Source of the DNA: Campylobacter curvus
Lineage (GTDB): Bacteria > Campylobacterota > Campylobacteria > Campylobacterales > Campylobacteraceae
NCBI RefSeq assembly: GCF_013372125.1
Contig: NZ_CP053826.1
Span: forward strand, 1,116,001-1,180,000
Length of the DNA stretch: 64,000 nucleotides
Direction of reading: 5' to 3'
Shown here: piece after piece, positions 1 to 64,000 of the stretch
Layout of the letters: each line of letters begins with the position of its first letter
How positions within the stretch are numbered: position 1 is the first letter of the stretch
Position numbers and translations under genes: made by a program
The notes under the pieces: generated by a model
What the model was told of the DNA's origin: nothing
Seen by the model: the letters and a program-made list of their open reading frames with translations, nothing else
Database searches by the model: none

Positions 1-148
1 TCGTACCAAGCGCTAGATGTGGCGGAACACCCATAGCCATAATGGCAGGTAGTGTAATAAGTCCTCCGCCGCCTGCGATAGAGTCGATAAAGCCGCCTAA
101 AAATGCAGCCACAAAAAATACGAGATACGAAAGAAGGTCAAATTCCAT
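1..148 (-). CDS. TauE/SafE family membrane permease, N-terminal part
   Basis: Cut off by the window edge; only the first 49 residues are present, starting at the ATG complementary to 146-148. The translation begins MEFDLLSYLVFF and continues through GGFIDSIAGGGGLITLPA and GVPPHLALGT. This glycine-rich first helix pair is the signature of the TauE/SafE (DUF81) family, inner-membrane permeases usually linked to export of sulfite or other sulfur anions or small organic anions. The substrate cannot be read from this fragment. It is the last gene seen on this side; sodC lies upstream on the same strand, about 180 bp away. Confidence 0.8.
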   Translation of the reverse strand, partial: MEFDLLSYLVFFVAAFLGGFIDSIAGGGGLITLPAIMAMGVPPHLALGT

Positions 149-288
149 TTCAAGCTCTTTTTTTGAATTAAGGCACGATTTTACAAAAAAATTTATAAAT
201 TTTAACTCGCACTATGACCGATAAATAAAAGAAATTTACAAAAATAAGCAAAATTTACGAAGTAATTAAATCAGATATGAAATTTAAG

Positions 289-321
289 CGCCCGCAAAAG
301 CGCTCATCACCTAAGCGGGCT
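289..321 (-). terminator. Possible sodC terminator hairpin
   Basis: GCCCGC at 290-295 is complementary to GCGGGC at 315-320, 8 bp beyond the sodC stop codon. The loop is long (19 nt) and there is no clean T-run after the stem on the minus strand, so this is a weak terminator candidate. Confidence 0.45.
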
Positions 322-328
322 AAAAAAT

Positions 329-865
329 TTATTTGATGACCCCGCAGACCATCCTGGCTCCGCCACCGCCAAGGGCTTTAGGGTTGTCGCTGTGGTTATC
401 TCCGCCGACGTGCACCATCAAAGAGTGACCTTTTAGCTCGTCAAGGCTTTTAATCTTTGGAGCCAAGACTGGGTAACCGGCACTTCCTTCGCTATCGACG
501 TAAAGTGCCGGCAAGTCGCCTTTATGCCCCTTGTCGTCCCATGCAAAAGAGTGCATCTTCGTATCCATCGGATCCCAGTGTCCACCGGCTTTCATGCCCA
601 GTCCTTTTTCAGTCGCGCCGCAGTCCGGGTTTTGATGAACGTGAAATCCGTGAATTCCGCTTTTAATGCCCTTAAGATCCGGAAAAAACGCTACACCGTA
701 GTTTGTCTCGACCGCTACGACTTCACCGACTTTCTTATCGCCTTTTTCGCCAAGCTCGTTCATCTCTATGACTAGATGTTTTCCTGCTTTTGGATCGAAA
801 TGATGCCCCTCGTGAGCAAACAACAAGCCGCAAAGCACGGCACTAAGTAAAACTATCTTTTTCAT
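329..865 (-). CDS. sodC: Periplasmic copper/zinc superoxide dismutase
   Basis: 178 aa. Dismutates superoxide in the periplasm. Residues 1 to about 17 form a signal peptide ([17 protein letters not shown]). The Cu-binding GFHVH lies at 73-77 and the GGHWDP zinc-loop segment at 94-99. Further metal ligands lie around H105, H114 and D117, with H152 in MVHVGGDNH. The invariant [12 protein letters not shown] ends the protein, and C82 and C174 would form the usual intrasubunit disulfide. Length and all ligands fit an intact bacterial SodC. A good ribosome site (AAGGAG) precedes the ATG. It is monocistronic, with its own short promoter region that contains a small palindrome. Confidence 0.95.
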
Positions 866-882
866 ACTTTCTCCTTTTAAAA

Positions 883-903
883 AGTTACTTGTTTGTAACT
901 ATA
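883..903 (-). promoter_or_regulatory. sodC promoter region with palindrome
   Basis: AGTTAC (883-888) and GTAACT (895-900) form a perfect 6-bp inverted repeat around TTGTTT. The right arm overlaps a TATAGT box (898-903 read on the minus strand) placed sensibly as a -10 for sodC. The palindrome could be an operator. No regulator can be named from it. Confidence 0.35.
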
Positions 904-919
904 TCAAAAGATTGTAAAC

Positions 920-1684
920 CTACCGTTTAAAATTTCGTATGATGTTTTCCAGCTCGCCGCTTTGACCTATGCGATAAAGTGCAAAGTCGTATTTTATGGG
1001 ATCATTAGCGTCAAATTCGCGTAGCTTTTGCGTTAGCTCGCTAACAGCCGCAAAGTCATAGCTTTTTCGCTTTATGAGTCCCAAATTTAGCGATACTCTA
1101 TGCGTGTGCACGTCAAGCGGCATAAGTAGCTCGCTCTTTGGTAAATTTTTAAAAAGTCCAAGGTCGATGTCGGTGTCTCTGACCATCCATCGCAGGAACA
1201 TATTGTAGCGCTTATAGGGCGAATTTGGCCTATCCTCATACGCTCTGCCAAAGAAAAATTCGTATCCGTCCGAGCGGTATGGGTTGAGTGAATAGATAAA
1301 TTTTATGAGCTCGTTTACGCCCTCTTGCATAAGGCCGTTTCTCTCGAAGCCTTTTTTCACCAAAGCCTCGATGTCGCCGTCTTTTTTGAGGCGCGAAAGA
1401 GTGATGAAGATCTGCCTCACGTCTTCGCAGTTTTGAAAGCGGTATTTGAAATTTTGCAAATTTAAAGCTATCGTTTTCTCGCTCTCATCAAGTAAGGAAA
1501 ATTTCAGCAAATTTAGAAATTTAACGATGAGCTTTGCATTGCCGTAAGCGAACAATGCGCATATCAAAGCGATGTTTGGCTCTTTAAATTTAGTAGCTAC
1601 TTGCAGTGGATCAGCAGCCGTAAAAAGCCCGATGTCGGTATTTTTTACTAAAACATGGGCCTCAAGTAGGGCTTTTAGATCCAT
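920..1684 (-). CDS. DUF2400/TIGR02757 family protein
   Basis: 254 aa, uncharacterised family. The central motif PLDVHTHRVSLNLGLI and the all-helical composition resemble helix-hairpin-helix DNA glycosylase-like folds, which is why the family is sometimes described that way; no catalytic function is established. It starts on the flgK stop (TAATG overlap), so it is translated from the flagellar transcript, although nothing in the sequence suggests a flagellar role. My recollection is that C. jejuni has the same gene directly after flgK. Confidence 0.75.
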   Translation of the reverse strand: MDLKALLEAHVLVKNTDIGLFTAADPLQVATKFKEPNIALICALFAYGNAKLIVKFLNLLKFSLLDESEKTIALNLQNFKYRFQNCEDVRQIFITLSRLKKDGDIEALVKKGFERNGLMQEGVNELIKFIYSLNPYRSDGYEFFFGRAYEDRPNSPYKRYNMFLRWMVRDTDIDLGLFKNLPKSELLMPLDVHTHRVSLNLGLIKRKSYDFAAVSELTQKLREFDANDPIKYDFALYRIGQSGELENIIRNFKR

Positions 1685-3555
1685 TATTGTTTAAGTGTCA
1701 AAAGCGTATCTAGCATCTGATCCACGGTCGTTATGATCTTTGCTGCGGCGCCGTAGCTGGCTTGAAAGCGTATGAGGTTAGTGAGCTCCTCGTTCGTATC
1801 TACGCCGCTGATAGATTGAAATTCCTCTTCCGCAGTCTTTTGTAGCGCGGTATTTGTATCGTGAGTAGTGTTGTTTGCCTCCGTATCGCTTGCGATATCG
1901 GTCGTGAAGTAGCGATAATACCCCTCTATCGTCTCGTCTCTATCAAGTGCGGTGCCGTTTGAGTAAAATGTTTGTTTGGTGTATTGTAGCTGCACCATTT
2001 TGTTAGCTACTTCGTTGTTGCCCACTACCGGTTTTGAGTATGCCCTTATCTTGGTGTGATCTTGCGCAAAGTCGTTATTTACGCCGATGCTTTTAGCGTC
2101 CGTGCCTTTGAAAAATCTATTCACTCCAACGACACCAGGGAAATTCGTGCCCTTATCGACAAGAGAGATGCTGTATAGCCCTTGAGCTTGTTTTGGTATC
2201 AAAGAAAACGTGCCCTTGTTCGTCGTCTTATCGTAGTCGTATGATGCCTGAAAATAGTCATTCACATCGTTTAGCATATTGTTATCGTTGTTGTCATCTG
2301 AGTCCAAATTAAAGTCGCTCACGATAGAATTTCCGTAAGTAGTGTCGTTCATCGTTGTAGTGCCGTTTATGTTTATCGTTTTTCTGGCGACGACATTGCC
2401 CTTGTTGTCGTATACTACGGCTTCAAAGCTGCCTTCTCTTATGCTGTTACTAAAATTCATAAGCGTTTTATCGTCTTCAAGGTAGCTTATCTCGTCGGAA
2501 TTCGACCTCTCGACGGCAGACTCGGCGTAGATGTTATTAGTGCTATTTATCAGCGTCTTGCTAAAGGTATCGAGATTGTCGATATATTTTTGTATAGCCC
2601 CATCGGTAAATTTTTGCTCTTTAACATCGTAGTTCCTACCGCGAAGGTCTAGCGACGCACCGATCTTGCCGTTTGTTATCTTATCTTCCATCGGTATGCG
2701 CTTGCCGTCTTCTCGCTCGTAATAAATTTTAGTAAATTCTCCCGTATCGGTAGAGCTCATCGATAGTTCGTGATAGTTTGGACCGTCTACTATATTTACG
2801 CCACCTATGTTTAGGGTGTAAAATTTGCCCTGATCGGTTATGCCTGTATCCACGGTTGCGTCGCTCTTTAGATCGCTTTTAAAGCTTGAGACGTTTACTA
2901 GCTTTGACATAGCAAGCTCAAGCTCATCACGTTTATCACGAAGGTCGTTTGCATTTATCTTTATGCCTGCGTCAGCACCGGCCTCCACGCGCTGGATCTG
3001 AGCGTTTAGATTAGCGATCTGCTTTGCTAAGGAATTTATCTCTTTTATATTTATCTTTATGGTTTCGTCTACTTTGGTTTGTAGCGCATAAAGCGTCTTT
3101 GCGGACTGGCTTAAATTTGATGTCAAAACGCTCGCTTTATTCAGCAAATTTACCTTTTGAGAGCCTTCGTCCGGGTTTGAGGCAAAGTCATTCCAAGCGC
3201 CAAAATACTCTTGGATATCTTTTATCATGCCTTTGTCGTTAAGGTCTGGAAAATACTTCGTGACCTCTTGCAAAATTCTTTGTTTGTATGCTGTGTTTTC
3301 TAAATTTGACGAGGCGGTTTTGAGCCTTGAATACGTAAATTCGTCATGTATGCGCTTTACGGTATCTACCTGCGTGCCGGTGCCTACGCCTCCCGGGACC
3401 GTGTTCATAGCTGGCGAAGCGGACTGAACGACTCGTTGTCTTGTGTAATAAGCACTATCGGCGTTTGCTATGTTGTTACCGGTCGTGCTGATTTGCGTTT
3501 GTGCGGCATTTAGCCCGGAAACGCCCGTATTTAAAGACATAAAAATGTTCGCCAT
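1684..3555 (-). CDS. flgK: Flagellar hook-filament junction protein FlgK (HAP1)
   Basis: 623 aa. First hook-associated protein, exported by the flagellar type III system and assembled between hook and filament. The N-terminal MSLNTGVSGLNAAQTQIS and TGNNIANADS is the conserved axial-protein coiled-coil helix. The C-terminus (LTNLIRFQASYGAAAKIITT...MLDTLLTLK) is the matching D0 helix. The acidic, Asp/Asn-rich middle (about 330-560) is the variable surface domain. Length is normal for Campylobacter FlgK. It follows its chaperone gene flgN after 2 bp. Confidence 0.97.
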   Translation of the reverse strand: MANIFMSLNTGVSGLNAAQTQISTTGNNIANADSAYYTRQRVVQSASPAMNTVPGGVGTGTQVDTVKRIHDEFTYSRLKTASSNLENTAYKQRILQEVTKYFPDLNDKGMIKDIQEYFGAWNDFASNPDEGSQKVNLLNKASVLTSNLSQSAKTLYALQTKVDETIKINIKEINSLAKQIANLNAQIQRVEAGADAGIKINANDLRDKRDELELAMSKLVNVSSFKSDLKSDATVDTGITDQGKFYTLNIGGVNIVDGPNYHELSMSSTDTGEFTKIYYEREDGKRIPMEDKITNGKIGASLDLRGRNYDVKEQKFTDGAIQKYIDNLDTFSKTLINSTNNIYAESAVERSNSDEISYLEDDKTLMNFSNSIREGSFEAVVYDNKGNVVARKTININGTTTMNDTTYGNSIVSDFNLDSDDNNDNNMLNDVNDYFQASYDYDKTTNKGTFSLIPKQAQGLYSISLVDKGTNFPGVVGVNRFFKGTDAKSIGVNNDFAQDHTKIRAYSKPVVGNNEVANKMVQLQYTKQTFYSNGTALDRDETIEGYYRYFTTDIASDTEANNTTHDTNTALQKTAEEEFQSISGVDTNEELTNLIRFQASYGAAAKIITTVDQMLDTLLTLKQ

Positions 3556-3557
3556 AC

Positions 3558-3983
3558 TTAAACCCTCGTTTTATAAATATTTTTTGAATTGCCGTCTTGT
3601 CCGTATTCGCTATCGTGCGTTCCAAACACTCTTTTGCTAAGAGAGTCGAAAAATTCCTTCACCACGACGACATGCTTTGCATACTCTTTGTTTTTTTCAT
3701 GCAGCTCTTCAAGCTTTGAACGCATCAAGACCAATCTCTCTTTTATCTCCTCGTCGAGCACTCCGGCAAGCGTAGCCGTACCGTTTTCTTTAGAAACACG
3801 CACCAGCTCGTTGTCCAAAGCCTTTTTCGTCGCTTCAAATTCGCGAACGAGCGCGTTTTTCTTTTTTACGCTCTCATCTACGGTCGAGTGTTTAGCCTCT
3901 TTTATGTTTGCGATATCTTGGATCGTTAAATTTATCAGATCATCAAGCTCTTTTATCGCATCGTCCAAATACTTCTTTAGCAT
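3558..3983 (-). CDS. flgN: FlgN-like flagellar export chaperone
   Basis: 141 aa, highly charged and predicted almost entirely helical/coiled-coil (for example EEIKERLVLMRSKLEELHEKNKEY split over two helices around residue 75-100). FlgN chaperones bind the C-terminal helices of FlgK and FlgL before export. The identification rests mainly on position between flgM and flgK and on size; sequence conservation in this family is weak. Start chosen at the second ATG, 5 nt after AAGGAAG. Confidence 0.75.
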   Translation of the reverse strand: MLKKYLDDAIKELDDLINLTIQDIANIKEAKHSTVDESVKKKNALVREFEATKKALDNELVRVSKENGTATLAGVLDEEIKERLVLMRSKLEELHEKNKEYAKHVVVVKEFFDSLSKRVFGTHDSEYGQDGNSKNIYKTRV

Positions 3984-3998
3984 CCATCTTCCTTAAAT

Positions 3999-4202
3999 TT
4001 ATGCGATCGTATCTGCAATAGCCTTTGCGGTTTTTGAGATATCGACCTTGTAGCTTCCATCAGCTATCGCAGCGGCGATCTGACTTACTTTGTCGCTTTG
4101 CTTTGATTGCGCGTTTTGGACAGCTTGTTCTTTCTTGACATCTGCGCTTTTTGTCAGCGTATTTGCCCCGAAACTTGGTCTTGAACCTAGTGAATTTATC
4201 AT
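3999..4202 (-). CDS. flgM: Anti-sigma-28 factor FlgM
   Basis: 67 aa. Binds FliA (sigma-28) and holds it inactive until it is released; in Campylobacter the small FlgM responds to growth of the flagellum. The N-terminus is polar and probably disordered. The C-terminal KVSQIAAAIADGSYKVDISK is the typical FliA-binding helix pair (family pattern VxxIkxAIadGsYkvD). AAGAGGTG precedes the ATG. It lies between flgJ and flgN and is preceded by its own sigma-28-like promoter. Confidence 0.93.
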   Translation of the reverse strand: MINSLGSRPSFGANTLTKSADVKKEQAVQNAQSKQSDKVSQIAAAIADGSYKVDISKTAKAIADTIA

Positions 4203-4236
4203 TTTACACCTCTTAAAATAAAATATCTATGCCATT

Positions 4237-4262
4237 ACATCGGCATAAAATGAAATTTCTTA
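4237..4262 (-). promoter_or_regulatory. Sigma-28-type promoter upstream of flgM
   Basis: On the minus strand TAAGAAAT (complement of 4255-4262, overlapping the flgJ stop) is followed after 10 nt by GCCGATGT (complement of 4237-4244). This matches the FliA pattern TAAA(G)-N10/11-GCCGAT. The same stretch contains the palindrome TATGCC-N8-GGCATA, which could serve as an attenuating hairpin instead. A FliA promoter on its own antagonist fits known flagellar logic. Confidence 0.6.
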
Positions 4263-4571
4263 AGAGTCTCGCTTTAAAAAATCGTATAAAAGCTGAGAAA
4301 ATCCTAGCCCGCCACTCAGCGCTCGGCTCATCGTATCGTTATACATCGAGCGGTAAATATCCTCGCCGGCAGCCTTTGGAAAGAGCGAATTTTTATCATC
4401 CTCTTTAAGTGCGATGTCTAAAACCGCCTTTATCATAAACGCTTCAAACGCATCGGTCTGCTCTTTTAAAAGCTTATCTTGCTGCGTCTTGCTAAAATTT
4501 TGCTTTTTGGTTATGGCGTCCGTACCTAAGGCGTTATATGAGTTTAGCGCCATTTGATTATCTATTTGCAT
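4260..4571 (-). CDS. flgJ: FlgJ rod-binding protein, single-domain form
   Basis: 103 aa. Corresponds only to the N-terminal rod-assembly domain of enterobacterial FlgJ (motif FEAFMIKAVLDIAL, then YRSMYNDTMSRALSGGLGFSQLLY split over a turn). The muramidase domain is absent, as is usual in epsilonproteobacteria, so another lytic enzyme must open the wall for the rod. The start overlaps the flgI stop (TGATG), showing translational coupling. Confidence 0.92.
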   Translation of the reverse strand: MQIDNQMALNSYNALGTDAITKKQNFSKTQQDKLLKEQTDAFEAFMIKAVLDIALKEDDKNSLFPKAAGEDIYRSMYNDTMSRALSGGLGFSQLLYDFLKRDS

Positions 4572-5629
4572 CAGATTATCTCCAGATCGACATGTATCGC
4601 GCCTACACGCTTTAAATTTTCAAGTATGGAAATGATATCCGTCGGTGTCGCTCCAAGCTTGTTCAAAGCTCTAGCTACGTTTGCCACCGTCGTTTTCTCG
4701 CCTGAAATTTTGAGTAAATTCGTATTTGGAGCGATAGCCGTATCGCCGCCTATATCGACGTCGGTATCGTTTGGCTCGCGGTAGCTGTCAGGTTCTATTT
4801 TAAGAGTTATGTTTCCGTGAGTCAAAACGACCGGGTCTACGACCGTATCGATGCCGCTTACGATAGTGCCGGTGCGCTCGTCTATCACGACTTTATCATC
4901 GGCTTTATAATCAACTTGCAGCTCCAAGATACCGCTCACCAGCTCTATCATATCCACTTCATCGGGCTTTTTAACGACGATCGTTCTAGGGTCTATCGCC
5001 CTTGCCACATCATCGCCTATGTTTGCATTGATGGCGTTTTGAACGTCCATAGCGGTTTTAAAATTCGTATTTTTGAGGCTTAAATTTATAGTGTTTTGAT
5101 TATAGATGTCGTAAATCACCTCGCGCTCGACTAAAGCGCCTCCCGGGATCGAGCCTGCGGTCACGTGATTGCCCCCCGAGCCCGCCCTGCCGGCACTCTT
5201 GCCGCCTATACTGAGCGATCCTTGCGCGAGAGCGTATATATCGCCGTCCACGCCTTTAAGCGGTGTCATCAAAAGCGTGCCGCCCTGCAAGCTCTTAGCA
5301 TCGCCGATAGATGAGATCACGACATCGATCTTATCGCCATGTCTGGCAAATGCAGGCAGCTTCGCCGTTACCATGACGGCTGCGGTATTTTTTGATTTGA
5401 TATCGTCGGGATTTATCTTTACGTTCACGCTTTGAAGCATATTTGAGATCGACTGGATCGTAAATTTAGATGTAGAGCCGTCTCCCGTGCCGTTTAGTCC
5501 GACGACTAGGCCGTAGCCGATGAGCTGATTGTCACGCACACCAACGACACTGGCTATATCTTTTATCTGCGCGGCAAATGCACCGCTTGAAAGCAAGGAA
5601 GCCACAGCCAAAGATAAAATTTTATTCAT
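4571..5629 (-). CDS. flgI: Flagellar P-ring protein FlgI
   Basis: 352 aa. Periplasmic protein that forms the P-ring bushing around the distal rod. Cleavable signal peptide MNKILSLAVASLLSSGAFA (1-19). Conserved blocks include DIASVVGVRDNQLIGYGLVV, LNGTGDG, LLMTPLKGVDG, GALVEREV and the C-terminal LNKLGATPTDIISIL. It is the first gene of the flgI-flgJ-flgM-flgN-flgK operon, and a textbook sigma-54 site lies 35 bp upstream. Confidence 0.97.
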   Translation of the reverse strand: MNKILSLAVASLLSSGAFAAQIKDIASVVGVRDNQLIGYGLVVGLNGTGDGSTSKFTIQSISNMLQSVNVKINPDDIKSKNTAAVMVTAKLPAFARHGDKIDVVISSIGDAKSLQGGTLLMTPLKGVDGDIYALAQGSLSIGGKSAGRAGSGGNHVTAGSIPGGALVEREVIYDIYNQNTINLSLKNTNFKTAMDVQNAINANIGDDVARAIDPRTIVVKKPDEVDMIELVSGILELQVDYKADDKVVIDERTGTIVSGIDTVVDPVVLTHGNITLKIEPDSYREPNDTDVDIGGDTAIAPNTNLLKISGEKTTVANVARALNKLGATPTDIISILENLKRVGAIHVDLEII

Positions 5630-5663
5630 CGTTTTTCCTAAAATTTAGCTATTTATGGCTTCT

Positions 5664-5683
5664 AAAGCAAAAAACGTTCCAAA
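5664..5683 (-). promoter_or_regulatory. Sigma-54 promoter of the flgI operon
   Basis: Minus strand reads TTGGAACGTTTTTTGCTTT: GG (complement of 5679-5680) and GC (complement of 5667-5668) are exactly 10 nt apart, the required -24/-12 spacing for RpoN. Transcription would start near 5655, giving a short leader for flgI. In Campylobacter the rod, ring and hook genes are driven by RpoN with the FlgR activator, so this fits. Copy 1 of the palindromic element begins only about 10 bp upstream of it. Confidence 0.85.
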
Positions 5684-5694
5684 GTAAATTTAAA

Positions 5695-6055
5695 TGTTAT
5701 AGTAAAGTATTGATACTTGCTTCGCTTCTGCTTTGCAGTTGCGAGTGTAATGAAGCAAAAACCCTGTTCACTCCAGGAGCGACCTAGCACAGACGCGAAC
5801 AGCGTTTGTGCGGGAGCGAGTAGCCGAACATATAGCACGATTTTTTGCTTCATTACACTCGCAACTGCGAGCAGACCGCGATCAGCTACCGCTTCCCTGT
5901 CCTCGTAGCGAAGTTTTGCTTCGACTTCGTCTCGCAACTGCAAGCAGAACGTTACGAGTGCGTAGCACGAAGTAAAAATCGGCGGCGATAAGCTCGCTAA
6001 CAAGGTTTGGCTTCGCTTTTGTGAAAGTTAAAACAATACTTTGTTAGAACAGAGC
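5695..6055 (+). mobile_element. Palindromic terminal-repeat element, copy 1 (long type, left tip lost)
   Basis: About 360 bp, non-coding, filling most of the 457-bp gap between rsmD and flgI. It aligns with copy 3 from TGTTATAGTAAAG (5695) to TTGTTAGAACAGAGC (6041-6055). The outermost GGCTC on the left is not present. Shared internal blocks are ATATAGCACGATTTT (about 5830-5845) and AAAATCGGCGGCGATAAGC (about 5976-5994), then CAAGGTTTGG and CTTCGCTTT. It holds an extra 26-bp perfect inverted repeat not seen in the other copies. Open frames here only read through the repeat. Confidence 0.85.
5735..5868. repeat. 26-bp perfect inverted repeat inside copy 1
   Basis: 5735-5760 is the exact reverse complement of 5843-5868; the arms enclose 82 nt. 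Within the loop a second hairpin, GCACAGACGC/GCGTTTGTGC (one G-T mismatch), sits around 5787-5811. As RNA this would form a very long two-tier hairpin. Confidence 0.9.
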
Positions 6056-6086
6056 TAATTTTAAAATTTTAAACACTCAAGCGTAA

Positions 6087-6683
6087 CTAAAATTTATCAG
6101 CGAGCTTATCGTTATAAATAAAATAAGAAAGCGTAGTGGCACCGAATTTTTTTGATTTTAAAAGGGTGAAATTTGCGATCTTATCGCTAAATTTAAAGCT
6201 ACTGGCATGCTCGAACACTATCATGAAAATTTTATCTTTCTTAAGGTCCGCTATAAGCTTACTAAGTGCGTCATAGACGCCGTTAAAACCATCTCTCGTA
6301 TCAAATGGCGGATCCAGGTAGAGCAAGACCAGTTTTGTTTGAGAATTTACGATGTCAGCCAAAATTTCAAAGCTATCGCCATTTATCGCTCGTAAATTTA
6401 GCTCATCTACGCTCGCCATATTTTTTGCCGTGAGCTTAAAGGCAACCCTATCTTTTTCGATGGCTATCGCGCTATCTGCGCCGTTACTTAACGCTTCACA
6501 CGCCATCACCGCACTCCCGCCAAAGCCTTCGATGAAAATTTTACCCGCGAGCTCATCTCTAAGCGTATCAAAAAACGAGCCCTTCACGATATTTTTCGTG
6601 CTTCTAGTGGTGCTAAGGCTTGGAAGCTCCAGCTTTTTACCTTTAAATTTCCCGCTTGAAATAGCGGTGAAAATTTTACTCAA
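6087..6683 (-). CDS. rsmD: RsmD-type 16S rRNA guanine-N2 methyltransferase
   Basis: 198 aa. The family methylates G966 of 16S rRNA using S-adenosylmethionine. N-terminal GKFKGKKLELPSLSTTRSTK is the substrate-side segment. The Rossmann SAM motif is FIEGFGGSAVMACEAL, with acidic IAIEKD closing the second strand. The catalytic motif IV is LDPPF. Size is typical. Starts 4 bp inside the upstream 114-aa gene (6680-7024), so the two are co-translated. Confidence 0.9.
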   Translation of the reverse strand: MSKIFTAISSGKFKGKKLELPSLSTTRSTKNIVKGSFFDTLRDELAGKIFIEGFGGSAVMACEALSNGADSAIAIEKDRVAFKLTAKNMASVDELNLRAINGDSFEILADIVNSQTKLVLLYLDPPFDTRDGFNGVYDALSKLIADLKKDKIFMIVFEHASSFKFSDKIANFTLLKSKKFGATTLSYFIYNDKLADKF

Positions 6684-7024
6684 GCTCGTGACCTTAAGAG
6701 CTCGATGAGCTCTTTTTTAAAGCTATCCACAAGCTCGCCGATACGCCCTTCCAGGCTCACTTCGCTTTTAGCGTCGTCAAAATTTGGCTGCTTTATCTGA
6801 ATAGCCGAGTAAAATTCCTCAAGCGTGTTTAAAAGCGTTTGCCTACTAAACGGCACGCTAAGATATGGCGAATCATCACTGATGAGAAACAGCGGCTTTT
6901 GCGTATTGATATGCCTATCGGAAACGACAAAGTCGCAGTCCTTGTGATGAGCGGCTTCGTTTTTGCAAAACAAAAGCAATGTTTTTTGCAGCAAAATACA
7001 CTCGCATTCAAATGAAATTTTCAT
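6680..7024 (-). CDS. Uncharacterised small protein, operon with rsmD
   Basis: 114 aa, no family recognised. Early residues are Cys/His-containing (CECILL, CKNEAAHHKDC), which might bind a metal. The C-terminal half is a charged amphipathic helix (EGRIGELVDSFKKELIELL). No signal peptide or membrane segment. It overlaps rsmD by 4 bp (ATGA type), so it is a genuine coupled gene. The divergent flaG promoter region lies upstream. Confidence 0.6.
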   Translation of the reverse strand: MKISFECECILLQKTLLLFCKNEAAHHKDCDFVVSDRHINTQKPLFLISDDSPYLSVPFSRQTLLNTLEEFYSAIQIKQPNFDDAKSEVSLEGRIGELVDSFKKELIELLRSRA

Positions 7025-7086
7025 ATCTTTCCTTCAAAATTTGGTATCATTCTAACTAAAATTTATAGAAATTTGCATTAAATAGC

Positions 7087-7114
7087 TAAAGGAATTTTAA
7101 AAAAATCCGATGTA
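7087..7114 (+). promoter_or_regulatory. Sigma-28-type promoter of the flaG operon
   Basis: TAAAGGAA (7087-7094) and CCGATGTA (7107-7114) are 12 nt apart, resembling the FliA consensus TAAAGTTT-N11-GCCGATAA. It lies about 32 bp before the flaG start, which is consistent with late-class expression of flaG-fliD-fliS. Confidence 0.6.
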
Positions 7115-7145
7115 GAGGCAAATAGAAGTTTTAAGGAGTAAAACT

Positions 7146-7553
7146 ATGGAAATTTTCAAGGCGGCTGCGAATCAAGCGATGAGCGCGAACATAAATCCGT
7201 CGCAGCAAAATCAAATCGAAACTAGACAAATCGAGCACACGGATATCGAAGAAAACGTCACTGCCAATAAAAAATCAAAACTTGAAGATGCACTTGACAA
7301 GGAGCTTGACGGACTTAGTAACGAAGAGCTCGCCAAAAGGACTAAAGAAGTGACCGATAAGCTGAATTTCCAAATGGAGCAGCTCGATACAAACGTGAGA
7401 TTTGCCTACAACGATACGCTAAATTTGATGGTCGTTCAGGTAAAAGACGCAAAAACAGGCGACTTGGTGACACAGCTACCAAGCAAACAAGCGATAAAAA
7501 TAAGCGAATATTTCAAAGAGAGTATCGGCATACTCTTTGACAAGGAGAGTTAA
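7146..7553 (+). CDS. flaG: FlaG family flagellar protein
   Basis: 135 aa. FlaG proteins affect filament length; the molecular role is not settled. The N-terminal 45 residues are low complexity (Asn/Gln/Glu-rich). The conserved domain is residues 70-130: LNFQMEQLDTNVRFAYND, LNLMVVQVKDAKTGDLVTQ, LPSKQAIKISEYFKES and GILFDKE. The upstream site TAAGGAG is well placed. It is the first gene of flaG-fliD-fliS, and fliD follows after 1 bp. Confidence 0.93.
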   Translation: MEIFKAAANQAMSANINPSQQNQIETRQIEHTDIEENVTANKKSKLEDALDKELDGLSNEELAKRTKEVTDKLNFQMEQLDTNVRFAYNDTLNLMVVQVKDAKTGDLVTQLPSKQAIKISEYFKESIGILFDKES

Positions 7554-7554
7554 G

Positions 7555-9330
7555 ATGGCAGTCGGAAGTATAACGAATTTAGGATTTGGTACAAACAACA
7601 GCGCACTAAATGACGAGCTCGTAAATAAGCTAAAAAAGGCCGATGAAGAGGCTCAAATAAAACCTATAACAAGCCGCATAGAGAAAAACGAGATAAGACA
7701 AAAAGACCTAGCTGCGTTAAAAACTCTCGTCAGCAATGTCAATGTCAGCGCAAAGTCGCTAGCAAGCGAGACTTTGTATCTAAAAAGGCAAGTAAGCTCC
7801 ACCGGAACGGCCGCTAGCATAACGGCTGCAAGCGGCGTCAGCATACAAAGCTTTGATCTTGATGTCAAGCAAGTAGCTCAAAGAGATACATACCAAAGCT
7901 CGAAATTTTATAGCTCTACAAGCTTGCTCGGCCTCACACAAAACGGCTCTTTCGATGTTGAAATAAACGGAAATAAATACTCTATCGGCGTCACCAAATC
8001 AACGACATATCAAGATATCGTGGATAAGATAAACGAGGTCAGCGGCGGGAATTTACAAGCTCGTATCCTAAACGTAGGCGGAAGCAACCCTTATCAAATA
8101 ATGCTTCAATCAGCTGACACGGGAGCTACTCAAACAATAAAATTTTCAAACGATACAGCTGGGGTTTTAGAAAAGCTGGGCTGGGACAGCAACCAAATAC
8201 CAGTCACCGACGAGAGCGGCAACCCAGTATATAACAGCGACGGCACACAAAAATTTACGTCGAATTTAGAAAAAAACAAGCTTATGTCGGCACAAGATGC
8301 GATCTTTAACTACAACGGCGTAAATGTAACGCGCACCAAAAATACGATCGACGATCTGCGCCCAGGCGTCACTATCACCCTAAAAGAGGCCGGAAAGTCA
8401 TCTTTTAGCATCGGTCAAGACACTACCGACGTTGCAAAGGCTGTGGAAGAATTTATCAAAGACTACAACCTGATGGTAACAAATTTAGGTATAGCGACAA
8501 ACTACGATGAGGAAAAGGGCTCGGGCTCTTTTCAGGGAAGAAGCGAGATAACGAGTATCCGCTCAACCGTCAGTCGCCTAGTCACCGGACAAAACGACGA
8601 AGGCAAAGCTTTAAGTAGATTCGGCATAATTACCGACAAAGACGGTAAATTGATGCTTGATGATAAGAATACACTAAGCAAAGCTCTAAGCTCAAATCTC
8701 GAAGAGGTGCAAAAGTTTTTCATGGGCTCAAGCAAGATCGAGACAATAAGCTATATAGGCGTAAATAAAGTTGCCAGCGGACAACTGGATATCAAAACGG
8801 GCGATCTATCTATAAATGGCAAAGCCGTGAAATTTCAAACTGCAGCAGGATCGACCGCCGCACAAAACGCTCTCGCGCTTCAACAAGCCATAAATAGCGC
8901 CGGCATAGAGGGCGTAAGCGCTAGCCTCGATAGTAGCGGCGAGAGGATAGTACTAAAGCGAAGTGACGGTCAAAATATCGAGATCAAAGGCGATGCCTCG
9001 GCTCTAAATCAGCTTGGTATGAGCACGGCTACCGTAAATGCGGTGACAACTAAAACGGCTGGACTTTTTACAAATTTAAACTCGAAACTAGAAGAAATCG
9101 TCGGCATAGATAACAGAAAAGACGGCACATTGACCGTTCTTGCCAAACAGCTCAAAGAAGAAGGCGAGTCTTTGACTACAGACAAAGAAAATACTCAAAA
9201 GCTGCTAGATGAAAAATATAACACGATGAAAGATAGATTTATCAAATATAACTCCATCATCGCAAATTTAGAAAATCAATTTTCTACGCTAAAGCAGATG
9301 ATCGAGCAAGAAATGAATAGCAAAAAATAA
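7555..9330 (+). CDS. fliD: Flagellar filament cap protein FliD (HAP2)
   Basis: 591 aa from ATG 7555 (MAVGSITNLGFG), chosen because AAGGAG sits 8 nt upstream; an in-frame ATG 18 bp earlier lies inside flaG. FliD caps the growing filament and folds incoming flagellin. Conserved blocks: N-terminal GFGTNNSALNDELVNKLKKA, KDLAALKTLVSNVN and VKQVAQRDTYQS; C-terminal LKEEGESLTTDKE and YNSIIANLENQFSTLKQMIE, the D0/D1 helices. Length is in the Campylobacter range (about 600-640 aa). Confidence 0.96.
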   Translation: MAVGSITNLGFGTNNSALNDELVNKLKKADEEAQIKPITSRIEKNEIRQKDLAALKTLVSNVNVSAKSLASETLYLKRQVSSTGTAASITAASGVSIQSFDLDVKQVAQRDTYQSSKFYSSTSLLGLTQNGSFDVEINGNKYSIGVTKSTTYQDIVDKINEVSGGNLQARILNVGGSNPYQIMLQSADTGATQTIKFSNDTAGVLEKLGWDSNQIPVTDESGNPVYNSDGTQKFTSNLEKNKLMSAQDAIFNYNGVNVTRTKNTIDDLRPGVTITLKEAGKSSFSIGQDTTDVAKAVEEFIKDYNLMVTNLGIATNYDEEKGSGSFQGRSEITSIRSTVSRLVTGQNDEGKALSRFGIITDKDGKLMLDDKNTLSKALSSNLEEVQKFFMGSSKIETISYIGVNKVASGQLDIKTGDLSINGKAVKFQTAAGSTAAQNALALQQAINSAGIEGVSASLDSSGERIVLKRSDGQNIEIKGDASALNQLGMSTATVNAVTTKTAGLFTNLNSKLEEIVGIDNRKDGTLTVLAKQLKEEGESLTTDKENTQKLLDEKYNTMKDRFIKYNSIIANLENQFSTLKQMIEQEMNSKK

Positions 9331-9341
9331 GAAAGAGACAG

Positions 9342-9713
9342 ATGAAATCAGCAGCATATAATGCATACGCTCAGTCAAGCTTCGGGGGCATAGAGTCCCC
9401 GACCAAGCTCATCGAAATGCTTTACGACGGAATTTTAAAATTTATATTTCGCACGAAAAAAGCCATGGAAGTCGGAGATATAGAAAAAAAAGTTTATTAT
9501 ATAAACCGCGCCAATGCGATATTCGTAGAGCTTTTAAATTCGCTTGATTACAGCCAAGGGGATGTAGCTCACTACCTAAGCGGACTCTACGCCAGGCAGA
9601 TGCAGCTTCTAGCCATGGCAAACATAAACAACGATATGAACGCACTAAATGAAGTGACAAACGTAGTAAAACAACTCTCCGAGGCCTGGAGAGAGGTGAC
9701 CGCAGATGAATGA
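9342..9713 (+). CDS. fliS: Flagellin export chaperone FliS
   Basis: 123 aa, all helical. Binds the C-terminus of flagellin in the cytosol and delivers it to the export gate. Family features: early NAYAQSS, then KLIEMLYDGILKF, INRANAIFVELLNSLDY and the C-terminal VVKQLSEAWREV. It overlaps the next small gene by 8 bp. Confidence 0.95.
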   Translation: MKSAAYNAYAQSSFGGIESPTKLIEMLYDGILKFIFRTKKAMEVGDIEKKVYYINRANAIFVELLNSLDYSQGDVAHYLSGLYARQMQLLAMANINNDMNALNEVTNVVKQLSEAWREVTADE

Positions 9714-9933
9714 GTGGATCAAAGATCTAAAACTAGCCTTGCTAAACGAAGACTTTGACGCTATCATAACCCTTTCGGATAAATTTAACGAGAGCGATTT
9801 TAAAAATTTAGAGGATATGCAAGAGGCGCAAGCCCTGTTAGCTCAAGCCAAATCTTTTTTTGAAAACAAATCCTCTCACATCCAAGCAGAGCTTTCAAAG
9901 CTACAAAAAGCTCAAAAATACATAAAAAATTAA
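9706..9933 (+). CDS. Small helical protein after fliS (FliT-like position)
   Basis: 75 aa, no recognisable domain. Charged, helical, ending in a coiled-coil-like KSSHIQAELSKLQKAQKYI. Translationally coupled to fliS (start inside the last codons). The position and size suggest a FliT-type or FliS accessory chaperone, but that is inference from context only. I recall a comparable small gene in the same place in C. jejuni. Its stop codon abuts the 3' end of rnpB on the other strand. Confidence 0.6.
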   Translation: MNEWIKDLKLALLNEDFDAIITLSDKFNESDFKNLEDMQEAQALLAQAKSFFENKSSHIQAELSKLQKAQKYIKN

Positions 9934-10244
9934 GGCACGGCGATAAGCCGAGTTCTGTCGTGAGTGATCATTTATCTACTCTAAATTTTACAATTTAGCT
10001 CTAGCGAAGGGTTTAAATATAAGACTAAAACCGTCCCTTCTTGCTGCAAGTTGGGTTTATAAAGCCGCGCGAGTTGCCAAGCGCGCTGGTGGGCTCTTAC
10101 CCCGCCGTTTCACCTTTGCCACGTTTAGTGGCTGTTTGCTTTCTGTTACACTTTCCCTTAGGTTGCCCTAGCCATCCGTTAGATGGAACTTCGTCTTATC
10201 GCAGCTCGGACTTTCCTCTTTTTCAAGCGATCACTTGCCGTGCC
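9934..10244 (-). ncRNA. rnpB: RNase P RNA (M1 RNA)
   Basis: About 311 nt, minus strand. Catalytic RNA that matures tRNA 5' ends. The 5' end carries GGCACGGC (complement of 10237-10244), which pairs with GCCGTGCC at the 3' end (complement of 9934-9941) as helix P1. Diagnostic conserved segments are GAGGAAAGTCCGAGCT just after the 5' end and CAGAACTCGGCTTATCG near the 3' end. GGTAAGAGCCCACC and AGGGAAAGTGTAACAG also match the bacterial type A core. No tRNA or protein frame explains this region. Confidence 0.95.
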
Positions 10245-10250
10245 GAGGCA

Positions 10251-10256
10251 ATTATA
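10251..10256 (-). promoter_or_regulatory. -10 box of rnpB
   Basis: TATAAT on the minus strand, 6 bp before the inferred rnpB 5' end (10244). It lies in the 35-bp gap after the truD stop, so rnpB has its own promoter rather than depending on truD read-through. Confidence 0.7.
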
Positions 10257-10279
10257 GCGAAAATTTGGGAGGGTTTTCT

Positions 10280-11404
10280 CTAATCGAAAATATTTTTATG
10301 CAAAATTTCTTCCAGCACCACCGTCGCATACGACCCCTTTTGTAACGTAAAGCTCATCGTAAAGTGCGCCTTTTCCGGGATATATTTATATTCCACATTT
10401 TCAAGATAGCTCCACGCAAAGCGCCGCGAGCCACTCATTTTGGCGTTAAATTCGCGCGCCTCGCCAAACACTTCATCCTCGATCATACGCGCGGTGCGGG
10501 TCGCCTCATAGGCCTTCGCACCGACGATGAGCCCGCAGCTTGTGATGTCGCGGCGAGCAAATCTTTCTAGCTCCGCGTCCAAATCCTCGCACAAAAAGCA
10601 CTTGCCATGCGGGTAATGTCCCAAAACTTCGCCCGCGATCAGCTTGAAAAACCGCCTTTGCGCCTTTAAGCTTTTTAACTCCTCGCGCGGGATAAATTTG
10701 TAAATTTCGCCAAGCTCAGCGAGACTAAAATCCTGCGCAAAGCGTGAAATTTCAACACGTTTGCTAAGCCAGCGGTTAAAAAGCTCGCTTTGATACGCCG
10801 AGATCAAAAACTCGCTCATTTTTGGATTTTTCAGCCGCTTGCCATTTAGCGTGCCCGATTTTAGCAGCTCCTGCCCGCTCGCGGCGTTATCGCCAAATTT
10901 ACCAAAGCGCTGATAGCCAAAATAGTTCGCAAAGCCCGACGCATCCAGCGTTTTGATCGCATTTTCCAGTTTTACCGCCTCGCTTGGCATGACCTTTTTT
11001 AAGCGGATGAAAAAGTTGTTTGCGTGCAGATGTCCGACGCGAAGCTTATTTTCATGCGCGACAGTGCTTAGAATTTTCATCTTTTCGTGGCTAAAATTTG
11101 CCAAATTCGCCTCAAATTTACGCGGCATCGAGACAAACTGCGTCGTCATGCCCTGCTTGTCTTTTAGCCCCGCGTAGCCAAATTCACGTAGCTTCACGCC
11201 GGTAGCGTCGCTTAGCGCGCGCAGTGCCTCCTGTGTCGTCATGTCCTTTTTGGCGATTTCGATCATGAGGTGCTCGCCCTGCCCGCTAAAACTGTAAAGT
11301 GGCAGCTCGCGCACGACGAAGTCATCGGCGTTTTTGCTAAAATGCGCGTTTATTGGCGCGTGCGTGAGCGTGTAAAGCGGCTTAAAAATGGTGTCCTCTT
11401 GCAT
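10280..11404 (-). CDS. truD: tRNA pseudouridine-13 synthase TruD
   Basis: 374 aa. Converts U13 of certain tRNAs to pseudouridine. Diagnostic segments: [32 protein letters not shown] with the catalytic Asp in [13 protein letters not shown], and NYFGYQRFG. The TruD-specific insertion domain follows, and [15 protein letters not shown] lies near the end. Size is normal. The first 23 bp overlap the end of thiL. Both are on the minus strand and probably form one transcript. Confidence 0.95.
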
Positions 11405-12203
11405 GATTTTTGTATCTTCCTTTTGTGATTTTTCCTATCAAATTTAGCCTGACGCGGGCTTTTTTGGCTTCGTTTTTGACACGGGCGGCGTGACGCGGGC
11501 TAAAAGTAAATAAAATTTCATACTCTTCGCCGCTTTTTAGCTGCATTTGGCTTAATTTTCGGCTAAATTTCACCCCGCACCCGCTCGCCGCACAAAGCTT
11601 GGCTAGATCCATTCCCAGCCCGTCAGAGACATCCATCGCGGCGTTTATAAATTTTGCCGCCGCGTAAAAAAACCTCTCTCTTAGCACGGGTTTTACAAAG
11701 CGCGAATTTGCCCCGACCTGCCCGCCGTTTTGCAGCGTACGAAGCCCTTTTAGACTGCCTCCGAGCCTGCCCGTGTGAGCTACTATGTCGCCCTTTTTCG
11801 CGCCGCTTCGACGCATAACTTTGCCCGCAAGCTTGCCCACGATAGTGACGCTTAAATTTAGCGCGTCAGAGCTGATCGTATCGCCGCCGATGATCTGCAC
11901 GTCAAACTCGTCGCAAGCCTTTTTTATACCGCGCGTGAGCTCAGTTATCTGCGCGCGCGTGAAATTTCGCGGCAAAGATAGCCCAAGCAGCGCAAATTTT
12001 GGTCTCGCGTTCATCACGATGCAGTCGGAGAAATTTACGATCATCGCCTTATAGCCGATCTGCTCTAAATTTAACCAGCCAAGCTTAAAGTGTGAATTTT
12101 GCGCGAACAAATCCTTGCTAAACACCTGTGTGCCGACGACCGCTGCGTCATCGCCGATAAATTTACTCTCAAAACATCCGATCGTGAAATTTTCTTTATC
12201 CAT
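11382..12203 (-). CDS. thiL: Thiamine-monophosphate kinase
   Basis: 273 aa. Last step of thiamine diphosphate synthesis, phosphorylating thiamine phosphate. ThiL/PurM fold features: [53 protein letters not shown] and [13 protein letters not shown]. It is shorter than the usual ThiL (about 300-330 aa), mainly at both ends, but the nucleotide- and metal-binding aspartates are all present. The ATG is preceded by a short divergent gap shared with the gene at 12276. Confidence 0.92.
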
Positions 12204-12275
12204 TTGACGATTATATTAAATTTGGTTTTAAATTTAAAGCAAAAACCGCTAAAATTAGCCGAAAAAGGAGCGCTC

Positions 12276-13322
12276 ATGCTTGAAGTCAGGATTTTTAGAT
12301 TTGACGCGAAACACGATGTTTTAAGATATTATAAACCGTATTTTTTTGATGAACCGGGCTTTAAAACGCCTGAAACTTTGCTAAAGGAGGTCAAAAAACA
12401 AGATCCATTTTTTGAGTGTGGCAAGAGTTCGCATATCAAAATAAACGGTGTCGTAGTGCCGATAGATTGGGATTTTGATGATATTTTGAGACATTTTGGC
12501 GACAAGCTCACGATCGAGCCGCTTAGCACGAAGCGAGCTGTCAAAGATCTAGTGATAGATGACGGTGATTTTTGGGCTAAATTTAAGCCGTTTGCCAAAT
12601 TTTGCGATGCAAGCGACAAGGCGGCATACGCGCAGCTCGCACCATATTTTTACACCGATTTTATCAAGGACTACGAGAGCGGATTTGTGGGGGCTAGCGC
12701 GATAATGTTGGACAAAATCCTATGCGAAAAATACCCGCAAAAAAAAGATGAAATTTTACAGCTTGTCGCGGATAAAAAGACGGGCGTCTGGATAGCGCGA
12801 AATTTGAGCGATTTTATAGTGCATGGTAGCGAAATTTACGATACGGCAGTAGAGTTTGCAAGCTCAAATTTAAAGCAGCCAAAGAGCGAGAGAAAAGCTC
12901 TAGCACCAGAGCCCAATACGGGCAGGATTTTAGAGATGGAACACGATTTTGACGGGTTTAAGATAGCCTTTACAGGAGAGATCTCACCCGAGCTAAAAAA
13001 GCTAAAAGCTAAATTTATAAAGCCGCAAAGTGCGAATCTACCGTGCGGGTTTGATATGCTGGGGCTAAATGACGAGCTGGCTTATAAGCTGGCAAGTAAA
13101 ATTTTATTCGAGGCGTTTGATAGCGGGGCGGACTTTTTACTGGCCCTAAACGAGGCGCAGTTTTATATGTTCGACACTCTTGGCGTGAAGCTATCGAAAT
13201 TTTGCGGTAGAGATTTGGATGGATTTTATATACTTAGACAAAGCGAGCTGATAGCGCTAGCAAACGGTGATATCCCTCAAAGCTTAAGCGAGCATAGGCT
13301 AAAAGTCGGGCTGGTTTTATAG
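12276..13322 (+). CDS. Ferredoxin-fold protein of unknown function (DUF5644-like)
   Basis: 348 aa from ATG 12276, chosen for AAGGAG 5 nt upstream; an in-frame ATG 177 bp earlier runs inside thiL. Residues 1-90 (LEVRIFRFDAKHD, YYKPYFFDEPG, LTIEPLSTKRAVKDLVIDD) resemble the N-terminal [2Fe-2S] domain of succinate/fumarate reductase iron-sulfur subunits. Of the cluster cysteines only one remains (ECGKSSH), so the domain probably binds no cluster. Residues about 250-348 (LPCGFDMLG, FDSGADFLLALNEAQFYMFD) form a second conserved domain. No respiratory partner gene is adjacent. Confidence 0.6.
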   Translation: MLEVRIFRFDAKHDVLRYYKPYFFDEPGFKTPETLLKEVKKQDPFFECGKSSHIKINGVVVPIDWDFDDILRHFGDKLTIEPLSTKRAVKDLVIDDGDFWAKFKPFAKFCDASDKAAYAQLAPYFYTDFIKDYESGFVGASAIMLDKILCEKYPQKKDEILQLVADKKTGVWIARNLSDFIVHGSEIYDTAVEFASSNLKQPKSERKALAPEPNTGRILEMEHDFDGFKIAFTGEISPELKKLKAKFIKPQSANLPCGFDMLGLNDELAYKLASKILFEAFDSGADFLLALNEAQFYMFDTLGVKLSKFCGRDLDGFYILRQSELIALANGDIPQSLSEHRLKVGLVL

Positions 13323-13493
13323 ATTTATAATCCGAGCAATATATTATTGTTTTATTGTTATGTTTGCAACATTTGGCTACTTGGTGAACTAATTTGAGAT
13401 AGAATTTAGACTTATAAGCGCTAAAACTAAAAGCACCTTTCTCATCTGCCAATCCATTTTTCGTTTATATTCACCGCTTTTTACTCGCACATC

Positions 13494-13544
13494 AAACGCT
13501 GTTCGCGTCCGCCATTTTTCGCTCGCATCGAAAACGCTGTTCGC
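13494..13544 (-). repeat. Duplicated 13-mer AAACGCTGTTCGC
   Basis: The 13-mer occurs at 13494-13506 and 13532-13544 in the 240-bp gap after the ferredoxin-fold gene. Its reverse complement occurs in element copy 1 at 5795-5807, and a 12/13 match lies at 52916-52928 next to copy 4. This may be a relic of a related element. The rest of the gap shows nothing recognisable. Confidence 0.5.
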
Positions 13545-13562
13545 ATTTACTTTCATGCTCGC

Positions 13563-15371
13563 TCATCCAAAAATCTCAAATTTCTCAAAAACGCTAGGCT
13601 CGTCCGCCACGATGCCACGCCTAACGAGGCTCTCCACGACTTCGCGGGTGCAGTCTGTTTGCTGCGGCCACTCGCGCGTATAGCCGTCGCGCGCGTCCTT
13701 GCTCGTGGCGTCGATGCAGATTTGCTCGCCGTCGATGTAAATATCGCGCAGCGCGTCGATGTTATTTACCACGCGCCAAAGCAGCATATACGGGTTTTCG
13801 AGGCGATTTTCCAGCCCAAGGACGACTAGCAGTTTAAAGTGCGCTCTAAATTTAAGCAAGCTCTCAAAAAGCTCGCGCGCTACGACATTTTTATCAAATT
13901 TAACCACGCAGATAGGACATTTGCTCTCGCGCACAAACTGCGCCAGCTCGCTCACGCCGCTATTTGCACTTCTAAATTTAGCTAGCAGCGCGGCGTCATC
14001 CAGTCTTTCGATCTCGCCCGCACTAAAATCCTGCGTCGCATCCACGCCAAGCTTGCCGCCAAAGCAGGCATTCGGGCTTGCGTGATCGAGCTGGTCGCAC
14101 ACGCCCTCGCTTATTAGAAGCGATCTCGCCCCCAGCCTATCAAGCACAAATTTCGCGAGCGCCTCGTAGTCTGTGAGCTTTGGCGCGTCAGCCCCGACAA
14201 AGACGGCATGCTTGACAAAGCTCATCTGCCCCACGCCCCAAAACGCGTGCATAGCCTGCTTTGCGTGCGCGGGGTAAAGCGTGTTGATTTTAGCAAGGAT
14301 GAGGTTGTGAAAGACGCCGTTTTCAGGCATGTTGTAGTCTATGAGTTCCGGCACTGTCGTTTGCAAAAGCGGCAGGAAAATGTGCTCGGTCGCCCAGCCC
14401 ATGTATTTGTCTTCAAGCGGCGGCTTGCCAACGACCGTGGCGTGAAAAATCGGGCTTTGCTTGTGCGTAATCGCCGTCACCTCCATCACAGGGAAGGGCT
14501 CAATGGGCGTGTAAAAGCCCGTGTGATCGCCAAAAGGCCCTTCAAGCTCGAGCCACTCGGTATCCACGAAGCCCTCTATCACGTAATCGGCGTCGTGCGG
14601 GACGTAAATTTCATTCGTGAGCGACTTCACGAGGCGGGCGGGGCTTTTGCGCACAAAGCCGTAAAGCAGCAGCTCGAATACGCCCTTTGGCAGCGGTGCT
14701 TGACCGCACCAGATATAAAGCGGATCGCCGCCGATCGCGACGGATACGGGCATCTTGCGCCCGGCGCGCTTGTATTCGCCGAAGAAATTCGCCCCGTCCT
14801 TATGGATCTGCCAGTGCATGCCAAGGCGGTTTTTGCCGTAAATTTGCAGGCGATACATGCCTAAATTTTGAAGCTCGCCGTCCAGGCTTTGCGTATAGAC
14901 CTGCCCCATCGTGATGAACGCCCCCCCGTCCTTTTCCCACGTTTTTAGCGCTGGAAGGTCGCGCAGATCGACGTTTTCGCCAAAGTGCGAGACCTGCTGG
15001 CACTCGCCGCACTCTTTTAGGCGGCGGACGAAAATTTTACGCATCGAGAAAAGATAGCTTAGAAAATTTATCTTTTCGGTGAAATTTTTTGGCTTTTTAG
15101 GCTTTAAAAGAGCTGAAATCTCGCTCGCTACAGCATCCGGCGTAGTGTCAAATATGAGCTCCAACGCGCGCTTTGAGCCGTAGATGTTTGTGAGTACGGG
15201 CGGGAATTTTCGCCCCGTTTCGCGGCTAATGACATTTGTAAAAAGCAGCGCCTGCGAATTCTCGCGCTTGACCTCGATGTAGCTAGCATGCGCAATTTCA
15301 AGGTCGATGTCGATCTCCTCTTTTACCTCGCGCAGTAGCCCGTTATCTTTTAAAAGCTTGATGTAGTCCAT
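13563..15371 (-). CDS. ubiD: UbiD family decarboxylase, probable menaquinone (futalosine) pathway
   Basis: 602 aa. UbiD enzymes are prenyl-FMN-dependent decarboxylases. In Campylobacter, which makes menaquinone through futalosine, this homologue is assigned to decarboxylation of the naphthoate intermediate. Visible segments: KTWEKDGGAFITMGQVYTQ, NLGMYRLQIYGKNRLGMHWQ, HKDGANFF, VAIGGDPL and LEGPFGDHTGFY, with the catalytic E-x-x-x-R-type region around ELEGPFGDHTG. The GDPLYIWCGQAPLPKG loop is typical. Last gene of the haem/quinone operon. Confidence 0.9.
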   Translation of the reverse strand: MDYIKLLKDNGLLREVKEEIDIDLEIAHASYIEVKRENSQALLFTNVISRETGRKFPPVLTNIYGSKRALELIFDTTPDAVASEISALLKPKKPKNFTEKINFLSYLFSMRKIFVRRLKECGECQQVSHFGENVDLRDLPALKTWEKDGGAFITMGQVYTQSLDGELQNLGMYRLQIYGKNRLGMHWQIHKDGANFFGEYKRAGRKMPVSVAIGGDPLYIWCGQAPLPKGVFELLLYGFVRKSPARLVKSLTNEIYVPHDADYVIEGFVDTEWLELEGPFGDHTGFYTPIEPFPVMEVTAITHKQSPIFHATVVGKPPLEDKYMGWATEHIFLPLLQTTVPELIDYNMPENGVFHNLILAKINTLYPAHAKQAMHAFWGVGQMSFVKHAVFVGADAPKLTDYEALAKFVLDRLGARSLLISEGVCDQLDHASPNACFGGKLGVDATQDFSAGEIERLDDAALLAKFRSANSGVSELAQFVRESKCPICVVKFDKNVVARELFESLLKFRAHFKLLVVLGLENRLENPYMLLWRVVNNIDALRDIYIDGEQICIDATSKDARDGYTREWPQQTDCTREVVESLVRRGIVADEPSVFEKFEIFG

Positions 15372-15413
15372 TTTTGTCCTTGAAATTCCACGTATTTTAA
15401 TTTGCCGTCTAGC

Positions 15414-16121
15414 CTAAGTCGTCTTAAAAAGATACCACTTTGGGGCGATTTGCTCGATCATTATGTATTCGTGCGGGCTCATTTTAGGCAGTTTGGATGG
15501 CTTGTCCACGCGCATGAAACCCACTGTGTTGTCAGTCACGCCGCCGATCGTCAGGACAAAATTTTCATTTTGAAACCGGGCACTTGTAAAATGCAGTTCG
15601 CTTAAAATTTGCTCCGCTTTTGCCCCGTTGCCTACGCTTTTTGCCTGAAAAATGGCTTCAAATTTATCCAAATTTTGCTTGCCAAACGCGACCAGCTCGC
15701 TATCCCTTGCTATCATCAGCCTTATCTGCTCTATATCCACGAGCCGCTTGTCCGCCTCGCTTGCCTTATCGCAGCTACGCGCGATTTGTTTTGGGATTTG
15801 CATGAGCGCGAGCACTCTAACGGCGTAAATTTTCTCGTCTCTCACGAAAAAATAAAGATCAAACCAGTCGTCCTTCTGCTCGATGCTAGCGCGGATGACT
15901 TCGTATTCGCCGCTTTCGTCTTGGCTCTCGCCGATGCCAAGCGAAGATACGCCTTTAAGCGTGACATCCTTGCCAACTGAAAATTTTCGCTCTTTCATCT
16001 CGCCTGCAAAATGAGCGGCTTTATCAAAATTTGGGTCTGTAAAAAGCTGTTTAATAAGCCCAGTGTTTGAGCCGGCGAAAGTAAAATTTAACGCCGCAAA
16101 AAGCGCGAGCAAAAATTTCAT
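15414..16121 (-). CDS. Exported protein of unknown function between hemC and ubiD
   Basis: 235 aa. Signal peptide MKFLLALFAALNFTFAG, then a soluble mixed alpha/beta periplasmic domain with no family I recognise. It overlaps the hemC stop by 4 bp, so it belongs to the operon. As I recall the C. jejuni order, hemC is followed directly by ubiD, so this gene may be a lineage-specific addition; that needs a genome comparison. Confidence 0.6.
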   Translation of the reverse strand: MKFLLALFAALNFTFAGSNTGLIKQLFTDPNFDKAAHFAGEMKERKFSVGKDVTLKGVSSLGIGESQDESGEYEVIRASIEQKDDWFDLYFFVRDEKIYAVRVLALMQIPKQIARSCDKASEADKRLVDIEQIRLMIARDSELVAFGKQNLDKFEAIFQAKSVGNGAKAEQILSELHFTSARFQNENFVLTIGGVTDNTVGFMRVDKPSKLPKMSPHEYIMIEQIAPKWYLFKTT

Positions 16122-17053
16122 AAATTCGCCATCTCCTCGGCGCGTTTTAAAAGCTCTTTTGCCCCGCGAGCGATAAATTCGCGCGCAAGCTCCTTGCCAA
16201 CGCTCTCAAACTCGCTCTTTTTGGCGGTCAAATTCTCGGTGATGACTTCGCTCCCGTCAGGTAGCCCCACGATCGTATTTATCTCGATCTCTTCACCCGC
16301 TAGCCTTGCGTTTATGCCGATAGGCACTTGACATCCGCCCTCTAAAAGCGTGACGAAATCGCGCTCCACACGCGTTTCGATAACCGATCTTTCATCGTTT
16401 AAAAATTTGATCTTTTCTAGGATTTGAGCGTCATCTACCGCCTCGACTCCGAGCGCCCCCTGCCCCATCGCCGGCGTCATCTGCTTGATGTCAAACGGAT
16501 AAATATGCGCGACTTCGGTGGCTAAATTTAGGCGGTTTATGCCCGCCATCGCAAGGATGATCGCATCAAATTCGCCCTCTTTTAGCTTGCGTAGCCTTGT
16601 TTGCACGTTACCACGAAGCGAGATGATGTTTAGATCGGGGCGCATCCTTAGAAGCTGCATTTTACGGCGCAAGCTCGTCGTGCCGACCTTTGCACCCTGC
16701 GGCAGATCGTCAAATTTAGCGTAACGCTCGCTGATCATCGCGTCTCGCACGTCTTCGCGCGAGCAGATCGCGGCGAGCACGAGCCCCTTTGGAAACGCGA
16801 CAGGCACGTCTTTTAGGCTATGCACGGCGATGTGCGTTTGCCCGCTTAGCATGCTATCTTCGAGCTCCTTTGTGAAAAGCCCCTTGCCGCCGATCTTTGC
16901 AAGCGGTGTGTCAAGGATCACGTCGCCTTTGGTCTTCATCCCGACCAGCTCGACTTGTAGCCCAGCATGTTGCGCCATCAGCCGCGCCTTGATATGCTCG
17001 CTCTGCCAGAGTGCGAGCGCACTTTTTCTCGTTGCGATTTTTAAAATTTTCAT
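16118..17053 (-). CDS. hemC: Hydroxymethylbilane synthase (porphobilinogen deaminase)
   Basis: 311 aa. Joins four porphobilinogens into hydroxymethylbilane for haem. Conserved: IATRKSALALWQSEHIK (residues 5-21), TKGDVILDTPLAKIGGKGLF, AVHSLKDVP, GTTSLRRKMQL and LRGNVQTRLRKL. The dipyrromethane cofactor cysteine is in LLEGGCQVPIG. Start overlaps the preceding stop by 4 bp. Hem genes separated by proS and other genes in one operon are normal for Campylobacter. Confidence 0.97.
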   Translation of the reverse strand: MKILKIATRKSALALWQSEHIKARLMAQHAGLQVELVGMKTKGDVILDTPLAKIGGKGLFTKELEDSMLSGQTHIAVHSLKDVPVAFPKGLVLAAICSREDVRDAMISERYAKFDDLPQGAKVGTTSLRRKMQLLRMRPDLNIISLRGNVQTRLRKLKEGEFDAIILAMAGINRLNLATEVAHIYPFDIKQMTPAMGQGALGVEAVDDAQILEKIKFLNDERSVIETRVERDFVTLLEGGCQVPIGINARLAGEEIEINTIVGLPDGSEVITENLTAKKSEFESVGKELAREFIARGAKELLKRAEEMANL

Positions 17054-17484
17054 CTTCTATCCTCTATATCCTGCTTCTCTTCGATGACTTCAATGTCGAT
17101 GATATCGCTATTTTCGCTACTGTTTGCGCTTTGGTAATACCTATACGAGTTAAAATCCTCCCCAGCCCTATCCTCGCCGCCTCTAAATTTAGCAAAAAGA
17201 GCCAAAAGCACGACGATCGCTCCGATAAAGTCCGTCAAAATGCCCGGCAAAAACAGGAAAAACCCGCCTATCGCCATCCCGAGCGCACCGAAAATATCGC
17301 TTGGCTTTATGAAAGCCATCCTCGAAGTTATCTCGAAAAATCCCACGCGAAACATCAAAAATAGCCCTAATATCCCGCTTATGATGACCTCTGAGACAAA
17401 GCCTAAGAAGCCGTATCGATGCACGAAAAAGTAAAGGCAAACGAGCTCGGCGATGATGTAAGGTGTCCAAAGTAGCTTTAGCAT
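17050..17484 (-). CDS. fxsA: FxsA-like inner-membrane protein
   Basis: 144 aa, three to four hydrophobic helices in residues 5-100. The pattern matches FxsA, the E. coli protein whose overproduction relieves T7 exclusion by F; its normal function is unknown. Supporting segments: [26 protein letters not shown] and [18 protein letters not shown], the last being the family hallmark (LLIPGFLTDxxG). The C-terminal 40 residues are charged and cytosolic. Overlaps proS by 7 bp and hemC by 4 bp. Confidence 0.85.
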
Positions 17485-19181
17485 AGTTTTTCTTTTAAAA
17501 CGCTCAAAATTTCATCTTTTTTGACGACTTCTTTTACGAGTCCGTCCCGCGTGATCAGCTCTACTTCGCCGTTTTCCAGACCTTTGCCGACGATGATGGC
17601 ATACGGAAAGCCCAGCAGCTCGAAGTCATTCATCTTCACGCCAAAGCGTTCGTTCCTGTCATCAAGCAGCACGCAAAGCCCTAAATTTCGTAAATTTTCA
17701 TAAAGCTCGGTCGCAAATTTCACGCCCGCTTCATCTTTTAAATTTGAGATGACGATCTCGCAGTCAAATGGCGTGCACTCCTTTTTCCACACGCAGCCTC
17801 GATCATCGTGGCTAGCCTCCACCATCACGGCTATGAGGCGGCTCACACCGATGCCGTAGCAGCCCATCAAAAATGGTCTGGCTTTGCCGTTCTCGTCTAA
17901 AAATGTCGCGCCCATCGCACTTGAGTACTTATTTCCCAGCTGAAAGATGTGCCCGACCTCTATACCCTTGCTAAGCTCCAGTTTGCCGCCGCATTTAGGG
18001 CAGATATCGCCTGCTTGGACGCTGACTAGATCCTTAAAGCGCTCATCATTAAAGCTCGAGACGCTCACACCGACGAAGTGATAGTCTTTTTCGTTCGCGC
18101 CGCATATCATCTGCGTCTGGCCTTTTAGCTCGTTATCGATATAAAAATCAACGCCGCTAAGCCCCACAGGCCCGCAAAAGCCTGCTACCAGCCCGGCTGC
18201 GGCGACCTCGTCCTCGCTCGCATCGACAAGCTCGAGCGCCCCGCAAGCGTTTTGCGCCTTGGTCTCTTGCAGCTCGTCGTTGCCGCGAACGAAAAATGCC
18301 ACGATCTTTTGCGTATTCTCGTAGATCGCCTTTTTGATGACGGCCTTTATCGTGTAAAACTCATCGACCTTGAAAAATTCCGCCACCGCCTTTATCGTTT
18401 TGGCGTTTGGTGTGTAAAATTTAGCCGCGTCGGCTTGAGGCGCAGGAGCGTCGCTAGTCTTTTTCGCACGTTTTGCAGCCTCGACATTTGCGGCGTATTT
18501 ACAGCTATCGCAGCAAAGTATATCGTCCTCGCCGTTTTTGGCAAGCACCATAAATTCCTTACTCCCGCTGCCACCGATCGCTCCACTGTCAGCCTCGACG
18601 GCTCTAAAATTTAGCCCCAAACGAGTGAAAATTTTAGAATACGTCGCCTCCATCAGGTCGAATTCTCGCTTCATATCAGCTTCGTTCGCATGAAAGCTAT
18701 ATGCGTCTTTCATCGTAAATTCGCGCCCTCTAAGCAGCCCGAAGCGCGGCCTGGCCTCATCTCTAAATTTCGTATTTATCTGATAGATATTTAGCGGAAG
18801 CTGCTTGTAGCTAGTGACCTTGCCCCGCACGAGCGCGACTGCGGCCTCTTCGTTCGTCGGGCTTAGCACAAAGTCGTTTTCTTTTCTGTCTTTAAAACGC
18901 AAAAGCTCCTTACCAAAGACGTTAAAGCGTCCGCTTTGCTTCCAAAGCTCGCCCGAAGTCACCACACTAAAGCTCACCTCAAGCGCTCCGGCCGCGTCCA
19001 TCTCCTCTTTTACGACCTTTGTTATCTTATCAAGCATCATCTTGCCAAGCGGCAAGAAGTTGTAAAGCCCCGAGCCGATCTGCTCCACAAAGCCGCCGCG
19101 CACTAAAAATATATGGCTTGGCAGGCTCGCGTCTTTGGGAGCTTCCTTGGTCGTCGGTGCGTAAAATTTGCTAAATCTCAT
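17478..19181 (-). CDS. proS: Prolyl-tRNA synthetase
   Basis: 567 aa, bacterial ProS type with an editing (INS) domain. Class II motifs: motif 1 near [16 protein letters not shown], motif 2 [21 protein letters not shown] split around residue 140-160, motif 3 [20 protein letters not shown]. The INS domain spans roughly 230-400. Two CxxC pairs (CCDSC near 220 and CPKCGG near 395) frame it. The C-terminal anticodon-binding domain contains [20 protein letters not shown]. It overlaps the hemA stop by 11 bp. Confidence 0.97.
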
Positions 19182-20457
19182 CTATATCCTTCGTTAAATT
19201 TTCTAAATTTTCCTCTTTTATATCAAATAAAAATTTTATCCCGCCGGCGATCTGCTCAGCGTCGTTCTTGCTCGCGAGGCTCTTTAAATTTATCGTCGGC
19301 GAGTGCAAGAACGCCTTGAAAACTTGATGTATGAGCTTTGCGGCTTCTTCTTTGTCGCTGTGTTTCAAATACCCCTTTTTAAGCGCCTTTTCTAGCTCCG
19401 CCTCGGCGCAAATTTCAGCCTTTTTGCGTATCGTTTTTATGAGCGGTATGCTGATGTTGTCTTTTAAAAATTTTAAAAATTCATTCGTGCTTTGCCCTAC
19501 GATCGAGTATGCCGTCTGCGCCTGCTCCTCTCTAAGGGCGAGGTTCCTGCGCACCATTTCTTCCAGGCTATCGACCGAGTAAACACTGATCTTATCGGTG
19601 TTTACGAGATCTATGTCCCTAGGCACGGCGATGTCAAAAAAATAACGGCGAAATTCCTGTGGCTCTATGAGCTCGCCCGTGATGATCGCGTGCGGCGCGG
19701 AGGTGCTGGAAAATATGAGGTCGTATTTATTGATGTATTCTTTTAGTTTTAGGATACTGTCCCAGCTGGCCTTGTCGCCTAAATTTTCGACCAACTCCTC
19801 GACGTGGTCGCTACTTCTATTGATGATGATGACGTTAGCGCCGCTTGCTATGAGGTGCTTTGCAGCCAGCTCGCCCATCTCACCAGCGCCTATGACGACG
19901 GCGGTCTTGTTTTCAAGAGTGCCGAAAATTTCCTTTGCCTTCGCGACCGCGACGCTTGAAACGGAGATAGGATTTTTTGAAATTTGCGTTTCGTTTCGCA
20001 CTCTGGCCGCGCATTTACAAGCGTAATGCACCAAGCGGCTGATATGCTCGCCGCTTGAAGCGTTGTCAAAGGCAAATTTAAATGCGTTCTTTAGCTGTCC
20101 TACGATCTGCGTCTCGCCCACGACCAAGCTATCAAGCGAGCTAGCCACCGCAAAAAGGTGATGCACCGCACCGCTATCCTCGTAGATGTCCGCGCGCTCG
20201 AAAAGCTCGTCCTCAAAAACGCCAGAATACACCGTCAGACACCTTATGATGTGCGTCATCGCGCTTTTTATATCGTCCGTATATGCCAGCACCTCGACAC
20301 GGTTACAAGTGCTAAGCACCATGCACTCTATGATATTTTTACTTGATTTTAGCAGTCTTAATATCTGATCTTTTTTCTCGTCGCTATCAAAGGCGAGCTT
20401 CTCACGAACGGAAATATCGGTATTTTTATAAGTAAAGCTGATATTTAAATAATGCAT
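19171..20457 (-). CDS. hemA: Glutamyl-tRNA reductase
   Basis: 428 aa from the ATG at 20457; a TTG one codon earlier is less likely because ATG forms a TGATG overlap with the ispB stop. First committed step of C5 tetrapyrrole synthesis: reduces Glu-tRNA(Glu) to glutamate-1-semialdehyde. The catalytic Cys is in [18 protein letters not shown] follows, and the NADPH-binding motif is [16 protein letters not shown]. Normal length. First haem gene in the operon and a likely control point for flux. Confidence 0.97.
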
Positions 20458-21350
20458 CAAAATTCCCTGTCTATCATGCTTTTTATGATCTCTTCAAGCT
20501 CTTTGTTTTTGTATCCTTTTATCGCGACGAGGGCATCCTCGCAAAGAGCTTTGGCCTCGTTTATAGATCTTTGCACGCAGTTAAATTTAGCGAAATTTCG
20601 CGTCAGCCACGAGCTTTGCTCCTCACTCACCTCCCTTGCATGAAGCGATCTTAGACACTTTTTGCCCTTCTCGTCCAAAGCTTCATAAAGATAGATATAA
20701 GGAAGCGTGGTCTTGCCCTCTTTAAAGTCGTTCATAGCGGGCTTTCCAAGCGTATCGGCGCTTTGCGTGATATCTAGCACATCGTCTATTATCTGAAAGG
20801 CAAGGCCTAAATTTTTACCGTAAATTCTAAATTTCATCTCGTCTAGCCCTACTAAAACAGCGCCGCAAGCAGCGGTCGCCTCGATCAAAACGGCTGTTTT
20901 ATAGTAGATCATATCCATATATTTTTGTTTATCGTCGTTGAAATTTTCGCTTAGATTCACATCCATCAGCTCGCCTATGCTTAGCTTACTAACGGCTTCA
21001 GAGACTAGACGCGCGATATTAGGCGGGAATTTTGCAAGCTCAAAAAAGCCCTTGGAGTAAAAGATATCTCCTAGCATGATGGAATTTTTAGTGCCAAAAA
21101 GCGCGTTTATGCTAGGCTTGCCGCGTCTCGTGTCAGCATCGTCTATCACGTCATCATGCAGCAAACTAGCAAGGTGTATGAGCTCGATGATCGCACAAAG
21201 CCTGAGCGTCTCGTCACTGGTGCCGGCTATCTTTAAAAGCAACTTCGAGCGTAGCTTTTTACCGGAATTTACGTTTAAAAACATCTTTAAAGCCGGCTCA
21301 TAGCCAAGCTCTTTTATAAATTCCATCATTATTTCATCTATCTTGTCCAT
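20457..21350 (-). CDS. ispB: Trans-polyprenyl diphosphate synthase (quinone side chain)
   Basis: 297 aa. Extends farnesyl diphosphate with isopentenyl diphosphate to make the menaquinone tail. First aspartate-rich motif LLHDDVIDDADTRRG, second QIIDDVLDI, plus GKKLRSKL in the substrate-binding region. The length of the product cannot be read from the sequence by eye. It feeds the same quinone pathway as ubiD at the operon end. Confidence 0.93.
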   Translation of the reverse strand: MDKIDEIMMEFIKELGYEPALKMFLNVNSGKKLRSKLLLKIAGTSDETLRLCAIIELIHLASLLHDDVIDDADTRRGKPSINALFGTKNSIMLGDIFYSKGFFELAKFPPNIARLVSEAVSKLSIGELMDVNLSENFNDDKQKYMDMIYYKTAVLIEATAACGAVLVGLDEMKFRIYGKNLGLAFQIIDDVLDITQSADTLGKPAMNDFKEGKTTLPYIYLYEALDEKGKKCLRSLHAREVSEEQSSWLTRNFAKFNCVQRSINEAKALCEDALVAIKGYKNKELEEIIKSMIDREF

Positions 21351-21362
21351 ATCTTACCTCAT

Positions 21363-21788
21363 CTATTTTTTCGGATCTACGAATTCCACGTCTATACGCT
21401 TGCTTTCGTCAAGGATATTCACGCTAAAAAATGCCGTACGGTTTTCAAATTTCACAAACGAGAGATAAAGCGTCACGTTTTCATTAGGCGGCATCGTAAA
21501 ATCAGGCAAAACGCGCTGCATATAGGTATCTTGCCCATGTCTTAACGACATCACCATTTGTCTTGGATAGCGCCTGAAAAAGCTTTGTACCGTGATATTC
21601 GTGCTGTCAAACAGCGTCCAGCGAAAGTCGAAAACATCTCTTTTTTGCGTAGCCCTTTCGGTTATAAAGACCCTGCCCCACTCATCTTTTTTAAGCTCGA
21701 ATGTATGAGTTTGGCTTGGATCGAAATTTGGCGCCGCCCCGAAAGCCAAAGCCGCAAAAAGAAAAAAAATAGCTAAAATTTTACTCAT
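21363..21788 (-). CDS. Exported protein of unknown function before ispB
   Basis: 141 aa. Signal peptide MSKILAIFFLFAALAFGA; the mature protein is beta-rich (VFITERATQKRDVFDFRW, YMQRVLPDF, VTLYLSFVKF). No domain recognised. Starts 8 bp inside the DUF2018 gene. As I recall, C. jejuni has a small exported protein at the same place, so it is probably a conserved Campylobacter gene. Confidence 0.65.
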   Translation of the reverse strand: MSKILAIFFLFAALAFGAAPNFDPSQTHTFELKKDEWGRVFITERATQKRDVFDFRWTLFDSTNITVQSFFRRYPRQMVMSLRHGQDTYMQRVLPDFTMPPNENVTLYLSFVKFENRTAFFSVNILDESKRIDVEFVDPKK

Positions 21789-22035
21789 TTTGGCTCAAAA
21801 TTTCCCCGCTAAGCCCGATATAGACGTCATTTAGTCCGTTATAAATTTTATCCGCTTCTCTAGCCATAAAATTTTGTAAATAAGCCTCATCAAAGCCGTT
21901 TTCATCGCAAATCTCACGCATAGCGACGAAAATCTCAAAAATTTTATCAAGCTCGTTTGACACGACCGCTCTATTTGCATGAAATAAAATATCGTAAAAT
22001 TTATCCCTTGCGCTTCCCTCGAAAATCCCGTCCAT
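21781..22035 (-). CDS. DUF2018 family small helical protein
   Basis: 84 aa. Resembles the epsilonproteobacterial DUF2018 family (H. pylori HP0242-type small helical dimer). Supporting features: an acidic C-terminus, the FYDILFHANRAVVSNEL segment and LQNFMAREADKIYNGL. Function unknown. No signal or membrane segment. Confidence 0.7.
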   Translation of the reverse strand: MDGIFEGSARDKFYDILFHANRAVVSNELDKIFEIFVAMREICDENGFDEAYLQNFMAREADKIYNGLNDVYIGLSGEILSQNE

Positions 22036-22103
22036 TCGGCCGCCTTATACAAAATTTTTTAATTATAACTAAATAAAGCTAAATAAAATTTAATCCCTAC
22101 GGG

Positions 22104-22727
22104 CTAAAATTTCGAGATTATCTCCCACGCTCGCTTCATATCCTGCGCGTTGAAAGTCGCACTCTGGCTTGGCTTTCCAAAGCCCCAGCTTACCTGCAGA
22201 TACGCCATTTTGGCATTTTTTGCGGCAAGCTCATCTTTCATACTATCGCCTACGAATATCGCTTTTTTGGCGTTCGTGCGCTCACAAGCGATATGAAGCA
22301 TCGTAGGATCGGGCTTTTGCGGGATATCTTTGCCGGCTCCGATGACCTCATCGAAAAAATGCAAAATTTCATTTTTCCTTAAAATGGCTTCGAGCGTATT
22401 TTGTGGAGCGTTGCTGGCTAGAACGACCATGAAATTTTCATCTTTACATCGGCCCAAAAGCTCGCTCACACCATCGTAGCAAACGGCATAAAGATCGTAA
22501 TAAGCCTTAAATTTCTCCTCAAAGCCCTCTTTTAGCCCAGCAAAGGGCTTGTCGATATTATAAAAATCAAGCGATAAATTCCTACCGGGCTCGTTTATCG
22601 CTTTTACTATAAAGTCCGTCTGTAGCGGCTCTAGGCCCATATTTGCCCTGATGTCGTTCACCGTTTTTTCTATCGCGACGCCACTATTTATGATCGTGCC
22701 GTCCATGTCAAAGATTATCGTTTTCAA
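22104..22727 (-). CDS. HAD-superfamily phosphatase (phosphoglycolate phosphatase-like)
   Basis: 207 aa starting at TTG 22727 (7 nt after AAGGA). HAD motif I IIFDMDGTIINS, motif II VVLASNAP, motif III lysine region IPQKPDPTMLHIA, motif IV AIFVGDSMKDELAAKNA, and an alpha-helical cap between 15 and 80. Fits the Gph/PGP subfamily; the substrate is uncertain. Element copy 2 ends 21 bp upstream. Before that insertion the start would have overlapped the stop of the 22925-23251 gene as TTGA. First gene of the long operon as it now stands. Confidence 0.85.
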   Translation of the reverse strand: MKTIIFDMDGTIINSGVAIEKTVNDIRANMGLEPLQTDFIVKAINEPGRNLSLDFYNIDKPFAGLKEGFEEKFKAYYDLYAVCYDGVSELLGRCKDENFMVVLASNAPQNTLEAILRKNEILHFFDEVIGAGKDIPQKPDPTMLHIACERTNAKKAIFVGDSMKDELAAKNAKMAYLQVSWGFGKPSQSATFNAQDMKRAWEIISKF

Positions 22728-22740
22728 TGCTCGTCCTTAA

Positions 22741-22748
22741 ATTTATTT
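22741..22748. repeat. Left 8-bp target duplication of copy 2
   Basis: ATTTATTT, identical to 22936-22943 on the other side of the element. Confidence 0.85.
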
Positions 22749-22935
22749 GGCTCTATTATAATAAATCATTTATGCTTGCTTCGCAAACCTTGCTCACTCC
22801 GCAAAGCACCGAACATATAGCACGATTTTCGCGTTCAGCCTATGGCTTCTCTGAAAATCGGCGGTGATAGCGTCGCTTCACAAGGTTTGACTTCGCTTTG
22901 AAATCTGAAAATCAATGAAATATTTTAACAGAGCC
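22749..22935 (+). mobile_element. Palindromic terminal-repeat element, copy 2 (short type, complete)
   Basis: 187 bp. Ends GGCTCTATTATAATAAATC and its imperfect inverse TTTTAACAGAGCC. Flanked by the exact 8-bp duplication ATTTATTT. Internal stems: CAAACCTTG (22784-22792) with CAAGGTTTG (22881-22889), CGATTTTC with GAAAATCG, and CAGCC with GGCTT at the tip. No coding capacity. The left terminus contains TATAAT reading out toward the HAD phosphatase gene. The right terminus supplies the stop codon of the neighbouring gene. Confidence 0.92.
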
Positions 22936-23251
22936 ATTTATTTTTATGCTTTTCTTTTTTGTAGTTTTTAGAATTTTTAAGCTTGTCAAGGGCGTTTGCA
23001 CTGCGCAAAAGCTCCTCTCGCGGCGTATTTGCGATCAGTAAATTTATAAAATTTTCAAGCGCTTTGGTATATGGCTGATCAAGATACACGGGCTCTATCT
23101 TTGCGATGATCAGGGCGTTTTTAGCCACCCTATCCGCAAACGCCGCCTCGTCAAAATCATCGCGCTTTAGGCCGTTTATGGCTGATTTTGCAAATTTTTC
23201 AAGCGCCCTTAAATATCTCACGCGCTTAAATTTATCGTCCGCTACGCTCAT
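22925..23251 (-). CDS. Uncharacterised helical protein with element-derived stop
   Basis: 108 aa, no family recognised, helical and Lys-rich at the end (KLKNSKNYKKEKHKNK). The final residues W-L-C and the TAA stop are read from the terminus of element copy 2 (tggctctgttaa). Removing the element and one duplication changes the end to ...NKFKDEH and a stop overlapping the TTG of the HAD gene. The truncation therefore costs only a few residues, and function may be intact. It diverges from metY. Confidence 0.65.
   Translation of the reverse strand: MSVADDKFKRVRYLRALEKFAKSAINGLKRDDFDEAAFADRVAKNALIIAKIEPVYLDQPYTKALENFINLLIANTPREELLRSANALDKLKNSKNYKKEKHKNKWLC
22936..22943. repeat. Right 8-bp target duplication of copy 2
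   Basis: ATTTATTT, inside the 3' end of the 22925-23251 reading frame. Confidence 0.85.
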
Positions 23252-23300
23252 TTTAGCTCCATTTTTTGTGAAATTATATCAAATTTCAAAATTTTAAATG

Positions 23301-23306
23301 TATAAT
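23301..23306 (+). promoter_or_regulatory. -10 box of metY
   Basis: TATAAT 30 bp before the metY start, in an AT-rich divergent spacer. No S-box or other riboswitch-like structure is visible in the 85-bp gap. Confidence 0.5.
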
Positions 23307-23336
23307 TCGCATTATCAAATTTCATAAGGAGCGAAA

Positions 23337-24611
23337 ATGAAGCAAGAGACGCTGGCGATCCACGCGGGATACGATACGAATTCAGGCTTTGGCACGATGG
23401 CCGTGCCGATATTTCAGAGCACGGCTTACGACTTTGGCAGCGCGCAGACTGCCGCGGCGAGGTTTAATCTAACAGATAGCGGTCACATCTACACAAGGCT
23501 TGGCAATCCGACGACCGATGTGTTTGAAACTCGCGTGGCGGCCCTTGAGGACGGGGCGGCGGCGATCGCTACTGCCAGCGGTCAGGCGGCACTTTTTTAC
23601 AGTATCGTAAATATCGCCAGTGCGGGCGATAACATCATCATCGCAAAGAAAATTTACGGCGGCACGACGGTGCTTTTTACTCACAGTCTAAAGCGCTTTG
23701 GCATAGAGGCTAAAATATTTGACAGCGATACGGCGGACGATCTTGAAAATTTGATAAATGAGCACACGAGGGCGATATTTTTCGAGACGCTCTCAAATCC
23801 GCAAATTTCCATCCCAAATATCGAAAAGATCGTCTCCATAGCCGACAAGCACGGTGTCATAACGATAGCCGACAACACAGTGCCAACGCCGATACTCATA
23901 CAGCCTTTTAAGCACGGCGTAGACGTCGTAGTGCATAGCGCGAGCAAGTATATGAGCGGTCAGGGACTAAGTCTAGGCGGCGTCGTGGTCGCAGCCAAAC
24001 ACCTAAACGACAAGATAAAAGGCAACGCCAGATATGAGCATTTTAACGTCCCCGATCCCAGCTACCACGATATCCTTTACACTGATATGGCGGATAAATT
24101 TGATATCTACACGCTAAGGATGAGGCTCGCAGTCGTCAGAGACATCGGCGCGGTGATATCGCCTTTTAACTCATGGCAGCTCATACAAGGGCTCGAGACG
24201 CTTAGCATACGCATGCAAAAGCACTCGCAAAACGCCCTTGAGGTCGCTAAATTTTTAGATTCGCATAAATTTATAAAAAGCGTGGCGTATCCCGGACTGC
24301 CAAGCAACGTAGATCATAAAAAGGCGCAAAAATACTTCAAAAACGCCATGTCAAGCGGGCTGTTTTGCTTTGAGACCGACAGCTTCGAGCGCGCCCAAAA
24401 GCTACTAAGCAAGGTGAAATTATTTAAGATCGTCGTGAACATAGGCGATACGAAGTCGCTTATCACGCATCCAGCCAGCACTACTCACCATCAGCTCACA
24501 GCCGAGGAGCTAAAAAAGGCCGGTATCAGCAAGGAGCTGATCAGAATCAGCGTCGGGCTCGAGGACGCGGAGGATCTCATAGCCGATCTAGCTCAAGCCT
24601 TAAAGGAGTGA
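23337..24611 (+). CDS. metY: O-acetylhomoserine sulfhydrylase (PLP enzyme)
   Basis: 424 aa. Makes homocysteine from O-acetylhomoserine and sulfide (direct sulfhydrylation for methionine). Cys/Met-metabolism PLP family: LAIHAGYDTN, VPIFQSTAYDF, YTRLGNPTTDVFE, ALEDGAAAIATASGQAA, and Schiff-base lysine K204 in VHSASKYMSGQG. SLITHPASTTHHQL is near the C-terminus. The insert-containing length (over 420 aa) favours MetY over cystathionine synthase or lyase. AAGGAG upstream. It is followed by a strong palindrome overlapping its stop codon. Confidence 0.92.
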   Translation: MKQETLAIHAGYDTNSGFGTMAVPIFQSTAYDFGSAQTAAARFNLTDSGHIYTRLGNPTTDVFETRVAALEDGAAAIATASGQAALFYSIVNIASAGDNIIIAKKIYGGTTVLFTHSLKRFGIEAKIFDSDTADDLENLINEHTRAIFFETLSNPQISIPNIEKIVSIADKHGVITIADNTVPTPILIQPFKHGVDVVVHSASKYMSGQGLSLGGVVVAAKHLNDKIKGNARYEHFNVPDPSYHDILYTDMADKFDIYTLRMRLAVVRDIGAVISPFNSWQLIQGLETLSIRMQKHSQNALEVAKFLDSHKFIKSVAYPGLPSNVDHKKAQKYFKNAMSSGLFCFETDSFERAQKLLSKVKLFKIVVNIGDTKSLITHPASTTHHQLTAEELKKAGISKELIRISVGLEDAEDLIADLAQALKE

Positions 24612-24642
24612 AATTTAGGGGGCGACGCTCCCTAAATTTCAC
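24608..24642. terminator. Bidirectional terminator between metY and the antiporter gene
   Basis: Perfect 13-bp stem GTGAAATTTAGGG (24608-24620) / CCCTAAATTTCAC (24630-24642) with a 9-nt loop, sitting between two convergent genes and starting on the metY stop. No clear T-run on either side, so efficiency is uncertain. Confidence 0.65.
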
Positions 24643-24651
24643 CCATTCCGC

Positions 24652-26097
24652 CTACGCCATGAAGCTTTTTATCGTCTCTTGATACAAGGCGTGATTTTCA
24701 CATTGCACGAGCAGCAGATCTCCGTCGTCAAACACGGTAGAGCCGGTCGGCTTGATGTATTCGTTTTTGCGTTTTACAAGAAGTATCAAAAAATCAGCCG
24801 GTAGCTCCAGCTCGGCCAGGTTTTTACCTATGAGCTTCGAGCCAAAATGAATGGTGTGCTGACGTAAAGCATACGTGAGTATCGGGGAATTTTCCACCTT
24901 TGCCGGCTCCTGGGCCTCCTCCTCGTCCTTGACTTTAAATTTATCCGCCGCATAGATAAGCGACATGCCCTGCGTGAAAATAGAGATCATGACCATGAAA
25001 AACACGATGTTGAAAATAATGTTTGCATTTGGGATCTGATCTACATAAGTATAGGTCGCAAGCACGATAGGTACGACTCCTCGAAGCCCGACCCACGAGA
25101 TGAAAAGCTTGTCGCTTAGGCTAAATTTAGAAAAAATCAAGGATGCGAACACGCCAAGAGGCCTTGCTATAAACATCAGCCAAAGTGCGAGCACGAAAGC
25201 CATGAGCGCTATACTAGGCAGCTGCGACGGGAAAACCAGCAGTCCAAGCGTCAAAAATACGACTATTTGCATCGCCCACGCTATACCGTCGTGAAAGCCG
25301 ATCAGATTCTTTTTATGCACGAATTCTTTTTTATTGATGAAAATTCCCGCTATATACACGGCCAAGTAGCCGTTACCGCCGATCTTGAAACAAAGCGTGT
25401 ATAAAAGTAGTATCCAAGCCATGGAAAAGACCGGATACAAACCCCAGCTCTTTAGCCTGAGCCTGTTAAAGATAGCCGGCAGCATCACGCCAAAAACATA
25501 ACCCATAGCGATACCCACCCCAAACTGCATTATAAGCGAGCTAAACCACTCATAAGCCGACGGGACCGTGCTTAGCGAGATCATTTGGATGATACTCATC
25601 GTTAAAAAGATCGCCATAGGGTCGTTCGAGCCGGACTCCAGCTCCAAAAGCGGAGCGATATTGTTTTTAAGCGAAATTTTCTTTGCACGAAGTATGGCAA
25701 ACACCGCTGCTGCGTCGGTCGACGAGATGATCGCACCTAGCAAAAGCGCCTCCAGCCAGCTAAATCCGAGTAAAATTTTAGCTATCGGTGCGATAGCCAG
25801 TGCAGTGAGCACCACGCCCACAGTAGCCAGCAAGAGTCCTCGCCCAAATATCGGCTTTATCGCGGCAAAGTCAGTATCCAATCCGCCCGCGTAAAGGATA
25901 AAAATAAGTGCTATCATACCGACGTTTTGAGCGATGAATTGATTGTCGAAATTTACGCCAAGCAGCCCGTCAGAGCCTGCCAGCATACCAACGCCGAGAA
26001 ATACTATGAGAGAAGGGACACCGAATTTATCGGAAATTTTACTTAGCAAGATGCTAGTTATCAGCAAGATCGCAAAGAATAAAAGAAAATTTTCCAT
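24652..26097 (-). CDS. K+/H+ antiporter, CPA1 NhaP2/CvrA type
   Basis: 481 aa. Twelve to thirteen membrane helices (residues 1 to about 385), then a cytosolic TrkA-C-like domain (LIGKNLAELELPADFLIL, STVFDDGDLLLVQCEN). The transport core has LYAGGLDTDF, GAIISSTDAAAVFAIL and LELESGSNDPMAIFL with the ion-binding aspartates, typical of NhaP2 potassium/proton antiporters. The C-terminal domain usually senses ligand. Element copy 3 lies 29 bp upstream of the start. Before its insertion the gene would have followed the GGDEF-like gene by 29 bp. Confidence 0.88.
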   Translation of the reverse strand: MENFLLFFAILLITSILLSKISDKFGVPSLIVFLGVGMLAGSDGLLGVNFDNQFIAQNVGMIALIFILYAGGLDTDFAAIKPIFGRGLLLATVGVVLTALAIAPIAKILLGFSWLEALLLGAIISSTDAAAVFAILRAKKISLKNNIAPLLELESGSNDPMAIFLTMSIIQMISLSTVPSAYEWFSSLIMQFGVGIAMGYVFGVMLPAIFNRLRLKSWGLYPVFSMAWILLLYTLCFKIGGNGYLAVYIAGIFINKKEFVHKKNLIGFHDGIAWAMQIVVFLTLGLLVFPSQLPSIALMAFVLALWLMFIARPLGVFASLIFSKFSLSDKLFISWVGLRGVVPIVLATYTYVDQIPNANIIFNIVFFMVMISIFTQGMSLIYAADKFKVKDEEEAQEPAKVENSPILTYALRQHTIHFGSKLIGKNLAELELPADFLILLVKRKNEYIKPTGSTVFDDGDLLLVQCENHALYQETIKSFMA

Positions 26098-26118
26098 CCG
26101 CCCTCCCTTTTGTGTCTA

Positions 26119-26126
26119 TAAAATTT
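26119..26126. repeat. Left 8-bp target duplication of copy 3
   Basis: TAAAATTT, identical to 26417-26424. Confidence 0.85.
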
Positions 26127-26416
26127 GGCTCTGTTATAGTAAAGGACTTAAACTTTTGAGAGCATCTTATAAGTATTGATATCTGCTTCGCTTCTGCTAT
26201 GCAGTTGCAAACGAAGTGAAGCAAAAACCCTGCTCACTCCGCAAAGCGCCAAACATATAGCACGATTTACGCGGTCAGCTACTGCTTCACTGTCCTCGTA
26301 GCTAAGTCTCGTTACGAGTGCGTAGCGCGAAGTAAAAATCGGCGGCGATAAGCTCGCTAGCAAGGTTTGACTTCGCTTTTATGAAAGTTAAAACAATACT
26401 TTGTTAGAACAGAGTC
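26127..26416 (+). mobile_element. Palindromic terminal-repeat element, copy 3 (long type, complete)
   Basis: 290 bp. Begins GGCTCTGTTATAGTAAAG and ends CTTTGTTAGAACAGAGTC, one mismatch in the outer nine bases. Exact duplication TAAAATTT on both sides. It shares with copy 1 the block GTTACGAGTGCGTAGC and the AAAATCGGCGGCGATAAGC core. It lies between the stop of the GGDEF-like gene (which abuts the right duplication) and the antiporter. Outward TATAAC in the left terminus could act as a -10 for the antiporter. Confidence 0.92.
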
Positions 26417-26424
26417 TAAAATTT
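26417..26424. repeat. Right 8-bp target duplication of copy 3
   Basis: TAAAATTT, immediately next to the stop codon (26425-26427, minus strand) of the GGDEF-like gene. Confidence 0.85.
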
Positions 26425-26862
26425 TCAAATAATGTCCTCGAACGCCTCGAATTTATCGTTTGCAAGCAAGGTGTCGAGTAAAATTTCGTAGCTATCTTTG
26501 ATCTCGTCTTGAAACCTCGTAAGAAGCGCCCTAGCGTCCTTTGCATCTTGCGGATAGCTCACCACAAGATCGATCGGTTTGGCGCCCAAAAACTCCTGTA
26601 TCCCGCCTAAAAGCACCGACGCACCCTCTTTATCGGTGCCGTAAAGCACGGCGATGTAATGCTCGCCTTCTCTTATCACGACATCGGTTTGTCTTAAAAT
26701 TTTCTCGAAAATTTCGCCGTATTCGTTGCTATTTGGGAGGCAAAAATATATTAAAGAGATGCTTTTCGCGCCGCTTTTATCGCCGCCAAAACGCTCGATC
26801 ATAGAAATTTCAAGCTCTAAAAGCGGCAAAATATCCGCCTGTGAAAAAATTTTAGCCGCCAT
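26425..26862 (-). CDS. Degenerate GGDEF-like protein coupled to cprS
   Basis: 145 aa from the ATG at 26862 (AAAGGGA upstream, 11 bp inside cprS); an ATG 18 bp earlier has no ribosome site. The fold reads as a diguanylate-cyclase-like domain: SLIYFCLPN, then FEKILRQTDVVIREGEHYIAVLYGTDKEGAS split across the active hairpin. The GG(D/E)EF loop is EGEHY here, so cyclase activity is unlikely. No sensory domain. It may bind a nucleotide or a partner. Function inferred from shape only. Confidence 0.65.
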   Translation of the reverse strand: MAAKIFSQADILPLLELEISMIERFGGDKSGAKSISLIYFCLPNSNEYGEIFEKILRQTDVVIREGEHYIAVLYGTDKEGASVLLGGIQEFLGAKPIDLVVSYPQDAKDARALLTRFQDEIKDSYEILLDTLLANDKFEAFEDII

Positions 26863-28129
26863 TTTGTTCCCTTTTTGCATCGTGATTTTGTGTAACTATT
26901 ATATCTTTTAAATTCTCAAACATAAATATATTAAGCCCGTTTTTGTATTCGTATCCTAGCTTTAGTCCGTGCGATTCGAGGATGTTGCTGACGATATAAA
27001 GTCCAAGCCCAAAGCTCTTTTGAGCGTTCTCGCCTTTGATGAACGGCTGGATATAAAAGCTAAGGTCGTTTTTTAGTCGTTCACCGTTTGTGATAAATTT
27101 TATATGCTCGTTTGAAACGACGATATTTACGTGCTTGTCGGTAGAGTATTTGATGCCGTTATCTATCATATTTTTTATCGCGATAGCAAAAAGTTTAAAA
27201 TCAACCATCAGCTTGACCTCGTCGATCTCACTCACATTTACCTGACCTTTTTCTATCATCGCTATATCAAGCGCTTCGTCTATGAGGTCTTGCACCAGGC
27301 AAGAGGTTTTGTTGTTAAGAGCGATCTTGGATGTAGTCTGCTCGATAGCCGCGAGCTCGTTTATCAGGCTTTCTAGCTTGTGAAATACCGATATGAGCCG
27401 CTCCTGGTTCTTGCCCCGCTCTATCATCTGCGCGGCGATGAGGCCCTTTGTGATAGGCGTTTTTAGCTCGTGCATGATATTTCGCAAGAAAAGATGACGC
27501 GAGTCATTGAGCGCCTTTATCTGCGAAACAGCGTCATAAAATGCCTGCGAGACCTCTGAAATTTCATCGTTTCCTCGACTCACGTTCCTCACCGCATCAA
27601 GCTCTCCGTTTGCAAATTTATCTATCTGGCGCTTTAGCCTGCGAAGCGGCTTTATCTTATAGATCACAAATATATACGCGCCCAGTAAGATGATCGCAAC
27701 TACGATAAATACGGCCTTTATGACCTCATAGCGATAAGGCTGGAATTCCTTATCCATAAGCAGCTTGATCTCGTCAAGATGCTGGATCTTGAGATAATGA
27801 TGCTTGTTATAAAGCAGTATCGCGCTCGAGCCTATGTCGTCCGAGACCTCCTCTATGACGCTGGCCTTGGCTAAAATTTCATCTTTTTTGGCTTCGTTTG
27901 AAATTTCAGGCATATCGATATTTTTAAGCTGCCTGTCGTATTCGTCTTTGTCGATTATGCCACCCATGTAAAAAAGATTTGTCCGTGCGACGTTGGAATA
28001 CTTTGTATTAAGCTCTCTGGTGTAGTTTTGTTTGTCGTATCCCATCAGCCACAAAAACGCCAAAAATATCGAAACCAGCGCCAAAGCAAAGATAAAGGTT
28101 ATCGTGATGAATACTGATGAGCGCGGCAT
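26852..28129 (-). CDS. cprS: Sensor histidine kinase CprS
   Basis: 425 aa. Membrane helix at 8-30, periplasmic sensor region to about 140, second helix near 145-165, HAMP-like linker (IYKIKPLRRLKRQIDKFANG). H-box MHELKTPITKG carries the phospho-accepting His, the N-box is KNMIDNGIKYS and the G-box is KSFGLGLYIVSNILE. Order and neighbours (response regulator, htrA) match C. jejuni cprRS, which controls envelope and biofilm functions. The stop overlaps the downstream GGDEF-like gene; the start overlaps the cprR stop. Confidence 0.88.
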   Translation of the reverse strand: MPRSSVFITITFIFALALVSIFLAFLWLMGYDKQNYTRELNTKYSNVARTNLFYMGGIIDKDEYDRQLKNIDMPEISNEAKKDEILAKASVIEEVSDDIGSSAILLYNKHHYLKIQHLDEIKLLMDKEFQPYRYEVIKAVFIVVAIILLGAYIFVIYKIKPLRRLKRQIDKFANGELDAVRNVSRGNDEISEVSQAFYDAVSQIKALNDSRHLFLRNIMHELKTPITKGLIAAQMIERGKNQERLISVFHKLESLINELAAIEQTTSKIALNNKTSCLVQDLIDEALDIAMIEKGQVNVSEIDEVKLMVDFKLFAIAIKNMIDNGIKYSTDKHVNIVVSNEHIKFITNGERLKNDLSFYIQPFIKGENAQKSFGLGLYIVSNILESHGLKLGYEYKNGLNIFMFENLKDIIVTQNHDAKREQNGG

Positions 28130-28809
28130 TATAATACTAACTTATAGCCGATGCCGCGTATAGCGTGGATGTAACGCGGCTCTTTTGGGTTTTCCCCGAG
28201 TTTTGAGCGGATCCTACCGATAATGACGTCGATACTTTTGTTCGAGCTGTCCTCGTTTATGCTCTCGCAGTTATAGATGAGCTCCTCGCGCGTGACGGCG
28301 CCACTTTCTTTTTGTAAGAGATATTTTAGTATATCATACTCGGCAGCCGTTAAATTTAGCGGTGCACCCTTGAAATATATCTCATGTTCGTAGTCTTTTA
28401 AGACGATGTCTTTTTGCTGATTTTGCACGCTCTCATCGCTCGCGCTCACGCTTTGACGGCGCAAATGGCTTTTGATACGGGCCAAGAGCTCCTGCGGGTC
28501 ATAAGGCTTTGGCAAATAGTCGTCCGCTCCGTTGTCAAGTGCATTTACTTTATCGGTTATATCGTGTCTGGCGCTTGATATGATAATAGGGATGTTGTGA
28601 TTTTTTCTTATCTCTTTGCAAACCTCGAGCCCATCGATCCCCGGTAGCGTGAGATCAAGTATCACAAGGTCAAATTCTCCTGTATTTAGCGTGGATAGCC
28701 CGATATAAGGCTCCTCTGCGGTAGTTACTTTGATATCGTAGTTTTCGAGATATTCGGTCAAAATTTCGGCTAGCTCCATATCGTCTTCTATCATTAAAAT
28801 TTTTATCAT
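28129..28809 (-). CDS. cprR: OmpR-family response regulator CprR
   Basis: 226 aa. Receiver domain 1-120 with DD pair (IEDDMELAE), phosphorylation Asp in LVILDLTLPGIDGLE, switch Ser in IIISSARHD and Lys in YLPKPYDPQEL. The winged-helix DNA-binding domain covers 135-226 (LTAAEYDILKYLLQ, VDVIIGRIRSKLGE, IRGIGYKLVL). The orthologue is reported essential in C. jejuni. The 243-bp space to htrA holds its promoter and the htrA terminator. Confidence 0.9.
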   Translation of the reverse strand: MIKILMIEDDMELAEILTEYLENYDIKVTTAEEPYIGLSTLNTGEFDLVILDLTLPGIDGLEVCKEIRKNHNIPIIISSARHDITDKVNALDNGADDYLPKPYDPQELLARIKSHLRRQSVSASDESVQNQQKDIVLKDYEHEIYFKGAPLNLTAAEYDILKYLLQKESGAVTREELIYNCESINEDSSNKSIDVIIGRIRSKLGENPKEPRYIHAIRGIGYKLVL

Positions 28810-29027
28810 AGCTCGTCCTAAAAAATTATTTGAAAAATTATATCATCTCTTTTAAATTTAGCCAAGAAAAAGACGAAATACGAACGCTAAATTTAGCGTA
28901 TCGAAATAACACTCAAAATTTAAATGATAAAATGCTAATGAAAATTTAAAAGCTTCACTTCTGTTTTATGGCTACGTAGCAAATCAACACCAAGATTATT
29001 CAAAAAACTAACCAAGCAGGATTTAAA

Positions 29028-29047
29028 GACGGGCGAAGCTGCCCGTC
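29028..29047 (-). terminator. htrA terminator
   Basis: GACGGGC (29028-29034) and GCCCGTC (29041-29047), a perfect 7-bp GC-rich stem with a 6-nt loop starting 6 bp after the htrA stop, followed by TTT on the minus strand. Confidence 0.75.
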
Positions 29048-29052
29048 AAATT

Positions 29053-30459
29053 TTATTTTACGACAAGACCTTGCATTATGCCTCTGCGATTGACCCAGAC
29101 TAGGGTCTTTTTGCCGTTTGATTGTTTTATCATTTTTGAAAAGCTTTGCACATCTTTGACGATCTCTTCGCCTACTTGGACGATGATATCTCCACGCTCA
29201 AAGCCAAAATCCTCGGCCTTTGAGCCGGTCTTTACATCAGTGACTAAGACGCCTACGGTATCGGGATTTAGCTTAAATTTAAAGCGAGTATCGTCAGTCA
29301 ATGTCGTGACACTTAGCCCGTCGATTATGGCGCTTTCTTTACTGGCTTTTGCGCTCGTTTCCATATTTGCGAGTTTAAATTTAGCATTCATGATCTTGCC
29401 GGAGCGCTCGTAAGTGAGGTCTACGCTACTGTTTGGTGACAAGGAGCCTATGAAATTCTTAAGATCGTTTGCATTTTTTATAGGTTTGTCGTTTGCCGAT
29501 ATGACCAAATCGCCGCGTTTTAGCCCGGCTTCATCAGCAGGCAAGCCCTTCTCTACGCTACTGATGAGCGCACCCTCTTTGTTTGTATAAAGTTCTTTTT
29601 GCTCGTCAGTTAAATTTGCTATCGTGACGCCGATATATCCGCGCTCTATCTTGCCGTCAGATATCAGCCTTTTAGCGATATCTTTTACCATGCTTGAAGG
29701 TATGGCAAAGCCGATGCCGTTGTTATCACCACTGCGTGAAAGTATGGCAGAATTTATACCCACCAAATATCCTCTGCTATCTACCAGCGCACCTCCTGAA
29801 TTTCCGGGATTTATAGAGGCGTCGGTCTGGATGAAATTCTCGTATTGATTTAGACCGATGTTGTCTTTATTTAGCCCGGAGACGATGCCTTGAGTCACAC
29901 TCTCGCCCACGCCAAATGGGTTGCCGATAGCAAATACGACATCGCCGTCAAGCAGCTTTGAAGAGTCGGCGAAAGTTATCGCGTCAAGATCGTTCGCTTC
30001 TATTTTTATGACGGCCAGATCGGTTTTAGGATCGCTTCCGATGACTTTGGCTTTATACTCTTTGCCGCCCTTTGCCAAGGTGACTAATATCTGATCGCTA
30101 TCCTCGATGACGTGGTTATTTGTGATGATGTATCCGTCCTTTGAGGCGATGACGCCGGAGCCAAGCGATGTGCTCTTTTCACGCTCTTTTGGCACTCCAA
30201 AGTTAAAGCCAAAAAATTCTTTGAAAAAAGGATCGTTAAACATCTGATCCACGCCTTGGGTGTTTATGGTCTTTGTGGTGGAGATATTTACTACCGATTT
30301 TTTGGCCTCGGAGATCGAGCTATGATATGAAAGTATCACGTTTTTATCATTTTGAGCGGGTGAAACGCGAGTAATGTCCGAATTCGCCTCGTTAAAATTT
30401 ATATCGGCCGCAAAAAGAAGGCTTGCGGCAACAACTGAAATAAGCATAACTTTTTTCAT
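29053..30459 (-). CDS. htrA: Periplasmic serine protease/chaperone HtrA (DegP)
   Basis: 468 aa. Signal peptide MKKVMLISVVAASLLFA. Trypsin-like protease domain about 55-260: His in IITNNHVIED, Asp in DLAVIKIE, Ser in NPGNSGGALV. PDZ1 (about 265-355, GYIGVTIANL) and PDZ2 (about 380-468, GVLVTDVKTGS). It degrades or refolds damaged envelope proteins. In Campylobacter it is also secreted and cleaves host junction proteins. It lies next to cprRS, whose C. jejuni regulon includes htrA, and is divergent from cbpA. Confidence 0.96.
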   Translation of the reverse strand: MKKVMLISVVAASLLFAADINFNEANSDITRVSPAQNDKNVILSYHSSISEAKKSVVNISTTKTINTQGVDQMFNDPFFKEFFGFNFGVPKEREKSTSLGSGVIASKDGYIITNNHVIEDSDQILVTLAKGGKEYKAKVIGSDPKTDLAVIKIEANDLDAITFADSSKLLDGDVVFAIGNPFGVGESVTQGIVSGLNKDNIGLNQYENFIQTDASINPGNSGGALVDSRGYLVGINSAILSRSGDNNGIGFAIPSSMVKDIAKRLISDGKIERGYIGVTIANLTDEQKELYTNKEGALISSVEKGLPADEAGLKRGDLVISANDKPIKNANDLKNFIGSLSPNSSVDLTYERSGKIMNAKFKLANMETSAKASKESAIIDGLSVTTLTDDTRFKFKLNPDTVGVLVTDVKTGSKAEDFGFERGDIIVQVGEEIVKDVQSFSKMIKQSNGKKTLVWVNRRGIMQGLVVK

Positions 30460-30554
30460 TTTTGGAACCTCTGGTTTAAAAATTTCGCAGTGATTATAAG
30501 ACCATCATCATAATAAAGTTTTAATAAATTTCGTGCTAAGTAAACGACTATAAA

Positions 30555-30589
30555 CTTGATTGACTTAGACTAAAGTTTTATGCTACAAT
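30555..30589 (+). promoter_or_regulatory. HspR operator (HAIR) and -10 box of cbpA-hspR
   Basis: CTTGATT-N7-ACTAAAG (30555-30575) matches the HAIR consensus CTTGAGT-N7-ACTCAAG with one mismatch per arm and exact spacing. A -10 TACAAT follows at 30584-30589, so the operator covers the -35 region. Bound HspR would block RNA polymerase, which gives negative autoregulation of the operon. Confidence 0.8.
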
Positions 30590-30620
30590 ACGCATCAAAA
30601 AATAGATAAAAGGAGAATAT

Positions 30621-31511
30621 ATGAGTGAGAGCTTATACGAGACCTTGGGCGTCTCAAAAGGCGCGACAAGCGATGAAATAAAAAAAGCATACAGAAGACT
30701 AGCCAGAAAATACCACCCTGATATAAACAAAGACCCGGGCGCCGAAGATAAATTTAAAGAGATAAACGCAGCCTACGAAATCTTAAGCGACGAAAAAAAG
30801 CGCGCGCAATACGATCAATACGGCGATAGTATGTTCGGCGGACAAAATTTCCATGATTTTGCTCAAGGCTCGGCGGACATGGGTGATCTAAACGAGATTT
30901 TACGTAATATATTTTCAGGTGGCTTTGGCGGCGGCGGAGCGAAATTTAGCAGCGGCTTTGGCAGAGGGTTCGAAGGCTTTAGCAGTGCGGGATTTGGCGG
31001 GTTTGGCGCGATGGATCTTGATATAAACGCCAAAGTCAGCATACCTTTTGACGTAGCGATAACAGGCGGCGAACATAGGATAAATTTTAACGGCGAGAGC
31101 CTGAAGATCAAGATCCCAAGCGGTATAAACGACGGCGAAAAGCTTCGCATAAAAGGCAAAGGAAATAGCGCGGGCGGCAGGACGGGAGACCTCATCCTAA
31201 GCGTCAGTATCGAGCCTAGCGACGAATACGAACGTGATGGCGACGATCTTTACAAAGATGTCGAGATCCCGTTAAAAACGATGATGTTTGGCGGCAAGGT
31301 AGCCATACATACGTTTAAAAAAGACGTAACGATAAAGATAGCTGAAAATTCTAAGACCGGCACAAAGATCAGGCTCAAAGGATACGGCGTGCAAAACAGA
31401 AAGAGCGGAATTTACGGAGACCTTTATCTAAAAGCGCGCATAAAACTACCGGATATACACGAGCTAGACCCGAAATTAGTCGAAATTTTAAGAGAAAAAC
31501 TACCGGAGTGA
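30621..31511 (+). CDS. cbpA: DnaJ-family co-chaperone CbpA
   Basis: 296 aa. J domain 1-70 with the HPD motif in [10 protein letters not shown]. Gly/Phe-rich linker 75-130. C-terminal substrate-binding beta domains ([29 protein letters not shown]). It lacks the four CxxCxGxG zinc repeats of DnaJ, so it is a type B (CbpA) chaperone stimulating DnaK. First gene of the cbpA-hspR-kefB unit; AAGGAG upstream. Confidence 0.94.
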
Positions 31512-31515
31512 AACG

Positions 31516-31893
31516 ATGCAAAACTATGAAGAACCAGTATATCTCATCAGCGTTGTGGCAAAGGTGCTTAGCATACACCCTCAAACCCTGCGCCAATACG
31601 AACGCGAAGGCCTCATCGAGCCTTCTCGCACGGACGGGCGCATGCGGCTTTACTCGCAAAAAGATGTCGATCGTGTCAAGATGATACTGCGTCTAACGCG
31701 TGATCTTGGCGTGAATTTAGCCGGCGTAGACGTCATACTTCAGCTAAAGGAAAAAATGGACGAATTTGAAGCTACGATAGACGAGCTCAAAGAGCAGCTA
31801 AACAAAAGCAAGCAAAGTGCGATACCTGCTAAAAAATCGCTCGTCAAACATAAAAATAGTTTCGATCTGATATTCTACGAAGGAAAAAAATAA
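31516..31893 (+). CDS. hspR: Heat-shock repressor HspR (MerR family)
   Basis: 125 aa. MerR-type winged helix at 8-75: YLISVVAKVLSIHPQTLRQY, EREGLIEPSR and MRLYSQKDVDRV, then a coiled-coil dimerisation helix (LKEKMDEFEATIDELKEQL). No effector-binding cysteines. HspR represses chaperone operons through HAIR sites with DnaK as co-repressor in some species. It lies 4 bp after cbpA, and an operator for it stands upstream of the operon. Confidence 0.93.
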   Translation: MQNYEEPVYLISVVAKVLSIHPQTLRQYEREGLIEPSRTDGRMRLYSQKDVDRVKMILRLTRDLGVNLAGVDVILQLKEKMDEFEATIDELKEQLNKSKQSAIPAKKSLVKHKNSFDLIFYEGKK

Positions 31894-31897
31894 ACAA

Positions 31898-33520
31898 ATG
31901 GACTTCTTGCTCGGGCTTTTGATCACGATAGCCATATCCGTCGCGTTAAACGTAATATTTAACAAATTTTCCGTACCGACCATCATCGGCTACATCGTAA
32001 CAGGCGTTTTGATCTCGGAGGTGCTGGACTTTAAAAGCACCGATGACGTCGCACATATAGCAGAATTTGGCATAGTGTTTTTGATGTTTACAATAGGTCT
32101 TGAATTTAGCTTCAAACACCTGATGGCGATGAAAAAAGAAGTCTTTTTAAACGGTACTTTGCAGGTTTGCATAAGCGGCTTTGCGATCGGAATTTTGCTT
32201 TTTTACGTGATGAAGATACCCGATAGATCCTCGCTCATAGCAGGTCTGGCCTTTGCGCTCTCATCGACAGCCATAGTGCTAAAGACGCTAAACGATAGCG
32301 GAGACATCTCGCAAAATTTCGGTCGCAAGGCGCTTGGAATTTTGCTTTTTCAAGACATCGCGGTCATCCCTATCCTTTTGATGGTGGATATCTTTAGCCA
32401 ACAAGGAAGCTCTATAAACGAGCTTTTGCTAAAAACCTTGGTGAGCGCGCTTATTTTGATCGTCGTGCTTTACGTCATAGGCAAATACGTCATCAACTGG
32501 ATATTTTACAAGGTCGTGCAGACCAATTCGCAAGAGGTTTTCATCACTACGATAATGCTGCTAGTCGTGGGCGGTAGCGAGCTGGCGCACAAATTTGGCT
32601 TTTCATACTCATTGGGGGCGTTTTTGGCGGGCATGATGATGGCTGAGACGCAGTATAAACACCAAATCGAAGCCGACCTCATCCCGTTTAGAGATATTTT
32701 GCTCGGAATGTTTTTCATCATGATCGGCATGCAGATAAATTTTGGCGTCGTCATGCAAAATATCCTAGTCATCGCTGCATTAGTGATCGCCGTGATGGCG
32801 ATAAAAGCCCTCGTAGTTTTTGGTATATTGAAGGTATATCTAAGTCGTAGAGTAGCGGCAAAGACGGCTCTTAGCATTTGTCAGGTCGGAGAATTCGCAC
32901 TCGCGGTTTTTGGCCTAATGAGCACAAGAGACCTACTAGAGCCCAAAATAGCTCAAATTTTCATCGCGACATCGGTAGTGTCAATGTTCATAACGCCTTT
33001 CATACTTAAAAATTTAAACCGCTTGGCAGATTTTATCGAAAAAGAGATCGCGATAGAGCCAAACGAGATGATAAAACCGCAAAAGATAAAAAACCATATC
33101 GTAGTCTTTGGCTACGGGCAGCTCGGACAAGAGGTCGTGCTACGCCTAAAAGAGCAAAAGATCTTATATCTCGTGCTTGAAAACGATATAAGCCTCGTCG
33201 AGCTTGGCAGGAGCCGCGGCGAAAATGTATTTTTAGGAAACGCACTGCAAACCCAAACTCTTGAAAACGCTTGCTTGCAAAATGCTGCAGCGGTCATAAT
33301 AACCGTCGATAACGAACAACGCCTTGAGCTGATTGCCAAAAAGATAAAAGACTACGGAGCAGATATCCAAACGATCATAAGATTCAACGGGCGCGAGGAG
33401 AAGGAGCTTTTCCGCGACCTGGGCAGCAGCTTTCACCTTATCAGCGAAGAGCGCTCTATCGCTAGGTCTTTGGTGCATGAAGCCCTACAATGCAAGATAG
33501 ATAAGGACATCGGTAGGTGA
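31898..33520 (+). CDS. kefB: Kef-type potassium efflux / cation:proton antiporter with TrkA-N domain
   Basis: 540 aa. CPA2 transporter of 12-13 helices (residues 1-385): GYIVTGVLISEVLDF, FLMFTIGLEFSF, GLAFALSSTAIVLKTL and SLGAFLAGMMMAET. The cytosolic RCK/TrkA-N domain (about 405-520) has the NAD-binding motif VVFGYGQLGQEVVLRL. Kef systems acidify the cytosol during electrophile stress; the glutathione-gating residues cannot be judged by eye. Third gene of the HspR operon, 4 bp after hspR, as in C. jejuni and H. pylori. Confidence 0.88.
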   Translation: MDFLLGLLITIAISVALNVIFNKFSVPTIIGYIVTGVLISEVLDFKSTDDVAHIAEFGIVFLMFTIGLEFSFKHLMAMKKEVFLNGTLQVCISGFAIGILLFYVMKIPDRSSLIAGLAFALSSTAIVLKTLNDSGDISQNFGRKALGILLFQDIAVIPILLMVDIFSQQGSSINELLLKTLVSALILIVVLYVIGKYVINWIFYKVVQTNSQEVFITTIMLLVVGGSELAHKFGFSYSLGAFLAGMMMAETQYKHQIEADLIPFRDILLGMFFIMIGMQINFGVVMQNILVIAALVIAVMAIKALVVFGILKVYLSRRVAAKTALSICQVGEFALAVFGLMSTRDLLEPKIAQIFIATSVVSMFITPFILKNLNRLADFIEKEIAIEPNEMIKPQKIKNHIVVFGYGQLGQEVVLRLKEQKILYLVLENDISLVELGRSRGENVFLGNALQTQTLENACLQNAAAVIITVDNEQRLELIAKKIKDYGADIQTIIRFNGREEKELFRDLGSSFHLISEERSIARSLVHEALQCKIDKDIGR

Positions 33521-33645
33521 AATTTTATATCTTTTGGCTTAAAGCGGTGCTTGGTTGCCTATATAGCGCCAAACACAGCTAAAACAAAAAATGGCGATAG
33601 AGCACCCCGTAAATTTAGCTTCGCTGAAATGTCGTAAAATTTTAG

Positions 33646-34845
33646 CTATTCGTTTCTAAGCGTTTGAAGTACGTCTATTTGCGTTGCCTTTTTAGCCGGA
33701 TAATACGACGATACCGCCACTATAAGCACGGCTCCGGCAACGATCATGGCAAAATCAAGCAGGCTTAGCTCCATAGGAAGCTTTGACGTGCCGTAAACAT
33801 CGGCAGGTAGATTTATGATATTAAAATTCCCAAGTAGCCACATACCAACAAAGCCCAGGATCAGGCCAAAAACTATACCGCTTCCGCCAATAACGAGCCC
33901 TTGATAAAAAAAGCTTTGTTTTATCTCGTTTTTACTGGCTCCTAGTGCAAGTAACAATGCGATCTCTTGACGGCGGTTCATCACGGTCATGAGAAGCGAG
34001 CTTATGATGTTTAGCGACGCCACCAAAATAATGAGCATCAGCACGATAAAAAGAGCGCGCTTTTCAAGGGCGAGGGCTGAAAAGAAGTTGCCGTTTTGCT
34101 GCCACCAGCCTATCGCCTTTAGTCCCATAGGTAGAGCCTCTTGCACACGGGTAAGATCGTCAAACGGCTTTGGCGAATAAACATGTATGCCGTCATAAAC
34201 GCCCTCAGGATAATCTAAAATTTTACGCAGCGCCTGCACGGAGGTGTATGAATATGTCTTATCGTAAGCGATCAGCCCGGAGCTAAATCCGACCGCCACA
34301 TCAAAGCGCTTCATCTTTGGTATCAGCGAAAAACCGCTCGGATCGGCCTTGGTAAAGATCAAAGTGAGCTTGTCGTTTTGCTTCAAGCCAAATTCGATTT
34401 TTATCCCGCTTCCGATCAAAATTTCATATCCGTCTAGCTCTTTGTCTTTTAAGGCCTCTTTCACGACCGAGTTTATCTGCTTTTCATCGGCTGAATTTAC
34501 GCCAAAAAGCAGGCCTCCTTCAAGTGCATTTGCGCCTCGGTAAATGACTTGCGTGCTGATATAAGGGCTAAATTTAAGCTCCGGGAATTTAGCCTTGAGC
34601 TCTGCTGTCAGCTCGTCGTTTATCTCGCCTTTAAAAGCGCTCATAACGGATATCGGGTAGTTCATGGTAAAAAGCTTGCGCTCAAATTCCTTATCAAAGC
34701 CGTTCATTATCGCCATCGCGACGATAAGCACCATCAGCCCGATACTCACGCCCAAAAACGCAAGCACCGCACTAAGCGTGATAAAGGGCTGTGTTTTATC
34801 AAAACGCAGATACTTAAACAGCAGATATTTTGGCAAGCTAGTCAT
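33646..34845 (-). CDS. lolE: LolC/LolE-type lipoprotein-releasing ABC permease
   Basis: 399 aa. Four membrane helices in the MacB/FtsX layout: one at 20-45, a large periplasmic domain, and three at about 265-385. N-terminal LSAVLAFLGVSIGLMVLIV and C-terminal MNRRQEIALLLALGAS (coupling helix) are typical. It extracts lipoproteins from the inner membrane for LolA. Single-permease (LolF-like) systems occur outside enterics, so the symbol is approximate. No ATPase gene (lolD) is adjacent; lolA lies just beyond secA. Confidence 0.85.
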   Translation of the reverse strand: MTSLPKYLLFKYLRFDKTQPFITLSAVLAFLGVSIGLMVLIVAMAIMNGFDKEFERKLFTMNYPISVMSAFKGEINDELTAELKAKFPELKFSPYISTQVIYRGANALEGGLLFGVNSADEKQINSVVKEALKDKELDGYEILIGSGIKIEFGLKQNDKLTLIFTKADPSGFSLIPKMKRFDVAVGFSSGLIAYDKTYSYTSVQALRKILDYPEGVYDGIHVYSPKPFDDLTRVQEALPMGLKAIGWWQQNGNFFSALALEKRALFIVLMLIILVASLNIISSLLMTVMNRRQEIALLLALGASKNEIKQSFFYQGLVIGGSGIVFGLILGFVGMWLLGNFNIINLPADVYGTSKLPMELSLLDFAMIVAGAVLIVAVSSYYPAKKATQIDVLQTLRNE

Positions 34846-34937
34846 TTTTGGCCTTTGAAATTTACGTCAAGGTGCGAAGCTACGGCTCTAGCCCGCACCA
34901 AAACGTATCAAGATCGATTTTAGCGAAATTTGATTAG

Positions 34938-34969
34938 CTCAAAGGCGCGTCGCTACTTGCGCTTTTGAG
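34938..34969 (-). terminator. secA terminator
   Basis: CTCAAAGGCGC (34938-34948) pairs with GCGCTTTTGAG (34959-34969), an 11-bp stem with one G-T pair and a 10-nt loop, 7 bp past the secA stop. Confidence 0.7.
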
Positions 34970-34976
34970 ATGAGAT

Positions 34977-37586
34977 TTAAGCCAGGATGCCCTTTTTAGG
35001 GCCGCTTTTACCGCAGCAGTCCTTATATTTTTTCCCGCTCCCGCAAGGGCAAGGGGAGTTGCGAGGTATCTTTTTCTCGCGCACGGCAGGTGCGTCCTCG
35101 CCCTCTCTTTGATTAAATTTCAGCCCCTCGTCTTGCTGCTCTTGCATCCTCTCAAGCATAGCCGCAGTCTCACGCTCCTGCTCCTCGCGGCTTCTTAGGC
35201 GCACCATTTGAAGCATCTTCACGCTCTCGCTTTTTAGCCTTGAGACGAGCTCCACGAAAAGGTTATAGCTCTCTTTTTTATACTCGATGAGCGGATCTTT
35301 TTGGTTGTAGCCGCGAAGCCCGATGCCGGTTTTTAGGATATCCATTTGATAAAGATGCTCTCTCCAAGCGTTGTCTAGCACTTGCAGATACAGCACTTTT
35401 TCGATATCGCGCTTTTGGGTAGGCTCTAAAACGCTCATCTTTTCATCATATCGTTTGGCTAAAATTTCAGTGAGCTTGGCTAAAATTTCATCGTATTCAA
35501 GCCCGCTTAGCTCGCTCTCCTTTATCTCCTCGCCGCAGTCGTTAAAGATGAGCGCGCATAAATTTTTGATATCGTAGTCATCTTTTAGCCCGCCGTGGAA
35601 AATTTCAGCCTGATCAAGCAAAAGTGCTACGTACTCACCGCGGTTTTGAGCTATTTTCTCGCTCATGTCATACTCTTTATCCAGTAGTTCGTCGCGGTAT
35701 TTATATATCGTTTTTCGCTGCTCATTCGCCACGTCATCGTATTCTAGCAGGTGCTTTCTAGCCTCAAAATGCAGGCTCTCGACCTTCTTTTGGGCGTTTT
35801 CGACTGCACGTGTCACCATGCGGCTTTCGATGCTTTCGCCCTCATCGATGCCTAGTCTATCCATTATCGCTTTTATGCGGTCGCTACCAAAAATTCTAAG
35901 TAGGTTGTCTTCAAGGCTTAGGTAAAATCTACTCATACCAGGATCGCCCTGACGTCCCGCACGACCGCGCAATTGATTGTCTATACGTCTGCTCTCATGG
36001 CGTTCTGTGCCGATGATGTAAAGTCCGCCAAGTGCGCGCACCTCATCGTCTATGCGGATATCTACGCCGCGTCCGGCCATATTTGTAGCTATGGTGACCG
36101 CACCTTTTGCACCGGCGTCAGCGATGATCTGCGCCTCTTTTTCGTGATTTTTGGCATTTAGCACGGAGTGCGGGATCTTTGCTCTTACTAGCATCTCATG
36201 GAGCACTTCGCTTCGTTCGATGCTAGCAGTTCCCACGAGTACGGGCTGTCCTTTTTCGTGGGAGCGCTTTATCTCGTCTATCACGGCTTTAAATTTCTCA
36301 GCCTGAGTTTTGTAAATGAGATCATTTTTATCGATACGCATCACAGGCACATTTGTAGGTATCGAGATGACATCAAGCTTGTAAATTTGAGAAAATTCGG
36401 TCGCCTCGGTCTGCGCCGTGCCGGTCATGCCCGCTAGTTTTTTATACATCCTAAAATAGTTTTGATATGTCGTATCGGCCAGAGTTTGGCTCTCTTCTTG
36501 AATTTTGACCTTTTCCTTAGCCTCAAGCGCTTGGTGGAGCCCCTCGCTAAAGCGCCTGCCCTCGCTTAGACGTCCGGTAAATTCATCGACTATCACCACT
36601 TCGTTGTTTTTAACGACATAATGCACGTCACGCTCGAAAAGATTGTGCGCTTTTAGGGCTTGATCCAGATGATGGCTGAGGATCGCATTTTCAAGATTAT
36701 ATAAATTTTCAACGCCAAATAGCTTCTCAGCCTTGCTGATGCCAGCCTCAGTTATCATTATCGTGCGGTTTTTCTCATCGACGACGAAATCTCCCGTAGC
36801 TTTGGAATTTGGCACGTTCGGGTCGGCCGCTTCGCCCCTGGTGAGCTTTTGCGCGACTTCATCGGCTTTGATATATCCATCAAGCGTGCGATTTGTAGGG
36901 CCTGAAATGATGAGCGGCGTTCTCGCTTCGTCGATCAAGATACTATCGACCTCATCGACAATGACGAAGTTATGCTCTCTTTGCACCTTGTCTTTGGCGT
37001 CAAATTTCATATTATCGCGCAGGTAGTCAAAGCCAAATTCCGAGTTCGTACCGTATGTGATGTCCGCGTTATAGGCCGCTTGTCTGACGCTATCATCATA
37101 AACGCCGCTTAGCACGACATCGACGCTTAAGCCTAGAAAGTTATAAAGCTCGCCCATCTGCGTGGCGTCACGCTTTGCGAGGTAGTCGTTTACGGTCACT
37201 ACATGCACGCCTTTGCCGCTCATCGCGTTTAGCACGACAGGCAAAGTAGCGACCAGCGTCTTGCCCTCGCCGGTTTTCATCTCGGCTATCCTACCCTCGT
37301 GAAGCACCATACCGCCAATGAGCTGAACGTCAAAGTGACGCATTTTTAGCACCCTTTTGCTCGTCTCTCTAACGATAGCAAAGACATCGTTTAGTACCTC
37401 TTCAAGCCCAAGTGTGCCATCTTTGACCTTCGTTCTTAGCTCGTTAAACGCCGCTTTTAGCTCCTCATCACTCATAGCTTCGTATTTTGGTTCGAGTGCA
37501 TTTATAAATTTCACTCTTTTTGTATATTTTTTGATCTCTCTATCGTTTTTCGTACCGAAAATTTTTCGAAATATCGCTGAAACCAT
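34977..37586 (-). CDS. secA: Preprotein translocase ATPase SecA
   Basis: 869 aa. Motor that pushes unfolded proteins through SecYEG. Walker [15 protein letters not shown], Walker [26 protein letters not shown]-type motif ([14 protein letters not shown]) and [10 protein letters not shown]. The helical scaffold and wing domain follow. The C-terminal zinc finger [14 protein letters not shown] binds SecB and phospholipid. Full length. Divergent from lolA. Confidence 0.98.
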
Positions 37587-37656
37587 ATTTTGCCTTCCTA
37601 AAATTTTAAAGTTTTTATCTTAGCACACTTTAACTATTTATTTAATTAAACTAAGC

Positions 37657-37662
37657 TAGAAT
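37657..37662 (+). promoter_or_regulatory. -10 box of lolA
   Basis: TAGAAT, 21 bp before the lolA start in the divergent secA-lolA spacer; a TTTAATTAAA stretch precedes it. Confidence 0.4.
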
Positions 37663-37682
37663 ACCGCAAAAAAGGATATGAA

Positions 37683-38195
37683 ATGAGAAAATTTTTGATA
37701 ACCACCCTATTAGCCGTTGCTAGCTTTGGCGCGGGGCTAAATTTCAAAAGCTTGCAAAGCGACTTCACCCAGATCGTTTTTAGCGAGGGCTCAAGCGTCA
37801 CTTACAAGGGTAGATTTTACGCTAAAAACGACAATACTGCGCTTTGGATATACGAAAGCCCGACGCCAAAGAGGATATATTTTGATAAACAGCGCGTCGT
37901 CGTGATAGAGGACGAGCTTGAGCAAGCCATCATCTCACGCCTTGACGATACGCCGAATTTGACTCAGATCCTAGCTCACGCTGAGCAGATCCAGCCTACT
38001 TTATATAAGGCGATCTATGACGGAGTGGACTACCTCATCACGATGAAAAACGGCCTGCCTGTGATGATAGACTATAAAGACAAGCTTTCTAACAAAATAA
38101 AAATCACGCTAAATAATACGCTAAAAGACGCCATCATCCCGCAAGAGACGCTAACTCCCGTCATCCCGCAAGGATATGATATAGTAAATCAATAA
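37683..38195 (+). CDS. lolA: Outer-membrane lipoprotein carrier LolA
   Basis: 170 aa. Signal peptide MRKFLITTLLAVASFGAG. The mature protein has the LolA pattern: FKSLQSDFTQIVFSEGSSVTY, YKGRFYAKNDNTALWIYESP and YFDKQRVVVIEDELEQA. Shuttles lipoproteins through the periplasm to the outer membrane. Forms a functional set with the lolE-like permease on the other side of secA. Confidence 0.9.
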   Translation: MRKFLITTLLAVASFGAGLNFKSLQSDFTQIVFSEGSSVTYKGRFYAKNDNTALWIYESPTPKRIYFDKQRVVVIEDELEQAIISRLDDTPNLTQILAHAEQIQPTLYKAIYDGVDYLITMKNGLPVMIDYKDKLSNKIKITLNNTLKDAIIPQETLTPVIPQGYDIVNQ

Positions 38196-38211
38196 ATTTA
38201 AGGCGTAAATT

Positions 38212-38748
38212 TTACTCGCCAAAATCTTTGCCAAATTCCTGCACGCTGTTTAGATCGATCGGGCGCTGATTTATAGTAGATGAGTCGGGAGATATCACGA
38301 TATCGTTTGACTTCTTTTTCTTGACGGGAGTTTGCGCCGAAGTATCCAAGGATGCGCCCTCACCGCATAAATTTTGAGTTTTTATGGCTTTTATTATCTC
38401 GTTTAACTCGAGGTTGTTTATCACTCTTATGTTTAAAATAAGCACGTCATCGATGTCAAGAGCATGCTTTTTAGCGGCGTATTTTATAAATGTGTCCTTT
38501 AGCTTTTCTTTGCCAAGCGAGGTCAAGATATCTTCTACGTAAAAGCTTCCGATGACGACGTTCAGCACGTCTAGCACGTATGACTCGTTGTCGTTCACGT
38601 CGCGCCCTACGACTTCTAGGCTGACGCTTATCTTTTTAGTCAAATTTTGCCCGGCTTTTGAGTAGATATCCGTTTGAAAATCGCTTATCTTTAGCACGTC
38701 GCCAAAGGCCAAAACGCCTAAAATCAGCATAAAAAACAGCTTTTTCAT
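38212..38748 (-). CDS. Exported protein of unknown function before the helicase
   Basis: 178 aa. Signal peptide MKKLFFMLILGVLAFGD. The mature domain (VSLEVVGRDVNDNESYVLD, VLNVVIGSFYVEDILTSLGK, LILNIRVINNLELNEII) has a FliL-like look (stomatin-like alpha/beta fold with N-terminal signal), but the match is too weak to assign. The tail after residue 130 is polar and disordered. Starts 1 bp after the helicase stop. Conserved position in C. jejuni as I recall. Confidence 0.6.
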   Translation of the reverse strand: MKKLFFMLILGVLAFGDVLKISDFQTDIYSKAGQNLTKKISVSLEVVGRDVNDNESYVLDVLNVVIGSFYVEDILTSLGKEKLKDTFIKYAAKKHALDIDDVLILNIRVINNLELNEIIKAIKTQNLCGEGASLDTSAQTPVKKKKSNDIVISPDSSTINQRPIDLNSVQEFGKDFGE

Positions 38749-40065
38749 CTATAAATTCTCCTTGATGTTTTCAAAAGTATTGCTCGTATAAAATTTCCTA
38801 ACTTCCTCGTCAATTTTAACCACTTTTCTTAAATACTGCCTAAAATCGCCGTCTTTGTTGTAAAAAAGGCTCAGCCTCTCGGGATTTATCGCGCGAGAAA
38901 GCGCCACATAAAGCTGCCCGTTGGCAAAGATGTGATTTAGATCGCAGACGAGGGAATTTATACTCATGCCTTGTGATTTGTGGATGGTGAGTGCGTATGC
39001 CAGCTTAAACGGAAACTGCAAAAACGTTGCCAGCGTATTTTGCACGATCTCGTCATCATCAGACGCAAATTCGCTGAGTTCGAAGCAATTTCTTGAAATT
39101 TCGACTATCTCGCCGCTATCTTTTTGCACGATGACGCTAGAGCAGACGCCGCCCTCTTTGATGATCTGCATGATCTTGCCTTGCTCGCCGTTGTAGTATT
39201 CGCCCCATTTGTTTGTAGTAAAGATTATCTTTGCGCCGATCTTCATACCTAAATTTACCGGGCTATTTAGCGCGTTTATCCAGTTTGCAAGCGTTTTTTC
39301 GCTTAAATTTTCATCAAAGACTTTGACTTCGGCAGTCGAGATTTCAAGCGGGCTGTCGATAGCGTTTAGTCTCTCTTGATTTAGCATATCAGCTTCGTAG
39401 TTTCTGCCAAAAAGCACGCTGGTATCATTGTTTAAGACAAATTTATCGACTTTTAAAGATGAGATATAGCCAACGACCTCATCATCTAGCTCACCTACTC
39501 TAAGCCGCGATAAAATTTCGTAAAATTTCATATCCTGTGTGCGTTTTGACACGAGCAATTCAACATTTTTAAGCCCCATATCACTCCAAGCACTCGAGCT
39601 AAAGGCGTAGGTAAATTTAAACAGCTGCGCAGAGTCTTGCTTTTGTACGGGAGGCAGCTGATAAAAATCGCCCACCAATAGCACGCGTCCCTTAAATTTT
39701 GAGGTATTTAGGCGGTAACGTATCATCTCCATTAGATCCGCGCTCACCATCGAGATCTCATCTATCACAAGTAGATCACAGCTATCTAACATCGATCTTA
39801 CGCTACTTAGCTTGCCTCTTTGCCTCCTGTCAAACAGCCTTAGCTCCTCGTAGTTTTTACAGATACCGAATTTAAAAAAGCTATGCACACTCACGCCGCC
39901 AAGCCCGACCGCGCTGATGCCCGTAGAGCCTAATATCACGACGTTTTTCAGCTCGCTTCGGTAGTGCTTGATCACGGCTTGCGTGAGATAGGTCTTGCCG
40001 ACCCCGCCGCCACCAGTCAAAAAGAGGTTCGAGTGCTTTAAAATTTCTAAAATTTGCTCAAGCAT
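38749..40065 (-). CDS. PIF1/RecD-like SF1 DNA helicase
   Basis: 438 aa. Walker A LTGGGGVGKTYLTQ (residues 17-30). Motif II LLVIDEISMV, motif III LLVGDFYQLPPVQ, C-terminal motif V/VI LTIHKSQGMSINSLVCDL and LYVALSRA. This is the PIF1-like superfamily 1B arrangement with no extra nuclease domain, so a 5'-3' helicase acting on DNA structures is likely. Follows the peptidoglycan lipoprotein gene after 3 bp. Confidence 0.85.
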   Translation of the reverse strand: MLEQILEILKHSNLFLTGGGGVGKTYLTQAVIKHYRSELKNVVILGSTGISAVGLGGVSVHSFFKFGICKNYEELRLFDRRQRGKLSSVRSMLDSCDLLVIDEISMVSADLMEMIRYRLNTSKFKGRVLLVGDFYQLPPVQKQDSAQLFKFTYAFSSSAWSDMGLKNVELLVSKRTQDMKFYEILSRLRVGELDDEVVGYISSLKVDKFVLNNDTSVLFGRNYEADMLNQERLNAIDSPLEISTAEVKVFDENLSEKTLANWINALNSPVNLGMKIGAKIIFTTNKWGEYYNGEQGKIMQIIKEGGVCSSVIVQKDSGEIVEISRNCFELSEFASDDDEIVQNTLATFLQFPFKLAYALTIHKSQGMSINSLVCDLNHIFANGQLYVALSRAINPERLSLFYNKDGDFRQYLRKVVKIDEEVRKFYTSNTFENIKENL

Positions 40066-40068
40066 ATC

Positions 40069-42042
40069 TCACTCGAACATTTCAGGGCGATACTCAAAGT
40101 GCATCGTATCAAAGTGCCTCCAGCGGCCGCCCCAGATAAATTTATGCTTTTCAAAAACGCGAACGATCTTTTCAGGGATCAAATTTTGATAACCGCTACT
40201 CCACTGCCAGTAGTGGCTTTTAGCCACGTTTATATCGATCGCGATACCGTAGCTGTGAGCGCTCAGGCGGTTCGTGCCTGCGATGATGCGCCATTTAAAC
40301 GTCCCGCCTGGATCTTTTAGATATTCAAGCAATGCAGGATCGCTTTTAGTCAGCTCGTCAAGCTTGTCACTGACTGCTTGCAAGGCCTGTGCGGCGCCAT
40401 TTTTGGAGTTAAATTTCAGCTTTAAATTTAGACTGTCTTTTAGCCAAACGATATCAACTAGATTCGCCCTCACTTCGTTTTCGCTAGAGCCGTAAATTTT
40501 ACCTAAAAGCTCATAGTTTCGGCATCTGCCGGCATCGCTAAGCGCCGTGCCAAGAGGCGAGAACGCCGCGTAATCAAGCGCGTTCATATCCTGCACGTCC
40601 GCTCCTTGCGTGCATTCGTCGTCTTTTTGCTTAAAGTCATCAAAAACTATCGTGCTGCCGTCTTTGAAAATCACTAAATTTTCTCTGATATCCACGCCGT
40701 AAGCGCGTTTTAAAGCTGAAATTTTAGCACTTTGGCTGGTACCAGATGATGGCTTTATGATATTCATGGAGTCTATCTTTGCGATCAGCAGATTCGACCT
40801 TTCGATGTCGCTTCTATCCTTGCCTATCTCAAGCGTAGTGATCGCCGTTTGTCCGATGAGAGCGCGGCCATTGCTAGCGGTCTTTAGCCCCCAAGCATCA
40901 TGCACGACAAAGATATCTGCGTCCTTAAATCCCGCGTAAAGCATGATATGACCGGGCAGATGGATGAGCGTCAGATACGGCACACCCTGCTCTTTTATGA
41001 TCTGAGCCTTGATCTCGTCGCTTAGCCCTTTTAGCTCGATCTTTTTACCTACACTCGCTTGCGCGCGCGAATTTCTAGGTAGCCAAACCCCAAAGCTAGC
41101 CAGCATATCCTTAGTAAAGAGCGAACAATCGCGAAGCTTATCCACCCCGCCCCAGCCGTAAGGCTGATTTAGCAGCGAATTTATCAGGGTCTTGACGTTG
41201 CCGTCGTTAAATTTAAGCGGAAAATTCGAGGCGGCCTGCTTTGAAATTTTATAATCCCTAAGCCCCGCTCTAGTAAAAACCTGCCCGTAAAAATTTTCAT
41301 TGTCCTCGCTTAAAAACGGCAATATCCCGCCCACTCTGGCGTAAAACAAAAAGCCGCCGTATTTATCATAAACCGGTGTCTTATCGACCTTGACCGATAT
41401 AAATTTTTGTTTCGCGTAGCTTTTTGCCGTCTCGTCGTTTATAAATTTTATGTCCTCGACCTTGACCCAGCCCCACACCGCATCATCGCTCACAAACGCC
41501 CATGCGCGGTCCTTTGAAAAATGCGAGACAAAGAGCGGATGAGCGATGCTTAGAGTCGATTCTTGCAGATAATCAAACGGATAGCCCTCGCCCGGGGTTT
41601 GGGGGTTTAAAAATATCGGCTCGTCGGTAGGGAAATTTCGTAGCGCCGTATTTGCAGCTGTTAGAGCAAACATCGATATCCCGCCAAGTGCGGCGAAATT
41701 TGCATTATCTTTTTGCGCATCGAACCAGCTTTGCGGTATCGGGCGGAAATTTGAGCTGTAATACGTCTTTTTCTCGTTTGGCCAATACGTCCTAAACGCC
41801 CAAAATACCTCGTTTGGCTCGAGCCTTTTGCCCTTTAGCTCAAAAACGCCAAAGCGCTTTTTTAAAATTTCCTCTTCGCTGAAATTTGCGTTCATCGCGT
41901 TTGATGGCAGCGAGCTCGCGTCTTGTTTTATATTTAGCTCAAGCAGGCTTATGCGTTGCTTGGAAGCGTCGATGTTTTGGACGTTACTCGCGCAGCCTAC
42001 GAAAAACGCAGCCACGAAAACCGATAAAATTTTTATTTTCAA
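40069..42042 (-). CDS. Two-enzyme peptidoglycan lipoprotein: SH3 + NlpC/P60 + M15 peptidase
   Basis: 657 aa from TTG 42042, chosen because AAGGAAG lies 6 nt upstream, the start overlaps the previous stop, and it places a lipobox (VAAFFVGC, Cys17) right after a signal peptide. Residues 70-280 are the N-terminal stabilising and SH3 domains. The NlpC/P60 domain spans about 285-400 with Cys306 (DCSLFTKDM), His365 (LPGHIMLYAG) and His381 (VHDAW). The C-terminal M15 VanY-like domain spans about 540-657 with SAHSYGIAIDIN and DTMHFEYRP as zinc ligands. One protein could cut at two stem-peptide bonds. Confidence 0.85.
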   Translation of the reverse strand: MKIKILSVFVAAFFVGCASNVQNIDASKQRISLLELNIKQDASSLPSNAMNANFSEEEILKKRFGVFELKGKRLEPNEVFWAFRTYWPNEKKTYYSSNFRPIPQSWFDAQKDNANFAALGGISMFALTAANTALRNFPTDEPIFLNPQTPGEGYPFDYLQESTLSIAHPLFVSHFSKDRAWAFVSDDAVWGWVKVEDIKFINDETAKSYAKQKFISVKVDKTPVYDKYGGFLFYARVGGILPFLSEDNENFYGQVFTRAGLRDYKISKQAASNFPLKFNDGNVKTLINSLLNQPYGWGGVDKLRDCSLFTKDMLASFGVWLPRNSRAQASVGKKIELKGLSDEIKAQIIKEQGVPYLTLIHLPGHIMLYAGFKDADIFVVHDAWGLKTASNGRALIGQTAITTLEIGKDRSDIERSNLLIAKIDSMNIIKPSSGTSQSAKISALKRAYGVDIRENLVIFKDGSTIVFDDFKQKDDECTQGADVQDMNALDYAAFSPLGTALSDAGRCRNYELLGKIYGSSENEVRANLVDIVWLKDSLNLKLKFNSKNGAAQALQAVSDKLDELTKSDPALLEYLKDPGGTFKWRIIAGTNRLSAHSYGIAIDINVAKSHYWQWSSGYQNLIPEKIVRVFEKHKFIWGGRWRHFDTMHFEYRPEMFE

Positions 42043-42542
42043 TCCTCTTCCTTTTTCAAATTCGAACCCTCTTTGGCAAAAATTTCCTCGACTAACACGA
42101 CAAAGATATAAAACATCTTTTCGTCGTTGTTTTCGCACACTTGACCTAAATTTTCGATTTTAGAGCCGACCTTGATGCCGTTACGATTTAAAATTTCAGC
42201 CACATCAGCGCCCAGTCTGTCTGAAAGCTCGCTAACGCTAACGTCTTTTAGCGCGTTTATAAAGCGAGCCGTGTTACAATCTAGCTGCACCGGCTCGCCT
42301 TTGATGATGTTCTTTAGCTCACGCGTTAGCTTTTTTAGCTTTCGCCTTTTTATATAGGTATGAACTATCGCTAACGCCACGAGCATGATGCCGGCGACCA
42401 TATGCGCATCCATGCTAGTCTCGCCGAAATCTCCCTGCAAGAACATCATACCGCTAACAAACAAGATCGTGACCGAGGCGATAAGCAGCACTAAAATGAC
42501 GTATTTAAATACGACTTCAAGCTTATTGTTGTTTTCAAACAC
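42039..42542 (-). CDS. Small two-helix membrane protein (DUF4405-like)
   Basis: 167 aa from GTG 42542, chosen for GGAGG 6 nt upstream and overlap with the DUF523 stop; an ATG 39 bp earlier has no such support. Helix 1 at about 8-30 (YVILVLLIASVTILFVSG). Helix 2 at about 45-65 (AHMVAGIMLVALAIVHTYI) with two histidines spaced as in haem-binding DUF4405/cytochrome b561-like helices. The C-terminal 95 residues are cytosolic and helical. Function unknown. Confidence 0.6.
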   Translation of the reverse strand: MFENNNKLEVVFKYVILVLLIASVTILFVSGMMFLQGDFGETSMDAHMVAGIMLVALAIVHTYIKRRKLKKLTRELKNIIKGEPVQLDCNTARFINALKDVSVSELSDRLGADVAEILNRNGIKVGSKIENLGQVCENNDEKMFYIFVVLVEEIFAKEGSNLKKEED

Positions 42543-42999
42543 TCTTAGCCTCCACGAGCGTGCCAAGCTCACTCTCGCCAAATATTTTAACGCCGATTCG
42601 TTTCAGACTCTTTGCCGTTATGCCCTCGCCCTTTATGAGCCGATTAGTAAAGCTTCCGTCGTAAATTTCTTTATTTGCGCAGCTTGGGCTTCGCTCCTTT
42701 AAAACAGCGACCCTGCAGCCCTCTTTAAGGGCGATCTGGGAGCAAACCTTCGCTCCAAACTCGAAATTTTCAGTAACATCGGTGCGAGAAATTTTAGTAA
42801 CGACCCTGTCGTTTAAAATTTCAGCCGGTTCGCGCGGAGTCTCAAGGCCTCCTAACACCTCTGGACAAATAGCCACGAGATCGTAAATCTGCGCTAGCCT
42901 AACGATATCTTTGCCGATCGTTTGGTTTAGGTTATTGCCGCCGTCATACTTGCAGTTTTCGCCCAGCAAGCACGCGCTTATCAAAATTTTCTCTTTCAA
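42535..42999 (-). CDS. DUF523 family protein
   Basis: 154 aa, start TTG at 42999 overlapping the aminotransferase stop. Family signature: ISACLLGENCKYDGGNN, AICPEVLGGLETPREPAEI and AVLKERSPSCA. The conserved cysteines (ACLLGENC, CPEVLGG, SPSC) suggest a redox or metal site; no function is established for DUF523. Co-translated with its neighbours on both sides. Confidence 0.85.
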   Translation of the reverse strand: MKEKILISACLLGENCKYDGGNNLNQTIGKDIVRLAQIYDLVAICPEVLGGLETPREPAEILNDRVVTKISRTDVTENFEFGAKVCSQIALKEGCRVAVLKERSPSCANKEIYDGSFTNRLIKGEGITAKSLKRIGVKIFGESELGTLVEAKSV

Positions 43000-43862
43000 A
43001 GCCCGGCTTCTTTTAGCATATCTTTAGCGTAAAGCTCACGAAGCTTTGGTGCAAATTCCCCGATCCTGCCGCCATTTATCAGCTTACCGTCAGCCTTTAT
43101 GACGGGCAGCAAAATGAGCGTAGCTGCCGAGATGAAGGCCTCGTCTGCGTCATATACCTCTTGCATGCTAAATTTTCTTTGCTCGACCTTGAGTCCGACC
43201 TCGCGAGCTAAATTTAGAAGCTTCTTGCGGCGGATACCGGGCAAAATTTCATTTGAGAGCGGCTTTGTGATGAGAGTTTTGTCTTTTATGATGAACGCAC
43301 TCGAGCTGCAGCCCTCGGTAACGTAGCCATCCTCCACCATAAAGCCCTCGTATGCGCCCTTTTTGTGCGCTTCGTTTTTGGCATAGCACTGAGCCAGCAA
43401 AGAAACGGACTTTATATCGCGACGTTTCCAGCGGATGTCAGGCACACTCACGATCTCGATCCCGCTTTTTGCGAGCGGATTGTCTATCACGCTAGCTTCA
43501 TAGCAAAAGATAAAGACGCTAGGGGTCAAATTTTCTATAAAATAAAAATCCCTAGGCGCTGCACCTCTTGTGATCTGCATGTAAATTCCGCCCTCTTTTA
43601 GGGCGTTTCGCGAGATGATCTCGTATAAAATTTCCTCGAATTTTTCCTTATTGTAAGGAAGCTTTAGCTCGATTTGATCCAGGCTTCGCTCAAACCTGTG
43701 CCAAAATCCCTCCCTATCTACTAGTCTCGAGTTTATGACGGGCACGACTTCATAGATCCCGTCACCAAATATAAAACCGCGGTCAAATACGCTCACTTTC
43801 GCCTCTTTACTCGGTAAAAACTCGCCATTGATAAAGACTGTATCTAAATTTTCAGCCGCCAT
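42996..43862 (-). CDS. Class IV PLP aminotransferase (D-amino acid / branched-chain type)
   Basis: 288 aa. Fold-type IV aminotransferase: VFDRGFIFGDGIYEVVPVI, RFERSLDQIELKLPY, Lys of the Schiff base within RWKRRDIKSVSLLAQC, YVTEGCSSSAFIIKD and GIRRKKLLNLA. The FGDGIYEV segment and overall length fit D-alanine aminotransferase (Dat), which would supply D-glutamate or D-alanine for the wall, but ilvE-like activity is possible. AAGGAG precedes the ATG. Confidence 0.8.
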   Translation of the reverse strand: MAAENLDTVFINGEFLPSKEAKVSVFDRGFIFGDGIYEVVPVINSRLVDREGFWHRFERSLDQIELKLPYNKEKFEEILYEIISRNALKEGGIYMQITRGAAPRDFYFIENLTPSVFIFCYEASVIDNPLAKSGIEIVSVPDIRWKRRDIKSVSLLAQCYAKNEAHKKGAYEGFMVEDGYVTEGCSSSAFIIKDKTLITKPLSNEILPGIRRKKLLNLAREVGLKVEQRKFSMQEVYDADEAFISAATLILLPVIKADGKLINGGRIGEFAPKLRELYAKDMLKEAGL

Positions 43863-43923
43863 TTTCGCTCCTTGCTTTTTTGTGAAATTGTAGCGAATTT
43901 TGCTTGAATTTATAGATTTTTGC

Positions 43924-43929
43924 TATAAT
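43924..43929 (+). promoter_or_regulatory. -10 box before the 43963 gene
   Basis: TATAAT 33 bp upstream of the start, in the divergent spacer with the aminotransferase gene. Confidence 0.5.
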
Positions 43930-43962
43930 TGGCGCAAATCCAATCCCAAAAAGTTTGTATAA

Positions 43963-44469
43963 ATGCAAGAAAATCTAAAAAAAATAATACTAAAAAACAT
44001 GTTCGTCGTTTCAAAGCAACCGGTGCTTTTTAGGGATCTGCTTGAGGCTAACTGCCTTTTCAACGAGGGTATGCTCATCGACGGCGCAAAGCTAAATTTT
44101 AGATTCAGACACTCAAAAACCTATCAAATTTACGCTGCGATCTGCCTTGTGATACTGCTTCCGCTACTGATGATAACGCACCATTTCCTAGCCAAGTCAG
44201 ATGCTCACGTTTCTATTTTAGTAACGGCTTTTGTGACATCGATGGTGTTTATCGGGTTTGATATGTTTAAAATTTGGGCGAGAAAAGAGATGAGTAGCGA
44301 GCTGATAAAGCGCGCTTGGAGCGTTCATTTTCCTTATTTCGCCTATGAAAAATACTCGACTCGCGTGGAAGAAATTTATAACGAAGCGCTGAAAAACGAC
44401 ATCTCCAAAAAAGACCTGGAGCAATACGTCCTTGAAAAGCTGATCTCCTATAAAGATGTAAGCGAATAA
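43963..44469 (+). CDS. Uncharacterised membrane protein
   Basis: 168 aa. Two membrane helices in the middle (IYAAICLVILLPLLMITHHF and ILVTAFVTSMVFIGFDMF), with cytosolic ends rich in Lys/Glu helices. No family recognised. Its last 22 bp overlap the 3' end of the FUSC gene on the other strand, a convergent overlap that makes antisense read-through likely. Confidence 0.65.
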   Translation: MQENLKKIILKNMFVVSKQPVLFRDLLEANCLFNEGMLIDGAKLNFRFRHSKTYQIYAAICLVILLPLLMITHHFLAKSDAHVSILVTAFVTSMVFIGFDMFKIWARKEMSSELIKRAWSVHFPYFAYEKYSTRVEEIYNEALKNDISKKDLEQYVLEKLISYKDVSE

Positions 44470-46406
44470 ATATCGTTTTGCTTTAAGATGATGCGTCCAA
44501 GCAGCTTAGCTATCTTCTCATCTTTGCAAAGCAGCTTTTCTTCGGCATTTTCTAAAAAATAATATGGCAAGCCATCTATCTTTTTATCAAGCATCTCAAA
44601 CCTGTCGCAAAGCATTTTTATATCGCTTGAAAGCGGACTTTGTATCGTCTCTCGCTCATCTTCACTCATAGTTTTTAAGTAGTTTCTAAGCTTTATAAAT
44701 TCAATATTAAGCTCGTTTAATCTATCGCAAATTTTGCCCGCACTCTCTAGCTTAGCCTTACTTAAATTTCCGTCTTGCTTTAGCATTTGTTCATAGCCGC
44801 TGAGGGCGTCAATTATTTTTTGCTCGCCTAAGGCAAAGGAGTGCTTTTCGTTTTTTATCAGTGTTGATTGTATGAAGTCTATGAAATTTTTCAAAGCGGC
44901 TTTCAGCTTTATTCGTAGCTCATCATCATCGCTGGCAGTACCTAGAAACGATACTGCAAAAACAAGTGAGAAGCCTATGGCGACGTCGATTAGACGATGT
45001 AGCATGAGCTCTAAGAAATCATTTTTGATAAGATAAAAAATCATCGTAAATTCCACCATAAACGACGTAGCGAACGCAAACTGACTGTAAGCTCTAAAAT
45101 AATACACGCAAAACATACCAACGATACAGGCTATATATATCATAAAATTTGCACCAAAGACATAGATCAACCCAAGAGCTATGAAAAAGCCAAAAAGCCC
45201 GCCCAAGACGTTATCCTTGCCGGCAGTTTTTACCATATATCTGCTGTTTTTACTCATGCTCATGACTGCGATAGCTATCCAGATGCCATGATCTATATGC
45301 GTGATCTGAGATATGAATATCGCAGCAGCCAGACAAAACGCCAGTCTGAGCGCCGAAAGCGTAGTAGCATCTTTTAGACTTATCATCGATATGGCGGACT
45401 TCAGGCTTGTTTTTTTGGCTTTATTTAGTATGAGCCTATCCTCGCCGCTATCTTTGATGAGCGCAAATCTCGTATAAAGCACGTCAAGCGAGCTTGCAAA
45501 AATTTTATACTCCGAGGCTTTGGCTAAATTTAGCGCTTCATATCTAAGATGTGGGCTCAGGCCTTTAAAAAGCCCCTTAAGCTGTGATAAATTTTCTAAA
45601 ATTTCAGCCCTCAGCGCTGTAAGCAGTTTAGCATCTTGGATATGTCTAAAAGATGAGTCGAGCGAGATGAGTAAATAAGTGATCTCTTCTATCTTATACA
45701 GATAAAATACGGCGCGAGAGTGGTTTCTAATAAGCCTTACATCCTTTAAATTCACGCTTTCGTTTGCAAATATCGATTTGAAATTTTTGATGTGGCCTAG
45801 CATTTGCTTGCTGGAGCTTTCAAATTTCGCCGAACCAAGGTCGCTTACGGCGATGATAGCGTCATCAAGCAAGATATTTATGCTCTTTTTCGTAAAATCC
45901 CCGTATTTAGCAAATCTGCCAAGCTTCATGAAAATAGCGAGCACTCCGCCCAAAATAAGCCCGCCGATGCCATCTTTTACATTCAGTCCGGCCGTCGTTT
46001 GAACTATAAAGCCAACCAGCCCGGTCATATTCACAGCCAGTAAAATTTTATTTAAATTTTCGCTGTAAAGAGTGCTGATAGCGACAAAAAATGCCCACAC
46101 AAAAACCAAAGCAGACAGCCAGATCCCGATCTGGATAAGAGGCGTCACGAACGGCATGAAAGCGCACGACATCGTGATATAAAGCGACAAAAAGCCAAAT
46201 TTTTTAAGATCGGGACATTCAAGAGCGCTTAAGAAAAATATGCCCATAGTGATATTTACGGCAAAGATAGCTCCGCTGAGGTTAAAAAAATAAAATCCTA
46301 AAAAGCCGTTTAACGTGATGGCAAAGGTAGCTTTGAGCGCGTAAATAAGCTGAAAATTCGCCGGGTCGTAAGAGCGCGCAAACCCTATAAATTTAGCTAT
46401 TTCCAC
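44448..46406 (-). CDS. FUSC-family (aromatic acid exporter-like) membrane protein
   Basis: 652 aa. Two blocks of about six membrane helices (residues 20-165 and 345-495), each followed by a cytosolic helical domain. This is the AaeB/YccS/FUSC layout. Key segments: AIFAVNITMGIFFLSALE, GIWIAIAVMSMSKNSRYMV (the FUSC signature near W-I-A-I-x-V) and NVLGGLFGFFIALGLIYVFG. Probable efflux of small organic acids; substrate unknown. Starts inside the ftsL 3' end. Confidence 0.8.
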   Translation of the reverse strand: MEIAKFIGFARSYDPANFQLIYALKATFAITLNGFLGFYFFNLSGAIFAVNITMGIFFLSALECPDLKKFGFLSLYITMSCAFMPFVTPLIQIGIWLSALVFVWAFFVAISTLYSENLNKILLAVNMTGLVGFIVQTTAGLNVKDGIGGLILGGVLAIFMKLGRFAKYGDFTKKSINILLDDAIIAVSDLGSAKFESSSKQMLGHIKNFKSIFANESVNLKDVRLIRNHSRAVFYLYKIEEITYLLISLDSSFRHIQDAKLLTALRAEILENLSQLKGLFKGLSPHLRYEALNLAKASEYKIFASSLDVLYTRFALIKDSGEDRLILNKAKKTSLKSAISMISLKDATTLSALRLAFCLAAAIFISQITHIDHGIWIAIAVMSMSKNSRYMVKTAGKDNVLGGLFGFFIALGLIYVFGANFMIYIACIVGMFCVYYFRAYSQFAFATSFMVEFTMIFYLIKNDFLELMLHRLIDVAIGFSLVFAVSFLGTASDDDELRIKLKAALKNFIDFIQSTLIKNEKHSFALGEQKIIDALSGYEQMLKQDGNLSKAKLESAGKICDRLNELNIEFIKLRNYLKTMSEDERETIQSPLSSDIKMLCDRFEMLDKKIDGLPYYFLENAEEKLLCKDEKIAKLLGRIILKQNDIYSLTSL

Positions 46407-46690
46407 TGCTTTTCTTGCAAGGAATTTAAAATTTGGTTTTTATAACGTAGATTTTCCAGCTTTATGCTAAGGGCTCTATTTTCCTCTAAAAGCATGTCTC
46501 GCTTGCCGCTGATGTCGGCTATGTCGCGGCTGATGTAGTAGATCTGATTTGCGATGTAAATTTTAGGCAAAAATATAGCAAGTGCGATAAACATCGCCAG
46601 ATAGACCATTACAAGCGTCTTAAAGCTTAAATTTATCTCGCGTTTTTGCTCGTCGTCATGAAGCTCAAGCAGCTCCTCTTTTTCTAACAT
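46397..46690 (-). CDS. ftsL: FtsL-like division protein
   Basis: 97 aa from the ATG at 46690 that overlaps the rsmH stop (TGATG). Short cytosolic tail, one membrane helix (TLVMVYLAMFIALAIFLPKIYI), then a periplasmic coiled coil (KRDMLLEENRALSIKLENLRY, split). This bitopic layout directly after rsmH is how FtsL is recognised; sequence conservation is low. It joins FtsB/FtsQ in the divisome. Confidence 0.8.
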   Translation of the reverse strand: MLEKEELLELHDDEQKREINLSFKTLVMVYLAMFIALAIFLPKIYIANQIYYISRDIADISGKRDMLLEENRALSIKLENLRYKNQILNSLQEKQWK

Positions 46691-47616
46691 CACCTTCCCT
46701 TTATCTCGAAAACTCGCATCTTTGCACTGCTACTACGAGGATTCGCAGCTATCTCTTTTTGGCTGGCGACGATAGCCTTTTTAGTCAAAATTTTACCTAT
46801 CGCATGATCGTTTCCGCATTCGCATCGCATGGCATTTGGCGGACAGATGCAGCTTTGTGCCCAGCTTTTGAAGGTATTTTTCACGATCCTATCCTCTAGC
46901 GAGTGAAAGCTGATGATAGCCACTTTGCACTCCTTTAAATTTGCATTCTTTATGCTCTCGAGCAAGCGATTTAGCTCGCCAAGCTCGTCATTTACCTCTA
47001 TCCTGATCGCCTGAAAGGCAAGTATCGCGGGACTAACGGATCTGCCATTTACGCGCCCGGCACCGATAATGCTCGCAAGCTCCTTAGCACTCGTGATCTT
47101 TTTTAAATTTCTGGCCGATACGATTTTAGCCGCAAGCGCTTTTGCGTTAGCAAGCTCGCCGTATTTGCTGAAAATTTCGGCTAAATTTTGCTTCGAATAG
47201 CTATTTACCACATCAGCCGCACTAAATTTACACGCCCTGTCCATCCTCATATCAAGCGTATCTGAATTTATGCTAAATCCGCGCTCATTTTTATCAAGCT
47301 GAAGCGAGCTGACGCCGATATCGGCCAAGATGCCGCGAACGTTTTTGAGCTCCTCTGTGCTTAAAATTTTGATCAACTGCGAAAAATCGCTTTTATAGAT
47401 TTTGACCCTGTCGCCAAAATTTTCAAGCCTTTTTTTTGAAAATTCTATCGCCTCGTCATCTTTGTCACATGCGATGAGGCGTAAATTTTTATTTTGCTCT
47501 AAAAGCGCGCCAGAATGTCCACCATACCCCAAGGTGCAGTCTATGAAAGTGCCGCTTAATCCATGAAATACACCTAAAACTTCGTCCAATAAAACGCTGA
47601 TATGAGGGCTTTGCAC
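46690..47616 (-). CDS. rsmH: 16S rRNA m4C1402 methyltransferase RsmH (MraW)
   Basis: 308 aa. N4-methylation of C1402 in the ribosomal P site. Signature segments: HISVLLDEVLGVF, FIDCTLGYGGHSGALL, LQLDKNERGFSIN, LDMRMD, RVNGRSVSPAILAFQAIRI and IISFHSLEDRIVK. Complete. First of rsmH-ftsL-FUSC, minus strand. Confidence 0.96.
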   Translation of the reverse strand: MQSPHISVLLDEVLGVFHGLSGTFIDCTLGYGGHSGALLEQNKNLRLIACDKDDEAIEFSKKRLENFGDRVKIYKSDFSQLIKILSTEELKNVRGILADIGVSSLQLDKNERGFSINSDTLDMRMDRACKFSAADVVNSYSKQNLAEIFSKYGELANAKALAAKIVSARNLKKITSAKELASIIGAGRVNGRSVSPAILAFQAIRIEVNDELGELNRLLESIKNANLKECKVAIISFHSLEDRIVKNTFKSWAQSCICPPNAMRCECGNDHAIGKILTKKAIVASQKEIAANPRSSSAKMRVFEIKGR

Positions 47617-47711
47617 TTTTCTCTCTTTATAAATTTAGGTGAAATTTATCAAAATTTTACTTAAAAACCCATCATTACATAAAATTTTACATAAATTTTA
47701 GAAAACTCAAG

Positions 47712-47717
47712 TATAAT
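47712..47717 (+). promoter_or_regulatory. -10 box before the aldolase-like gene
   Basis: TATAAT 21 bp before the ATG at 47739, followed by AAGGAG as ribosome site. Confidence 0.55.
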
Positions 47718-47738
47718 GATGGTTTCAAAGGAGCTAAA

Positions 47739-48326
47739 ATGGAGCTAAGACACTCGATAAACGAACTTAAAAAAATATCCCTTTCGATGTTCCGTAAGAA
47801 TTTTTTCGGTGTATTTCACGGCTCTATTTCAGCCAGGATAGAGCGAAATCAATTTCTCATAAATAAGCAAAATGCGATATTTGACGATCTTAGAGATGAC
47901 GATCTGACCTTGCTTTTTTCAAAAAAAGACTACCGCTGGAACGAAGCCAGCCTCGATGCAGACATTCATTTAAACATATATAAAAATATAAACGAGGCGA
48001 AATTCGTATGTTACGCTATGCCGCCGTATACGACCGCATATGCCATGAGGCAAGATAAGATCACACCTAAAGATTATTTTGGATATATGAGATTTAATGA
48101 AATTTCAGTTTATGATCCAAAGCAGTTTGAGGACTGGTATGAGCGTGCCGAGACTGAAATTTACCGATATATGATCGAAAAAGGCACAAACATCGTAGTC
48201 ATAAAAGGATACGGAGTATACGCGTTTAGCCGTACTCCTCAGCAGCTAGCAAAAGAGATAGCCATACTTGAAAACAGCTGCAGACTTTTGCATTTTGAAA
48301 ATTATTATAGTGACTTTAGTATATAA
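47739..48326 (+). CDS. Class II aldolase/adducin-like protein
   Basis: 195 aa. General layout of the class II aldolase/adducin N-terminal fold (HGSISARIERNQFLINKQNA, then DLRDDDLTLL, ending in TNIVVIKGYGVYAFSRTPQQ where the metal-site region lies). The usual histidine pair is poorly preserved (YAMPPYTTAYAM in place of H-x-H), so it may be catalytically inactive. Upstream of the ppiD-like-ftsA-ftsZ cluster; C. jejuni appears to have a relative here. Confidence 0.65.
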   Translation: MELRHSINELKKISLSMFRKNFFGVFHGSISARIERNQFLINKQNAIFDDLRDDDLTLLFSKKDYRWNEASLDADIHLNIYKNINEAKFVCYAMPPYTTAYAMRQDKITPKDYFGYMRFNEISVYDPKQFEDWYERAETEIYRYMIEKGTNIVVIKGYGVYAFSRTPQQLAKEIAILENSCRLLHFENYYSDFSI

Positions 48327-48461
48327 ATTTACTAACATAGGCTAAAATTTTGTTAGTAAAGCGTATCAAAATTTTGTTTTTGAAGCCCGATTTTAAGGTT
48401 ATTTAAGTCTATATTTTGTAAAATACTACATATTTTTGTTAGTGTTTTAAAGGAAAATTTA

Positions 48462-49919
48462 ATGATAACTTGGATGCAAAGAAATAAAAAATACCTCGTC
48501 GTAACGATCTGGATCAGTGTCATAGCCTTTGTCGGAGCGGGATTTGTCGGCTGGGGAGCATACGATCTAAACAACAACAAAGCCACCTCGGTTGCAACGG
48601 TGGGACACAGAAGTATCAGCGTTCAAGAATTTCAACAAAAATATAACCAAATATATGAATACCACAATAATATGTCAGACGGCAAACTAACTCAAGAAAA
48701 AGCTGATGAGCTAGGCATAGAAAATGAAGCGTTTCAAGCCGTGCTCCAAGAGAATTTACTGCTAAATTTTGCAGACGATATAGGCCTTAGCGTTAGTGAC
48801 GACGATATCTTGAAATACATCATAGCCGATAAAAATTTCCAAAACGACGGTGTTTTTAGTAAAAATTTATATTATGACGTTTTGAGACGCGCTAGGATCA
48901 ACCCAAATGATTACGAAAAAAATTTAAAAACCACCATACTTCTTGATAAACTTTACTATGCACTAAATTTACCGGCTACCAAAAAAGATGTAGAAATGAT
49001 GACGGCTAGCCTTTTTATGCAAGACAAACTATCTATAGAGATGATCGAAACTAACGAAAATGAGATAAAATTTAACGAAGACGAGATAAAAGAACTTTGG
49101 GAAAGCAATAAAAATAATTATATGACCAAGACTCTTTACACATTGGATACTTTATATGTAGAGTCAAAAAAAGATGACATCAACCAAACTGCACTAAGCG
49201 CCTACTATAACGAGAATAAAGAAAAATATAAAAATTCCGACGACAAGATCATGCCGTTTGACGAAGTCAAAGAAGAAGTCGCTAAAAACTATAATATAGA
49301 ACAAAGTAAAACAAACGCGTTAGAAAAATATATAGCCGTTAAAAAAGGCGAACTAGCGACCAACGGTAGCATGAGCCTAAACGAAGACAATGCCACTTTT
49401 TCAATAGATGAGATAAGAGGTGCAAAGGTCGGAGACGTCATAAAACCTTTTGTTTATGACAACGGCTATATGATAGTAAAGATCAAAGGCATAACACCGC
49501 CTCAATCTATGAGCTACGATCAGGCAAAAGAGCAAATTTTGGAAATTTATAAAGAGCAAAAGCTGAAAGAACTAGTAGAAAATAAAGCAAAAACTGCAAT
49601 GAAAGACTTTCACGGCAAAGATATAGGGTTTGTCAGCCGAGATATGAATAGCACCATAGATGGTCTAGATCGCGACGAAACTCGTGCCTTTGTAGATCAA
49701 ATGTTTGAATCCCCTAACAAAAAAGGTTATGTTATTTTAGGAAATAAGGCCGTAATATACGATATTTTGGAACAAAAATTGCTTACTAACAGCGTAAATG
49801 ACAATTACAAACAGCTAACCGAACAAAACGTTATGCTGTTAAAAAACAATGAGCTCATTAAGGATTTGATAAAAGAGCTTCAAAAACGTTATGAGATCAA
49901 AGAATACGTCAAAAGGTAA
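48462..49919 (+). CDS. PpiD/SurA-like periplasmic folding factor
   Basis: 485 aa. Membrane anchor at 10-33 (KYLVVTIWISVIAFVGAGFVG), then a SurA N-terminal-like chaperone region (SVQEFQQKYNQIYEYHNN, ENEAFQAVLQENLLL) and a degenerate parvulin-like segment (FSIDEIRGAKVGDVIKPFVY, YMIVKIKGITPPQS). The domain order fits PpiD, a SecYEG-associated periplasmic chaperone. Catalytic prolyl isomerase residues are not clearly kept. Followed by ftsA after 5 bp. Confidence 0.85.
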   Translation: MITWMQRNKKYLVVTIWISVIAFVGAGFVGWGAYDLNNNKATSVATVGHRSISVQEFQQKYNQIYEYHNNMSDGKLTQEKADELGIENEAFQAVLQENLLLNFADDIGLSVSDDDILKYIIADKNFQNDGVFSKNLYYDVLRRARINPNDYEKNLKTTILLDKLYYALNLPATKKDVEMMTASLFMQDKLSIEMIETNENEIKFNEDEIKELWESNKNNYMTKTLYTLDTLYVESKKDDINQTALSAYYNENKEKYKNSDDKIMPFDEVKEEVAKNYNIEQSKTNALEKYIAVKKGELATNGSMSLNEDNATFSIDEIRGAKVGDVIKPFVYDNGYMIVKIKGITPPQSMSYDQAKEQILEIYKEQKLKELVENKAKTAMKDFHGKDIGFVSRDMNSTIDGLDRDETRAFVDQMFESPNKKGYVILGNKAVIYDILEQKLLTNSVNDNYKQLTEQNVMLLKNNELIKDLIKELQKRYEIKEYVKR

Positions 49920-49924
49920 TTATT

Positions 49925-51355
49925 TTGAGTACTAAAATTTTAGGCATAGATGTCGGGTCGTTTCAGATCTGCGCTGTTATAGCGCAACATGATGAAAACG
50001 GCATAAAAATAATAGGCATCGGCACAGAGAAAACGCAAGGCATCAAAAAAGGCGTCATAACAAATATAGAGCTAGCCTCCAAATCTATAAAAAATGCTCT
50101 GCTTGAAGCTCAAAGAGTCGCCGGGACTCATTATGAAAAGGTCGTAGTCTCGATATCAGGAGCTTATACAAAGAGTGTAAACAGCAGTGGCGTCGTAAAT
50201 ATTCCTAACCACGAGATCGGCATACGCGAGATCGAGAGAGCCATGCAGATGGCCGATCACACCGCAGATATCCCTCATGAATACGAAAAACTACACGTCC
50301 TGCCATACAACTTCAAAGTAGACGGACAAGAGCATATAGAAGATCCTATCGGTATGAACGGTACCAGACTTGAAGTGCAAACTCATATCGTAACCGTTCA
50401 AAAGTCATCACTGAGTAACCTAAGAAAAGCTATAAATTCCGCTGGGATTCAGATAGATAATATAGTCCTTTCAGGATACGCCTCTGCCATAGCCACGCTA
50501 ACAAAAGACGAAAAAGAGCTCGGAGCCGTCCTTATAGATATGGGCGGTGCGACTTGCAATATGGTTGTTCATTCCGGAAATTCCATCAGATTTAATGAAT
50601 TTCTAGGCGTAGGATCAGCCAACATAACAAACGACCTCTCCATGGCACTTCATACTCCGCTACCAAAAGCCGAGGATATAAAGATAAACTATGGAACATT
50701 GATAAACAAATCAGTAGATCTGATCGAGCTTCCGATACTAGGTGACGAAGCAAAAACTCATGAAGTTTCACTTGACATCATATCAAATGTGATATATGCA
50801 AGAGCCGAAGAGACGCTGATGATACTCGCTAAAATTTTTGAAGATAGTGGTTATAAAGATATGATAGGCGCAGGAGTAGTTTTGACGGGCGGCATGACGA
50901 AGCTTGAGGGTTTGCGAGATCTTGCTTCGGCGATATTTGACAAGATGTCCGTGCGCATAGCAAAGCCAAAAGAGACCGACGGACTTTACGAGATAATGAG
51001 AGACCCGGCAAATTCTTGCGCTATTGGCCTTTGTATGTATGGTGCAGGAGAATTTACGGCTTACGAGATAGACTCCGAAAAAAAGATGAGATACCACGGC
51101 GAGGCTATATCCAAGCCAAAACCTAGCTTTAAAAATGTATTTGAAGAAGAAAAAAGAGAAAATTTAAATTTTAAAAAGCAAGAGAGCAATCCTTTTGAAG
51201 AGGAAGGAATAGAGCTAGTCCATGATGATTTGAGGCTCGATATCCAAAAGCCAAGCAGCAAAGAAGAGCTTGCGAATATCGCTGACATAAGCAAACAAGA
51301 AAAGCAACCTAGTGCCATAACGAAATTTTGGCATAGAATCACACAATTATTTTAA
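49925..51355 (+). CDS. ftsA: Cell division protein FtsA
   Basis: 476 aa, TTG start at 49925 (AAAAGG upstream). Actin-like ATPase that tethers FtsZ to the membrane: phosphate-1 motif KILGIDVGSFQICAVI, SHS2 insertion domain at about 85-165, phosphate-2 GAVLIDMGGATCNMVVHSG, and adenosine motif GAGVVLTGGMTKLEGL. The C-terminal amphipathic anchor ITKFWHRITQLF is intact. The linker before it is long and acidic. Confidence 0.97.
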   Translation: MSTKILGIDVGSFQICAVIAQHDENGIKIIGIGTEKTQGIKKGVITNIELASKSIKNALLEAQRVAGTHYEKVVVSISGAYTKSVNSSGVVNIPNHEIGIREIERAMQMADHTADIPHEYEKLHVLPYNFKVDGQEHIEDPIGMNGTRLEVQTHIVTVQKSSLSNLRKAINSAGIQIDNIVLSGYASAIATLTKDEKELGAVLIDMGGATCNMVVHSGNSIRFNEFLGVGSANITNDLSMALHTPLPKAEDIKINYGTLINKSVDLIELPILGDEAKTHEVSLDIISNVIYARAEETLMILAKIFEDSGYKDMIGAGVVLTGGMTKLEGLRDLASAIFDKMSVRIAKPKETDGLYEIMRDPANSCAIGLCMYGAGEFTAYEIDSEKKMRYHGEAISKPKPSFKNVFEEEKRENLNFKKQESNPFEEEGIELVHDDLRLDIQKPSSKEELANIADISKQEKQPSAITKFWHRITQLF

Positions 51356-51369
51356 GGAGAATTAAAAAG

Positions 51370-52509
51370 ATGAGCAGCTTCACAGTAGAAGAGAATAAAA
51401 GCATCTACGGCGCAAAGATCAAGGTCGTAGGTGTAGGCGGCGGCGGCGGAAATATGATAAATCATATGATCCGAGAAAATGCTATTTTAAATATCGATCT
51501 TATAGTTGCGAACACCGATGCTCAAGCGCTTGAAAATTCTCCGGCACATACGAAAATTCAGCTTGGTGAAAAAAAGACAAAAGGCCTTGGCGCAGGCATG
51601 AGACCGGAGGTCGGCAAAGAGGCTGCAGAGGAGAGCTACGACGAGATAAAAAGCGCCCTTGAGACGTCAGATATCGTTTTCATTGCATCAGGACTTGGCG
51701 GAGGTACCGGAACCGGAGCGGCTCCGATAGTGGCTCAGGCCGCTAAAGATGTCGGCGCCTTGACAGTTGCAGTTGTAACCATACCATTTGTATTTGAAGG
51801 CAAAAAGCGTCGTAAGCTAGCCGATCTGGGCCTTGAAGAGCTTCGTAAAGAGAGCGACTCTATCGTTGTCATACCAAACGATAAACTACTGACGCTCATA
51901 GACAAAAAAGCCGGTATCAAAGAGAGCTTCGAGATGGTCGATGATGTATTGGCTCGTGCGGTCAATGGCATGAGTACTATCGTTCTTGACTCTGGTAAAA
52001 GTGATATAAATCTCGACTTTGCCGATGTTAGAACCATCATGAGCCATAGAGGTTTGGCATTGATGGGTGTGGGTGAGGCTCAAGGAGAGGACGCCGCTCA
52101 AGAGGCTATGAAAAACGCCATCCAGTCTCCATTACTAGATAATATGACGATAAACGGAGCGTTTGGCGTGCTAGTTCACTTCAGGATTCACCCGTCATGC
52201 CCACTTAGCGATATCAATGACGCTATGGAGATAGTTTATAGCGCTGCCGATGAGGATGCGGAGGTGATCTTTGGAACTACGACTGATGACAATATGGAAA
52301 ACAACAAGGTCCAAATAACCATCATCGCAACCGGCTTCAAAGGCTCGGACAAAGAGGCCGAAGAGAAAAAAGAGGCCGATATGGCGGCAAATGAAGTAGT
52401 CAAAAAAGAGAGAATTCTAAGGCTTCAAAAAGTAAGCGGCGGATACAATAGCGAGGACTATATGACTCAGCTTGATGTTCCTTCTTATATGCGCCATCAA
52501 ATGGACTAA
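51370..52509 (+). CDS. ftsZ: Cell division tubulin FtsZ
   Basis: 379 aa. GTPase forming the Z ring. VGVGGGGGNMINHMI, tubulin signature GGGTGTGAAPIVA, and T7-loop synergy residues NLDFADVRTIM. The C-terminal tail (DYMTQLDVPSYMRHQMD) contains the conserved LDVPSYMR peptide bound by FtsA. AAGGAG upstream; 14 bp after ftsA. It ends with a hairpin. Confidence 0.98.
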   Translation: MSSFTVEENKSIYGAKIKVVGVGGGGGNMINHMIRENAILNIDLIVANTDAQALENSPAHTKIQLGEKKTKGLGAGMRPEVGKEAAEESYDEIKSALETSDIVFIASGLGGGTGTGAAPIVAQAAKDVGALTVAVVTIPFVFEGKKRRKLADLGLEELRKESDSIVVIPNDKLLTLIDKKAGIKESFEMVDDVLARAVNGMSTIVLDSGKSDINLDFADVRTIMSHRGLALMGVGEAQGEDAAQEAMKNAIQSPLLDNMTINGAFGVLVHFRIHPSCPLSDINDAMEIVYSAADEDAEVIFGTTTDDNMENNKVQITIIATGFKGSDKEAEEKKEADMAANEVVKKERILRLQKVSGGYNSEDYMTQLDVPSYMRHQMD

Positions 52510-52529
52510 AAAACAATATCTCCTTAAAA

Positions 52530-52556
52530 TTTAGAGGGTAGCTGCAGCCCTCTAAA
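52530..52556 (+). terminator. ftsZ terminator hairpin
   Basis: TTTAGAGGG (52530-52538) and CCCTCTAAA (52548-52556) form a 9-bp stem with a 9-nt loop, 20 bp after ftsZ. No T-run follows. Confidence 0.6.
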
Positions 52557-52630
52557 ATCATCTAAATCCTTTAATAAATGTTCTCTTAAGCAGTATTTTA
52601 CTTTGCTAACGCTCGTAGCTTATTTTTTAT

Positions 52631-52817
52631 GGCTCTATTACAATATTTCATTGATTTTTAGATTTCAAAGCGAAGTCAAACCTTGTGAAGCGACGCTATC
52701 ACCGCCGATTTTCAGAGAAGCCAAAGGTTGAACGCGAAAATCGTGCTATATGTTCGGTGCTTTGCGGAGCAAGCATGGTTTGCGAAGAGAGTATCAATGA
52801 TTTGTTATAACAGAGCC
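52631..52817 (-). mobile_element. Palindromic terminal-repeat element, copy 4 (short type, complete, inverted)
   Basis: 187 bp, same length as copy 2 and nearly identical to its reverse complement. Ends GGCTCTATTACAATATTTC and TGTTATAACAGAGCC. Flanking TTTTTAT at 52624-52630 and 52818-52824 gives a 7-bp match as target duplication. Stem CGATTTTC/GAAAATCG is kept; one mismatch breaks the CAAACC-TG/CA-GGTTTG stem. It lies after the ftsZ hairpin. Confidence 0.9.
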
Positions 52818-53149
52818 TTTTTATAGGGTCGCAAGCGTAGCGAGGCAAAGCAAAGACGTCCTCTGATTTCAGAAAAACTATAAAGCTGACCGCAGTCTGC
52901 TACTAGCAGGAAAACGAGAACAGCGTTTAAGCAGCGAACAAAGCTTTCCAAAAAGCTATCAAGATAAAATTTCACTTCCTGGTTGCTATTCGCATCTTTT
53001 ACGATCGAAAGCAGGTGCACATCACTCCTACAAACGATATTATATATAGCTGCTCTCGCAACGAATGATACAAGCATTCATCAAGAAACATCGGCGCTTA
53101 TCATTAGAGAAACGACGCTATTAAAATTTCAGCGATAAAGCCTCGATAT
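52818..53149. other. 332-bp gap without a recognisable gene
   Basis: Lies between copy 4 and the DUF59 gene. A 90-codon frame on the minus strand spans 52805-53077 but begins without a ribosome site, shows no family and ends in the element terminus. The segment includes GAGAACAGCGTTT (52916-52928), close to a 13-mer in copy 1. Probably decayed sequence. Confidence 0.5.
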
Positions 53150-53440
53150 CTAAGCTCCAAGCGCCTTTTTGACTTCGTCGTTTGCCATCTCGATATTCCA
53201 TGCAGGCTCCCAAACCAGCTCTATATCGCACTCTTTTACGCCGTCCACTCTAAGCACAGCGTCATTTACCCAGCTAAGTATGAGCTCGTGAAGTGGGCAT
53301 GAGCGTGTCGACAGAGTCATAGTGACCATCGCCTTCTCACCATCTACTTTGACGTCATATATGAGCCCCAAAGACACGATGTCAAATCCAACCTCAGGAT
53401 CGACGATAGTCGAAAGCTCTTTGTAAATTTTATCCTTCAT
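53150..53440 (-). CDS. DUF59/MIP18 (SufT-like) iron-sulfur assembly factor
   Basis: 96 aa. Family signature: STIVDPEVGFDIVSLGLIYD, MTLSTRSCPLHELILSWVND with the reactive Cys, and VWEPAWNIEMANDE. MIP18-family proteins help load or repair iron-sulfur clusters. Starts 11 bp inside the membrane-protein gene. Together with a DUF2249 protein this is a set often seen near nitric-oxide stress genes. Confidence 0.88.
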   Translation of the reverse strand: MKDKIYKELSTIVDPEVGFDIVSLGLIYDVKVDGEKAMVTMTLSTRSCPLHELILSWVNDAVLRVDGVKECDIELVWEPAWNIEMANDEVKKALGA

Positions 53441-54611
53441 TTTTTACTCCAAAATTTATAAATTTAAACACATGCACCATATTAAAGGCCACAAGCAAAA
53501 CACTGGCAAAAAGTAGCACCAGCGCACCGTAAGTAAAACCAAAAGCATAAGCCGCCAACGCCAAAGTATTAAGGCTAAGGGCTATATAAGTAGGTCTTTT
53601 AACTATCATATCATCAAGCAGCGGCACCTTGGCCTTGCCTACAAACGGCGCTACGTAATGATACCAGATCAAAAACGGCGCTATCTTATAAAGATGAGCC
53701 GTGATAAAAGCGTATAAAAAGCCAAACATCAGAAAAAATACCGCGATGTCATTTAAGCTAAGGCCGCTAAAGACGCAAAACACTACGAATGAAGCCAGCG
53801 ATAAAAATATATTTAAATTCCAATAATCATAAGCCTTTCGCACACGCTTTTTGAGTATCAAAAAGGCCTCCGCCACAAAGCATAAGATCGCCGCTAAAAA
53901 TGCCATCAAAGCAAAATTTAGCCCAAAATATAGCAACACCCCACCCAAAAGATAAAACGCCAAAGAGGCCTTGCTGAGGGTAAATTTCAGATCGTGAGCC
54001 AGTGCAAACATCGGCAAAAGCACGCTTGCGACTCCAACAACGATAAAAAACACGAACCCAAGCACGAAATAGATATGATAATGAAGCGTGAGCTCAAAAT
54101 CCATACTAAATGCACCGGAAAATATCATCAAAAGGCAAAACCCAAGCGAAATTCCAACGATTAAAAACACCGACGAGATCAGCAAAGCAAACGCTGCAAA
54201 ACTCTTTTTCTCATTTTTGACGAAGCTCGCAAAATAAGTAACGGCAAAAAGCAGCAAAGATAAAAATAAAAGCGAGCCGCCAGCATGCAGTAGCCCTACT
54301 TTATCAAAGATCATGCCCGCACTCATCAGTAAAATTCCAAGTGCATAGACAAAAAGATTAGTAAATGCGCCTCGTATCGTAGAAAACGACTTTTCAAGGA
54401 TGACTGACGTGAGCTGATAGAGCGCACCGATGATGATGCTCATCACAAAGCCCACGAAATAAATATGTAAAAATCCGGCCGTTTGAAACGAAGTGACGGC
54501 ACTAAAATCGGCCTTTAAAAATGCAAAAAGGCTAAGGATCAAAAATAAGATCCCGACGATAAAATATCCGCCCACCAGCCTAAACGGCGGCGCAAAGGTG
54601 TTTAAAAGCAT
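53430..54611 (-). CDS. Multi-helix membrane protein, NnrS/haem-copper-oxidase-I-like
   Basis: 393 aa, about 12 membrane helices and very few charged residues. Histidines within helices, notably FLHIYFVGFVMSII, LHYHIYFVLGFVFF, ALAHDL and HLYKIAPFLIWYHYV, resemble the haem/copper-ligand layout of NnrS or stripped-down oxidase subunit I proteins. There is no catalytic partner subunit nearby. The family name is uncertain; a role in nitric oxide or metal stress is inferred from the DUF59 and DUF2249 neighbours. Confidence 0.55.
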   Translation of the reverse strand: MLLNTFAPPFRLVGGYFIVGILFLILSLFAFLKADFSAVTSFQTAGFLHIYFVGFVMSIIIGALYQLTSVILEKSFSTIRGAFTNLFVYALGILLMSAGMIFDKVGLLHAGGSLLFLSLLLFAVTYFASFVKNEKKSFAAFALLISSVFLIVGISLGFCLLMIFSGAFSMDFELTLHYHIYFVLGFVFFIVVGVASVLLPMFALAHDLKFTLSKASLAFYLLGGVLLYFGLNFALMAFLAAILCFVAEAFLILKKRVRKAYDYWNLNIFLSLASFVVFCVFSGLSLNDIAVFFLMFGFLYAFITAHLYKIAPFLIWYHYVAPFVGKAKVPLLDDMIVKRPTYIALSLNTLALAAYAFGFTYGALVLLFASVLLVAFNMVHVFKFINFGVKNEG

Positions 54612-54619
54612 ATTTTATC

Positions 54620-54958
54620 TTAATGGCAGGTCTTATCGAAGTTAAACCCGTCAAGGCTCGCGCCATCTTTTAGGCTAAACGTGAGACGCACTTGCTCGCC
54701 GTCTAAATTTTCTCGTTCGATATTGAAATTTGGCTCTATTTTTGGGATCAGACCGACCGGGTATTTGTGATTTATCATGATGATTTTGGTATTTTTATCG
54801 GCAAATTTCAGTGCCACCATCGCATTTACCATTGGCTCGGGCGGAACGCAAGGGCGCGAATCAAAACCGATATAAGAGATTCCGCCCTCGCTCTTTTTAT
54901 AAAACGGCACCGTAGCGCCCTCAGCATCAAAGCTCTGCCAACCTTCAAACATATTCAT
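54620..54958 (-). CDS. DUF2249-like protein
   Basis: 112 aa. The core FDSRPCVPPEPMVNAMVAL followed by TKIIMINHKYPVGLIPKI fits DUF2249 (TusA-like fold, LDxRxLPPPEP pattern and His-x-Pro segment). Such proteins occur with haemerythrin-like, NnrS and DUF59 genes in nitrogen-oxide metabolism; biochemistry is not settled. First gene of the trio, with its own spacer of 84 bp toward msrAB. Confidence 0.7.
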   Translation of the reverse strand: MNMFEGWQSFDAEGATVPFYKKSEGGISYIGFDSRPCVPPEPMVNAMVALKFADKNTKIIMINHKYPVGLIPKIEPNFNIERENLDGEQVRLTFSLKDGASLDGFNFDKTCH

Positions 54959-55042
54959 ACTCTCTCCTTTAAAATTTAATTAGGAGGATTATACTCTTAG
55001 ATATATATGCTATCCTTGATTTGACTCAACAAAGCCTAAATT

Positions 55043-56089
55043 TTACTTCACATACGGGATATATTCGCCGTATCCCAGCTTTTGCATATCCTCAAGCGGG
55101 ATAAATTTAAGACTCGCACCGTTTATGCAGTATCTAAGCCCGCCACGTTCGCCCGGACCGTCGTCAAATACATGCCCCAAATGCGAATCACTTATCTTTG
55201 AAGTGACCTCGACTCTTGACATGCCGTGACTGTTATCCTGCTCGTATTTTAGCGCATCGGCGGTTATTGGCTTTGTGAAGCTCGGCCAGCCGCATCCCGC
55301 ATCATATTTATCAGAGCTCGAAAATAGCGGCTTTCCGCTCACGACATCGACATAGATGCCGCGCTCTTCAAATTTATCATACTTGCTGCTAAACGGGCGC
55401 TCGGTAGCCTTTTCCTGAGTCACGGCATACTGCTCGTCCGTTAGCTTCTCTTTTAGTTCGCTTTTGCTTGGCATTTTAAATTTCTCATCGTCATAAAGCG
55501 GCTTTTTGGCTAAATTTAGATCGATATGGCAGTATCCAAATGGATTTTTATCAAGGTAGTCTTGATGATACTCCTCGGCCAAGACGAAATTTTTAAGCGG
55601 AGCGACCTCGACTGCGATCTTGTCTTTAAATTTACTCTGCTCAAACCTCATAAACGCCTCTATCACAGGTAGATCCTGCGCATCGACATAGTATATCCCG
55701 GTCCTATACTGGCGCCCGATGTCATTGCCTTGCTTATTGACCGAAGTCGGGTCTATAACGCGAAAATAATGCGCCAAAATTTCAGCCAGATCTATGCGAT
55801 TAGCGTCATATTTTATATGTAGCGTCTCGGCGTGATCCGTCGCGTCTATCTCGTGATAGCTAGTCTTATCGCTCTTTCCGTTTGCGTATCCTACGCTCGT
55901 TTGCTCGATGCCGGCGATCTTTTTAAAATAGCCTTCCATACCCCAAAAGCAACCGCCCGCCAAATAAATATCTTTTAAATTTTTTTGTGCCATCAAAGGT
56001 CCTTTTATCTCGTTTTGTGCGTTCGCAAATCCGACTGCCAGCATTATAGTCGCAGCAAATCCTAAAAATATTTTAAGCATTTTTGTCAT
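55043..56089 (-). CDS. msrAB: Exported MsrA-MsrB methionine sulfoxide reductase fusion
   Basis: 348 aa. Signal peptide about 1-24 ([21 protein letters not shown]). MsrA domain with nucleophile in [12 protein letters not shown], then TSVGYANG and [10 protein letters not shown]. MsrB domain at about 215-345: [38 protein letters not shown], and the catalytic Cys in [10 protein letters not shown]. The two CxxC zinc pairs of many MsrB proteins are missing, so this is the zinc-free form. Repairs both S- and R-methionine sulfoxides in periplasmic proteins. Confidence 0.95.
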
Positions 56090-56115
56090 TTTAGCTCCTT
56101 TTTAAATTTTCAAGA

Positions 56116-56121
56116 ATTATA
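56116..56121 (-). promoter_or_regulatory. -10 box of msrAB
   Basis: TATAAT on the minus strand, 27 bp before the start codon; AAGGAG follows as ribosome site. Confidence 0.6.
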
Positions 56122-56249
56122 ATAAATTTAAAGTTAGCCAGTGTGAAGTGAGTCAAGGCGAAATTCACTCCCGATTTCATACCTTTGCATCTAAAAATTT
56201 ATAAAATGCGCTTCGATATCTCTTGCTTCCGCTAGGTATTCAAACTATA

Positions 56250-56447
56250 GATTAAAAAATTATTGTTGCCCTTAAACGAACGCTTCGCAAATCTTACTCG
56301 CTCCGCAAGGCGCCAAACGTATAGCACGATTTTAGCAGTCAGCCTTATGGCTTCCTTTAAAATCGGCGGCGATAGCGTCGCTTCATAAGATTTGACTACG
56401 CTATAACGTTTAAAATTTTAGAAATCAACACTTTTTAAAACAGAGCC
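56250..56447 (+). mobile_element. Palindromic terminal-repeat element, copy 5 (short type, left end worn)
   Basis: About 198 bp inside the 530-bp gap between purH and msrAB. Right end TAAAACAGAGCC is good; the left terminus has decayed and its boundary is estimated by alignment with copy 2. The stems are kept by compensating changes: CAAATCTTA/TAAGATTTG and CGATTTTA/TAAAATCG, where copy 2 has CAAACCTTG/CAAGGTTTG and CGATTTTC/GAAAATCG. The rest of the gap holds the msrAB promoter and the purH terminator. Confidence 0.82.
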
Positions 56448-56585
56448 TAAAATTTTTACGCTACCCCTCTCTGTCAAAACGTCGTCATCTCTACTAATTT
56501 TTAATCTTGCAAAGTCCAAATTTATCGTCAATAAATACCGTCCAGGGCAACTCTTACAGGAGAATTTATACTACGAAAGTAAAAT

Positions 56586-56611
56586 TTGGCAAAGCAAAGG
56601 CGCTTTGCCAA
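56586..56611 (-). terminator. purH terminator
   Basis: TTGGCAAAG (56586-56594) and CTTTGCCAA (56603-56611), 9-bp perfect stem with 8-nt loop, 8 bp after the purH stop and followed by ATTTTAC on the minus strand. Confidence 0.7.
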
Positions 56612-56619
56612 GTGAAATT

Positions 56620-58152
56620 TCAGTGCAAAAAGTGGCGGACACCGGTGAAATAAAGCGACATGCCGTGTTCGTTCGCCGCCTCTATGACCTCATCGTCGCG
56701 GATGCTACCACCCGGCTCTATTACGCATTTCACGCCCACTTTGCTCGCTATATCGACACTGTCTCTAAACGGGAAGAACGCCTCGCTAGCAAGCACGCAG
56801 CCATGTAGATCGAGATCGAGCTCTTTTGCCTTCGCTACGGCCGCACGCGCCGCATCGACGCGAGATGTCATACCCATGCCGATAGCCACCATCGCGCCGT
56901 CTTTTACATAAACAACGCAGTTGCTCTTCGTAAGGGCGGCGACCTTCCAAGCGATCTGTGCGTCTTTTAGCTGATTTTCATTCGCATGCTTTTTACTCAT
57001 TTGCTTCATATTTTTAAGCTCGTCATCATTCACCACGTCTCGCTCTTGGAAAACGAACCCGCCGTCAATGTGTTTGAAGTCAAACCTATCCCCTGCGCGC
57101 ACCAAAAATTTATTATCTTGGGTGAAAATTTTGATGCGTTTTTTATTTTCAAATACCGCCAAAGCATCGTCGTCTACGTTTGCAGCGATTATGACCTCGA
57201 CGTAAATTTCATTTATCTTACGTGCTAATGCCCTATCTAGCGTGCCGTTTATAGCGACCACTCCGCCGTAGGCCGAGATAGGATCGCATTTTAGCGCCTC
57301 CACGTAGCTCTCAAGCAGGCTGTCTTTTACGGCTAGACCGCAAGGGTTGGAGTGTTTTACGATCGCCACGACCGGGGCGTTTTCAAAGCTGGTAGCCAGC
57401 ATGACAGCGCCGTTTATATCGGTCATGTTGTTAAAGCTGGCTTCGCCTTTGAGCGCTCTAAAGTTGTTCGTGAAAAAATATTCGAATTCATAAAGCGCGC
57501 CTTTTTGGTGCGGGTTTTCGCCATATCTCGTGTCAAAGACTTTATTTCCAAAGATAAATCTAGCATCGCCAAACCCGCCTTTAAATCGCTCGTTCATATA
57601 GTTTGCGATCGTCGCATCGTAGCTTGCCGTGTGCTCGTAGGCCTTTATCATCAAATTTCTGCGAAATTCAAGATCGTCAGTCCCCTCTTTTAAGCGCTGC
57701 AAAATTTCATCATAATCAAGCACGCTGGTAACTATCAAAACGTCTTTGAAATTTTTAGCTGCAGAGCGCACCATCGCAGGACCGCCGATGTCGATGTTCT
57801 CGATGATCTCATCAAATTCATCCGTACGGATCGTGGTCTCTTTGAAAGGATATAAATTTACGCAGACAAGGTCTATACCCTCTATGCCAAACTCTTTTGC
57901 CTGTGCGACGTGGCTCGCGTCGTCTCGTTTATATAAAATTCCTCCGTGGATCTTTGGATGCAGGGTCTTTACCCTGCCCTCAAACATCTCCGGGCTTTGC
58001 GTGATCTGGGCTACTTCGACCGCTTTCACGCCGTTTTCGTTTAAAATTTTATACGTCCCGCCGGTCGAGACGATCTGCCAGCCTAGCTGCTCCAGCCCCT
58101 TGGCAAACTCTACCACACCCTCTTTGTCGCTCACGCTGATCAACGCTCTCAT
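56620..58152 (-). CDS. purH: Bifunctional AICAR transformylase / IMP cyclohydrolase
   Basis: 510 aa. Last two steps of IMP synthesis. N-terminal MGS-like cyclohydrolase domain ([48 protein letters not shown]). C-terminal AICARFT domain: [28 protein letters not shown] with catalytic Lys-His, [20 protein letters not shown], and ending [20 protein letters not shown]. Full length. In C. jejuni also near purL. Confidence 0.97.
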
Positions 58153-58232
58153 TTTAGCTCCTTTAAATTTTACTTAGCCCATATCAAAATATAGTATCGT
58201 TTCATGAAATTTAACTTCTAAAGTTTAAACTC

Positions 58233-59018
58233 CTATGCGTTTTCACGCTCCTTTATACTTTCGTAAGCCTCGTTTATCTCTTGCAGTTTTTTAGTCGATT
58301 TTTCTATGACCTCTTCGCTCTCGCCGCGTCCCATGAGGATATCCGGATGATACTGACGCACCAGCTCGCGGTATCTTTTCTTGACCTCGCTGAATTTAGC
58401 CGTTTTAGGTAAGCCCAAAACTTCGCAAGGATCTTTTTTGGCTTCAAAGCCAGAGCTTGCTCCGCTTTGCCCCTGATAACTTTGTCGTCCGTAGCCGCCT
58501 GAGAACCTCTGCCTGGCACCGTAAAAAATCTCAAACTGCATTATTATTTGATTTAGCATCTGCCTACTAAGCCCAAGCCCGTCCGAGATGTCCTCGATGA
58601 CCTTACGCTCAGCGGCGCTGAAACTACCGTCTATATAAGCTAAATTTAGAAAAAACGTGATACGAGCGGCTGAAATTTGAGCGTCTAGATTTAGCGCTAT
58701 TCGGTAATTTCTCGCAAGCTCGTAGGCATTTGAGATATTTTCTTTTTCTATATTGTAAATTCTCTTTAGCTCGTCGCGCTGATCCCTTGAGCCTTGGATC
58801 TTGAGCGTAAGATCATCGAGCGTCTCGCTAATCAGCCTTGCTTCAAGCTCATTCACGCGCCCGTCGCCCTTTGCGACCTTGGCTAGAAGCGCGACTAAAA
58901 ATTTAGCCTCCTCAAAGCCCAGCGTCCTTTGCCTGCCAAAATTTACGCCGCCTTTAAACGAGTTAAAGAACAAATAAATCGCTAAAAAAATGATGATATA
59001 AAATAAAAATGAACCCAT
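58233..59018 (-). CDS. DjlA-like membrane-anchored DnaJ protein
   Basis: 261 aa from ATG 59018 (an in-frame GTG 9 bp earlier overlaps the protease stop). N-terminal membrane helix (FLFYIIIFLAIYLFF), TerB-like helical domain at about 35-150 (FLVALLAKVAKGDGRVNELEA, AERKVIEDISDGLGLS), and C-terminal J domain at about 195-261 with HPD in VRQYHPDILMG. Stimulates DnaK at the membrane; envelope-stress link in E. coli DjlA. Follows the Clp-fold protease gene after 2 bp. Confidence 0.88.
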   Translation of the reverse strand: MGSFLFYIIIFLAIYLFFNSFKGGVNFGRQRTLGFEEAKFLVALLAKVAKGDGRVNELEARLISETLDDLTLKIQGSRDQRDELKRIYNIEKENISNAYELARNYRIALNLDAQISAARITFFLNLAYIDGSFSAAERKVIEDISDGLGLSRQMLNQIIMQFEIFYGARQRFSGGYGRQSYQGQSGASSGFEAKKDPCEVLGLPKTAKFSEVKKRYRELVRQYHPDILMGRGESEEVIEKSTKKLQEINEAYESIKERENA

Positions 59019-59020
59019 TT

Positions 59021-60085
59021 TTACCACAAATGATATATCGTATTTTTGATCCTGCCACCGACGAGCTCATTTTTGCGCCATGAGCTCTCGTCGTTCATCA
59101 CGTTCCAGCGGCGCTCGTCAGGGCGGTAAAACCAGTCTTTATCGATCTGATAATAAATCTGCTTGCCGTCAGTTTCGATGATGTTTGCGATGTTGTTATC
59201 ATGATAGCTGTTCTCGTCGTAGTCCGTGAATGCACGCTGCCCCATCTCGGAGTAAAGGAGCGTGAGCTCTTGAAGCATCTCATTTAGATCGTCATCCATC
59301 TTTTTGACATGAAGCCCGATCTCCTCGGCCTCGCGAAAGAGTATCGGATACTCGTGCGCAGGATAGTCACCGTTTAATCTCTCTGAAATTTCTTGGATCT
59401 TCTCATCGTCGCTTATGTGATAGCGCAAAAGCTCGCGGCAAATTTTAAGCGAAAGCGAGCTGGCGCGATCGACCGCACCAAATACGAGCGGATGGATGTA
59501 TTCGTAAAGCGAGTTATAAGGGTTCGTGTCGCGCGGCCTGTCCTTGTCTTGCTCCTTCCAGAGCTTCACGACGCGACTTAGCTCGTCCATCGAGACGCTC
59601 ACCAGCTCATTGCCTTTGTTCGTCGGGCTTAGCTCATGTTTTAGCGATGTATCCACCGGCGTTAGATACGCGAGCGGCCCCATCACGATCTCGTTTGCCC
59701 CCAAAGCCATCATAGTCGCCGCAGAAGCGCAGTTCGCCGGCACTAAGGCGGTCAGATTTTTACAATAATTTCTCAAGGTTGAGATGATACGAAGACTGGC
59801 TATACCGCTACCGCCATCACTTTTGATAAATAAAAACGCGTTGTCTATCTTTTTACCCTTTAGAATTTCATACATCGCGCTTGCGTCGTTCCCGCAGACG
59901 CTGCCCGCGTTTGAGTTGTAGTAAGTGATGAACGTGCCGCCTAGCTTTTGTTGCACCTTTTTTATGAGCGCTTGCGTCTCGTCAAATAGTATAGGGGGCT
60001 TCGCGACGCCTTTTTGCTGGTTCGTGCGGTGTTCGCCATCTTTGCCTTCATCCGTTTTTTTACTCAATGCATCGAGCAGACTCAT
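59021..60085 (-). CDS. SDH/SppA-like Clp-fold serine protease
   Basis: 354 aa. Cytosolic, no signal peptide. ClpP/crotonase core at about 65-190: FITYYNSNAGSV, NAFLFIKSDGGSGIASLR, and nucleophile Ser in CASAATMMALGANEIVMGP, followed by LAYLTPVDTSL. This pattern matches the SDH_sah family (serine dehydrogenase proteinases). The C-terminal third (KIQEISERLNGDYPAHEYPI) is also typical. Paired with the DnaJ-type gene at 58233, which suggests protein quality control. Confidence 0.75.
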   Translation of the reverse strand: MSLLDALSKKTDEGKDGEHRTNQQKGVAKPPILFDETQALIKKVQQKLGGTFITYYNSNAGSVCGNDASAMYEILKGKKIDNAFLFIKSDGGSGIASLRIISTLRNYCKNLTALVPANCASAATMMALGANEIVMGPLAYLTPVDTSLKHELSPTNKGNELVSVSMDELSRVVKLWKEQDKDRPRDTNPYNSLYEYIHPLVFGAVDRASSLSLKICRELLRYHISDDEKIQEISERLNGDYPAHEYPILFREAEEIGLHVKKMDDDLNEMLQELTLLYSEMGQRAFTDYDENSYHDNNIANIIETDGKQIYYQIDKDWFYRPDERRWNVMNDESSWRKNELVGGRIKNTIYHLW

Positions 60086-60102
60086 AAAATCTCCTTTAAA
60101 TT

Positions 60103-62292
60103 TCAGTCTTCTTGTTTGATTATGTTTGCAAATTCGTTAAAATAAATCTCGCTGATCTGGCTTAAATTTTCATCGATCTCGTTTAGTCTAAAATTATCCC
60201 CGCCCGTTACGCCGATCTTTTCAAATTTCACGCCAAATTTCGTCGCCAGCTCGCTAAATTTAGCCTCGTCTTTTACACCCACGAGCGCACGTGAAAAGCT
60301 CTCGTCAAAGATGAAATTTGCCTGCGCTACGTCAAATTTACACTCCGCACCGATGCCGCTTATGCACGCCATTTTGGCTAGGCTCATCGCCACACCGCCC
60401 ACGCCGACCGAGTTTGCAAACTCCAAAACGCCCACCTTATTCGCCGCGATGATGAGCTCCCAAAGCGCGCGCTCCTTTTTGTAGTCTATCTCGCTAAGAG
60501 TGCCGCCGACCACGTCAAAAAGGGCTTTGGCGTAAAGTGAGGCGGCAAATTCTCCCTTCGTCTCGCCCAGCAGATATATCGCCGTGCCCGCTCTGCCAAA
60601 GACACTCTTTAAATTTGCGCGCGCATCGTCATTTACGCCCACACTCACGATCGCCGGAGTCGGATAGACGCTCACGCCGTCCGTATCGTTGTAAAGGCTC
60701 ACGTTACCACTCACGACAGGTGTGTTTAGCTCGCGGCAGGCTTCTTTTATGCCCTCGCAGCCCTGCGCGAACTGCCACATGACCTCTGGATTTTGCGGGT
60801 TGCCGTAGTTTAGGCAGTCTGTGATCGCTAGCGGCATCGCCCCGCTCATCGCGACCTTGCGTCCGGCAGCCGCGACCGCACGAGCCGCGCCGATCTTTGG
60901 ACTCACGAAATTTGCGCGCGGATCGCACTGAGCCGCCATGGCTAGGGCTTTACCAGTCTCTTTGATACGGATGACCGCTGCGCCCAAATATCCCGGCTGT
61001 TTGATCGTATTTGTCTGGATATTTGCGTCGTATTGATCGTAAATGAGGGCTTTATTTAAAATTTCAGGCTCGCGTAGGAGCTTAAAAAACGCCGTTTTGT
61101 TGTCGATGTCTTTTGGAATTTGTAGATTTTTGATTTCATCAAGATATTTTGGTCGCGCGGTAGGTCGGTCGAGCACGGGAGCAGCCTCAGAGAGCGGCTT
61201 TATAGGGATCTGTCCCACCAGCTCGCCATGCCAATAAAGCTGCATCTGCCCGCTGTCAGTCACCTCACCGATGACCTCGGCGTCAAGGTCCCATTTTTTA
61301 AAGATTTCAAGCACCTTTTGCTCGCAGCCCTTTTTAGCGCAGATGAGCATGCGCTCCTGACTCTCGCTTAGCATGAGCTCATACGGGCTCATACCCTCCT
61401 CGCGCATCGGGACGCGGTCAAGCTGCATCTTCATGCCGCTACCGCTGCGCCCCGCCATCTCAAAGCTCGAGCTCGTTAGCCCCGCCGCGCCCATGTCCTG
61501 AATGCCGACGATGTAGTCTTTTTTAAATAGCTCCAAGCACGCCTCCATCAGCAACTTTTCGGCAAAAGGATCGCCCACTTGCACGGTCGGGCGCAAGGAT
61601 TTGTTCGCGTCGTTAAAGCTATCGCTCGCCATCACAGCCCCGCCAAGCCCGTCGCGACCGGTCTTTGAGCCCACGTATATCACGGGATTGCCAATGCCTT
61701 CGGCCTTGCCGTAGAAAATTTCATCGCTTTTTACAAGACCTAGCGCAAAGGCATTTACCAAGATGTTGCCGTTAAAGCTCGCGTCAAAGGTCGTCTCGCC
61801 GCCCACGGTCGGGATACCCATGCAGTTGCCGTAGTGCCCGATGCCAGCAACCGCGCCTTTTAGCAAATATCGCTGTTTGCGCGCATTCTCGCTATCTCCG
61901 CGCACCTCGCCAAAGCGCAGCGAGTTCATATTCGCCACCACGCGCGCCCCCATCGTGAAAACGTCGCGCAGTATACCGCCCACGCCTGTGGCGGCACCTT
62001 GAAAGGGCTCGATGAAGCTTGGGTGATTGTGACTCTCCATCTTAAACACCGCCGCGACTCCGCCGCCAACATCGATGACGCCGGCGTTCTCGCCCGGTCC
62101 TTGGATCACCCACGGCGCTTTGGTCGGGAAGCCGTTTAGGTATTTTTTGCTCGATTTGTAGCTGCAATGCTCGCTCCACATCGCCGAAAATATGCCAAGT
62201 TCAAGTAAATTTGGCTCGCGCCCTAAAATCTTTAAAATTTCTTCATACTCTTGCTCGCTGATCTTGTGCGCTTTTATCGTCGCTTTGTCCAT
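60103..62292 (-). CDS. purL: Phosphoribosylformylglycinamidine synthase, small type
   Basis: 729 aa. ATP-dependent amidation of FGAR in purine synthesis. Small PurL that works with separate PurS and PurQ, not encoded in this window. Signatures: [45 protein letters not shown] with the catalytic His, [24 protein letters not shown] and [16 protein letters not shown]. Its ATG lies downstream of element copy 6. Confidence 0.97.
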
Positions 62293-62410
62293 CTTTCGCC
62301 TTTGTAAAATTTTGCTTTATTTTACTTTAATCAGCATAAAAAGTTGATAAACTGCGAGCTGAATTTGCGGCTTAAAAAATGGTATAGCAAGAGAATTTAA
62401 AACGTTTTAT

Positions 62411-62550
62411 GGCTCTATGCTTTTCGATACTCCAAAACAAAGGCTTCACAAAGTGCGTAGCGTGAAGCGTCTTGAAAAGGGGAAAACGCAAGCAATAAAA
62501 TCGGCGGCGATAAGCTCGCTAATAAGGCTCGTATGTTTCAAACGCCACGC
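62411..62550 (+). mobile_element. Palindromic terminal-repeat element, copy 6 (decayed, long type)
   Basis: Begins GGCTCTATGC at 62411. Keeps GTGCGTAGC (about 62453) and TAAAATCGGCGGCGATAAGC (about 62496-62515) as in copies 1 and 3, then AATAAGG. The central ATATAGCACGATTT block and the right terminus are not found, so the right boundary is uncertain. It carries the stop codon of the 48-aa frame at 62519. Confidence 0.7.
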
Positions 62551-62665
62551 AGACGATATTTCTCAGCACTCGCTCTTGCTTTTTTAGATCATTGTTGATG
62601 ACCCTTTGTCTGAAATCTTCCAACATTGCCTCGGCTCTAACCTTGGCTAAATTTTCATCTTTCAT
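62519..62665 (-). CDS. Short 48-aa frame coupled to the lipoprotein gene, probably truncated by copy 6
   Basis: Reads [20 protein letters not shown], then RVINNDLKKQERVLRNIVC, and ends ETYEPY. The ATG overlaps the end of the lipoprotein gene (shared ATGAAAGATGA) in the style of coupled genes in this genome. The coding sequence runs into element copy 6, whose TAG (62519-62521) ends it. Charged and helical, no family recognised. Either a remnant of a longer gene or a naturally tiny protein with a changed tail. Confidence 0.5.
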   Translation of the reverse strand: MKDENLAKVRAEAMLEDFRQRVINNDLKKQERVLRNIVCVAFETYEPY

Positions 62666-63272
62666 GAAAAAATTTAAATTCTAAATTTGCAAGCTCACTC
62701 TCGCTCTTAAATTTAACCTCGCTTTGTATCAAAGTCGCGAAAAATTCACCGTTTTGTCCGATGTTATAGTTTGTCACGACTCTTGCGCCGATACTTTCGC
62801 CGATGTAAAACGCCATGCACAAGGGCTTATCCGCGCTATAAACTATCGTCTCAAAGATACCGTTTCCAAACTCGTAAAATTTGACGCTTTTTGATCCGCC
62901 AAGGCGCATCATTTCATCTTCGTCGTTTAAATTTACGTCGCGGTCCAGCTCCAAATCGCGCACGATGACAAACTGTCCGCCGCTCATAAACATATCGCCG
63001 ATTTTTAGGGGTTTTGAGCCGTCCATTCTGGTGAGAGCAAAGCCGACCCTATCGCCGTCTTGCGGCTGATTGGGCGCATCTTGTGAGAAAAGTACGACCT
63101 GAGCGATATTGCCGTCATTTTCGAGATATTTTTCCCACTCTTCTTTTAGCGCCTGCTTGACCGCCTCGCTATCCATAAAGTCGCTTTTTGGCGCGCAGCC
63201 ACCGAGCAAAACCGTCGCAAGAGCGAGCACGTAAAATCTATTTGCCAAGGCAAAAATGGCTAAACATCTCAT
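62655..63272 (-). CDS. Predicted lipoprotein of unknown function
   Basis: 205 aa. Signal peptide with lipobox LLGGC (lipidated Cys near residue 26), then an alpha/beta domain ([44 protein letters not shown]). No family recognised. The ATG lies 35 bp inside mnmE with GGAG about 12 nt upstream; a TTG 24 bp later would give a shorter signal but has no ribosome site. Confidence 0.65.
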
Positions 63273-64000
63273 CTAAAATTTCACTCCTCTCAAATGGTCT
63301 TGTGATCGCGGCTATCGCAGCTATCGCGGTATTTATCTCGTAGGCAAAGAGTTCAAGCTCGTCACCGAGCAAATTTAACGCTCTTTTTATCGCTACACTT
63401 GCGTCTTTACATTGTTTGATCTGGTGATTCGAGCTTAGCATCATCTCGCTACTATCCTGGGAGTCAAGATAATCCCGTAGCCGCCCCACTATCTCGTCAG
63501 TCCTTTTTTTTGCCGAAATTTTGATGCTAGGACTTAAATCAAGGTCAAATTTAAAAGCCAGATCGCTTTTATTAAGGATGAAAAATACCTTCTTGCCGGA
63601 ATTTTTGACTAGCTCGACGATGCGTTCGTCTTGCTCGTCGCTGGCGCTAGAGCTATCAAAAACGGCCAAAACGATATCGGCCTCCTCGATCGCCGCTAGT
63701 GAGTAGCGGATACCGATCTCCTCGATCTTGCCGACGTTTTTACGGATCCCTGCCGTATCGATGATGCGTACCATGTGCGTTCCGACCTTGAAATTTTCCT
63801 CTATCCTGTCGCGTGTGGTGCCAGCCTCGTCGCTGATGATCGCGCGCTCGTAGGATAAAAGTGAGTTTAAAATAGAGCTTTTGCCGACATTTGGTTTGCC
63901 GACTATCGCGACCTTAAAGCCATCGATCAACCCGCGCCTTTGCTCGCTTATTTGCACTATTTTATCAAGCTTTGCGGCATTTGCTTCGAGCATAGCCTTT
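63238..64000 (-). CDS. mnmE: tRNA modification GTPase MnmE, C-terminal part
   Basis: About 254 residues visible; the N-terminal domain lies beyond the window. With MnmG it makes 5-carboxymethylaminomethyluridine at the tRNA wobble base. Ras-like G domain: G1 [11 protein letters not shown]2 GTTRD, G3 DTAGIR, G4 NKSD. Helical domain and the invariant C-terminal FCLGK, whose Cys is needed for activity. The lipoprotein gene overlaps its end by 35 bp. Confidence 0.97.

Follow-up and report, generated by a model that had tools for sequence, protein, structure and literature searches.

The window analysed here, a stretch of 64,000 bp from the Campylobacter curvus genome, contains six blocks of a dispersed repeat, first pointed out by a sequence-only reading; each was found again within 1-2 bases of the limits given there, except copy 6, which appears to be shorter. 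The strand reported for each copy is that of the candidate RNA. Copy 2 (22749..22935, minus strand) is a module-less form of 187 bp, in which both terminal inverted repeats are intact (GGCTCTATTATAAT...ATTTTAACAGAGCC); it is flanked by a perfect 8-bp target duplication, ATTTATTT, at 22741..22748 on the left and 22936..22943 on the right. Copy 4 (52631..52817, plus strand) is the same 187-bp form, inverted and flanked by a 7-bp duplication (TTTTTAT), and is 92.6% identical to copy 2 over 189 bp (E 1e-77). Copy 3 (26127..26416, minus strand) is a long modular form, containing modules b and e between the ends GGCTCTGTTATAGT...GTTAGAACAGAGTC, with a perfect 8-bp duplication, TAAAATTT, at 26119..26126 on the left and 26417..26424 on the right. 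The other long modular form, copy 1 (5696..6056, minus strand), is 93.4% identical to copy 3 over 121 bp (E 2e-46) and contains modules b, g, d and e. One end is eroded or missing in each of the remaining cases: copy 1 starts with an eroded GTTATAG and terminates in AGAGCT; copy 5 (56252..56447, minus strand), module-less and with a type B right end, is eroded on the left, its start being approximate; copy 6 (62411..62530, minus strand, end approximate) is truncated: GGCTCTATG remains as its left end and the right core is preserved at 62497-62512, but the right terminal repeat is lost.

Two sequence motifs had been proposed as common to the blocks. AAAATCGGCGGYGATA is indeed present in all six, while ATATAGCACGATTTT, expected in copies 1-5, is exact in copies 1, 2 and 4, carries one mismatch in copies 3 and 5 and is absent from copy 6, as anticipated. 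The claim that all copies are intergenic agrees with the list of open reading frames, with the qualification that two ORFs reach into copies and a third frame covers most of copy 1. The ORFs at 22925-23251 (108 aa) and 52805-53077 (90 aa) enter copies 2 and 4 by 11 and 13 bp, respectively, and both stop within the terminal repeat. The frame in copy 1, of 113 aa and with a TTG start, is the sole ORF of at least 80 aa located mostly within a window copy and was judged to be spurious; no convincing frame was found, in line with the lack of coding capacity originally assumed.

The possibility that copies might be confined to the window, without common ends elsewhere, was evaluated by searching the whole genome (1.97 Mb), and about 85 dispersed copies were detected, many of them directly behind genes. 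One of the listings behind this census covers 100 of 112 places, with at least two true exact copies outside these 100; two first-look scorings covered 40 candidates each. Ends were recognisable at 44 of 60 family sites, as terminal inverted repeats GGCTCTRTTATAAT / ATTRTAACAGAGCC, about 24 bp long and of the form GGCTCTGTT ... ATTGA, inserted in AT-rich intergenic DNA. After leaving out the 16 sites wanting ends, an exact 8-bp target duplication was found for 21 of the 44 delimited copies, against 0.37 expected; duplications of 7, 9 and 10 bp were found 1, 0 and 0 times, against 0.65, 0.21 and 0.07 expected, and show no excess. Copies are short and without evident coding capacity, as is usual for MITEs. 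The inverted repeats, the exact duplications, the copy number and the absence of convincing frames identify the family as true MITEs of transposon origin, as had been suspected, and its mobility is well shown.

The division into two size classes, proposed from the window copies, did not hold at the genome level. End-delimited copies range from about 160 to 542 bp, and their size is set by which hairpin modules are present. The modules sit at preferred sites and in a fixed order: several distinct hairpins each return at their own site, and some occur twice within one copy. Presence and absence combine in 30 patterns by the strict count used here, or 33 when inverted and off-site matches are included.

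The family ends, defined by eye, were aligned with those of ISCaje5-type IS1595 elements, giving scores of 14-21 out of a possible 24; in most comparisons no shuffle out of 300 scored as high, and in two comparisons a single one did. Full-length relatives that have ends of this kind and are flanked by exact 8-bp duplications were found in three congeners (2999, 3627 and 5215 bp), in Turicimonas muris (1160 bp, two sites) and in a Succinivibrionaceae MAG (5477 bp); a Campylobacter coli plasmid element annotated as ISCaje5 (2899 bp) has such ends and an exact 8-bp duplication as well. The transposase of one genome (G041) is 78% identical to the Campylobacter coli plasmid copies, and the ISCaje5-type relatives in other genomes often carry restriction-modification genes. 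The suggested search for a complete insertion sequence with the same termini and a transposase was thus successful in other genomes; none was found in the C. curvus genome studied here, where a profile of the ISCaje5-type transposase gave no match (E<=0.01). Seven parent-type loci were also searched for the internal scaffold described below, by its model R2, and did not contain it. The single IS1595 transposase match of the C. curvus genome, outside the copies' own sequence, belongs to an element of 746 bp with ends GGCTCAAGATAAG, inserted within a MITE copy and flanked by its own duplication, AAATCTTA. It was discarded as a parent, as its ends do not match, with scores of 9-12 reached by 10-91 of 300 shuffles. 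On these sequence comparisons, mobilisation of the IS1595/ISCaje5 type is very probable; since no IS1595-type transposase lies within the copies, the MITE is best regarded as a non-autonomous relative of IS1595, not as a full member.

Derivation from two other groups was considered, on the grounds of similar ends and duplications. IS6 elements, mentioned as an example by the sequence-only reading, have similar ends (GGCTCTGTTGCAAA), with a GGCTCTGTT-like start, and generate 8-bp duplications; ISL3 elements have GGCTCT ends and AT-rich 8-bp duplications. However, a search of 48 congeneric genomes gave no IS6/IS240 transposase match (E<=0.001), no ISL3 transposase was matched in the C. curvus genome, and both the ends and the elements of congeners point to IS1595/ISCaje5, for which closely similar 24-bp ends exist. 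An IS6 origin is accordingly most improbable, and ISL3 was rejected as a parent with a comparably slight chance of being the source.

The family was detected in 3 of 48 genomes of the genus and in 3 of 150 genomes from a family-level draw (24 scored per genome), a restriction which makes a general cellular function unlikely. A divergent scaffold in another genome (G001) scores 35.6 bits with model R1, which was not built from it, and 62.9 bits with model R2, built partly from it; the flanking genes are presumably thiC and mrp, judging from their motifs, and an apparent eroded terminal repeat can be seen by eye. The exact core pattern had no match in the genome_contigs and viral_contigs collections, and copy 2 had none among plasmid and phage records, all sets which may omit the C. 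curvus genome or its near relatives. No account of the family was found in the literature searched, which mostly did not extend to subscription journals.

The interior of the elements is, by sequence comparison, a conserved RNA-like scaffold, formed by a long hairpin with covarying helices and largely invariant internal loops. Alignment A2 includes 29 of 34 short-core copies and one copy from another genome (G014); three copies, which have long inserts or are strongly divergent, and two exact duplicates were omitted. Within it, 15 of 34 pairs are changed on both sides, in 66 cells against 19.9±3.5 for shuffled data, a value reached by none of 500 shuffles, with the caveat that these cells are not independent events, because the copies are paralogues. 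In slid controls of the scaffold alignment, pairing drops to 28-41%. When divergent copies, taken from the C. curvus genome and two further ones, are included, in an alignment fitted to the structure, the values become 22 of 33 pairs and 118 cells, against 28.5±5.1. Of the internal-loop columns, 19 of 26 are invariant, including a GA/GA tandem; of the helix columns, the apical stem being left out, 27 of 58 are. Within the window, copy 3 was outside the set used to build model R1 and is nevertheless matched with 65.2 bits (26218..26374, minus strand), module b being located within the apical helix. Matches to copies 2 (22778..22894, minus strand, 138.2 bits), 4 (52672-52788, plus strand, 133.3 bits) and 5 (56282-56399, minus strand, 132.6 bits) hold by construction, copy 2 being among the building sequences; copy 6 is not matched by R1.

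The module-less element is, as a whole, one long imperfect palindrome. Folding of entire elements gave a mean z of -4.56 for the RNA strand and -4.21 for the opposite one, the RNA strand being lower in 25 of 42 cases; for copy 2, the values are -5.7 (minus strand) and -2.7 (plus strand). A strand preference is not clear from folding energy, because both strands fold strongly. A first count of G-U pairs, 46 against 6, was set aside as biased, the structure having been derived from the RNA strand; when limited to strand-neutral Watson-Crick pairs, the asymmetry is 14:3 by cells and 9:2 by columns, which is suggestive only as a sign of the RNA strand. Scanning the window against Rfam at gathering scores yielded only RNase P, elsewhere in the window, and no match to the copies; with relaxed thresholds, copy 2 had a single match, at chance level (E 7.5). 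No known RNA family was found by these scans. Taken together, the sequence data support, and do not prove, that selection acts on an RNA, which is considered somewhat probable.

The genomic context was evaluated on ORF calls made in this analysis, not on annotation, by using four ORF cut-offs, at which 83, 82, 76 and 68 of 86 elements could be scored. Between two co-directional neighbours, the RNA strand is sense more often than antisense (35:14, 34:15, 33:14 and 32:10 at the four cut-offs; p 0.0038, 0.0094, 0.0079 and 0.00094). The bias persists when elements are thinned to one per 3 kb (31:13, 31:14, 32:12 and 30:9; p 0.0096, 0.016, 0.0037 and 0.0011), and is 11:2 for copies with an exact duplication. 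Of the 38 cases that were scored, 20 have the stop codon of the upstream gene within 50 bp of the RNA 5' end, or inside it. Sites between convergent genes exceed those between divergent ones (24:10, 24:9, 21:8 and 18:8; p 0.024, 0.014, 0.024 and 0.076), an excess which is absent from the exact-duplication copies (4:4).

These data are best accounted for, with a probability of roughly 0.6, by a transposase-orphaned MITE, which would deliver a structured RNA into the 3' untranslated or intercistronic portions of mRNAs. An IS1595-family transposase of the ISCaje5 kind would have recognised the ends in trans, and the element would have inserted into AT-rich intergenic DNA with duplication of 8 bp, as suggested by the observed ends, duplications and full-length relatives with the same kind of ends; the source transposase would be lost or absent in the C. 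curvus genome. The cargo is an RNA-like fold and not a gene, the usual sense strand forming the long hairpin with its recurrent module sites. Lying just after a stop codon, or flanked by two genes of the same direction, the element would become part of a transcript, as 3' untranslated or intercistronic RNA. This RNA, presumably made and under selection, would most likely govern how the mRNA that carries it is processed, degraded or read through, by analogy with ERIC and Correia/NEMIS. An effect on mRNA processing or stability is tentatively proposed from this analogy. A rather doubtful extension would be a transposable post-transcriptional regulon, in which an RNA with invariant loops, as putative sites for a protein, RNase or ligand, is copied by the MITE into the 3' untranslated or intercistronic portions of dozens of mRNAs, while hairpin modules, some nested, are combinatorially added or dropped at recurrent joints and the scaffold is kept.

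The same palindromes could, on the other hand, belong to a purely selfish MITE, the hairpin being kept at the DNA level, in transposition intermediates or cruciforms, and compensation being produced by correction of quasi-palindromes through template switching, without selection on RNA. Such an element would fold well on both strands, as is observed, its module-less form would be a long imperfect palindrome, and ends, not interiors, are what MITE movement needs; the failure to find a matching transposase in the C. curvus genome is also compatible. Template correction, however, should erase mismatched loops, yet most internal-loop columns, GA/GA tandem included, are invariant, and neither the sense/antisense bias nor the residual G-U asymmetry is predicted, so that this explanation is possible at best. 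Orientation could also result from selection against read-through in one direction, if the elements acted mainly as transcription terminators or insulators behind genes. Their closeness to stop codons and the prevalence of convergent over divergent sites would fit this unlikely alternative, against which stand the 32-35 copies lying sense between co-directional genes, and the finding, in copy 2, the sole copy scanned, of one short internal terminator-like site on the RNA strand, against 0.6 expected, a result close to chance. Lastly, an old cellular regulatory RNA may have been captured by MITE ends and then spread, mobility being secondary, as the scaffold of G001 between putative thiC and mrp and its absence from the parent loci searched might indicate; the apparent eroded terminal repeat of the G001 copy, and the failure to find, under strict filters, a single-copy locus conserved across the genus, make such a capture quite improbable.

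Compared with the sequence-only reading, the covarying RNA-like scaffold, the gene-orientation bias and the modules behind the size variation are new. Bacterial MITEs are often regarded as debris; here, covariation, invariant loops, orientation bias and recurrent modules provide a mobile element in which selection on RNA is open to testing at individual sites. Its modules also amount to a natural experiment on the growth of a structured RNA through hairpin insertion. In addition, ISCaje5-type elements carrying restriction-modification genes would link the origin of the MITE to the mobility of defence genes in Campylobacterota.

Among known systems, ISApl4, of the IS1595 family, has AT-rich 8-bp repeats (available excerpt of PMC12561309), and in the family 8-bp duplications are usual, the transposase is usually the sole gene, and the related Merlin elements have GG termini (available excerpt of PMC8101967). 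The C. curvus family shares with ISCaje5/IS1595 the ends of GGCTCTGTT type, about 24 bp long, and the AT-rich 8-bp duplications; it differs in that those elements encode a transposase, whereas the MITE has no evident gene and contains a scaffold that was absent from the parent loci searched. Correia/NEMIS elements have a TA duplication and termini unlike those described here. They are MITEs, with hairpin-forming transcripts cut by RNase III, as stated in the accessible parts of PMC10969869 and PMC2229807. In the same two sources, to the same extent, ERIC sequences are co-transcribed with adjacent genes and, at gene 3' ends, can reduce the upstream mRNA, orientation being crucial; each is a single long stem-loop of about 127 bp (PMC2267715, in part). 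Like ERIC, the C. curvus family is intergenic, non-coding and folded as one long hairpin. ERIC, however, duplicates a TA target, is not known to have such modules, resides in other bacteria and has a function established by experiment, whereas the C. curvus duplication is of 8 bp, modules are present and a function is inferred. Pneumococcal BOX elements are modular MITE-like repeats of 67-637 bp, whose copies vary in module content, largely in the number of boxB (PMC3049150, in the portion available). The C. curvus family appears to differ from them in having several distinct hairpins, each recurring at its own site.

All six blocks that the sequence-only reading had claimed for the window are present as described, as judged by sequence check and mutual alignment, and both the whole-genome search and the covariance model that it had proposed were carried out. 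In the genome, a single contig of 1,974,918 bases, copy 2 (the module-less 187-bp form, 22749-22935) matched 50 pieces and copy 3 matched 71, while R1 and R2, covariance models of the RNA-like interior scaffold, gave 64 and 66 matches. The right core, a conserved short block near the right end, was detected with up to 2 mismatches at 112 places, and its reversed control at 24; among the 100 matches listed of these 112, a set without some exact copies known from another search, at least 51 are exact and at least 14 carry one mismatch. The working list comprises 86 elements, a few of which may be chance matches or fragments. The window is enriched: an even spread of 86 copies would place about 2.8 in 64 kb, and it holds 6. 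Directly right of the inverted copy 4 (52631-52817), the stretch 52835-52960, within an ORF at 52805-53077, resembles the element fragments AAGCTGACCGCAGT and GAGAACAGCGTTTAAGCAG, and is possibly a decayed second copy.

Transposition of the element is well supported. Ends were recognisable (up to 3 mismatches on the left, 2 on the right) at 44 of 60 right-core sites, and 21 of these 44 delimited copies are bounded by an exact 8-bp duplication, nearly pure A+T, against 0.37 expected from pairing flanks of different copies. The control lengths gave 1 duplication of 7 bp (0.65 expected), and none of 9 bp (0.21) or 10 bp (0.07).

The suggested IS6 parentage was abandoned, since none of the 48 genomes searched in the genus has a match to an IS6 transposase; the IS1595 transposase family of Pfam is present in 23 of the 48. 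The proposed check for a full-length insertion sequence with MITE-type ends and a transposase succeeded in congeners and found none in the own genome. Such elements were delimited in G041 (L129:1771-4769, 2999 bp, duplication TTTTACTT), G014 (L130:1637-5263, 3627 bp, AATATAAA) and G004 (L132:27-5241, 5215 bp, AAAAAAAT); their transposases match NCBIfam IS1595 at 182-185 bits, with 60-64% identity to the first-named. A profile built on them matched nothing in the own genome; across the 48 genomes it matched 13, five with long, strong matches and the rest with weaker or partial ones. The G041 transposase shares 77.9% identity with Campylobacter coli plasmid copies annotated ISCaje5, one of which lies in a 2899-bp element (NZ_CP082875.1, L255:4920-7818, duplication ATTAATTT). 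MITE-type ends also flank a transposase element of 1160 bp, present at two sites in Turicimonas muris, and an element of 5477 bp in a Succinivibrionaceae MAG; the remaining loci of the 11 examined alongside these showed no such end pair, or a different end.

Aligned to the ends of the ISCaje5-type elements, MITE end strings score 14-21 of 24; in most comparisons none of 300 shuffles reached the score, and in two a single one did. By eye, the MITEs fall into at least three end types on a similar interior: type A is nearest the elements of G041 and G014, type B ties between the G041 and Succinivibrionaceae elements, and type C ties among several. The element is classed as a non-autonomous MITE related to the ISCaje5-type members of the IS1595 family.

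The four ISCaje5-type transposons at L129, L130, L132 and L255 carry restriction-modification cargo genes, each different: an Eco57I-type methylase with a 207-aa protein (G041), an N6-methylase/HsdR-N fusion (G014), such a methylase with a protein showing weak similarity to a specificity subunit (G004), and a site-specific DNA methyltransferase (C. coli plasmid). In Helicobacter pylori pY95 (L256) an AlwI-family restriction endonuclease adjoins a related transposase; transposon ends were looked for at this locus and none found.

The sole match to the Pfam IS1595 family in the own genome is a 746-bp element (L084:1423-2168; G000:C1:32710-33455) with ends GGCTCAAGATAAG (GGCTCAAGATAAGTTAA), different from those of the MITE, against which they score only 9-12 of 24, and duplication AAATCTTA. 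It lies inside a MITE copy at about 32.7 kb, which therefore predates the insertion. An element of identical length and ends occurs in a congener, G037 (L081:1259-2004), whose genome contains 26 matches to IS1595, of which several contain stop codons.

The scaffold is narrowly distributed. In searches whose filters lose weak matches, R1 (E<=0.01) detected it in 3 of the 48 genomes searched in the genus (the own genome with 64 matches, G014 and G001 with one each), R2 likewise in 3 of 41, and a family-wide draw over 12 genera gave 3 of 150 genomes. Two divergent copies lie in G001, one (L252:961-1066) between genes whose motifs suggest thiC and mrp, the other a partial match (L253, about 913-958) adjoining a leuC-like gene; they look like old fixed insertions in another species. 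In the own genome, loci L240, L241, L242 and L248 form a divergent subfamily (GCGGCGACAUUGCC...), retaining the apical hairpin and CUAYAYGUU bulge with an altered lower helix.

Copy 2 folds with z -5.7 on the strand opposite to the orientation first assigned, and -2.7 on the other. In an alignment of 30 cores (29 from the own genome, one from G014), 98.2% of cells are paired under a 34-pair structure, a share that falls to 28-41% when partners are slid by 1-3 columns. Both sides have changed in 15 of 34 pairs (66 cells against 19.9±3.5 when shuffled, 0/500); in the G014 copy an upper-helix run of U-A pairs is switched to A-U. RNAalifold, from the alignment alone, returned a nearly identical structure with compensated changes in 16 of 35 pairs. 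Adding the divergent own-genome copies and one from G001, in an alignment fitted to the structure, brought the count to 22 of 33 pairs, with 118 cells against 28.5±5.1.

Of the internal-loop columns 19 of 26 are invariant, against 27 of 58 in the helix (apical stem omitted); among these loops are a GA/GA tandem and a one-sided bulge of 9 nt with 6 of 9 columns invariant. Such loops are hard to explain by self-correction of a palindrome, a process expected to remove mismatches of this kind. Preference for the RNA strand, that of the candidate RNA, is counted against by the nearly strand-symmetrical folding of whole elements (z -4.56 against -4.21, lower on the RNA strand in 25 of 42) and by a strand-neutral G-U asymmetry of only 14:3 cells and 9:2 columns. 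Size varies through modules, extra hairpins of which several are self-complementary. When 22 delimited copies of 200-440 bp were aligned to a module-less copy, insertions recurred, with few exceptions, at RNA-strand positions ~41-47, 81, 105, 126-134 and 150. Nine module strings (b and b2 as one), compared by BLAST with own-genome DNA, mostly chosen for matching the element, with the window as the only unselected stretch, gave 169 matches near cores, 18 inverted. Eight more lay over 420 bp from a listed core: six in one element beyond the 86, one in another, and one a 17-nt partial. With the count restricted to matches of the expected orientation and zone, one or more modules are present at 45 of 86 cores, and 30 presence/absence patterns occur, counting the empty one. 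Module order is constant, and by eye some modules appear nested, x and y within d, and z at the end of g. These mosaics are most simply explained by exchange through recombination between copies; deletion from a long ancestor could also have produced them. The largest delimited copy, 542 bp, folds with z -5.6.

Relative to two co-directional neighbours, the RNA strand is sense:antisense 35:14, 34:15, 33:14 and 32:10 at ORF cut-offs of 80, 100, 130 and 160 aa (p 0.0038, 0.0094, 0.0079, 0.00094), and 31:13, 31:14, 32:12 and 30:9 with one element per 3 kb (p 0.0096, 0.016, 0.0037, 0.0011). Convergent:divergent sites number 24:10, 24:9, 21:8 and 18:8 (p 0.024, 0.014, 0.024, 0.076). Copies with exact duplications, presumably the youngest, are already biased (11:2 sense:antisense), which fits insertion preference or quick selection; the others scored 15:7. 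The shortage at divergent sites is seen only in copies without an exact duplication (convergent:divergent 14:1, against 4:4). Of 38 cases scored, 20 have an upstream stop codon that falls inside the RNA 5' end or no more than 50 bp from it. The terminal repeat itself provides the stop of the neighbouring ORF in copy 2 (22925-22927) and in the G014 copy (L075:1614-1616), the latter ORF being presumably miaA, judging by its motifs; at copy 4 a neighbouring 90-aa ORF stops in the other terminal repeat (52805-52807). Of the six window copies, five have genes sense to the RNA strand on both sides, and the sixth sits between convergent genes. The window also holds a bacterial RNase P RNA class A (9928-10246, minus strand, 242 bits).

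The most economical account is that a position behind a gene, with the RNA strand transcribed, would make the element tolerable or useful, and that the RNA fold would be maintained by selection. Precedents for such a role are ERIC, whose orientation affects its effect on upstream mRNA, and Correia/NEMIS, whose hairpins are cleaved by RNase III (PMC2229807, PMC10969869), as well as the modular BOX elements (PMC3049150). Because of its 8-bp duplication and IS1595-type ends, the MITE is not a member of these families where tested; if the RNA reading is true, it would work like ERIC.
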